Shown here: positions 1 through 64,000 of the stretch, piece after piece
Numbering within the stretch: position 1 is the first letter of the stretch
How the letters are laid out: each line of letters begins with the position of its first letter
Source of the DNA: Callipepla californica brunnescens
Taxonomy: Eukaryota; Chordata; Aves; Galliformes; Odontophoridae
Direction of reading: 5' to 3'
Length of the DNA: 64,000 nucleotides
NCBI GenBank assembly: GCA_023055505.1
Contig: JALIRH010000146.1
Location: forward strand, 186,001-250,000
Program-made: the position numbers and the translations under genes
Notes under the pieces: generated by a model
Databases searched by the model: none
Seen by the model: the letters and a program-made list of their open reading frames with translations, nothing else
What the model was told of the DNA's origin: nothing

Positions 1-692
1 TGAGGGGGAGACGGGGAAGGGTACGCAGATGACAGATGGGTCAATAGAAGAAAAAAAACAACGGCAACGATTTGAGGAGGAACAGTATCTTTCCTAAATC
101 TAACAAAATCGAACAATTGGGAGAGAGAAAGTTTCCAAACCAAATCTGAGAGCTTACCTTAGTAAAAATGCAAGGTAAGCACAACTGTTGTCTGGTCCGG
201 AGTTTCACCCCTCTGCTGCTCCCCAACACAGCATTAACTCCTTAACTGCCTGCATGATGTTCTGATGTGGAATATCTGCATCAAAACCACAAAACCACAA
301 CAGTTTGTCAAGGACCATTGAACTGAAGAATATAGGATGCTCTTCAAGCAGTGAATGTGAGCCACGTTCTGTGCAGTGTTAGGAAGGGAGTAGGAAGAAT
401 AGGGGAATTGATTCTTCCCCTCCCTTTGGAACCTGTGAGATTACAGCTGGAGTAGTGCATCCTTTGCGTTTCCCAACAGAAGGAGGATGCTGACACCCTG
501 GAATAAGTTCAGAGAATGGACATTAGGATGGCAAGAAGGCTGGAGCATGCTGTAAAAGAAGAGGCTGAAGGAACTAACTTTATTCAACTTGGAGCAGAGA
601 CCTCTTGATACTTTAGCACTGGATGCAGATTAAAGCCATATTAGATAAACTGGGAGGTGAAGCTTTTCCCCTCCCCGATCCCATCCCCATCC
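1..692. repeat. Inverted duplicate of 37,030-37,722, cut by the window edge
   Basis: Positions p here pair with 37,722-p on the other strand, base for base apart from rare changes. The match ends at about 692, where this copy runs into a minisatellite unit (aacaggaggacaggtc) while the 37 kb copy continues into ANP32E intron 4. The segment contains an old CR1 piece at about 343-640. It may extend beyond position 1. No gene is seen in it. Confidence 0.9.
343..640 (+). mobile_element. Old CR1 LINE fragment
   Basis: This is the reverse complement of the CR1-like stretch at 37,082-37,380. It carries the diverged CR1 body pattern (gagaatc-type block, a ctccagctgtaatctcac-type block read on the other strand, and a Gln-rich-free A/G-rich tail). 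It is recognised from resemblance to CR1 consensus features and is clearly older than the CR1 tail at 37.8 kb. Confidence 0.5.
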
Positions 693-1170
693 AACAGGAG
701 GACAGGTCAACCCATAGGGACCAAAGAGCCCCATGAAGCCTCATAGTGACCCCATAGAGACCCACAGGAGAGCAGGGCAACCTTTGGGCCCCATAGCGTC
801 CACAGAAGAGCTCACAGTGCTCCACAGAGAGCAAAAGAAGAACAGGTCAACCCATAGGGACCAAAGAGAGCCCCAGGGAGCCCCATAGTGACCCCATAAA
901 GACCCCATTGAGACCCCCAGGAGAGCAAGTCAACCTTCAGGCCACATAGCATCCACAGAAGAGGTCATAGAGCCCCATAGAGTGCAACAGGAGGACAGGT
1001 CAACCCATAGGGTCCCATTGGGACCAGGGCAAGCCCTAGAGCACCCCACTGAGCCCCACAGTGACCCCACAGTGCCCCACAGGAGAGCAGGACAACCTTT
1101 GGGCCCCATAGCGTCCACAGAAGAGCTCACAGGGCCCCATAGAGAGCAGTGGGAGGACAGGTCAACCCAC
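693..1170. repeat. Minisatellite in ANP32E intron 3 (copy 1)
   Basis: Imperfect units of roughly 100-130 bp built from short phrases such as ggacaggtcaacccataggg, gagccccatag and cacaggagagcagg. The same family fills part of intron 2. All frames through it are low complexity and not credible genes. Confidence 0.85.
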
Positions 1171-1640
1171 AGGCACATCAAATAGCCGCAGCTTCCTCCT
1201 ACACTTAACTCTCCCATTGCTCAGGTCCGCTCCTAATTAACCGCCTCAGACACACGCTAATTACTGCACCAGCTCAGCGGCAGCTTGCATTTTGTCTCAT
1301 CAGCTGCACCTCCGCAGAAGGTGCGGGGGGACGAGCACTACGACAGCGGGCCACTCCTCCACCACAGCCAAACCAGGAGCTGCACGGCTCCCGCTCACCC
1401 CACGTCCCACACGGAGGGCATCGCACCGCGCTGCTCCTCCAGGAGCTGCCCCCAAAAAGCACAACACCGACCTCACCACATCGGGAGCACGGCGAACCTA
1501 CAGCTGCGAGGGAAAGGAGCGCACGGCGTGAGCTGTGAACGCTTCGTCCCGGCGCCTGGCAGCGGCTGAGAGGGAACGAAGGGAGATAAAACACACCGCA
1601 CTGCATCTCCACTCCAGACCTCTGACACTGCAGTGGTTCA

Positions 1641-7121
<5,481 letters not shown>

Positions 7122-7193
7122 CGCCACCTCCTCCTCCTCCTCGCCCCGCGGCTCCGCGCTGCCGAAGGAGGGAAGGGCGGCCGAGGGCACGCA

Positions 7194-7228
<35 letters not shown>

Positions 7229-7253
7229 GAGGGAGGGAGGGAGGGAGCGGGGT
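7194..7253. repeat. GCC trinucleotide run with adjoining GGGA run
   Basis: About eleven GCC units at 7,194-7,227, then five GGGA units to about 7,253. On the gene strand this is a GGC run 70-110 nt before the start codon, probably in the 5' UTR or core promoter. The G-rich side fits a G-quadruplex pattern (four or more GGG tracts with 1-nt loops). Confidence 0.85.
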
Positions 7254-7796
7254 GTTGGGAGCAGCCGGGCCCGCTCCGTGTGCGGGGTGTCCGGGCTGAT
7301 CCGGGCCCGCTCCGCGTGGGGGGTGTCCGGGCTGTCCGAGGTATCCGGGCTCTCCGGTCTACCCGGGCCGTCCGGGCCTGCTCCGCGCGCAGCTGTCCGA
7401 GCTCCCCGGTCTGTCCGGGCCCGCTGCGCGCTCGGCCGTGCGGGTGATCGGGTGATGGAGTGAAGGGGCTCCGCGGGGTTCCCGGGGCCGCTGCGGGCGC
7501 AGCTGCGGCGCCGTCAGGGTCCGCACGCACACTGCGCCTCCATGACGCGGCGCGTGGCGCCCCCTTCGCCGCCGCGACCCCGCCCCCCCTCCGAGGGCGG
7601 GACTTCCGCCGCGCCGCCGCGCTTCTCGTTGGCCGCGTGCGGCTCGGCGCGATTGGTCCGAGACGCTGCCCGTCACGGCGGCGCGGGACTTTAAACTGAG
7701 GGAGATGGAGGGGCGGCGCGGAATGGCGCGCGCGCGGGGGGCGGGGTCGGGTTGGCGGGAACTGCACGCGGGGGGTGGGGCTACGAATACATGCCC

Positions 7797-7862
7797 GCGC
7801 GGACACGGGTAGGGGCACGGGTAGGGGCACGGATAGGGGCGCGGGTACGGGTGGGGCACGGA
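7797..7862. repeat. 12-bp tandem repeat gggtaggggcac
   Basis: About five degenerate units. Copy 2 (61,376 onward) has one 12-bp unit fewer, which is one of only two length differences I found between the ANP32E copies. Confidence 0.8.
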
Positions 7863-7994
7863 TAAGGGTATGGGGAAGGGCGGTTGGGCGGGTCGGTAAG
7901 TGGGGAGACGAGCGGGCAGCCAGGCAGGACGGCAGGGAGGGGAGCAGAGAGATAACGGGGGGAGAAAGCGGGGGGCAAGCAGGCGGGGGGGCTG

Positions 7995-8965
7995 CAAAGC
8001 CAATAAACGTTGGATGGAGGAATCTGACGGGTTTGGGATGCAGCTGGGAGTGTGGTAACTCTGGGATGCTAACTGGAGATAATGGAACAGCTAGATGGCA
8101 ACGAGGAAGCGAATGTGACCCTCGGACTGGTAGCACTACAACACGGTCCAGAGATAAAGATAGTTTAGGCATAGTGGGAATGGGAACAGAATTAATGGAA
8201 ACCAGGCAAAAGCCATGTAGGCTCCCCTTTGGGTACTGGTGGCTGTGTGGAGATGGATATGCCCATAAAATGCTCCCACTGAGTTCGACCGGGACGTGCA
8301 CGGCGGGACGTCCGATGCCTCACACTGGTACACGTACTCGTGCAGAACCCCCACGAGGGGTCTTAAGAACCGTGTGGATACGAACAAAAAGTAAAAACCC
8401 CACTAATTGAAAGGCCTTCAGGATTTCATAGTTTTGTTCGGTGGCTAATTCCAGCCCTAGGAGTAAGTGTATTAGAAAAGGCCGTAGTGAATGTGTCAGC
8501 CACTATGGAAAGAACTGAGAATGTAACATCAGATACCATCCAAGGTTTGCAAACAGAGATTTCTTCTTTGAGTAAAGTAGTTCTGCAGAACAGAACGGCT
8601 CCAGACCTAACTGCAAAGGGGGGAGTCTGTACAGTAATTAATCAAAGCTGCTGTGCTCACGTGGACCAAGATCAACGTAGAAACTGACACACAGGCGATT
8701 CAGAAACGGGTTGAAGTGCTGCACCAAGTCTCATTAGATGGTACCTCATTTGGATTTACACACTTATGGAATCAGCTCACTAGCTGGCTCCCTGATTAAG
8801 CCTGGCTAAAGCAACCGTCTGTAGCAATAGTGGTGCTGTTTATTCCCATAGTGATGACTTGTACAGGTGTGTGGTGCTTTCTCTGGTGCTGTCGAAGGAG
8901 CCTGCATGGTTACACCACCTGGAAAAGAAATTGCATCAACCGCCAAGCAGAACCTGGGAAGTGTT
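7995..8965 (+). pseudogene. Broken env of a class I endogenous retrovirus (copy 1)
   Basis: The surface-subunit end runs to about 8,400 in one frame (motif GYWWLCGDGY at about 8,230). The transmembrane subunit then continues in another frame from about 8,395 to a stop at 8,685. The TM part shows the LQNRTAPDL heptad and immunosuppressive-type block and a CX6CC motif (C-TVINQS-CC), which are typical of gammaretrovirus-like Env. Beyond the stop, degenerate coding (membrane-proximal and anchor region) runs to about 8,965. The frameshift and several stops show that it cannot make Env. It is not the same family as the provirus at 31.7 kb. Confidence 0.8.
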
Positions 8966-9024
8966 TCAGGAAGGAGATAATGGACAATAGTACGTCATAG
9001 GCAAAAGAATTTGCCTGTTATATT

Positions 9025-9515
9025 GAGAAGGGGGATTGAATCATGAGAACAGCTTATCCATGGTAACAACAACTCGTTACATAAATCAAGCGGCCGCATC
9101 ATTGTGTGACAGGTAGAGCTGCTGTTTGCAGCTCCGTACAAGGGTGAGGGACAACACAGCACAAGAAGCTGTGGTTGCTGACAGCACAATGATGGTCCTG
9201 AGAAGCTGCTGCCTGCAACTCAGTGAAGGGGGTCTGTGAAGATAAGAAGGCAAAACAACGTACAGTGATCCCCTCAACATGTGGAAATCTGTTGTGGCCA
9301 CTGCACGTGTCGCTCACTTGGGAACTTCTGTCTGTATGTGTGGGATGTGATGAGTACGCATGTGCTGTACCTTTAAATACGTACTCATTTCTGTCTTTGG
9401 GTGCACGTATGGTGGAGAGATCCCCATGCACCCAGCGCTGTAATCAAGGGAAAGCCTGCTGGACATAGTGCACTGCTGTGCAAAGTTACTGTGTTGCGTT
9501 CCTCGGCATCGGGGC
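9025..9515 (+). mobile_element. Probable degenerate LTR after the env fragment (copy 1)
   Basis: A purine run, gagaagggggatt, at 9,025-9,037 looks like a polypurine tract at the expected place downstream of env. The following 470 bp has a ttaaata element near 9,372 and a damaged poly(A)-signal-like aatcaa near 9,441. The right end is not clear. The remaining bases to 9,651 show no gene. Confidence 0.4.
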
Positions 9516-9651
9516 AAGCGGGGAGCAAGTGGGGATACACAGAGAGCAGCGGAGGAGGGGGGGGGCATCTGGGAAGTGGACAGTGGGAGGGCATCCAGGG
9601 ATCCAGGGTGGCGGGAAGTGGGCAGGGAGTACAGCAGGAACTGCAGCACTA

Positions 9652-12600
9652 AGACAGTGCAGACACACAGTGCGCACACACACACACACACACACGCACA
9701 GACACACAGTGCACACAGACACACACACACACACAAGTGCACACACAGTGCACACACACAGTACACACACACAGTGCACACACACACACAGAACACGCAC
9801 GCACACCGTGCACACACATGAACAGTGCGCAAACACAAGTATGCACACACACACAGTGCACACACAGTGCACGCACACACAGTGCACACACGCACAGTGC
9901 ACAAATACGAACACACACAAACACACAGTGCACTCACACACACAGTGCTGACACAGTGCACACACACACACACAGTGCACACACAGTGCACGCACACACA
10001 GTGCACACACACACAGTGCACAAATACGAACACACACAAACACACAGTTCACACACACACAGTGCACTCACACACACAGTGCTGACACAGTGCACACACA
10101 CACACACAGTGCACACACAGTGCACGCACACACAGTGCACGCACACACAGTGCACAAATACGAACACACACAAACACACAGTTCACACACACACAGTGCA
10201 CTCACACACAGTGCTGACACAGTGCACACACACACACAGTGCACACACACACTGCACTCACACACAGTGCACACAGAGTGCACACACACACACAGTCGAC
10301 ACACACAGTGCACACACACACAGTACACTCACACACACACACAGTGCACACAGTACACACACACACAGTACACTCACACACACACAGTGCGCACACACAG
10401 TGCACACACACACTGTGCACACACACACACAGTGCAAACACATGCAGTGCACACACACACAGAGCGTACACACGAACACACACGAACACAGAGTACACAC
10501 AGTGCACATACACAGTGCACACACACACTCACAGTGCACACACAATGCACACACAAAAAGTGCACGCACACAAAGACACACAGTGCACACACAGTGCACA
10601 CACACACACAGTGCACAAACACAGTGCACAGACAGTGCACACACACTGTGCACACACACACACACACTGCACACACAGTGCACACACACACACAGAACAT
10701 GCACGCACACTGTGCACACACACAAACAGTGCACACAAAAACAGTATGCACACACACACAGTGCACGCACACACACAGTGCACACACACATAGTGCACTC
10801 ACACACAGTGCTGACACAGTGCACACACACGCACACTGTGCACACACGCACACCGCACTCACACACATAGTGCTCACACAGTGTACACACACACAGTGCA
10901 CACACACGGACAGTGCACACACACACACACAGTGCACAAATACACAGTGCACAACAGTGCACACACACACACAGAACACACAGACACAGTGCGCACACAC
11001 ACTGCACACACTGTACACACACACACACACAGTGCACAGAGACACACTGTACACACTGTGCACACGCACAGTGCAGACACAGAGCACACACACACACACA
11101 CACCGACAAAGTGCACACACACACAGTGCACACACAGTGCACAAACACACACACAGTGCACACACACTGCACCCACACACAGTACAAACACACACACACA
11201 GTGCACACACACTCAATGCACATACACGAACACACAAACACACGAACACACACAAACACACAGTGCACACACACCGTGCACACACACACACACACAGTGC
11301 ACACACAGTGCACACACAAACAGTGCACACACACAAACACACACACACACATGGTGCACACACACACAGTGCACACACACAGTGCTGACACAGTGCACAC
11401 ACACACACACAGTGCACACACAGTGCACGCACACACAGTGCACGCACACACAGTGCACAAATACGAACACACACAAACACACAGTTCACACACACACAGT
11501 GCACTCACACACAGTGCTGACACAGTGCACACACACACACAGTGCACACACACACTGCACTCACACACAGTGCACACAGAGTGCACACACACACACAGTC
11601 GACACACACAGTGCACACACACACAGTACACACACACACAGTACACTCACACACACACAGTGCGCACACACAGTGCACACACACACTGTGCACACACACA
11701 CACAGTGCAAACACACGCAGTGCACACACACACACAGAACACACACATAGTGCACACACACAGAGCGTACACACGAACACACACGAACACAGAGTACACA
11801 CAGTGCACATACACAGTGCACACACACACTCACAGTGCACACACAATGCACACACAAAAAGTGCACGCACACAAAGACACACAGTGCACACACAGTGCAC
11901 ACACACACACAGTGCACAAACACAGTGCACAGACAGTGCACACACACTGTGCACACACACACACACACTGCACACACAGTGCACACACACACACAGAACA
12001 TGCACGCACACTGTGCACACACACAAACAGTGCACACAAAAACAGTATGCACACACACACAGTGCACACACACATAGTGCACTCACACACAGTGCTGACA
12101 CAGTGCACACACACGCACACTGTGCACACACGCACACCGCACTCACACACATAGTGCTCACACAGTGTACACACACACAGTGCACACACACAGACAGTGC
12201 ACACACACACACACAGTGCACAAATACACAGTGCACAACAGTGCACACACACACACAGAACACACACACAGTGCGCACACACACTGCACACACTGTACAC
12301 ACACACACACACAGTGCACAGAGACACACTGCACACACTGTGCACACGCACAGTGCAGACACAGAGCACACACACACACACACCGACAAAGTGCACACAC
12401 ACACAGTGCACACACAGTGCACAAACACACACTCAATGCACATACACGAACACACAAACACAGTACACACACACACACACAGTGCACACACACTCAATGC
12501 ACATACACGAACACAAACACACGAACACACACAAACACACAGTGCACACACTCACACAGTGCACACACACACACACAGTGCACACACAGTGCACACACAC

Positions 12601-12895
12601 ACAGTACACACACACACAGTGCACACACACTCAATGCACACACACGAACACACAAACACACGAACACACACAAACACACAGTGCACACACACCGTGCACA
12701 CACACACACACACAGTGCACACACAGTGCACACACAAACAGTGCACACACACAAACACACACACACACGGTGCACACACACACAGTGCACACACACAGTG
12801 CACTCACAGTGCACACACACACAGTGCACTCCCCCCCCCACACACACAGTGCACACACACAAAGTGAACACACACGAATACACACAGACACATAG
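9652..12895. repeat. CA/GTGCAC satellite, block 1
   Basis: Runs of CA (usually 3-7) separated by the palindromic core GTGCAC, giving cacacacagtgcacacac and variants with gaacac, gtacac, gtgctgac and aaatacgaacac. Larger blocks are re-duplicated inside: for example the gtcgacacacac block near 10,295 recurs near 11,599 and 14,959. The first 280 bp match 63,219 onward. All frames are open by composition (His-Thr or Cys-Val runs) and none is a credible gene. Confidence 0.97.
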
Positions 12896-13631
12896 TGTCG
12901 TGAAAGACAGAAACTGTTTTTCCCTTCTTTTGTCTCAAAGCTTGCTTCCTAAGGCCTTTTCTGGTGACAAGACTCTGACTGATAACTGCCGGTTACCCAG
13001 ATGGGTGCTATGGTGCCTCATTGTCTCTGCTTATGGTTGTAAAGATAAGCAGAAATAGGGGCAAATAGTCTTTTCCGGGGGGCACGGCTTGGAGAAGCTG
13101 ACCACCACAAAAAGACAGTGCTCCTGCATGGCAAGGAAGGCAACATCCGCTGCTGGCTTATCTGTTGAGCCAGACATGTCACACAAGCAAATAGAAAAAA
13201 ATACCTGAGAAATGGGGATAAAAGGCCTTCACTGAACCAAGGATTTTTGAGAGAAGAAGAGAGGAAGAGAAGAGAAGAATTCCTGGAGAAGAACTCCCAA
13301 AGAGAAAATCTTTGAGGAGAACTCCCGAAGATGGACCCTGAGACCTGCTTGCTGCCATCTCCCATCCCCCGCGGTGACCAGACGAGTTCCTGAGACTATG
13401 AACCTCGCTGGACCCACGGTGATGATTATATCTCTCTTGCTTTCTATCAAGACTCCTTGCTTTTTTTTATCCCTTTTCTATCGCTCACCTTCCCTTCCCC
13501 ATATCCCTAAGCAACTAGTAATTGTAATAAACTGGTTGGGCTAACATTTGACCCGTTGTGTCTTAATCTCGCCATCGGGTATACACACAATATAAGAACC
13601 TCGTCTCCCTCCTTTATATTGGAGCGTGACA
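12896..13631 (+). mobile_element. Solo-LTR-like island inside the satellite, copy A
   Basis: 736 bp beginning TGTCGTG and ending CGTGACA. It has a TATA-like gataaaagg at 13,217-13,225 and a poly(A) signal aataaa at 13,526-13,531, an order that fits U3-R-U5. It belongs to a different LTR family from the 439-bp LTRs. The flanks (catag and agtgc) do not give a clear target duplication. A non-LTR origin cannot be excluded. Confidence 0.6.
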
Positions 13632-16113
13632 AGTGCACACACACAAATAGAACACACACACAGTGCACACACAGACACAGTGCACACACACACAATGCAC
13701 ACACAAAGTGCACACACTGTGCACACACAAACAGTGCACACACACGCACACAGTGCACACACACACAGTGCATACAAACGAACACACAGTGCACACACAG
13801 TTCACACAGAGTGCACACACACAGAGTACACACACACACAGTGCACCCACACGAACACACGCAAACACACAGTGCACACAGACACACAGTGCACATACAC
13901 ACACACAGTGCACACACAGTGCACACGCACACACACACACTGCACACACACAGTGCACAAGCACACACATTGCACACACAGTGCACAGACACTGACATTG
14001 CACACACAGTGCACACACAAACATTGCACACACACACTGCACACACACGCAGTACACACGCACACACAGTGCACACACACTCACAGTGCACACACAGTGC
14101 ACACGCACGGATAGTGCACACACACGCACACAGTGCACACACACACATAGTGCACACACACACAGTGCGCACACACAGTGCACACACACACACAGTACAC
14201 ACACAAACACAGTGCACACAACATGCACACACACAGTGCACACGCACACACACACACTGCACACACACACTGCACACACACAGTGCACACAGTGCACACG
14301 CAGGGCAGTGCACACACAGGGCAGTGCACACACACAGAGTGTACACACAGTGCACACACACACAATGCACATGCACACACAGTGCACTCACAAACACACA
14401 GCTGACACAGTGCACACACACAAACACACAGTACACACGCACACAGAACACACACAGAGCACACACACACAGTGCACATGCACACACACACAGTGCACAA
14501 ACAGTGCACACACACACAGTGCACACACTAAACACACACACATAGTACACACACAATGCACACACACACAATGCACACACACGAACACACACAAACACAC
14601 AGTGCACACACACACACGCAGTGTGCACACACACACAGTGCACACACAGTGCACGCACACACAGTGCACACACACACAGTGCACAAATACGAACACACAC
14701 AAACACACAGTTCACACACACACAGTGCACTCACACACACAGTGCTGACACAGTGCACACACACACACACAGTGCACACACAGTGCACGCACACACAGTG
14801 CACACACACACAGTGCACAAATACGAACACACACAAACACACAGTTCACACACACACAGTGCACTCACACACAGTGCTGACACAGTGCACACACACACAC
14901 AGTGCACACACACACTGCACTCACACACAGTGCACACAGAGTGCACACACACACACAGTCGACACACACAGTGCACACACACACAGTACACTCACACACA
15001 GTACACTCACACACACACACAGTGCGCACACACAGTGCACACACACACTGTGCACACACACACACAGTGCAAACACATGCAGTGCACACACACACAGAAC
15101 ACACACATAGTGCACACACACAGAGCGTACACACGAACACACACGAACACAGAGTACACACAGTGCACATACACAGTGCACACACACACTCACAGTGCAC
15201 ACACAATGCACACACAAAAAGTGCACGCACACAAAGACACACAGTGCACACACAGTGCACACACACAGTGCACAAACACAGTGCACAGACAGTGCACACA
15301 CACTGTGCACACACACACACACACACTGCACACACAGTGCACACACACACACAGAACATGCACGCACACTGTGCACACACACAAACAGTGCACACAAAAA
15401 CAGTATGCACACACACAGTGCACGCACACACACAGTGCACACACACATAGTGCACTCACACACAGTGCTGACACAGTGCACACACACGCACACTGTGCAC
15501 ACACGCACACCGCACTCACACACATAGTGCTCACACAGTGTACACACACACAGTGCACACACACGGACAGTGCACACACACACACACAGTGCACAAATAC
15601 ACAGTGCACAACAGTGCACACACACACACACAGAACACACAGACACAGTGCGCACACACACTGCACACACTGTACACACACACACACACAGTGCACAGAG
15701 ACACACTGTACACACTGTGCACACGCACAGTGCAGACACAGAGCACACACACACACACACACCGACAAAGTGCACACACACACAGTGCACACACAGTGCA
15801 CAAACACACACACAGTGCACACACACTGCACCCACACACAGTACAAACACACACACACAGTGCACACACACTCAATGCACATACACGAACACACAAACAC
15901 ACGAACACACACAAACACACAGTGCACACACACCGTGCACACACACACACACACAGTGCACACACAGTGCACACACAAACAGTGCACACACACAAACACA
16001 CACACACACATGGTGCACACCCACACAGTGCACACACACAGTGCACTCACAGTGCACACACACATAGTGCACACACACAAAGTGAACACACACGAATACA
16101 CACAGACACATAG
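13632..16113. repeat. CA/GTGCAC satellite, block 2
   Basis: Same satellite family. The last part (about 14,700-16,113) repeats the arrangement of 11,370-12,895, which is why a second LTR-like island follows at the same place. Confidence 0.97.
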
Positions 16114-16849
16114 TGTCGTGAAAGACAGAAACTGTTTTTCCCTTCTTTTGTCTCAAAGCTTGCTTCCTAAGGCCTTTTCTGGTGACAAGACTCTGACTGA
16201 TAACTGCCGGTTACCCAGATGGGTGCTATGGTGCCTCATTGTCTCTGCTTATGGTTGTAAAGATAAGCAGAAATAGGGGCAAATAGTCTTTTCCGGGGGG
16301 CACGGCTTGGAGAAGCTGACCACCACAAAAAGACAGTGCTCCTGCATGGCAAGGAAGGCAACATCCGCTGCTGGCTTATCTGTTGAGCCAGACGTGTCAC
16401 ACAAGCAAATAGAAAAAAATACCTGAGAAATGGGGATAAAAGGCCTTCACTGAACCAAGGATTTTTGAGAGAAGAAGAGAGGAAGAGAAGAGAAGAATTC
16501 CTGGAGAAGAACTCCCAAAGAGAAAATCTTTGAGGAGAACTCCCGAAGATGGACCCTGAGACCTGCTTGCTGCCATCTCCCATCCCCCGCGGTGACCAGA
16601 CGAGTTCCTGAGACTATGAACCTCGCTGGACCCACGGTGATGATTATATCTCTCTTGCTTTCTATCAAGACTCCTTGCTTTTTTTTATCCCTTTTCTATC
16701 GCTCACCTTCCCTTCCCCATATCCCTAAGCAACTAGTAATTGTAATAAACTGGTTGGGCTAACATTTGACCCGTTGTGTCTTAATCTCGCCATCGGGTAT
16801 ACACACAATATAAGAACCTCGTCTCCCTCCTTTATATTGGAGCGTGACA
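16114..16849 (+). mobile_element. Solo-LTR-like island inside the satellite, copy B
   Basis: Offset by exactly 3,218 bp from 12,896-13,631 and nearly identical (one difference noticed, acatgtc versus acgtgtc). Satellite flanks on both sides are duplicated too. It therefore arose by segmental duplication of the array, not by a second insertion. Confidence 0.7.
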
Positions 16850-19800
16850 AGTGCACACACACAAATAGAACACACACACAGTGCACACACAGACACAGTG
16901 CACACACACACAATGCACACACAAAGTGCACACACTGTGCACACACAAACAGTGCACACACACGCACACAGTGCACACACACACAGTGCATACAAACGAA
17001 CACACAGTGCACACACAGTTCACACAGAGTGCACACACACAGAGTACACACACACACAGTGCACCCACACGAACACACGCAAACACACAGTGCACACAGA
17101 CACACAGTGCACATACACACACACAGTGCACACACAGTGCACACACACACAGACACACACCGTGCACACACAGTGCACACACACACAGTACACACACACA
17201 AAGTGCACACACACACACATTGCACACACACACATTGCACATGCACACACAGTGCACTCACAAACACATGGCTGACACAGTGCACACACACACACACACA
17301 GTACACATGCACACAGAGCACACACAGAGCACACACACAGTGCACACGCACACACACACACTGCACACACACAGTGCACAAGCACACACATTGCACACAC
17401 AGTGCACAGACACTGACAGTGCACACACAGTGCACACACAAACAGTGCACACACACACAGTGTACACACAGGGCACACACACAAAGTGCACACACACAAA
17501 ATGCGCACACAGTGCACACACACACACAGTGCACACGCACACAGTAAACACACACAAACATTGCACACACACACTGCACACACACGCAGTACACACGCAC
17601 ACACAGTGCACACACACTCACAGTGCACACACAGTGCACACGCACGGATAGTGCACACACACGCACACAGTGCACACACACACATAGTGCACACACACAC
17701 AGTGCGCACACACAGTGCACACACACACACAGTACACACACAAACACAGTGCACACAACATGCACACACACAGTGCACACGCACACACACACACTGCACA
17801 CACACACTGCACACACACACTGCACACACACAGTGCACACAGTGCACACACAGGGCAGTGCACACACAGGGCAGTGCACACACACAGAGTGTACACACAG
17901 TGCACACACACACAATGCACATGCACACACAGTGCACATGCACACACAGTGCACTCACAAACACACAGCTGACACAGTGCACACACACAAACACACAGTA
18001 CACACGCACACATTGCACACACAGAGCACACACACACAGTGCACATGCACACACACACAGTGCACAAACAGTGCACACACACACACAGTGCACACACTAA
18101 ACACACACACATAGTACACACACAATGCACAAAGACACAATGCACACACACGAACACACACAAACACACAGTGCACACACACACACGCAGTGCGCACACA
18201 CACACAGTGTACACACAGTGCACGCAAACAGTGCACACACACACACTGTGCACACACACACCGTATACACACACACAGTGCACACACAGTACACACACAA
18301 ACAGTGCACACACACGAACACACACAAACACACAGTGCACACACACACACAGTGCACACACACAAACACACACAGAGTGCATACACACACAGTGCACACA
18401 GTGCACACACACACACAGATCACACACACACACAATGCACACACAGTGCACACACACAAACACACAGTGCACAAACAGAGCACACACACACACTCAGTGC
18501 ACACACTGTACACACACACACTCACAGTACACACACAGAGCACGCACACACAATACACACACGAACATACACAAACACACAGTGCACACACACACAATGC
18601 ACACACACAGTGTACACACTGTGCACACACACAGTGCACACACACAGAGTGCACATAACGTGCACACACAGTGCACACACACACTGTGCACACACACACT
18701 GTATACACACACACAGTGCACACACAAACAGTGCACACACACGAACACAAACACATTGCACACAGACACACAGTGCACACACACAAAGTGCACACACACA
18801 AACACACACAGAGTGCATACACACATACACAGTGCACACACACACACAGTGCACACACAGTGGACATGCACACACAGTGCACTCAAAAACACACAGCTGA
18901 CACAGTGCACACACACACACACACAGTGCAAACACAGTGCACACACACACACTGCACACACAGTGCACTCACACACAAACAGTACACATGCACACAGAGC
19001 ACACACACAGAGCACACACACAGTGCACACGCACACACACACACTGCACACACACAGTGCACCCACACAAAGTGCACACAGTGCACGAACACACAAGACT
19101 AGAGTGCACACACACAGTGCACGCACACACACACAGTGCACACGCAAAGAGTGCACACAGGGCACACACACGCAGAACACACACACACACAGTGCACACA
19201 CAGTGCACACACACAAAATGCGCACACAGTGCACACACACACACACAAAATGCGCACACACACAGTGCACACAGTGAACACACACACAGTGCACACACAC
19301 ACATATTGCACACACACACACACACACAGTGTACACATACAGAACACGCACGCACACAGTGTGCATGCACACACACACACTGCACACACATGAACACACA
19401 CAAACACACAGTGCACACACAAACGCACACACAGTATACACTCACACAGTGTACACACAGTGCACACACAAACAGTGTGCACACACGAACACACACAAAC
19501 ACACAGTTCACATGCGCACACAGTGGACACACACACAGTGCGCATGCACGGACTGTGCACACTTACAAACACACAGTGTACACACAGTGCACAAACACGC
19601 AAAGTGCACATACACACTGCACAACAGTGCACACACACACACACAGTGCACACGCACACGCACATAGTGCAAACACACACATTGCACACACACACACACA
19701 GTCCATACACGCAAAGAGTATGAACTCACAGTGCACACAAACATACACACTGCGCAAACAAAGCACACTCACACGCACACAGTGCACACACACACATTAC

Positions 19801-22800
19801 ACACTCACACACAGTACATGCACACAGAACACACACAAACACACAGTGCACACACACACAGTGCACACACACACACATTGCACACAGTGCACACACACAT
19901 TGCACACAGTGCACACAGTGCACACACGCATTGCACACACAGTGCACACACACACACACACACACACAGTGCACACACACAGTGCACACACACACACATA
20001 GTGCACACACCGTGCTCAAACACACACCTTGCACATACAGTGAAAACACACACACACACACAGTGTACACTGTGAACACACACAGTACACACACACACAT
20101 TTTACACACTCACACATTTTGCACACACACAGTGTACACACAGTGCGCACACAAACAGTGTACACACACGAACGCACACAAAGACACAGTGCACACAAAG
20201 ACACAGTGGACACACACACAGTGCACACACACACACACATTGCACGCACAGTGCACACACAGAAAGTGCACAAACACACAAATTGCACTTATACACAGTG
20301 CACATCAGTGCACACACACACAGAACACGCACACAAACACAGTGCACATATACACAGTGCAAAACACTGCACATACAAACACACAGTGCACACACACACA
20401 CACAGTGCACACACTGTGACCACGCACACTGCACACACAGTGCACACACACACACACAATACACAATCACACACACAGAGTGCAGAGAGACTAACTGCAA
20501 ACACTGTGCACACGCACACTGCAAACACTGTGCACACACACACATGGTACACAGACATACACACACACACACACGGTGCACACAGTGCGCACACGCAGTG
20601 CACACACAGTGCACACACAGTGTACACATACACAGAACACACACACACGGTGCACACACAAACTGCACACACAGAGCACGCACACACACACAGTGCACAC
20701 ACACACAGAGCACACACAATGCACACAAACACACACACTGCGCACAATGTGACCACACACACTACACACTCTGTGCACGCACACACACACACACAGCAAA
20801 AACACACACACAGAGTGCAAAAGACACACTGCACACACTGTGCACAAGCACACTGCAAACACTGTGCGCACACACAGACACACACACTGCACACAGTGCG
20901 CACACGCAGTGCAGACACAATGCACACACACACAGTGCACACACACACACTGCACACACACAGAGATTGCGAACACACAGTGCACACACACACACACACA
21001 CACACTGCGCAAACAATGCACACTTACACAGGCACACACACGATCACACACACACACACAGTGCACACACAAACACACACACACAGGGCACACAGTGCCC
21101 ACAAGCAGTGCAGACACAGTGCACACACACACAGAACACACACACACAGTGTCCACACACAGACAGTGCACACAGTGCACACAGTGCACACGCACACAGT
21201 GCGCACACACACATTGCACACATACACACACACAGTGCACACGCACACAGTGCACGCACACACAGTGCACACGTACACACAGAACACACAGTGGACACAC
21301 ACACACAGTGAACACACTGTGACCACTCAAACTGCACACACTGTGCAAACACACACACACACACAACACACAAACAAACACACACCGTGCACAGAGGCAC
21401 ACTGTACACACTGTGCACACGCACACTGTAAACACTGTACACACACACACACACAGTGCACACACAGTGCACACACAGAAAGTGCACAAACACACAAAGT
21501 GCACATATACACAGTGCACAACAGTGCACAAACACACAATACACAAACACAAACAGTGCACAGAAACACACTACACACACTGTGCACACGCACACTGCAA
21601 ACACTGTGCACACACACACACACACACAGTCCACACAGAGCACAAACAGTGCAGAAACAGTGCACACACACAGAGTGCACACAGAGTGCACACAGTGCAC
21701 ACACACACACACAGTGGACAAACTGTGCACAAACACACACCGTGCACATAAAGTGCACACACACAGTGCACACTGTGAACACACACACAGTGCACACACA
21801 CACATATTGCACATACACACACACACAGTGCACACACACACACACAGTGCACACACACACATATTGCACATACACACACACACAGTGCACACACACACAG
21901 TGCACACACACACACAATGCACACACACGAACACACACACACAATGCACACACAAACACACACACAGTATACACACACACAGTGTACACACAGTGCACAC
22001 ACATACAGTATACACACACGAACACACACAAATAAACAATGCACACACTGGACACACACACAGTGCACATGCACACACACTGCACACACAGAAAATGCAA
22101 AAAGACACAAAGTGCTCATAAACACTGTGCACAACAGTGCACACACACACAGGACACACGCACACACACACACACAGAACACACACACAGCGCACACAAA
22201 CACACAGTGCACAAACACACAGTGCACACAAACACACACACTGCGCACAATGTGACCACACACACTGCACAATCTGTGCACGCACACACACACTTACAAT
22301 GCACAAACACACACACAGAGTGCACAAAGACACACTGCACACACTGTGCACACGCACACTGCAAACACTGTGCACACACACACACACACACTGCACACAG
22401 TGCGCACACGCAGTGCAGACACAATGCACACACACAAAGTCCACACACACACACACACACACACAGTCCACACACACACAGTGCACACACACACACACAC
22501 AGTGCACATACACACACACACAGTGCACGCAAACACAGTGCACACGTATACACAGAGCACACAGTGCACACGCACGGACAGTGCACAAACACACACAGTG
22601 CACATATACACAGTGCACAACAGTGCACACACACAGTGCAGACACAGTGCACACACACGCAGTGCACACAGTGCACTCACACAGTGCACACAGTGCGAAC
22701 ACGCCGTGCAGACACAGTGCACACACACACAGAACACACGCACACAGTCCATACACACACAGTGCACACACAGTGCACACACACATTGCACACAGTGCAC

Positions 22801-25800
22801 ACACACACATTGCACGCACACACACACACTGCACACACATTGCACACACACACAGTGCACACACTGCACACACACACAGTGCACACACTGCACACACATA
22901 CACAGTACACACACACACAAACAGTACAAACACAGTGCACACACAACGCACAGTACACAAACATACAGGGCCCACACACTGCACAAACACACACAGTGAA
23001 CACAGAGTGCAAACACACATATGTAGTGCACACCCAGAGCACACACACGCACACACAGTGCTCACAGCGCATACACACACACTGCACACACACACAGTTC
23101 ACACACACACACTCCACAAACCCACATTGCACACACAGTGCGCACACACACAGTGCTCACACACATACAAGTTGCACACGCACACAGTGCACACACACAC
23201 ATACACACTGTGCACACACAGTGCACACACAAGACAGTGAACACACACACACACACAAAACACAGTGCAGACACACACACTGCACACACACACAGTGCTC
23301 ACGCACACACAGTGCACACATACACACCCAGTGAACGCACAGTGCCCCCACACACACAGACAACACACACACAGTACACACACAGAGCACACACACTCAC
23401 AGTGCACACACAGTGCACACACAATGCACAGACTAACACACAGTGCACACACACAAAGTGCTCACACACAATGCACCCACACAGTGCACGCACACACACA
23501 CACACTCACACACACCATGCACACACACACACACAGTGCACACTCACACACACTGAACAAACACACAGTGCACACAGACGCACACACACACACAGTGAAC
23601 ACACACAGGCACACTGAACACACAGTGCACACACAGTGCACACACTCACACAGAACACGCATGCACACAGTGCACACACACACACTGCACACACACACAC
23701 ACACACACAGTACACACACACTGCACACACACACACAGTGCGCACAGAGTGCACACACATACACAGTCCACACACACACGCAGTGCACACACACACAGTG
23801 CACATGCACACACAGTGCACTCACAAACACACAGCTGACACAGTGCACACACACACACACAGTGCACACACAGTGCACACACACACAGTACACACACACA
23901 GTGCACACACACACACACACAGTGCACATACACACACACACAGTGCACGCAAACACAGTGCACACGTATACACAGAGCACACAGTGCACACGCACGGACA
24001 GTGCACAAACACACACAGTGCACATATACACAGTGCACAACAGTGCACACACACAGTGCAGACACAGTGCACACACACGCAGTGCACACAGTACACTCAC
24101 ACAGTGCACACAGTGCGAACACGCCGTGCAGACACAGTGCACACACACACAGAACACACGCACACAGTCCATACACACACAGTGCACACACAGTGCACAC
24201 ACACATTGCACACAGTGCACACACACACATTGCACGCACACACACACACTGCACACACATTGCACACACACACAGTGCTCACACACATACAAGTTGCACA
24301 CGCACACAGTGCACACACACACATACACACTGTGCACACACAGTGCACACACAAGACAGTGAACACACACACACACACAAAACACAGTGCAGACACACAC
24401 ACTGCACACACACACAGTGCTCACGCACACACAGTGCACACATACACACCCAGTGAACGCACAGTGCCCCCACACACACAGACAACACACACACAGTACA
24501 CACACAGAGCACACACACTCACAGTGCACACACAGTGCACACACAATGCACAGACTAACACACAGTGCACACACACACAGTGCTCACACACAATGCACCC
24601 ACACAGTGCACGCACACACACACACACTCACACACACCATGCACACACACACACACAGTGCACACTCACACACACTGAACAAACACACAGTGCACACAGA
24701 CGCACACACACACACAGTGAACACACACAGGCACACTGAACACACAGTGCACACACAGTGCACACACTCACACAGAACACGCATGCACACAGTGCACACA
24801 CACACACTGCACACACACACACACACACACAGTACACACACACTGCACACACACACACAGTGCGCACAGAGTGCACACACATACACAGTCCACACACACA
24901 CGCAGTGCACACACACACAGTGCACATGCACACACAGTGCACTCACAAACACACAGCTGACACAGTGCACACACACACACACAGTGCACACACAGTGCAC
25001 ACACACACAGTACACACATACACGCAGTGCACACACACACAGTGCACATGCACACACACAGTGCATATGCACACGCAGTGCACTCACAAACACACAGCTG
25101 AAACAGAGCACACACACACAGTGCACATGCACACACACACACAATGCACACACACGAACACACACACACAATGCACACACAAACACACACACAGTATACA
25201 CACACACAGTGTACACACAGTGCACACACATACAGTATACACACACGAACACACACAAACAATGCACACAGTGGACACACACACAGTGCACATGCACACA
25301 CACTGCACACACAGAAAATGCAAAAAGACACAAAGTGCTCATAAACACTGTGCACAACAGTGCACACACACACAGGACACACGCACACACACACACACAG
25401 AACACACACACAGCGCACACAAACACACAGTGCACAAACACACAGTGCACACAAACACACACACTGCGCACAATGTGACCACACACACTGCACAATCTGT
25501 GCACGCACACACACACTTACAATGCACAAACACACACACAGAGTGCACAAAGACACACTGCACACACTGTGCACACGCACACTGCAAACACTGTGCACAC
25601 ACACACACACACACTGCACACAGTGCGCACACGCAGTGCAGACACAATGCACACACACAAAGTCCACACACACACACACACACACACAGTCCACACACAC
25701 AGAGTGCACACACACACACACAGTGCACATACACACACACACAGTGCACATACACACACACACAGTGCACGCAAACACAGTGCACACGTATACACAGAGC

Positions 25801-28800
25801 ACACAGTGCACACGCACGGACAGTGCACAAACACACACAGTGCACATATACACAGTGCACAACAGTGCACACACACAGTGCAGACACAGTGCACACACAC
25901 GCAGTGCACACAGTGCACTCACACAGTGCACACAGTGCGAACACGCCGTGCAGACACAGTGCACACACACACAGAACACACGCACACAGTCCATACAAAC
26001 ACAGTGCACACACAGTGCACACACACATTGCACACAGTGCACACACACACATTGCACGCACACACACACACTGCACACACATTGCACACACACACAGTGC
26101 ACACACTGCACACACACACAGTGCACACACTGCACACACATACACAGTACACACACACACAAACAGTGCAAACACAGTGCACACACAACGCACAGTACAC
26201 AAACATACAGGGCCCACACACTGCACAAACACACACAGTGAACACAGAGTGCAAACACACATATGTAGTGCACACCCAGAGCACACACACGCACACACAG
26301 TGCTCACAGCGCATACACACACACTGCACACACACACAGTTCACACACACACACTCCACAAACCCACATTGCACACACAGTGCGCACACACACAGTGCTC
26401 ACACACATACAAGTTGCACACGCACACAGTGCACACACACACATACACACTGTGCACACACAGTGCACACACAAGACAGTGAACACACACACACACAAAA
26501 CACAGTGCAGACACACACACTGCACACACACACAGTGCTCACGCACACACAGTGCACACATACACACCCAGTGAACGCACAGTGCCCCCACACACACAGA
26601 CAACACACACACAGTACACACACAGAGCACACACACTCACAGTGCACACACAGTGCACACACAATGCACAGACTAACACACAGTGCACACACACACAGTG
26701 CTCACACACAATGCACCCACACAGTGCACGCACACACACACACACTCACACACACCATGCACACACACACACACAGTGCACACTCACACACACTGAACAA
26801 ACACACAGTGCACACAGACGCACACACACACACAGTGAACACACACAGGCACACTGAACACACAGTGCACACACAGTGCACACACTCACACAGAACACGC
26901 ATGCACACAGTGCACACACAGTCCACACACACACGCAGTGCACACACACACAGTGCACACACACTGCACACACACACACAGTGCGCACAGAGTGCACACA
27001 CATACACAGTCCACACACACACGCAGTGCACACACACACAGTGCACATGCACACACAGTGCACTCACAAACACACAGCTGACACAGTGCACACACACACA
27101 CAGAGTGCACACACAGTGCACACACACAGTACACACATACACGCAGTGCACACACACACAGTGCACATGCACACACACAGTGCACACACACACGCAGTGC
27201 ACTCACAAACACACAGCTGAAACAGAGCACACACACACAGTGCACATGCACACACACACACAGTGCACACACAAAGAACACACACACAGTGCACGCACAC
27301 TGCACACGCACAGACAGTACACACACACACAGTGCACACACAGTGCACACACACACACATTGCACACACACACAGTGCACACACAGTGCACACACACAAA
27401 GAGCACATACACACACAGAGTGAGCACGCATGGACAGTTCACACAAACACACCCAGTGCCACACACTGCACACACACACACACATTGCACACACAAAGAA
27501 CACACACACAGTGCACACACACACATACAGTTCACACACAGTGCACACACACATTCACGCAAAGTGCACACACAGTGCACACACACACAGTGCACACACA
27601 CACAGTACACACACACACAGTGCACACACACACTGTGCACACAGTGCACACACAGAGAGTGCACAGACACTCATAGTGCACACACACACAGTGCACACGT
27701 ACACACTGCACACTCACAATGTGCACACTATGTGCACACACAGACAGAACACGCATGGACACAGTGCACACACACACACAGTGCACACACAAACTGCACA
27801 CACACGAATACACACAAACACACAGTGCACACACACCAAATATGCACACACACACATTGCACACTATGTGCACACACAAATAGTGCACACACACGAACAC
27901 ACACAAACACACAGTGCACACTCACAAACAGTGCACACACAGTGTACACACACACAGTGCACACCGAGACAGTGCACACGCACGGACAGTAAACACACAG
28001 TGCACACACACACAGAACATGCATGCACACAGTGCACACTCACAGACAATGCACACACACACGGTGCACACGCAAACACAGTGCACACACACACATTGTA
28101 CACAGTGCACACACAGAAAGAGCACAGACACTCACAGTGCACACACACACACTGCACACACATTGCACAAACACACACAGTGCACACTCTCTGCACACAC
28201 ACACAGTGCACACAGTGCACACGCATCCACAGTACACACACACACAAACATTACACTCACAGTGCACACACACAAACAGTGCAAACACACACTGTACACA
28301 CACACACAGTGCACACACACTGCACGCACACACAGTGAACACAGTACGCACACAAAGACATAGTGCACACACAGTGCACACACACACACAGTGCACACAG
28401 TGCTCATACACACACTGCATACACACACACTGCACACAGTGCGCACACAGTGCACACACACACAATGCTCACACACATACAAGGTGCATACGCACACAGT
28501 TCACACACTGACAGTGAACACACACGAACACACACAAACACACAGTGCAGACACACACACTGCACACACACACAGTGCTCACGCACACACAGTGCACACA
28601 TACACACCCAGTGCACGCACAGTGAACAATCACAGTGCACACACTCACACTGCTCACACAGTGCACACACACAGTGTTCTGTGTGTGTTCACTGTGTGTG
28701 TGCACTGTGTGCACTGTGTGTGTATGTGTGCACTGTGTGTGCTTGTGCGCACAGTGTGCACACAATGCACACACACACACAGTACATGCACACACACAGT

Positions 28801-31505
28801 GCACACACAGTGCACGCACAGACAGTGCACGGACACTCACAGTGCACACGCACGAACAGTGCGCACACGTACAGTGCACACACACACACTCCGCACACAC
28901 ACAATGCGCACACAGTGCCCACACACAGTGCTCACAGACTGTGCACACACACACACAGAGCACACACACACACACAGTGCACACGCACGGTCAGTAAATA
29001 CACAGTGCACACACACACACACACACAGTACGCACACAGTGCACACAGGCACACAGTGGACACACACACAGTGCACACGCACACAGAGAACACACACACA
29101 GAGTGCACATATACACAGTGCACAACACTGCACACACTCTGCACACACACACACTGCACACACTCTGCACACACACCCACACACACAATGCACAAACACA
29201 CACACTGAGTGCACAGAAACACTGCACACACTGTGCACACGCACACTGCAAACACTGTGCGCACACACACACACACACAGTGCACACACATGCAGTGCAC
29301 ACACACAGTGCACACACACACTCCACAAACCCACAATGCATACACAGTGCACACACACACAGTGCTCACACACACACAGTGCACACATAGTGCACAGACA
29401 ATTACAGTGCACACACACTCACAGTGCATACGCACTGCACACACACAGTGCACATGCAAACACAGTACGTATGCACACACAGTGCACACACAATGCACAC
29501 ACACACACGGTGCACACAGAGTGCACACACATACACATTCCACACACACACAGACAGTGCACACACAGTGCACACACACAGTACACACACACACAAACAC
29601 ACTGCACACGCACACAGTGCACATGAACACACAGTGCACACACAGTGCACACACACACAGTGCACACGCACCGACAGTGAATACACACACAGTGCACACA
29701 CACACACAGTGCAAACACACGGTACACACACAGTGCACAAACACACACATAGTGCACACACAGTGCACACACACAAACACAGTGCACACACAGTTCACAC
29801 ACACTGTGCACACACAAACACACACACATACACTGTTCACACACACAGTGCACACACACACACAGTGCAAACACACGGTACACACACAGTGCACAAACAC
29901 ACACAGTGCACACACAGTGCACACACACACACAGTGCACACACAGTGTACACAGACACAGTACACAAACACGCAGTGCACACACAGTACACACACACACA
30001 TTGCACACACACTCAGTGCACACACAGAAACACAGTGCACACACACACAGTGCACACTCAGACTCAGTGCACACACAGTGCACACACAGTGCACACACAC
30101 AGTTCACACACACACAGTAAACACACACACACAGTGCACACACAGTGCACACACAAACACACAGTGCACACACAGTGCACACACACAAACACAGTGCACA
30201 CACAGTTCACACACACTGTGCACACACAAACACACACACATACACTGTTCACACACACAGTGCACACACACACACAGTGCAAACACACGGTACACACACA
30301 GTGCACAAACACACACAGTGCACACACAGTGCACACACACACACAGTGCACACACAAAGAACACACACACACAGTGCACACACAGTGCACACAGACAGTA
30401 CACAAACACGCAGTGCACACACAGTACACACACACACATTGCACACACACTCAGTGCACACACAGAAACACAGTGCACACACACACAGTGCACACTCAGA
30501 CTCAGTGCACACACAGTGCACACACAGTGCACACACACAGTGCACACACACACAGTGCACACACAGTGCACACACACATTACACACACACACACACAGTG
30601 CACACACACACACACACGGTTACACACACAGTGCACACACAGTGCACACAAACGCAGTGAACACACACACTGCACACACACACACAGTGCACAAACACAC
30701 AGTGCACAGACACAGTGCAAACACCCACAGTGCACACACACATTTACAGTGCACACACACACACACACAGTGCGCAAACACACAGTGTACAGGCACAGAG
30801 TGCACACACACGAACACACAAAAAAAACACAGTGCACATATGGTTCACACACACAGTGCACGCACACACACAGTGCATACACAGTGCACACGCACAAACA
30901 CACACAAACACACGGTGCACACACACACAGTGCACATGCACACACAGTGCAGACACAGTGAACACACACACACAGTGCACATAAACAGTGCACATACACA
31001 CAGTAACACACACACGGTGCACACACACACAGTAACAGAGCACACACAGTGCTCACACAGACATACACACACACACAGCGCACACACTAACAGTGCACAC
31101 ACACACAGTCCACACAAACACACAGTGCACACACAGTGCACACAGAGTGCACACAGACGAACACACACAAACACACAGTGCACACACACACACACACACA
31201 GTGCACACACACACACTGCGCACACACACACACACACACTGTTCATACAGTACACACACACACATTGTGCACACACACAGTGCACACACCGCGCAAACAC
31301 ACACAGTGCACACAAACACGCACACACTGCGCACACACACTGTGCACAAACACACACACACACATTCCACACACAGTGCGCACACACACATACACTGTGC
31401 ACACACACAAACACACACACTCTGCACACACACATAGTGCACACACACACCGTTCACACACACACAGTGCACACACACACACAGTGCACACACACACACA
31501 CACAG
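16850..31505. repeat. CA/GTGCAC satellite, block 3
   Basis: Longest stretch of the satellite. Higher-order copies are visible: a block with gtgaacgcacagtgcccc occurs near 23,330, 24,452 and 26,570 (spacings 1,122 and about 2,118), and the block at 22,137 recurs at 25,360. Around 26.3-31.5 kb the variant order is mirrored on the other strand at 45.0-51.8 kb. No gene is credible in it. Confidence 0.97.
28674..28760. repeat. Short strand-switched patch in the satellite
   Basis: The array flips from CA-rich to TG-rich for about 85 bp (gtgttctgtgtgtgttcac and on) and then back. This creates fold-back junctions. A similar switch is seen around 47,648. Confidence 0.85.
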
Positions 31506-31653
31506 TCACACACGTCAGGTGGTGCTGTGCATCCCACCCGCGCTCATTTTTCACACTAGCTCGTGCACACGGAATGGTGTCAGTCATGGTGCACGAGGAA
31601 TAGTGCAAGGCGTTGTGCATGAGTGATGGTGCATGGCGTGGAGCATACGGAGT
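31506..31653. repeat. Satellite-associated spacer, copy A, cut by the provirus
   Basis: Unique-looking block from cacacgtcaggtggtgctg to catacggagt. The complete block is at 44,988-45,175 on the other strand. The remaining part is beside the solo LTR at 52,668-52,719. It ends in CGGAGT (31,648-31,653), one target-site hexamer of the provirus. Confidence 0.9.
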
Positions 31654-32092
31654 TGTTGCAAACTAGGTTTGCAGCATTTGTCCAAGGTTAACCCAGAGTG
31701 ACGTGGGGAAGCATACACACGCTCAATATGAGTGAAGCTTCAGTTTATTGTTGGTTACACATCTGATTATATAGACAGTTTGTTGCTAAGATTAGGTTTG
31801 CGGCACACAATCTCAAGCCACGGGATTGGTTAAAGGAAGCTTACATAAAGCTATAGTGATTAATGACTGGATAGATTACATATTGTTTTATAGAGTTACC
31901 ATTCTTCGTGGTTCCCATAGCATACAGTTCTTCAGATAATGTCTAGTACTATTGAAATCAGATCCGGTCGTTCTGGCTTCGGTTACTAAGTATGGTGTCC
32001 CGTAAAACTTTGCATGCAGCACTTTGCACGCAACATTACTCCACATCTGAAGACCATTGTTCTTACCCACTAGGTTTGTTACATCCCTGACA
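31654..32092 (-). repeat. 3' LTR of the provirus
   Basis: On the minus strand it begins TGTCAGGGATG and ends TTTGCAACA. It differs from the 5' LTR at two positions (gacagtttg versus gacattttg; cagatccgg versus cagacccgg). Its first 27 nt are coding: the Env frame ends in the LTR. Confidence 0.95.
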
Positions 32093-35000
32093 TTTCCCCT
32101 GTTTTTCTTTTAAAATAATATAGTCATGTCCTCCTTGTTCTATCAGCCAATTTTGGAATATATCGGCTGAGGTGGCCAGGTTTACTTTAGGCGTAGTAAG
32201 CCGCATAGTACAGCTTACTACTAAGCGAGCTACAATTATAATCAAAATAATAATTAACACCCATTTTATTCCTTCCTTCAGCAAATCATAGAGCCAGGAT
32301 GAAAGGCCTGGAAAAATTGATCGAAACCACTCATCAATTGGGTTATGGTCTTTCGTCACCTGATTTGTGTGGTTAAGCAACCAGTGGATCTGATTTTGAA
32401 TAGACTGACTATTATCTGACAGGTTAAAACAACACATACCCTCAAAATCTTTACACCCATGCCCCTGTGCTAACAGCAAGAAATCAATGGCAGCGCGATT
32501 TTGCAGAACAGCGTGTCTAAGACTATTCATATCTTCTAACATTTCTTCAAGAATCAACAATGTAATATTACTTTGTTTAACAGTCCAACAAGCTAGTCTC
32601 TCGATTTGGGTTAATGCTTGGGCTGCCGCTACACCTGGAACCAGGAAAGAAGCGAAGACATTTGCTGTTGTTGTCCATAACTTTATCTCGTCCGAGCATT
32701 CGGTTGTCAGTGCTGAGGCGGCTCTCCGATGTCGGCGACTAGTGCTATTGATTAGTGCCTTAGATATATTCAGCCATTCCTGGTGGCGAGGAGCAAACAA
32801 GGTTAACTTTCCTAGATAACATGGTCCCCCTACTATGTTTTTTGGAAGGCCCGCCCAGGCCCTATCACCACATATGAGGAAAATACCTGGTGGTAAAGCT
32901 TTAGCTGACCAATTATTTAGTAGAATCTCCTGTTTCTTAACTCCCGCTTCAATTGTCCAGCGTAAACCATAAGCATTTCCTTTCGAGAAACTGCCTCCAC
33001 AGTAAGTGGACCAATCAAAAGCAGCATGATTTTTTGGAAAGACACTTGTCCAACGCTGACCTAAGTAAGGACTATGAATTGGTAACAGTTTTGGATTATT
33101 GTGCGCAAATTTCTCTAAGGTAGTGCCTGGTCCAAACAACAAACAAGTGGTCTTAGATCCATTCACATTATCAACCATACGGGATCCCAGTAAATCCAAT
33201 TCTTGGGGGTCCCATGGCATGGAATTATTGAGGCCACGAATTAAACATGCACTTTGGGTTGCAGGCTCTGAATAATTACAGGCAGATACATTTTTGACGT
33301 GTGCCTTAAATTCCCGAGACTCATACCCAGGCCAGCCAATCAAACAGGTACGAAAGGGCTCTCCTGCCGACTGTAAGCTAAGACAAAAATCTGGATTATG
33401 CGTAAGGTTTGCCCATGTTACCCAAACATTTGAGCTAGATGCCAATAGCGGTGGATGCCTGGTCGTTGCCACTGGGAGGATTAGCAGGAATGTCATGATG
33501 TTCCACAACAGCTCGTGTCCACTTCGTAGGGACCCATAGTGGACCGAAGGCTGAAGATGACCTGCCTGTAATCGCTCCTGCACCAGCTGCGTAGCTTGAT
33601 TCAGGCTTTCACGGTTCAACGGCCACTGCTCGATCCAAACAGGAGTGTCTGTCATCCACTTCAGGCGGATCGGGAAAGCCCATGCAGTAGCCGTTACTAA
33701 AAGGGTGAAAGTTCTCCGAAAATGACCGTTTCTCCCACACCTAAAACAGCGTTGAGAGCGCGGGGTCGATGAGGCTGCCTTGTTCTCTGTTTGCTGTAAC
33801 AACGGTCCAAAGGCAGCAAACACCCGATCCTGAGCTCCGACCAGTTTCTCACCTATGTCCTGAACAACAGAGCTTAACATCGCTTGCGTGGGGGTAGGCA
33901 CTCGGCTCATACGTTCTAACATTTCCTCAACAGTAGCATTTAAAGGGAGCGTGGCAAGAATTGCTTTTGTTGCCTGATTACTATTTTCTAATAGACACTG
34001 ACGTAACAAGGACTGTTTCATCCAGTCAGGTACATCTGCATTTGACAGCGCTTCAGTTATCTTATCAACAAAATTAGCAAAAGATTCTTCTCGACCTTGT
34101 CTAATTGACAAATAAGATGGAGTAGGTTTCGAAGATCGAACCATATTATATGCATCTCGCGCTAGATTCATACTTTCCATACAAACTTCAGGCCCCATCT
34201 GAACCTGCATTTCTGGTCGAGAAAACATATTACTACCCATAAATTGATCAGCAGTCACTTGGTACAATGGGTCATGCATATCCCGGGGAACACTAGCACT
34301 TAATTCACATAAACGACGCCAATGAGATTGCCACATCATTTGTTCTGACGGTTTCATAATCATTCGCATAATAGTCTTTATATCCTCTGGAACAAGCACA
34401 CTGCTAGACCACAAGTAAGTTAATAATTGGCGAGCCGGTTCACTATGCAACCCATGTTCTGACACTGTAGAACGTAATTGAAATAACATTTTCCAACCAA
34501 GTGGAACATGAACCCCCTGAGCTCCACCGTTTGCTGTGGGCTCAAACCGAATGGGAAAAGCTTGGCCGATTATCTCAGCCACATCAGAATGACCCTGCTC
34601 CACAGCATGCCAAGCGATTTCTGCCCAACAGGGCCGAGGCAATATACTCATAGCAACTTTGCCTTTAACTGTCCCATTATTAACATTGTCCGAAGACGAT
34701 AGCGGGGGCGGAGGCGGTGGGAGATCCCCATTTCCCTCCTCTGGGGGGAAAAGGTCAGGTTCTGTCTCCGGGTCCTCAGGCGCCGGTGCAGTAGGCAGCA
34801 CCGCTGATACCCGTACAGGGACAGGAATTCCTAGGGACGGCTGAGGGGGATCCTCAATTCGAAAAGTTGCAGCAGAAGCCCCGCCATGCAGCTGAGCAAC
34901 TGCTTGCCCTGCTACCTCCTGCTCAATCTTATGCCGCTTTATACAATTAATAATTTCCCGCCAGGGCTTCATCAGCTTTTTTGCCTCCTTTCTATCATCA

Positions 35001-35191
35001 ATAACATGATCCCACAGCACGTCACCTAAGGTACGCCACTGATCGATATTGAATAATGTCCCTGCATGCAAGAAAACCCCCACCGTCCGACCATAATCCA
35101 AAATATTTGGCACTGCTTTAAGGGTGCCAGCACTAATTCCCCGCTTTTCCAAAAAGCATGATAAAAGGTTTTGGGCTACCTCTCTCTCCAT
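32063..35191 (-). CDS. Fused Gag / RT-fragment / Env frame, 1,042 codons
   Basis: One open frame from ATG at 35,191 to a stop at 32,063. Residues 1-494 are Gag: a proline run at 158-163, the major homology region at about 363-382 (QGREESFANFV), and a zinc knuckle starting C482-x2-C485-x4-H490 that loses its last Cys at the junction. Residues about 502-553 match the start of reverse transcriptase (TPVWIEQWPL). From about 554 the frame is Env: a hydrophobic signal segment near 563-575, a surface subunit with many N-glycosylation sites, a basic cleavage site RRHRR at 819-823, a fusion-type stretch at 846-860, the LQNRAAIDFLLL block, CX6CC at 913-921, and an anchor at about 977-993. The last nine residues come from the LTR. 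Two in-frame deletions explain the fusion. Whether it is translated as one protein or spliced to give Env is unknown. Confidence 0.88.
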   Translation of the reverse strand: MEREVAQNLLSCFLEKRGISAGTLKAVPNILDYGRTVGVFLHAGTLFNIDQWRTLGDVLWDHVIDDRKEAKKLMKPWREIINCIKRHKIEQEVAGQAVAQLHGGASAATFRIEDPPQPSLGIPVPVRVSAVLPTAPAPEDPETEPDLFPPEEGNGDLPPPPPPLSSSDNVNNGTVKGKVAMSILPRPCWAEIAWHAVEQGHSDVAEIIGQAFPIRFEPTANGGAQGVHVPLGWKMLFQLRSTVSEHGLHSEPARQLLTYLWSSSVLVPEDIKTIMRMIMKPSEQMMWQSHWRRLCELSASVPRDMHDPLYQVTADQFMGSNMFSRPEMQVQMGPEVCMESMNLARDAYNMVRSSKPTPSYLSIRQGREESFANFVDKITEALSNADVPDWMKQSLLRQCLLENSNQATKAILATLPLNATVEEMLERMSRVPTPTQAMLSSVVQDIGEKLVGAQDRVFAAFGPLLQQTENKAASSTPRSQRCFRCGRNGHFRRTFTLLVTATAWAFPIRLKWMTDTPVWIEQWPLNRESLNQATQLVQERLQAGHLQPSVHYGSLRSGHELLWNIMTFLLILPVATTRHPPLLASSSNVWVTWANLTHNPDFCLSLQSAGEPFRTCLIGWPGYESREFKAHVKNVSACNYSEPATQSACLIRGLNNSMPWDPQELDLLGSRMVDNVNGSKTTCLLFGPGTTLEKFAHNNPKLLPIHSPYLGQRWTSVFPKNHAAFDWSTYCGGSFSKGNAYGLRWTIEAGVKKQEILLNNWSAKALPPGIFLICGDRAWAGLPKNIVGGPCYLGKLTLFAPRHQEWLNISKALINSTSRRHRRAASALTTECSDEIKLWTTTANVFASFLVPGVAAAQALTQIERLACWTVKQSNITLLILEEMLEDMNSLRHAVLQNRAAIDFLLLAQGHGCKDFEGMCCFNLSDNSQSIQNQIHWLLNHTNQVTKDHNPIDEWFRSIFPGLSSWLYDLLKEGIKWVLIIILIIIVARLVVSCTMRLTTPKVNLATSADIFQNWLIEQGGHDYIILKEKQGKCQGCNKPSG
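32093..32111 (-). other. Polypurine tract
   Basis: On the minus strand, AAAAGAAAAACAGGGGAAA directly abuts the 3' LTR. This is the usual primer site for plus-strand DNA synthesis. Confidence 0.85.
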
Positions 35192-35416
35192 CCGTTCTGT
35201 CCGTCAAGAACAAAGGCACTCTGTGGAGGAGAAATTGCGTCGGCCGAACGCAAAGCCCCTGGATCCCGTCCGGTCCCGCTGCGCGATGAACCGAAGCTAC
35301 GCAGCTCTCCTACGCAGTTTTCCTGCTTTTCAGTTACCGGTCTCGGTCGACCGAAACTGCGCAGCTTCTCCGCTGCAAAGCAGCAGAGGCTCTTAGTCCA
35401 AACACCACGTACTCGG
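35192..35416 (-). other. Proviral leader between primer binding site and gag
   Basis: About 225 nt of GC-rich, non-coding leader. Packaging signals would be expected here, but none can be defined by eye. It has direct repeats of the type gaaactgcgcagc / gaagctacgcagc. Confidence 0.6.
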
Positions 35417-35434
35417 GTCCCTGTTCGGGCACCA
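35417..35434 (-). other. Primer binding site, lysine tRNA type
   Basis: Minus strand TGGTGCCCGAACAGGGAC, two bases inside the 5' LTR. It differs by one base from the standard tRNA-Lys3 complement, as in betaretroviruses and lentiviruses. Confidence 0.85.
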
Positions 35435-35436
35435 GA

Positions 35437-35875
35437 TGTTGCAAACTAGGTTTGCAGCATTTGTCCAAGGTTAACCCAGAGTGACGTGGGGAAGCATACA
35501 CACGCTCAATATGAGTGAAGCTTCAGTTTATTGTTGGTTACACATCTGATTATATAGACATTTTGTTGCTAAGATTAGGTTTGCGGCACACAATCTCAAG
35601 CCACGGGATTGGTTAAAGGAAGCTTACATAAAGCTATAGTGATTAATGACTGGATAGATTACATATTGTTTTATAGAGTTACCATTCTTCGTGGTTCCCA
35701 TAGCATACAGTTCTTCAGATAATGTCTAGTACTATTGAAATCAGACCCGGTCGTTCTGGCTTCGGTTACTAAGTATGGTGTCCCGTAAAACTTTGCATGC
35801 AGCACTTTGCACGCAACATTACTCCACATCTGAAGACCATTGTTCTTACCCACTAGGTTTGTTACATCCCTGACA
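35437..35875 (-). repeat. 5' LTR of the provirus
   Basis: 439 bp. On the minus strand it carries a TATA-like element at 35,549-35,556 and the poly(A) signal AATAAA at 35,527-35,532. R is short. It is followed on the plus strand by GGTTGG (35,876-35,881). Confidence 0.93.
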
Positions 35876-35999
35876 GGTTGGTGTTGGTCAGGTCGGCATG
35901 GCACGGAGCATCCCGTGCAGTTGTTTGGTGTGGCACGGTGCGTGGCCGTGCTCTGCCTGCACAGCTGCGTTGGGCACACGGTGCATTTCTTCTCCCGGA
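35876..35999. repeat. Edge of the GC-rich minisatellite
   Basis: Units such as ggtgtggcacggtgcgtggc are the reverse complement of those at 53,159-53,880. The array appears to have been split by the LTR rearrangement. Confidence 0.75.
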
Positions 36000-36540
36000 T
36001 AACTGATGACAGGACGAGAGGGAACGGCCACAAGCCGCGCCGGGGAAGGTTGAGATTGGATTTGAGGAAAAATGTTTGCTCTGAAAGAGTGCTCAGGCAC
36101 TGGAATGGCCTGACCTCATGTACCTATGAATCTATGGGTGTCCATGGGTCCCAGTGTGTCCCTGTGGGTCCCTATGGGTCTCTGTGGGTCCCAATGTCTC
36201 TCTGTGGGTCTCTGAAGGAGTGCTGGGGCACTGGAATGGCCTGACCTAATGTATCTATGAATCTATGGGGTCTCTCTGCAGGTCCCTATGGGTCTCTATG
36301 GGTCCCAGTGTCTCCCTATGGGTCTCCGAAGGAGTGCTCAGGCCCTGGAATGGCCTGCCTAGGGAGGGAGTTGAGGCACTGTCCCCAGCGCTGCTCAAGA
36401 AGCGTTCAGATGAGGTGCTGAGGGATTGGATTCAGTAGCTCAGTGGGTAGGGATGGTGGGAGGAGGAGGGTTGGACGAGATGAGCTTGGAGGTCCTTTCC
36501 AACCTCATGGATCTGTGAATCTATGAATTTATCTGCAGCA
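36000..36540 (+). mobile_element. CR1 3' region with an internal repeat expansion
   Basis: CR1 body phrase (gaggaaaaatgtttgctctg, ggcactggaatggcctg) ending in ggtcctttccaacctcatgg and a ctatgaatt tail. Between about 36,120 and 36,330 it is interrupted by short tandem gggtctctgtgggtccc units. Confidence 0.75.
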
Positions 36541-36602
36541 GTGTTTGCAGTGCGGCTTCAAAACGCGTTTTGAGCTGAAGCTTTTGCTGAACTTCTTGCT
36601 GA

Positions 36603-36899
<297 letters not shown>

Positions 36900-37029
36900 T
36901 GAACCGTGCGTGCAGTGCCATGCGGGTGCAATCATGGCGCGTTCTGAGTGCGGCGGCATCGCACTCTGCTCCCATTGTTGGGGCCTTCATTATGGGATTT
37001 GATCGGTGTCAAAAAGGAGCGGCCAGCAG

Positions 37030-37722
37030 GGATGGGGATGGGATCGGGGAGGGGAAAAGCTTCACCTCCCAGTTTATCTAATATGGCTTTAATCTGCATC
37101 CAGTGCTAAAGTATCAAGAGGTCTCTGCTCCAAGTTGAATAAAGTTAGTTCCTTCAGCCTCTTCTTTTACAGCATGCTCCAGCCTTCTTGCCATCCTAAT
37201 GTCCATTCTCTGAACTTATTCCAGGGTGTCAGCATCCTCCTTCTGTTGGGAAACGCAAAGGATGCACTACTCCAGCTGTAATCTCACAGGTTCCAAAGGG
37301 AGGGGAAGAATCAATTCCCCTATTCTTCCTACTCCCTTCCTAACACTGCACAGAACGTGGCTCACATTCACTGCTTGAAGAGCATCCTATATTCTTCAGT
37401 TCAATGGTCCTTGACAAACTGTTGTGGTTTTGTGGTTTTGATGCAGATATTCCACATCAGAACATCATGCAGGCAGTTAAGGAGTTAATGCTGTGTTGGG
37501 GAGCAGCAGAGGGGTGAAACTCCGGACCAGACAACAGTTGTGCTTACCTTGCATTTTTACTAAGGTAAGCTCTCAGATTTGGTTTGGAAACTTTCTCTCT
37601 CCCAATTGTTCGATTTTGTTAGATTTAGGAAAGATACTGTTCCTCCTCAAATCGTTGCCGTTGTTTTTTTTCTTCTATTGACCCATCTGTCATCTGCGTA
37701 CCCTTCCCCGTCTCCCCCTCAC
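37030..37722. repeat. Inverted duplicate of 1-692, with CR1 body piece
   Basis: Intron 4 side of ANP32E. It contains an old CR1 piece on the minus strand at about 37,082-37,380. It pairs with the window start. No gene is seen. Confidence 0.9.
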
Positions 37723-37744
37723 CCTCCCCCCTCAGAGAGAGAGC

Positions 37745-38066
37745 ATCATCACCGTGGATCCAGTGAGGTCCGTAGGTAGTCCGCTGATCTCAGGAACTTG
37801 TCTGGTAGGACAAGGGGGAATAGTGCGGCAGGGGAGGTTTAGGTTAGAGACGAGGAGGAAGTTTTTCACAAAGAGGGCAGTGATGCAGTGGAACAGGTCC
37901 CCCAGGGAGGTGGTGGATGCCCCATCCCTGGAGGCATTCAAGGCCAGGCTGGATGTGCTCTGGGCAGGTCGCTCTAGAGGTTGGCAGCCCTGCACATGGC
38001 GGGGGGGTTGAAACTCGATGATCATTGTGGTCCTTTTCAACCCAGGCCTCGCTGTGGTTCTATGAT
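37745..38066 (+). mobile_element. CR1 3' end
   Basis: Typical CR1 tail: ggaagtttttcacaaagagg, then gtggatgccccatccctgg, aggccaggctggatgtgctc, a gttggcagccctgcacatgg block, and a terminal ctatgattcta. Confidence 0.92.
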
Positions 38067-38560
38067 TCTAAATGCACCGCCATTAAGCAGACGCGGCGTC
38101 ATCGCGATCATTGCGGAAGGTGCTGTGTCATCACGACAGATCAACACCTCCGGACAGACGGCTCCGGGGACACCAATGGGTGACAGGGGGGCACAGAGAT
38201 AGGGGGCTGATGGATGTGGGGGCATTTCTCGGCCAGATAGATATGGGGCAGTAATGGGGTCACGTATGGGGTCAAGTGTGTGGCAGGCATGAGGGCAGAC
38301 AGATATGGGGCAGATAGGTATGGAGGCAGATATAGGGTCAGGAAAATGGGCAGATGGATGTGGGGGCAGAAATGGGGCACAGATAGAGGGTTGGAGGGGA
38401 CCTACAGGATCGTGGAATCACAGAGTGGTTGGGTAGGAAGGGTCCCCGTGGTTCATAAAAGCACGGAATCGCAGCACTGTTGGTTTGGGAGGGACCCCAG
38501 AGACCGTAGAGCGATGGGATGGCAGCACGGTGGGCTTGGAGGGGACGGAGCTCAGTGTCA
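38067..38560. repeat. Short tandem repeat and CR1 tail remnants
   Basis: About 38,220-38,400 has degenerate units of the type gcagatagatatgggg. From about 38,400 to 38,560 there are two or three reversed CR1 ends (gtggaatcacagagtggttg; ggtttgggagggacccc). No gene is seen. Confidence 0.6.
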
Positions 38561-39438
38561 CAGTGCTGGGGACGCGCAGCAGCGTTCCTAAGCGCAGATC
38601 GGTGTCAGTGTGATCTGGGGACACGCTGCACTGTCCCCGTGCACGGATCGGTGTCACGGTGTGTCAATGGGTTACGGGCCGGTTCAGCCCGGTTCTATGA
38701 CTAACGGTCCTGGGAAAAGGGTAGAAGGGAGAGGGCAGGGAGATGGGCCTAAAAACAAAAGAGCGACCACGATCGGAGGAGGAGAACTCACTTCCTAAAT
38801 AAGACACCGGAATGTCAAAGAATACGGTAGAACACCATGTAATTGGAAACGAAGCTAATGAATCAAATAAGAAGAGAGAGAGTGTGGGAGCACACTATAG
38901 TTGGTGGACTCCTTAAGGAAGGAACCTTAAAGCCCACCCAGCTCCAACCTGGTTTTCCGTGGAACTGAGGCATCCGCGCAGCCCGAGCCCTAGCACACAG
39001 GTCACACACGGATACAGAAAGAAGAGCAGAGCTCTTCCACGGAGCAGAAGCTGGAGAAGTGTCCAGAGTTTCCCACTATTAGGAATAGCCTTTGGTGAAA
39101 CTCGCGTCCAAGGAGCGTTCCAGAACCTTCTGTGTGCCTCCACGTCGGCTTTGTGCCGCATCACAGTGGCATCTAGAGGACTTCTCTGAGCCTCGACGAG
39201 ATCGAATCTGACCAGTCCAGCAGGGCATCCACCAGGGCACACTGGGAATCCCACGGCCAGGGTGGGGGAAAGGCATTGTGACATCACAGGGCAGGGCGGG
39301 ACATCAGTCTTGAAGGCACGCGGGCAGCTTCCCCCAGCACAGACGCTTGGGGCAGCCGCTCCATCCGGGTGCTCACTGCTGGAGCTCTGCTCTGGGTGAC
39401 AGTCGCTTGCGTGTTGAGATTCGTGGCAAGAGAACAGG
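38561..39438 (+). other. Upstream region of the coiled-coil gene
   Basis: Short repeats around gatcggtgtcacggtgtg at 38,600-38,680, then unique sequence. It should hold the promoter and 5' UTR of the gene starting at 39,439, but I see no clear TATA box or start site. Confidence 0.4.
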
Positions 39439-39639
39439 ATGGAGATCGACCTGACTCTCTTAGCTCTCATCATCATGGGCATGTTTTTACATTCTCACGA
39501 GGCCCATGACTCTGTCGAGCTGAACCTGGTGGTGGGAATCACAATCCTCATCAAGATCGTTCTGTGGTACGTCTTTTTCATCCTGCTGCGCGATGGTTGC
39601 GTCTACCTCTGCAGAAGAGTAAGGCAACGACGGAGAAAG
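39439..39639 (+). CDS. Coiled-coil gene, first coding exon (membrane segment)
   Basis: 67 codons with donor GTGAGC at 39,640. Residues 31-50 (VVGITILIKIVLWYVFFILL) are a clear membrane span, followed by RDGCVYLCRR. The first hydrophobic stretch could be a signal peptide or a first span. Confidence 0.75.
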
Positions 39640-42600
39640 GTGAGCGACTGAAATGCATCGCGCAGGGAGCGTAGTGCAGGGTAGGGTGGGGAGCAGGCAA
39701 CCACAAAGGCCTTGTCCGTGAGGTGATGCAAGGCAAGCAGACTCCCAGAGCTCCATTAGCTCTCCCCAGGGAGGGACTTGCCCGGCCGCGGGGCTGATGC
39801 CCAGCGGGAGAGCCCTGTGTGACATGGGGCCCGCCAGAGGTGGTGTGAGCCCCACGGGCTGCCCCAAACGGCCCTGTGAGGCAGGGAAAGCTGCGCGGGA
39901 ATCGGAGCCCTGCAGGGGAACGCTCTGCCCAATGAGTCCGCATCCCTTTCACTGTGCCCGCACTCTGTGGCTGCCAGGGAACGCGACCAACGGCCTCAAC
40001 TTCGGTGGGGAGAAAGCGCAGGGAAAACATCCGGGAGAAGAGCCAGGTGAAGGTGAGCACGGCCCAAGCCTACCCTCTAGGCATTTGTGCTAAGCCTGCG
40101 TGTCTCTCATCACATCGCCCCTCTGTGCCACTGGCAGGTCTGCTCCCTCCAGGAGGAGCTGCAAAAACTGAGGAGCCAAGCTCAACACTGGGAGATGTTG
40201 CACCGGGACAGCGAGCAAACGCTGGCTATCATGAAAGAGGAGCTGACTGTTTGCAAGGCGGAGCTGGCTTTCCACAAACAGGACAGGCAGCAGCTCCTCT
40301 CAGGGCATGAGCAGTGCGAACAGGCGGTGAGCACGGCCCCAGCCTTCCCACTAGGCACCTGTACTAAGCCTGCGTGTCTCTCATAACATCACCCCTCTGT
40401 GCCACTGGCAGGTCGGCTACCTCCAGGAGGAGCTGAAAAAGCTGAGCATCCAAGCTGAGAACTGGGAGCAGATGCAGCGTGACGCACTGCAATCTCAGAT
40501 TCAACAAAAAGAAGAGCTGGCTTCCCTCAGACAAGACAAGAAGCTGCTCCTGCCACATCTGAAACAAAGCCGACAGGAGGTGAGCACGGTCCAGGCCTTC
40601 CCACTAGGCACCTGTGCTAAGCCTGCGTGTCTCTCATCACATCACCCCTCTGTGCCACTGCAGATCCGCTTCCTCCAGGAGGACCTGCAAATGATAAACA
40701 GGCAATCTCAGCACTGCCAGAAGTTGCACTGGGACACACAGAAACGTCAGGCTGCACAAAAAGAGAAGCTGGCAACCCACAGACAAGAGAGGCAGCAGGT
40801 CCTCTCAGCTCAGAAGCAGTGCCAACAGGAGGTGAGCATGGCCTGAGGCTTCCCACTAGGCACCTGTGCTATGCCTGCGTGTCTCTCATCACATCATCCC
40901 TCAGTGCCACTGGCAGGTCGACTCCCTCCAGGAGGAGCAGAAAAAGCTGAGCATCCGAGCTGAGAACTTGGACCAGTTGCAGTTTGAAGCACTGCAATCT
41001 CAGATTGCACAAGTAAAGGAGCTGGCTTCCCTCAAACAGGACAAGCAGCAACTCCTGTCAAGGCAGGAGCAGTGCCGACAGGAGGTGAGCATGGCCCAAG
41101 CCTTCCCACTCGGCACCTGTGCTATGCCTGCGTGTCTCTCATCACATCACCCCTCTGTGCCACTGTCAGGTCGGCTCCCTCCAGGAGGAGCTGAAAAAGC
41201 TGAGCATCCGAGATGAGAACTGGGAGCAGATGCAGCGTGACGCACAGGAATCTCACACTGCACAAAAAGAGAAGCTGGCTTCCCTCAGACAAGACAAGAA
41301 GCTGCTCCTGTCACATCTGAAACAGAGCCGACAAGAGGTCAGCACGGCCCAAGCCTTCCCACTAGGCACCTGTGCTAAGCCTGCGTGTCTCTCATCACAT
41401 CACCCCTCTGCGTCACTGGCAGGTCAGCTCCCTCCAGGAGGAGCTGAAAAAGCTGAGCATCCGAGCTGAGAACTGGGAGCTGTTGCAGTTTGAAGCGCTG
41501 GAATCTCAGATTCAACAAAAAGAAGAGCTGGCTTCCCTCAGACAAGACAAGAAGCTGCTCCTGTCACATCTGAAACAAAGCCGACAGGAGGTGAGCACGG
41601 TCCAGGCCTTCCCACTAGGCACCTGTGCTAAGCCTGCGTGTCTCTCATCACATCACCCCTCTGTGCCACTGCAGATCCGCTTCCTCCAGGAGGACCTGCA
41701 AATGATAAACAGGCAATCTCAGCACTGCCAGAAGTTGCACTGGGACACACAGAAACGTCAGGCTGCACAAAAAGAGAAGCTGGCAACCCACAGACAAGAG
41801 AGGCAGCAGGTCCTCTCAGCTCAGAAGCAGTGCCAACAGGAGGTGAGCATGGCCTGAGGCTTCCCACTAGGCACCTGTGCTATGCCTGCGTGTCTCTCAT
41901 CACATCATCCCTCAGTGCCACTGGCAGGTCGACTCCCTCCAGGAGGAGCAGAAAAAGCTGAGCATCCGAGCTGAGAACTTGGACCAGTTGCAGTTTGAAG
42001 CACTGCAGTCTCAGATTGCACAAGTAAAGGAGCTGGCTTCCCTCAAACAGGACAAGCAGCAACTCCTGTCAAGGCAGGAGCAGTGCCGACAGGAGGTGAG
42101 CATGGCCCAAGCCTTCCCACTCGGCACCTGTGCTATGCCTGCGTGTCTCTCATCACATCACCCCTCTGTGCCACTGTCAGGTCGGCTCCCTCCAGGAGGA
42201 GCTGAAAAAGCTGAGCATCCGAGATGAGAACTGGGAGCAGATGCAGCGTGACGCACAGGAATCTCACACTGCACAAAAAGAGAAGCTGGCTTCCCTCAGA
42301 CAAGACAAGAAGCTGCTCCTGTCACATCTGAAACAGAGCCGACAAGAGGTCAGCACGGCCCAAGCCTTCCCACTAGGCACCTGTGCTAAGCCTGCGTGTC
42401 TCTCATCACATCACCCCTCTGCGTCACTGGCAGGTCAGCTCCCTCCAGGAGGAGCTGAAAAAGCTGAGCATCCGAGCTGAGAACTGGGAGCTGTTGCAGT
42501 TTGAAGCGCTGGAATCTCAGATTCAACAAAAAGAAGAGCTGGCTTCCCTCAGACAAGACAAGAAGCTGCTCCTGCCACATCTGAAACAAAGCCGACAGGA

Positions 42601-43257
42601 GGTGAGCACGGCCCAAGCCTTCCCACTAGACACCTGTGCTAAGCCTGCGTGTCTCTCATTACATCACCCCTCTGTGCCACTGCAGATCCGCTTCCTCCAG
42701 GAGGACCTGCAAATGATAAACAGGCAATCTCAGCACTGCCAGAAGTTGCACTGGGACACACAGAAACGTCAGGCTGCACAAAAAGAGAAGCTGGCAACCC
42801 ACAGACAAGAGAGGCAGCAGGTCCTCTCAGCTCAGGAGCAGAGCCGACAGGAGGTGAGCATGGCTCGAGCCTTCCCACTAGGCACCTGTGCTAAGCCTGC
42901 GTGTATCTCATCACTTCACCCCTCTGTGCCACTGGCAGGTCGACTCCCTCCAGGAGGAGCTGAAAAAGCTGAGCATCCGAGCTGAGAACTGTGAGCAGGT
43001 GCAGTTTGAAGCACTGGAATCTCAGATTGCACAAGAAGAGTTGCTGGCTTTCCTCAAACAGGGCAGGCAGCAGGTCCTCTCAGCTCAGGAGCAGTGCCGA
43101 CAGGAGGTGAGCACGGCCCAAGCCTTCCCACTCGGCACCTGTGCTAAGCCTGCGTGTCTCTCATCACATCACCCCTCTGTGCCACTCGCAGGAGGAACTG
43201 CAAAAGCTGAGCAGCCAAGCTCAGCGCTGGGAGATGTTGCACTGTGTCCGTGAGTAA
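39439..43257 (+). CDS. Unrecognised membrane-anchored coiled-coil gene, 14 exons
   Basis: Predicted 792-residue protein from phase 0 exons: 39,439-39,639; 39,978-40,052; 40,138-40,326; 40,412-40,579; 40,664-40,831; 40,917-41,084; 41,170-41,337; 41,423-41,590; 41,675-41,842; 41,928-42,095; 42,181-42,348; 42,434-42,601; 42,686-42,853; 42,939-43,106; 43,192-43,257. The ATG has a good context (aggATGG). Exon 1 (67 codons) has hydrophobic segments at residues about 5-18 and 31-50, then a basic stretch RRVRQRRRK. Exon 2 is also basic. Exon 3 is 63 codons (9 heptads). Eleven following exons are each 56 codons (8 heptads) of the type xxxLQEELKKLSIRAENW. The heptad register runs unbroken across all of them. 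The design suggests a single-pass or hairpin-anchored protein with a long cytoplasmic rod. I do not recognise the family. Not counting alternatives, the listed exons number fifteen if the short last one is included. Expression is unproven. Confidence 0.75.
40412..43106 (+). repeat. Tandem exon-intron array, 253-bp unit, 1,011-bp higher-order unit
   Basis: Eleven units, each a 168-nt exon plus an 84-85-nt intron, with introns as alike as the exons. The exon types run A B C D E B C D E B F, so a four-exon block of 1,011 bp (for example 40,664-41,674 and 41,675-42,685) is present twice with only about one or two base differences. The donors are GTGAGC except for D-type exons, which have GTCAGC. 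Confidence 0.93.
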
Positions 43258-43446
43258 ACGCTGGCTATGATGAAAGAGGAGCTGGCTGTTTCCAAGTTGG
43301 AGCTGGTTTCCTTCGAGGGAGAACTCGGGAAGATCAGCGAGCAGCAGCAGGACGCGAACAGAATGAGAACCAACTACAGCCCAAGGGCAGAAGGAGCGCG
43401 ACCTGAGCCCCAGGCACCGCTGGAGGAGGGATCTGTGCGGGGCTGA
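43192..43446 (+). pseudogene. Last coiled-coil exon with an early stop
   Basis: Starts EELQKLSSQAQRWEMLH, like the exon at 40,138, but the CAA codon found there is TAA here (43,255-43,257). The same frame stays open after the stop to a TGA at 43,444-43,446. Alternatively GTGAGTAA at this spot acts as a splice donor. The present stop gives the 21-residue end used for the gene call. Confidence 0.6.
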
Positions 43447-43540
43447 CTCTGCCTGGAACTCACCTCCAGGATGAGAAGTGTCACAAAACACAGGGAAGCG
43501 TTAAAGACGTTTACAAATTTCCTTAAAATAATATCAAATT

Positions 43541-43652
43541 GAAAAATAAATAAATAAATAATATGTGTATATATATATATATATATATAAATAATAATAA
43601 TTAAAAAAAAAAAAGAAAACAAAAAAAAATAAAAAAAAAAAGAAAAATATCT
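43541..43652. repeat. AT-rich low-complexity tract with poly(A) signals
   Basis: Overlapping aataaa strings near 43,545, a TA dinucleotide run near 43,570-43,588, and A runs to 43,640. It could serve as the 3' end of the coiled-coil gene or be the tail of a retroposed sequence. Confidence 0.6.
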
Positions 43653-43689
43653 GGAGCCCCTCCCATTTCATTTCTCACCACTCACTCCT

Positions 43690-44285
43690 TTGGGCTCCTT
43701 CCCAATGCCCGATACCCACTGCACCTTTCAATTTTACCAGAAGATGCTGCGCGATAGGGGATATGATAAATCGACTCTTGGGCCCAACTCTTTACAAGAG
43801 AATTTTTGAAATGAGTCCCATTATCTGTCTCAATTCTCTCTGGAGTGCCATGTCAACACAGGACTTGTTTCTCGGGACCTAAGATGGTGTTTTGGGCGGT
43901 AGCATGCGGTACTGCATATGTTTCAAGCCACCCAGTGGTTGCCTCCACCATGGTGAGCGCGGCAAGGTGATACAAACAACCTGCCTCGCCTCTTTATCTT
44001 TTTGCCATCACCCTTCCCCGCAAAGAGGTTTCATCCTCTTGGCTTGTTTAATTATGGCACATGTGTCACAGTCATGGATAACCTGTGCAATAGCGTCCAT
44101 AGTTAAGTCCACCCCTCGGTCTCTAGCCCACTTCTGTGTTGCGTCTCTTCCTTGATGGCCCGAGGTCTCATGGGCCCACCGAGCTAGATATAATTCACCC
44201 TTGTGTTGCCAATCCAAGTCTACTTGAACCACCTTAACTTTGGCAGCTCGATCTACCTGATGGTTATTTTATTGTTCTTTGGTTG
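43690..44285 (-). pseudogene. Broken retroviral pol: RNase H end and integrase
   Basis: Minus strand. Near 44,270 is an RNase H-like end (NNHQVDRAAK). The integrase zinc-binding domain follows with H-x4-H (HETSGH) and C-x2-C (CDTC) at about 44,060-44,170. Traces of the catalytic core run to about 43,700, with the second Asp in TDNGTHF and the Glu in SGKIER. The core is broken by a stop and frame changes. It is of the class I / ERV-L type by motif wording and not obviously from the 31.7 kb provirus. It ends abruptly at the satellite. Confidence 0.78.
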
Positions 44286-44319
44286 CCCGGCTCCATGGAA
44301 AACGAACATCTACATGGCA

Positions 44320-44425
44320 CACACAGTGTGCGCACACAGTACGCACACACACAGTGCTCACAAACATACAAAGTGCTCACGCACACAGTGCACACACACA
44401 CATACACACACTGCACACAAACACA
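44320..44425. repeat. Satellite edge in CA orientation
   Basis: About 100 bp of CA/GTGCAC satellite. Then at about 44,426 the array flips to TG orientation (gtgtgcgcacgtggtgtgtg), leaving a near-palindromic junction. Confidence 0.85.
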
Positions 44426-47400
44426 GTGTGTGCGCACGTGGTGTGTGTGTTTGCACTGTCTGTGCATTTGCACTGTGTGTGTGTGTGCAGTGTGTGCGTG
44501 TGCACTTTGTATGTGTGTGCGCTGTGTGTGTGTGCACTGTGTGTGCACTGTGTTTATGTGTGTGTGTGCACTGTGTGTGCACTATGTGTGTGTGTGTGTA
44601 CTGTGTGTGTGTGCACTCCGTGTGCACTGTGTGTTTGTGTGTGCACTGTGTGTGCACTGTGTGTGCATACGTACTGTGTTTGCATGTGCACTGTGTGTGT
44701 GCAGTGCGTATGCACTGTGAGTGTGTGTGCACTGTAATTGTCTGTGCACTGTGTGTGTGCACTGTGTATTTGTGTGTGTTCGTGTGTGTTCACTGTCTGT
44801 GCACTTTGTGTGTGTGTGAGCACTGTGTGTGTGTGCACTGTGTGTGCACTCTGTGCGTTTGCACACACACTGCACACACACACTGTACACACACATGCAG
44901 TACACACACAGTGCACACACACATGCACTGCGCACACAGTGCACACACACACAGTACACACACAGACAGTGCACACACACACACACATTGCAGCTCACCG
45001 TACAACATCCATGTGCACCACGCCTTGCACCACTCCGTATGCTCCACGCCATGCACCATCACTCATGCACAACGCCTTGCACTATTCCTTGTGCACCATG
45101 ACTGACACCATTCCGTGTGCACGAGCTAGTGTGAAAAATGAGCGCGGGTGGGATGCACAGCACCACCTGACGTGTGTGACTGTGTGTGTGTGTGTGTGTG
45201 CGCAGTGTGTGTGTGTGCACTGTGTGTGTGTGCACTGTGTGTTTGTGTGTGTTCGTCTGTGTGCACTCTGTGTGCACTGTGTGTGCACTGTGTGTTTGTG
45301 TGGACTGTGTGTGTGTGCACTGTTAGTGTGTGCGCTGTGTGTGTGTGTATGTCTGTGTGAGCACTGTGTGTGCTCTGTTACTGTGTGTGTGTGCACCGTG
45401 TGTGTGTTACTGTGTGTATGTGCACTGTTTATGTGCACTGTGTGTGTGTGTTCACTGTGTCTGCACTGTGTGTGCATGTGCACTGTGTGTGTGCACTGTG
45501 TGTGTGCACTGTGTGTGTGCACCGTGTGTTTGTGTGTGTTTGTGCGTGTGCACTGTGTATGCACTGTGTGTGTGCGTGCACTGTGTGTGTGAACCGTATG
45601 TGCACTGTGTTTTTTTTGTGTGTTCGTATGTGTGCACTCTGTGCCTGTACACTGTGTGTTTGCGCACTGTGTGTGTGTGTGTGTGCACTGTGGGTGTTTG
45701 CACTGTGTCTGTGCACTGTGTGTTTGTGCACTGTGTGTGTGTTCACTGCGTTTGTGTGCACTGTGTGTGCACTGTGTGTGTGAACCGTGTGTGTGTGTGT
45801 GTGCACTGTGTGTGTGTAATGTGTGTGTGCACTGTGTGTGCACTGTGTGTGTGTGTTTACTGTGTGTGTGAACTGTGTGTGTGCACTGTGTGTGCACTGT
45901 GTGTGCACTGAGTCTGAGTGTGCACTGTGTGTGTGTGTTTACTGTGTGTGTGTGAACCGTGTGTGTGTGTGTGTAATGTGTGTGTGCACTGTGTGTGCAC
46001 TGTGTGTGTGTGTTTACTGTGTGTGTGCACTGTGTGTGCACTGTGTGTGCACTGAGTCTGAGTGTGCACTGTGTGTGTGTGCACTGTGTTTCTGTGTGTG
46101 CACTGAGTGTGTGTGCAATGTGTGTGTGTGTACTGTGTGTGCACTGCGTGTTTGTGTACTGTGTCTGTGTGCACTGTGTGTGTGTGTTCTTTGTGTGTGC
46201 ACTGTGTGTGTGTGTGCACTGTGTGTGCACTGTGTGTTTGTGCACTGTGTGTGTGTGTGTGCACAGTGTGTGTGAACAGTGTATGTGTGTGTGTTTGTGT
46301 GTGCACAGTGTGTGTGAACTGTGTGTGCACTGTGTTTGTGTGTGTGCACTGTGTGTGCACTATGTGTGTGTGTGTGTACTGTGTGTGTGTGTGCACTCCG
46401 TGTGCACTGTGTGTTTGTGTGTGCACTGCGTGTATGTGCTCTTTGTGTGTGTGCACTCTGTGTGCACTGTGCGTGTGTACTGTGTGTGTGTGTGCACTGT
46501 GTGTGCACTGTGTGTGTATGCACTGTCCGTGCATGTGAACTGCGTGTGTGAGCACTGTGTGTGCACTGTGTGTGCACTGTGTGTGTCCTGTGTGTGTCCT
46601 GTGTGTGTGTGTGCACTGTGTATGTTTGTGTGAGTGCACTGTGTGTGTGTCTGCACACACTGTGTTTGTGTGCACTGTCTGCACTGTGTGTGTATTCACT
46701 GTCGGTGCGTGTGCACTGTGTGTGTGTGCACTGTGTGTGCACTGTGTGTTCATGTGCACTGTGTGCGTGTGCAGTGTGTGTGTGTGTACTGTGTGTGTGC
46801 ACTGTGTGTGCACTGTCTGTGTGTGTGTGGAATGTGTATGTGTGTGCACCGTGTGTGTGTGTGCATTGTGTGTGCACTGTGTGTGTCCTGTGTGTGTGTG
46901 TGCACTGTGTATGTTTGTGTGAGTGCACTGTGTGTGTGTCTGCGCACACTGTGTTTGTGTGCACTGTCTGTGTGTGTGCACTGTGTGAGTGTGCACTGTG
47001 TGCACTGTGTGTGTATTCACTGTCGGTGCGTGTGCACTGTGTGTGTGTGCACTGTGTGTGCACTGTGTGTTCATGTGCACTGTGTGCGTGTGCAGTGTGT
47101 TTGTGTGTGTGTGTGTACTGTGTGTGTGCACTGTGTGTGCACTGTCTGTGTGTGTGTGGAATGTGTATGTGTGTGCACTCTGTGTGCACCGTGTGTGTGC
47201 ACTGTGTGTGCATACGTACTGTGTTTGCATGTGCACTGTGTGTGTGCAGTGCGTATGCACTGTGTGTGTGTGTGCACTGTGTGTGTGCACTGTGTATTTG
47301 TGTGTGTTCGTGTGTGTTCACTGTCTGTGTGTGCACTGTCTGTGCACTCTGTGTGTGTGTGAGCACTGTGTGTGTGTGCACTGTGTGTGCACACATACAC

Positions 47401-50400
47401 ACAGTGCACACAGTGCACACACAGTGAACACGCAGAAAGTGCAAACACACGAACACACACACACACACAGTGCACACGCACACAGAGCACGCACACACAG
47501 TGCACACGTACACACAGAGCACACAGTGCACACACACACAGTGGACACACACACAGTGCACATGAACGGACAGTGCACAAACACACACAGTGCACACACA
47601 CACACGCAGTGCACACACACAGTGCACACACACAGTGCACACACACAGAACACTGTGTGTGTGTGTGCACAGTGTTTGCAGTGTGCGTGTGCACAGTGTG
47701 TGCAGTGTGTCTCTGTGCACTCTGTGTGTGTGTTTGTGCATTGTGTGTGTGGGTGTGTGCGCAGTGTGTGCAGTGTGCGTGGTCACAGTAAGTGCACTGT
47801 GTGTGTGTGTGTGCACTGTGTGTGTGTGCAGTGTTGTGCACTGTGTATATGTGCACTGTGTTTGTGTGTGTGTTCTGTGTGTTTGTGTGCACTGTGTGTG
47901 CACTGTGTGTCTGTGTGTGCACTGTCCATGCGTGTGCACTGTGTGTGTGTCCACTGTGTGCGTGTGTGCACTGCGTGTGTACTGTGTGTGTGTGCACTGT
48001 GTGTTTACTGACCGTGCGTGTGCACTGTGTGTGTGTGTGTGCTCTGTGTGTGTGTGTGCACAGTACATGTGAGCACTGTGTGTGGGCACTGTGTGCGCAC
48101 TGTGTGTGTGTCGAGTGTGTGTGTGTGCACTGTCCGTGCGCGTGCACTGCGTGTGTTTGTGTGAGTGCACTGTGTGTGTGTCTGCGCACACTGTGTTTGT
48201 GTGCACTGTCTGTGTGTGTGCACTGTGTGAGTGTGCACTGTGTGCACTGTGTGTGTATTCACTGTCGGTGCGTGTGCACTGTGTGTGTGTGCACTGTGTG
48301 TGCACTGTGTGTTCATGTGCACTGTGTGCGTGTGCAGTGTGTTTGTGTGTGTGTGTGTACTGTGTGTGTGCACTGTGTGTGCACTGTCTGTGTGTGTGTG
48401 GAATGTGTATGTGTGTGCACTCTGTGTGCACCGTGTGTGTGTGTGCATTGTGTGTGCACTGTGTGTGCATACGTACTGTGTTTGCATGTGCACTGTGTGT
48501 GTGCAGTGCGTATGCACTGTGAGTGTGTGTGCACTGTAATTGTCTGTGCACTATGTGTGCATTGTGTGTGTGTGTGCACTGTGTGTGTGCACTGTGTATT
48601 TGTGTGTGTTCGTGTGTGTTCACTGTCTGTGTGTGCACTGTCTGTGCACTTTGTGTGTGTGTGAGCACTGTGTGTGTGTGCACTGTGTGTGCACACATAC
48701 ACACAGTGCACACACTCACACTGTGGACACACACACAGTGCACACGTACACACAGTGCACACACAGTGAACACGCAGAAAGTGCAAACACACGAACACAC
48801 ACAAACACACAGTGCACACGCACACAGAGCACGCACACACAGTGCACACGTACACACAGAGCACACAGTGCACACACACACAGTGTATATGTGCACTGTG
48901 TTTGTGTGTGTGTTCTGTGTGTTTGTGTGCACTGTGTGTGCACTGTGTGTCTGTGTGTGCTCTGTCCATGCGTGTGCACTGTGTGTGTGTCCACTGTGTG
49001 CGTGTGTGCACTGCGTGTGTACTGTGTGTGTGTGCACTGTGTGTTTACTGACCGTGCGTGTGCACTGTGTGTGTGTGTGTGCTCTGTGTGTGTGTGTGCA
49101 CAGTACATGTGAGCACTGTGTGTGGGCACTGTGTGCGCACTGTGTGTGTGTGGAGTGTGTGTGTGTGCACTGTCCGTGCGTGTGCAGTGTGTGTCTGCAC
49201 TGTGAGTGTCTGTGCACTGTCTGTGTGTGCACTGTGTGTGCACTGTGTGTGCACTGCGTGTGTGCGTGTACTGTGTGTGTGTACACTGTGTGTGTGTGTG
49301 CATTGTGTGCTCACTGTGCGTGTTTGTGTGTCCACTGTGTGTGCACTCTGTGTGTGTGTGTGTGTGTGGACAGTGTGTGTGTGTGTACTCTGTGTGCACT
49401 GTGTGTGTGTGTGTGCTGTGTGTGTGCACTGGGTGTCTGTGTGTGCACTGTCCGTGCATGTGCACTGTGTGTGTGTGTACAGTGTGTGTTTGCACTGTTT
49501 GTGTGTGTGCACTGTGAGTGTAATGTTTGTGTGTGTGTGTACTGTGGATGCGTGTGCACTGTGTGCACTGTGTGTGTGTGCAGAGAGTGTGCACTGTGTG
49601 TGTTTGTGCAATGTGTGTGCAGTGTGTGTGTGTGCACTGTGAGTGTCTGTGCTCTTTCTGTGTGTGCACTGTGTACAATGTGTGTGTGTGCACTGTGTTT
49701 GCGTGTGCACCGTGTGTGTGTGCATTGTCTGTGAGTGTGCACTGTGTGCATGCATGTTCTGTGTGTGTGTGCACTGTGTGTTTACTGTCCGTGCGTGTGC
49801 ACTGTCTCGGTGTGCACTGTGTGTGTGTACACTGTGTGTGCACTGTTTGTGAGTGTGCACTGTGTGTTTGTGTGTGTTCGTGTGTGTGCACTATTTGTGT
49901 GTGCACATAGTGTGCAATGTGTGTGTGTGCATATTTGGTGTGTGCACTGTGTGTTTGTGTGTATTCGTGTGTGTGCAGTTTGTGTGTGCACTGTGTGTGT
50001 GTGTGCACTGTGTCCATGCGTGTTCTGTCTGTGTGTGCACATAGTGTGCACATTGTGAGTGTGCAGTGTGTACGTGTGCACTGTGTGTGTGTGCACTATG
50101 AGTGTCTGTGCACTCTCTGTGTGTGCACTGTGTGCACAGTGTGTGTGTGCACTGTGTGTGTGTGTACTGTGTGTGTGTGCACTGTGTGCGTGTGCACTGT
50201 GTGTGCACTTTGCGTGAGTGTGTGTGTGCACTGTGTGCGAACTGTATGTGTGTGTGCGCAATGTGTGTGTGTACACTGTGTGTGCAATGTGTGTGTGTGT
50301 GTGCAGCGTGAGGCACTGGGTGTGTTTGTGTGAACTGTCCATGCGTGCTCACTCTGTGTGCGTATGTGCTCTTTGTGTGTGTGCACTGTGTGTGCTCTTT

Positions 50401-52680
50401 GTGTGTGTGCAATATGTGTGTGTGTGCACTGTGTGTGCACTGTGTGTGTGTTCTTTGTGTGTGCACTGTGTGTGTGTGTGCATGTGCACTGTGTGTGTGT
50501 GCTCTGTTTCAGCTGTGTGTTTGTGAGTGCACTGCGTGTGCATATGCACTGTGTGTGTGCATGTGCACTGTGTGTGTGTGCACTGCGTGTATGTGTGTAC
50601 TGTGTGTGTGTGCACTGTGTGTGCACTGTGTGTGTATGTGTGTGCACTGTGTCAGCTGTGTGTTTGTGAGTGCACTGCGTGTGCATGTGCACTGTGTGTG
50701 CACTGTGTGTGCACTGTGTGTTCAGTGTGCCTGTGTGTGTTCACTGTGTGTGTGTGTGCGTCTGTGTGCACTGTGTGTGCACTTTGCGTGAGTGTGTGTG
50801 TGCACTGTGTGTGAACTGTATGTGTGTGTGCGCAATGTGTGTGTGTACACTGTGTGTGCAATGTGTGTGTGTGTGTGTGCAGTGTGTGGCACTGGGTGTG
50901 TTTGTGTGAACTGTCCATGCGTGCTCACTCTGTGTGTGTATGTGCTCTTTGTGTGTGTGCACTGTGTGTGCACTGTGTGTGTGTGCAATGTGTGTGTGTG
51001 TGCACTGTGTGTGCACTGTGTGTGTGTGTACTGTCTGTGCGTGTGCAGTGTGTGTGCACTGTGTGTGTTCTTTGTGTGTGCACTGTGTGTGTGTGTGCAT
51101 GTGCACTGTGTGTGTGTGCTGTTTCAGCTGTGTGTTTGTGAGTGCACTGCGTGTGCATATGCACTGTGTGTGTGCATGTGCACTGCGTGTATGTGTGTAC
51201 TCTGTGTGTGTGTGTGTGCACTGTGTGCGTGCGTGTTCTGTGTGAGTGTGTGCACTGTGTGTGCACTGTGTGTTCAGTGTGCCTGTGTGTGTTCACTGTG
51301 TGTGTGTGTGCGTCTGTGTGCACTGTGTGTTTGTTCAGTGTGTGTGAGTGTGCACTGTGTGTGTGTGTGCATGGTGTGTGTGAGTGTGTGTGTGTGTGCG
51401 TGCACTGTGTGGGTGCATTGTGTGTGAGCACTGTGTGTGTGAGCACTGTGTGTTAGTCTGTGCATTGTGTGTGCACTGTGTGTGCACTGTGAGTGTGTGT
51501 GCTCTGTGTGTGTACTGTGTGTGTGTTGTCTGTGTGTGTGGGGGCACTGTGCGTTCACTGGGTGTGTATGTGTGCACTGTGTGTGCGTGAGCACTGTGTG
51601 TGTGTGCAGTGTGTGTGTCTGCACTGTGTTTTGTGTGTGTGTGTGTGTGTTCACTGTCTTGTGTGTGCACTGTGTGTGCACAGTGTGTATGTGTGTGTGT
51701 GCACTGTGTGCGTGTGCAACTTGTATGTGTGTGAGCACTGTGTGTGTGCGCACTGTGTGTGCAATGTGGGTTTGTGGAGTGTGTGTGTGTGAACTGTGTG
51801 TGTGTGCAGTGTGTGTGTATGCGCTGTGAGCACTGTGTGTGCGTGTGTGTGCTCTGGGTGTGCACTACATATGTGTGTTTGCACTCTGTGTTCACTGCGT
51901 GTGTTTGTGCAGTGTGTGGGCCCTGTATGTTTGTGTACTGTGCGTTGTGTGTGCACTGTGTTTGTACTGTTTGTGTGTGTGTGCAGAGTGTGCACTGTGT
52001 GTGTGTGCAATGTGTGTGCAGTGTGTGTGTGTGCGTGCAATGTGTGTGTGTGCACTGTGTGCAATGTGTGTGTGCACTGTGTGTGCACTGTGTGTGTATG
52101 GACTGTGTGCGTGTGTTCTGTGTGTGTGTGCACTGTGTCTGCACGGCGTGTTCGCACTGTGTGCACTGTGTTCATGTGCACTGTGTGCGTGTGCAGTGTG
52201 TGTGTGTGTGTGCGTACTGTGTGTGTGCACTGTGTGTGCACTGTCTGTGTGTGTGTGGAATGTGTATGTGTGTGCACTCTGTGTGCACCGTGTGTGTGTG
52301 TGCATTGTGTGTGCACTGTGCGTGCATACGTACTGTGTTTGCATGTGCACTGTGTGTGTGCAGTGCGTATGCACTGTGAGTGTGTGTGCACTGTAATTGT
52401 CTGTGCACTGTGTGTGCGTGTGCACTGTGTGTGTGCACTGTGTATTTGTGTGTGTTCGTTTGTGTTCACTGTCTGTGTGTGCACTGTCTGTGCACTTTGT
52501 GTGTGTGTGAGCACTGTGTGTGTGTGTGCACTCTGTGAGTTTGCACACACACTGCACACACACACTGTACACACACATGCAGTACACACACAGTGCACAC
52601 ACACATGCACTGCGCACACAGTGCACACACACACAGTACACACACAGACAGTGCACACACACACACACATTGCAGCTCAC
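44426..52680. repeat. CA/GTGCAC satellite, mostly in reversed orientation
   Basis: TG-rich on the plus strand, with CA-oriented patches at about 44,863-44,987, 47,390-47,650, 48,690-48,885 and 52,543-52,670. The variant order mirrors 26.3-31.6 kb: the T-run variant at 45,608 matches the A-run at 30,820, and the block gtgcgttcactgggtgtg at 51,549 mirrors 26,570. Long frames of either strand are low complexity. Confidence 0.95.
44988..45175. repeat. Satellite-associated spacer, copy B, uninterrupted
   Basis: Runs from attgcagctcaccgtac to cacctgacgtgtg. It contains ACTCCG once, at 45,032-45,037, within caccactccgtatgctcc. This is the pre-insertion state of the site where an LTR element entered the sister copies. 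Confidence 0.9.
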
Positions 52681-52719
52681 CGTACAACATCCATGTGCAC
52701 CACGCCTTGCACCACTCCG
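52668..52719. repeat. Satellite-associated spacer, copy C, cut by the solo LTR
   Basis: Matches the left part of copy B up to ACTCCG (52,714-52,719). It is the missing complement of copy A at 31,506-31,653. Confidence 0.9.
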
Positions 52720-53158
52720 TGTCAGGGATGTAACAAACCTAGTGGGTAAGAACAATGGTCTTCAGATGTGGAGTAATGTTGCGTGCAAAGTGCTGCATGC
52801 AAAGTTTTACGGGACACCATACTTAGTAACCGAAGCCAGAACGACCGGGTCTGATTTCAATAGTACTAGACATTATCTGAAGAACTGTATGCTATGGGAA
52901 CCACAAAGAATGGTAACTCTATAAAACAATATGTAATCTATCCAGTCATTAATCACTATAGCTTTATGTAAGCTTCCTTTAACCAATCCCGTGGCTTGAG
53001 ATTGTGTGCCGCAAACCTAATCTTAGCAACAAACTGTCTATATAATCAGATGTGTAACCAACAATAAACTGAAGCTTCACTCATATTGAGCGTGTGTATG
53101 CTTCCCCACGTCACTCTGGGTTAACCTTGGACAAATGCTGCAAACCTAGTTTGCAACA
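52720..53158 (+). mobile_element. Solo LTR, same family as the provirus
   Basis: 439 bp, TGTCAGGG to TTGCAACA, opposite in orientation to the provirus LTRs. It has a TATA-like tataatc near 53,041 and AATAAA at 53,063-53,068. It shares one of the two LTR-diagnostic bases with each proviral LTR and has a private change (ccacaaagaatgg). It is followed by CCAACC (53,159-53,164). Confidence 0.95.
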
Positions 53159-53880
53159 CCAACCCACACGGCCACACACCGTGCCAAACCAAACTGCACG
53201 GCCACGCCCCGTGCCACGCTGACCCACACGGCCACGCGCTGTGCAGCACCGACCCACACATGATGCTCCATGCCATGCTAACCCGCACGGCCACGAACTG
53301 TGCCACACTGACCCCCATGGCCATGCTCTGTGCAACGCTGATCCTTACGGCGATGCTCCGTGCCACACCAACCCACACCGTGCCACGCTGACCCGCGCAC
53401 GATGCTCCGTGCCACGCCTGCCCCCACTGCCACGCCCTGTGCAACACCTACCCCCATGGGATGCTCCGTGTCACACCAAACTGCATGAGACACTCCACGC
53501 CACGCCAACCCGCACGGCCACACCCCGTGCCACACCAACCCACACATGATGCTCCATGCCACGCTGACCCGCATGGCCACACACTGCGCAACACTGACCC
53601 ACACCGTGCCACGCCAACCCACACACAATGCTCCACGCCACACCGACCCCCACAGCCACGCCCCGTGCCACACCGATCCCCACGGCCACGCTCCATGTCA
53701 CACCAAATGGCACGGCCACGCCCCATGCCACACTGACCCACACCGTGCCACGCTGACTCACACACAATGCTCCATGCCAGGCCAACCCCCACGGCCACGC
53801 CTCGTGCCACACCGAGCCCCACAGCCACGCCCTGTGCCACACTGAGCCCCACATGACACCGTGGCACAGCGCACTGTGAC
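53159..53880. repeat. GC-rich minisatellite (cacggccacgc family)
   Basis: Degenerate units of about 30 bp, such as ccgtgccacaccgaccccca and acggccacgc with a gatgctcc variant. It continues the family seen reversed at 35,876-35,999. Open frames are repeat products. Confidence 0.9.
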
Positions 53881-54249
53881 GTGTCAGCTTTCAGACCCCA
53901 CGCACACGCAGGACACGTGGGCTGTGCACCTGGCGAGCTTCACGATGCAGAGAGCGTTTCTCAGTGTTCTCACTGCCCGGCTCTGCCCCATGAGCACCTG
54001 GACAAAGCAGAGAACCTTCACAAGGAGCTGAAATCCGCAGTGCGTGTGGCACTTCGGGCACTGCTCCAGGCACAGGAACCCCACGCAGCGCAGTGGGACC
54101 GGGGATGAGCGGCTGTGACCAAAAAGGAACGGGACCTGGGGGGTGGTCCACGCTCGGCTGAACTGCTCACAGTGCACCCAGGTGGACAAGAGGGACGAGT
54201 CTGTGCCCCATAGCATCCATAGAAGAGCTCATAGAGCCCCATGGAGAGC
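53881..54249. other. Unique stretch beside ANP32E copy 2
   Basis: Part of intron 3 in the inferred original gene. It has an open stretch to about 54,106 that I cannot assign to any family. From 54,120 it passes into the minisatellite with the gaacgggacctgggg block. It has no counterpart in copy 1, which breaks at 692. Confidence 0.5.
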
Positions 54250-54727
54250 AACAGGAGGACAGGTCAACCCATAGGGACCAAAGAGCCCCATGAAGCCTCA
54301 TAGTGACCCCATAGAGACCCACAGGAGAGCAGGGCAACCTTTGGGCCCCATAGCGTCCACAGAAGAGCTCACAGTGCTCCACAGAGAGCAAAAGAAGAAC
54401 AGGTCAACCCATAGGGACCAAAGAGAGCCCCAGGGAGCCCCATAGTGACCCCATAAAGACCCCATTGAGACCCCCAGGAGAGCAAGTCAACCTTCAGGCC
54501 ACATAGCATCCACAGAAGAGGTCATAGAGCCCCATAGAGTGCAACAGGAGGACAGGTCAACCCATAGGGTCCCATTGGGACCAGGGCAAGCCCTAGAGCA
54601 CCCCACTGAGCCCCACAGTGACCCCACAGTGCCCCACAGGAGAGCAGGACAACCTTTGGGCCCCATAGCGTCCACAGAAGAGCTCACAGGGCCCCATAGA
54701 GAGCAGTGGGAGGACAGGTCAACCCAC
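54250..54727. repeat. Minisatellite in ANP32E intron 3 (copy 2)
   Basis: Direct duplicate of 693-1,170, offset 53,557. Confidence 0.9.
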
Positions 54728-55197
54728 AGGCACATCAAATAGCCGCAGCTTCCTCCTACACTTAACTCTCCCATTGCTCAGGTCCGCTCCTAATTAACCG
54801 CCTCAGACACACGCTAATTACTGCACCAGCTCAGCGGCAGCTTGCATTTTGTCTCATCAGCTGCACCTCCGCAGAAGGTGCGGGGGGACGAGCACTACGA
54901 CAGCGGGCCACTCCTCCACCACAGCCAAACCAGGAGCTGCACGGCTCCCGCTCACCCCACGTCCCACACGGAGGGCATCGCACCGCGCTGCTCCTCCAGG
55001 AGCTGCCCCCAAAAAGCACAACACCGACCTCACCACATCGGGAGCACGGCGAACCTACAGCTGCGAGGGAAAGGAGCGCACGGCGTGAGCTGTGAACGCT
55101 TCGTCCCGGCGCCTGGCAGCGGCTGAGAGGGAACGAAGGGAGATAAAACACACCGCACTGCATCTCCACTCCAGACCTCTGACACTGCAGTGGTTCA

Positions 55198-60700
<5,503 letters not shown>

Positions 60701-60772
60701 CGCCACCTCCTCCTCCTCCTCGCCCCGCGGCTCCGCGCTGCCGAAGGAGGGAAGGGCGGCCGAGGGCACGCA

Positions 60773-60807
<35 letters not shown>

Positions 60808-60832
60808 GAGGGAGGGAGGGAGGGAGCGGGGT
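60773..60832. repeat. GCC run and GGGA run (copy 2)
   Basis: Same as 7,194-7,253, with the same unit number by eye. Confidence 0.85.
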
Positions 60833-61561
60833 GTTGGGAGCAGCCGGGCCCGCTCCGTGTGCGGGGTGTCCGGGCTGATCCGGGCCCGCTCCGCGTGGGG
60901 GGTGTCCGGGCTGTCCGAGGTATCCGGGCTCTCCGGTCTACCCGGGCCGTCCGGGCCTGCTCCGCGCGCAGCTGTCCGAGCTCCCCGGTCTGTCCGGGCC
61001 CGCTGCGCGCTCGGCCGTGCGGGTGATCGGGTGATGGAGTGAAGGGGCTCCGCGGGGTTCCCGGGGCCGCTGCGGGCGCAGCTGCGGCGCCGTCAGGGTC
61101 CGCACGCACACTGCGCCTCCATGACGCGGCGCGTGGCGCCCCCTTCGCCGCCGCGACCCCGCCCCCCCTCCGAGGGCGGGACTTCCGCCGCGCCGCCGCG
61201 CTTCTCGTTGGCCGCGTGCGGCTCGGCGCGATTGGTCCGAGACGCTGCCCGTCACGGCGGCGCGGGACTTTAAACTGAGGGAGATGGAGGGGCGGCGCGG
61301 AATGGCGCGCGCGCGGGGGGCGGGGTCGGGTTGGCGGGAACTGCACGCGGGGGGTGGGGCTACGAATACATGCCCGCGCGGGCACGGGTAGGGGCACGGA
61401 TAGGGGCGCGGGTACGGGTGGGGCACGGATAAGGGTATGGGGAAGGGCGGTTGGGCGGGTCGGTAAGTGGGGAGACGAGCGGGCAGCCAGGCAGGACGGC
61501 AGGGAGGGGAGCAGAGAGATAACGGGGGGAGAAAGCGGGGGGCAAGCAGGCGGGGGGGCTG

Positions 61562-62532
61562 CAAAGCCAATAAACGTTGGATGGAGGAATCTGACGGGTT
61601 TGGGATGCAGCTGGGAGTGTGGTAACTCTGGGATGCTAACTGGAGATAATGGAACAGCTAGATGGCAACGAGGAAGCGAATGTGACCCTCGGACTGATAG
61701 CACTACAACACGGTCCAGAGATAAAGATAGTTTAGGCATAGTGGGAATGGGAACAGAATTAATGGAAACCAGGCAAAAGCCATGTAGGCTCCCCTTTGGG
61801 TACTGGTGGCTGTGTGGAGATGGATATGCCCATAAAATGCTCCCACTGAGTTCGACCGGGACGTGCACGGCGGGACGTCCGATGCCTCACACTGGTACAC
61901 GTACTCGTGCAGAACCCCCACGAGGGGTCTTAAGAACCGTGTGGATACGAACAAAAAGTAAAAACCCCACTAATTGAAAGGCCTTCAGGATTTCATAGTT
62001 TTGTTCGGTGGCTAATTCCAGCCCTAGGAGTAAGTGTATTAGAAAAGGCCGTAGTGAATGTGTCAGCCACTATGGAAAGAACTGAGAACGTAACATCAGA
62101 TACCATCCAAGGTTTGCAAACAGAGATTTCTTCTTTGAGTAAAGTAGTTCTGCAGAACAGAACGGCTCCAGACCTAACTGCAAAGGGGGGAGTCTGTACA
62201 GTAATTAATCAAAGCTGCTGTGCTCACGTGGACCAAGATCAACGTAGAAACTGACACACAGGCGATTCAGAAACGGGTTGAAGTGCTGCACCAAGTCTCA
62301 TTAGATGGTACCTCATTTGGATTTACACACTTATGGAATCAGCTCACTAGCTGGCTCCCTGATTAAGCCTGGCTAAAGCAACCGTCTGTAGCAATAGTGG
62401 TGCTGTTTATTCCCATAGTGATGACTTGTACAGGTGTGTGGTGCTTTCTCTGGTGCTGTCGAAGGAGCCTGCATGGTTACACCACCTGGAAAAGAAATTG
62501 CATCAACCGCCAAGCAGAACCTGGGAAGTGTT
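61562..62532 (+). pseudogene. Broken class I env (copy 2)
   Basis: Duplicate of 7,995-8,965 with the same frameshift and stops, so the breaks predate the duplication. Confidence 0.8.
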
Positions 62533-62591
62533 TCAGGAAGGAGATAATGGACAATAGTACGTCATAGGCAAAAGAATTTGCCTGTTATATT

Positions 62592-63082
62592 GAGAAGGGG
62601 GATTGAATCATGAGAACAGCTTATCCATGGTAACAACAACTCGTTACATAAATCAAGCGGCCGCATCATTGTGTGACAGGTAGAGCTGCTGTTTGCAGCT
62701 CCGTACAAGGGTGAGGGACAACACAGCACAAGAAGCTGTGGTTGCTGACAGCACAATGATGGTCCTGAGAAGCTGCTGCCTGCAACTCAGTGAAGGGGGT
62801 CTGTGAAGATAAGAAGGCAAAACAACGTACAGTGATCCCCTCAACATGTGGAAATCTGTTGTGGCCACTGCACATGTCGCTCACTTGGGAACTTCTGTCT
62901 GTATGTGTGGGATGTGATGAGTACGCATGTGCTGTACCTTTAAATACGTACTCATTTCTGTCTTTGGGTGCACGTATGGTGGAGAGATCCCCATGCACCC
63001 AGCGCTGTAATCAAGGGAAAGCCTGCTGGACATAGTGCACTGCTGTGCAAAGTTACTGTGTCGCGTTCCTCGGCATCGGGGC
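62592..63082 (+). mobile_element. Probable degenerate LTR after env (copy 2)
   Basis: Duplicate of 9,025-9,515, with few base changes (for example cacatgtcgc for cacgtgtcgc). Confidence 0.4.
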
Positions 63083-63218
63083 AAGCGGGGAGCAAGTGGG
63101 GATACACAGAGAGCAGCGGAGGAGGGGGGGGGCATCTGGGAAGTGGACAGTGGGAGGGCATCCAGGGATCCAGGGTGGCGGGAAGTGGGCAGGGAGTACA
63201 GCAGGAACTGCAGCACTA

Positions 63219-64000
63219 AGACAGTGCAGACACACAGTGCGCACACACACACACACACACACGCACAGACACACAGTGCACACAGACACACACACACACA
63301 CAAGTGCACACACAGTGCACACACACAGTACACACACACAGTGCACACACACACACAGAACACGCACGCACACCGTGCACACACATGAACAGTGCGCAAA
63401 CACAAGTATGCACACACACACAGTGCACACACAGTGCACGCACACACAGTGCACACACACACAGTGCACAAATACGAACACACACAAACACACAGTTCAC
63501 ACACACACAGTGCACTCACACACAGTGCTGACACAGTGCACACACACACACAGTGCACACACACAGTGCACACACACACTGCACTCACACACAGTGCACA
63601 GAGTGCGCACACACACACAGTCGACACACACAGTGCACACACACACAGTACACTCACACACACACACAGTGCACACAGTACACACACACACAGTACACTC
63701 ACACACACAGTGCGCACACAGAGTGCACACACACACTGTGCACACACACACACAGTGCAAACACACACAGTGCACACACACACACAGAACACACACATAG
63801 TGCACACACACAGAGCGTACACACGAACACACACGAACACAGAGTACACACAGTGCACATACACAGTGCACATACACAGTGCACACACACACTCACACTG
63901 CACACACAATGCACACACAAAAAGTGCACGCACACAAAGACACACAGTGCACACACAGTGCACACACACACACAGTGCACAAACACAGTGCACAGACAGT
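63219..64000. repeat. CA/GTGCAC satellite, start of a third array
   Basis: Starts exactly as at 9,652, then departs from copy 1 after about 280 bp. It continues past the window end. Confidence 0.96.

Follow-up and report, generated by a model that had tools for sequence, protein, structure and literature searches.

The 64,000-nt stretch of quail DNA analyzed here (the window) contains a provirus and an oppositely oriented solo LTR whose target-site duplications match crosswise between the two elements. Judged from the letters of the contig, the best reading of this arrangement is an inversion between two LTRs via ectopic recombination, and we regard this reading as quite probable. Both breakpoints carry homologous elements in opposite orientations, and the target duplications have been exchanged between them, as expected for this type of event. 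The preliminary description had proposed an LTR-LTR inversion of about 17-21 kb, and this proposal is supported, as a paralogous empty site and the non-inverted joint of a second copy both agree with it. The mechanism is already known; the locus is a clean new example, for which the evidence is unusually complete inside one sequence stretch.

Exchanged target-site duplications at two LTR elements

The swapped duplications had been given as CGGAGT/GGTTGG at the provirus and ACTCCG/CCAACC at the solo LTR. Hexamers and coordinates proved to be exact, and each duplication is split between the two elements. The features are as follows.

31648-31653, plus strand: CGGAGT, left half of target-site duplication 1
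31654-35875, minus strand: provirus, flanked by CGGAGT and GGTTGG
31654-32092, minus strand: 3′ LTR of the provirus at its window-left end, 439 bp
32063-35191, minus strand: single open frame of 1042 aa in which gag p24 domains plus a weak zinc knuckle precede an avian gp85/TLV_coat-type env
35417-35434, minus strand: putative primer-binding site adjoining the 5′ LTR (from the printed sequence)
35437-35875, minus strand: 5′ LTR of the provirus at its window-right end, candidate crossover site
35876-35881, plus strand: GGTTGG, displaced half of target-site duplication 2
35876-52719: segment of 16,844 bp (about 16.8 kb) between the elements, putatively inverted with respect to the presumed ancestral order; use of the outer LTR would extend it to about 21 kb
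52714-52719, plus strand: ACTCCG, the reverse complement of CGGAGT and the other, displaced half of duplication 1
52720-53158, plus strand: solo LTR, orientation opposite to that of the provirus
53159-53164, plus strand: CCAACC, half of target-site duplication 2
53162-53853, plus strand: 30-bp-type minisatellite; sequence related to it is also found from 35.88 kb, on the minus strand

Within each element, only 2 of 6 bases of the flanking hexamers were equal, whereas both crosswise pairs were identical at 6 of 6 bases. When 10 bases on each side of the element ends were examined, 6 bp was the sole duplication length that fitted. Chance agreement was estimated from random positions at most 500 bp from the four boundaries. 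The left-left hexamers were equal in 2.5% of these draws and the right-right hexamers in 0.14%, and both crosswise matches occurred at once in 66 of 2,000,000 draws (3.3e-5), a figure that is conservative because the flanks are repetitive.

All three LTRs have a length of 439 bp, and their gap-free alignment shows 2 differences for each pair (437/439 identical). A blastn search with one LTR as query retrieved exactly these three within the 64-kb window. Each LTR has one private substitution and none is shared; these differences are too few for hybrid LTRs, which would be the direct signature of a crossover, to be recognized, and assigning the crossover to one provirus LTR by shared substitutions was rejected on the same ground. 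As the LTRs do not reveal which provirus LTR participated, the length of the flipped segment would be either of the two values listed above.

The provirus has a 6-bp target duplication and TG...CA LTR ends, which we take to be part of the criterion for class II (ERVK-like) endogenous retroviruses. Its gag p24 domains (PF00607 at 1.3e-18 and PF19317 at 8.9e-12, both above the cut-offs) presumably belong to the same class. Based on the ends and gag p24, the provirus is provisionally classified as a class II (ERVK-like) endogenous retrovirus; the 1042-aa frame, scanned against Pfam-type families as four separate stretches, had no match to a pol family. The putative primer-binding site presumably resembles the tRNA-Lys type. 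No family name for the provirus was obtained from the available part of a chicken ERV survey (PMC2329609). Neither the LTR-end pattern nor the exon 4 pattern had a match in viral contigs, and the LTR had none in phage records, no bird locus being expected in either collection. Rfam and tRNA scans found nothing.

Satellite and minisatellite flanks

That undoing the inversion restores the satellite orientation was borne out when the strand was scored in 1-kb bins. CACACA is the more frequent motif from 9.6 to 31.6 kb and once more at 63 kb, and TGTGTG is the more frequent one at 44.4-52.7 kb, with some CA stretches also inside the latter region.

44426-52669: CA/TG satellite in which the TG strand predominates; 9.66-31.5 kb and the satellite from about 63.2 kb have the opposite orientation
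44888-45181, minus strand: paralogous empty site, with a single, uninterrupted ACTCCG at 45032-45037

The two satellite flanks, joined over one CGGAGT, were 293/294 identical to the empty site (45181-44888). By comparison, none of 100 random satellite joins reached at least 99% over 290 bases, and the best by matched bases had 91% over 294. For the joints as they stand in the contig, the provirus joint had no match reaching across it by 20 bases in both directions, and the solo LTR joint had 11 spanning matches, six of which, those listed, extend only 20-26 bases beyond the joint with 71-75% identity. The near-identity around the empty site is local, with values of 96% over 31440-31653, 89% over 52719-52218 and 78.5% over 29300-31661. 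A non-inverted relative with contiguous flanks and a single target was found for the satellite breakpoint only, and it is a paralog, not the same locus in another bird.

The minisatellite family at 35.9 and 53.2 kb was reunited by undoing the inversion, as had been suggested, and it was found only on those two flanks. Its unit scored 58 and 134 there, against shuffled maxima of 31 and 44. On the other two flanks, the 26-bp satellite unit reached 114 and 61 (shuffled maxima 25 and 24). All remaining combinations of unit and flank were within the maximum of their 200 shuffles, including the left flank of the solo LTR against the minisatellite unit (31, near the shuffled maximum of 35). The period of the minisatellite is irregular at the undone joint, where the six spanning matches are just 64-72% identical. 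A perfect phase over this joint was not seen, and the argument is one of family and orientation only.

Elsewhere between the two elements, a coiled-coil repeat at 40-43 kb was scanned in two frames without a Pfam match above the cut-off, and no solved structure matched the one frame compared.

ANP32E-like exons and the second copy of the gene block

Parts of an ANP32E-like gene lie on both sides of the solo LTR breakpoint, and related blocks occur at the left end of the window.

60647-60700, minus strand: coding part of ANP32E-like exon 1 (copy B)
56612-56761, minus strand: ANP32E-like exon 2 (copy B)
55279-55401, minus strand: ANP32E-like exon 3 (copy B)
36720-36885, plus strand: ANP32E-like exon 4, inverted with respect to exons 1-3
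1-9499: copy A, in which block Q directly adjoins the exon 3-1 block at 692; the joint is non-inverted, and exon 4 is absent
37030-37721, plus strand: block Q, whose reverse complement is 100% identical to window positions 1-692

The preliminary description had also stated that undoing the inversion restores the exon order of ANP32E. The order itself holds, as exons 1-4 become collinear and in frame, all in phase 0, but the gene is a partial copy here. The joined exons are identical to a peafowl ANP32-family protein at 160 of 164 residues. Two residues that are invariant in the 120 relatives compared (the best 120 of 2,392 matches, several being isoforms of one species) are changed, namely L112 to P and D149 to N. 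The acidic C-terminal, 3′ exons after exon 4 were not found within the 64-kb window. Exon 4 is inverted in copy B and absent from its place in copy A. A working ANP32E was rejected on account of the C-terminal exons not found in the window and the changes of L112 and D149. With no exons past exon 4 found in the window, a working gene was not necessarily broken, and the sequence suggests that the inversion broke a partial, probably decaying gene copy, not a demonstrably working gene.

Between 692 and 9499, copy A is distinguished from the sequence running from 54249 by 11 substitutions, with another 34 positions in gaps. The orientation of block Q in copy A is the one predicted by undoing the inversion, and exon 4 has been lost from copy A in a 2.7-kb deletion; one base is common to both sides of the joint at 692. 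Because copy A retains the non-inverted joint, the inversion would have occurred after the two gene blocks split.

Proposed mechanism and alternative explanations

In the proposed course of events, two members of one young endogenous retrovirus family would have inserted in opposite orientations, one in the CA-repeat satellite, duplicating CGGAGT, and the other in the minisatellite in intron 3 of the ANP32E-like gene copy, with CCAACC (plus strand) as its duplicated target. Of the two insertions, one would have stayed a provirus, and the other would have become a solo LTR. Non-allelic homologous recombination, either inside one chromatid or between sister chromatids, with a crossover between two near-identical 439-bp LTRs, would then have inverted the intervening DNA, swapped the outer halves of both elements and split each target duplication. 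The satellite, exon 4 and the minisatellite flank would have been reversed together by this crossover. We infer that it was a crossover and not another repair route, and it would have arisen in the germline. That the inverted LTR pair is a live flip site, with both orientations of the segment segregating within a young duplicated group of ANP32E fragments and with a flip that may recur as the LTRs remain almost identical, appears rather doubtful.

An inversion that exists in the contig only, produced by a misjoin in which the assembler walked wrongly through the inverted LTRs and possibly strung two haplotypes together, is unlikely. The near-identical gene blocks at both window ends could be two such haplotypes, which would make other joins suspect, and the recurrence of 692-9499 (about 8.8 kb) together with the inverted, fully identical 1-692 is a pattern that a false duplication can give. 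However, a misjoin would require reads too short for 439 bp, and the window has no N and spans about 22 kb of mostly satellite; moreover, the three LTRs retain their separate private bases and so do not appear to have been collapsed.

Replication-based template switching would unite the inversion and the block duplication in one complex event, with the inverted LTRs marking one switch and the one-base microhomology at 692 another. This one-base overlap is in its favor, and in one human set, 4 of 7 Alu-mediated inversions were described as having complex breakpoints (PMC9675761, available part). Nevertheless, we consider it very unlikely, as both duplications were exchanged reciprocally with no loss at either LTR, which a simple crossover predicts, and as the joint at 692, once the order is undone, amounts to an ordinary 2.7-kb deletion for which no connection with the inversion is required. 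A course of events with no inversion at all, in which two insertions lack matching duplications and the hexamers agree crosswise by accident in repetitive DNA, is extremely improbable. The flanks are indeed repeats in which a single hexamer match is not rare on one side, but the rarity of both matches in the random draws speaks against an accident, and the empty site, the exon strand, the satellite strand and the second copy oppose it independently.

Comparison with known inversions

The locus illustrates how a gene copy that is probably decaying can be rearranged within satellite-rich DNA, and orientation polymorphism could be scored there with a simple PCR marker. If confirmed by reads, it would be a sequence-resolved LTR-LTR inversion from a bird with breakpoints within 439 bp, and the same contig would hold the empty paralogous site, a non-inverted second copy and an exon reversed by the flip. 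Among the literature matches listed, none of the titles and abstract beginnings described a sequence-resolved bird inversion with exchanged LTR duplications.

Hughes and Coffin reportedly took mismatched flanking duplications as a sign of recombination between proviruses in their work on HERV rearrangements in 2001. The same sign was found here, at a bird locus. In the available text on the Galileo inversion 2z3 of Drosophila buzzatii (PMC2775673), two copies of one element, in opposite orientation and one per breakpoint, with target duplications exchanged between them, were read as ectopic recombination, and the quail locus shares these features. In contrast, Galileo is a DNA transposon of the P superfamily with 7-bp duplications and reported chimeric copies, whereas the elements at the quail locus are retroviral, their duplications are 6 bp long, and the LTRs differ too little for chimerism to be shown. 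All 15 human transposable element-mediated inversions of one set, as far as the accessible part of the study goes, lay between opposite elements, and 73% of these inversions had breakpoints consistent with homologous recombination (PMC9675761); that set comprises Alu and LINE-1 pairs with a median of 2,454 bp, in contrast to the LTR pair and the roughly 17-21 kb found here. For the zebra finch, LTR elements correlate positively with breakpoint regions according to earlier work cited in the available portion of PMC6523648, which proposes that LTR activity be tested against the high inversion rate. The evidence given there is a correlation, whereas the quail locus offers a sequence-resolved candidate for an individual LTR-LTR inversion.

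LTRs and target-site duplications

The retroviral features were located as follows:

31654-32092, minus strand, provirus LTR, 439 bp
35437-35875, minus strand, provirus LTR, 439 bp
32063-35191, minus strand, long open frame of the provirus, 1042 codons in a single frame
52720-53158, plus strand, solo LTR, 439 bp, compared in reverse

The three LTRs aligned without gaps, with two differing positions per pair and one private base per LTR, and blastn detected only these three copies in the window. The elements have TG...CA termini. The primer-binding stretch adjoins the LTR starting at 35437 and the purine tract adjoins the LTR ending at 32092, which places the provirus on the minus strand. The solo LTR is on the plus strand, and thus, the two elements form a pair in inverted orientation. 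The long frame encodes gag p24 domains and, after them, an env of the gp85/TLV_coat type. No match to a pol family was found within it; the provirus apparently lacks pol and carries an open gag-env frame. Short retroviral remnants were also present at 44011-44268 and 61934-62251, comprising an integrase zinc-binding-like domain, which scored below the Pfam cut-off, and an env TLV_coat fragment. From the repetition of the gene block, a further copy would lie near 8.36 kb.

The preliminary description had proposed that the hexamers flanking the two elements are swapped, and this was borne out. The flanks are CGGAGT and GGTTGG for the provirus and ACTCCG and CCAACC for the solo LTR. All four are situated exactly at the LTR ends, and the crosswise match is 6/6, compared with 2/6 within each element. 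When hexamers were resampled up to 500 bp from the four boundaries, 66 of 2,000,000 draws reproduced both crosswise matches, a conservative figure because the surrounding flanks are repetitive.

Flanking repeats and a paralogous site

Self-alignment revealed that 44424-45038 resembles 52075-52720 and that 45025-47389 resembles 29300-31661 in inverted orientation. Both exchanged satellite flanks therefore adjoin each other near 45.03 kb. For comparison, the satellite joint of the undone order, i.e. the inferred order before an LTR-LTR inversion, was assembled from the 150-bp left flank of the provirus and that of the solo LTR, the latter reversed, minus one hexamer. Of the resulting 294 bases, 293 were identical to 45181-44888 in an alignment that ran through the joint. 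For the present order, no match spanned the provirus joint by 20 bases on each side, and 11 matches spanned the solo LTR joint, of which the six listed extend 20–26 bases beyond it at 71–75% identity. Random satellite joins, searched with a longer seed word (11 versus 7), all yielded some spanning match (100/100), but in none (0/100) was identity as high as 99% across 290 bases; ranked by matched bases, the top join had 91% over 294. Likeness to the paralogous region drops outward, from 96% (31440-31653) and 89% (52719-52218) to 78.5% (29300-31661). We read 45181-44888 as a pre-insertion copy of the original site of the provirus.

The proposed minisatellite family on both flanks and the reversed satellite orientation were likewise recovered. 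The 30-bp minisatellite unit scored 58 on the reversed right provirus flank and 134 on the right solo LTR flank, and the 26-bp satellite unit scored 114 on the reversed left provirus flank and 61 on the left solo LTR flank, all above the maximum of 200 shuffles. The remaining twelve combinations of flank and unit stayed within the shuffle maximum, the nearest being the left solo LTR flank with the 30-bp unit (31, maximum 35). Six matches spanned the undone minisatellite joint at 64–72% identity, so that family and orientation are consistent and the period is uneven. In the satellite, CACACA predominates up to 31.6 kb and again at 63 kb, and TGTGTG, interspersed with short CA stretches, between 44.4 and 52.7 kb.

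The satellite also has a higher-order structure, with a 28-bp-period marker at 13270-13331 and again at 16488-16549 (spaced 3.2 kb) and a 5.7-kb repeat (10386-16115 versus 13632-19413, 80% identical). At 40260-43192, a 253-bp unit occurs in about 11.6 tandem copies that are 76–93% alike in self-alignment. Each unit carries a coiled-coil-like frame (KEELASLRQDKQ...), and none of the frames tried matched a Pfam family above cut-off or a solved structure.

The ANP32E-like gene and its second copy

Exons 1–3 (60647-60700, 56612-56761, and 55279-55401) run along the minus strand, with exon 4 (36720-36885) on the plus strand. In the undone order, exon 4 follows exon 3 on a shared strand, as had been claimed for ANP32E, and the solo LTR falls within intron 3. 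Exons 2, 3, and 4 match successive stretches of solved ANP32 structures (in 2jqd, residues 24–75, 74–114, and 117–164), the splice sites are canonical, and all junctions are phase 0. The translation is identical to a peafowl ANP32-family protein at 160 of 164 residues, the closest among the best 120 of 2,392 matches, many others of which carry the name member E. Four residues are unlike peafowl; V at position 75 is found in some other birds too, and residues 112 and 149 are altered, where L and D occur in 120/120 relatives compared (the best 120 of 2,392). Human C-terminal sequences and four from birds, used as queries, detected no acidic 3′ exons in the window.

The gene block with exons 1–3 is present twice (1-10410 and 54249-63998), at a spacing of about 53.6 kb. 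The region 692-10410 repeats 54249-63998 with 98.25% identity overall, and its pre-satellite part (692-9499) is separated from the right block (copy B) by 11 substitutions plus 34 gapped positions over about 8.8 kb. Positions 1-692 are the exact reverse complement of 37721-37030, and one base is common to both sides of the joint at 692. In the undone order, this joint is a simple 2,683-bp deletion, composed of 1,154 bp (35876-37029), a 439-bp LTR, and 1,090 bp (53159-54248), which takes exon 4, the solo LTR site, and the minisatellite out of the left block (copy A). Copy A thus retains the non-inverted order of the 37030-37721 segment and the exon 3-1 block.

The repeated block reflects either a tandem duplication or two haplotypes joined end to end in the contig. 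The inversion would postdate the separation of the blocks, except in the haplotype case or after homogenisation of the blocks. Because copy B has exon 4 inverted and copy A lacks it at the expected position, a full protein could be made from neither copy in its observed form. The most fitting description is that of a rearranged partial ANP32E-like copy, and a putative complete ANP32E gene is likely to reside elsewhere in the genome.

Proposed mechanism and comparison with published inversions

A crossover between two LTRs in inverted orientation leads to an inversion, and one reciprocal crossover of this kind would account for the features. Either provirus LTR could have served. Use of one would have flipped 16.8 kb and part of an LTR; use of the other would have carried the provirus interior along, for a total of about 21 kb. 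With the shorter flip, the provirus would originally have been at the CGGAGT site; with the longer one, a solo LTR would have occupied the CGGAGT site, and the provirus the CCAACC site.

In birds, LTR elements are reported to correlate with breakpoint regions (PMC6523648). According to a vertebrate survey, element copies cause structural variants via ectopic recombination, with the emphasis on insertions and deletions, and inversions and duplications made up <0.2% of its calls (PMC13320814). Among the titles and abstract openings listed, none described an inversion between LTRs of a bird in which the duplications had been exchanged. Element-mediated human inversions are described as sitting between opposite copies (PMC9675761). 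The published mark of inversions by ectopic recombination, seen for example in Galileo 2z3, is the exchange of target duplications on oppositely oriented copies (PMC2775673), and target duplications exchanged between opposite-facing copies are what the Callipepla locus shares with Galileo 2z3.
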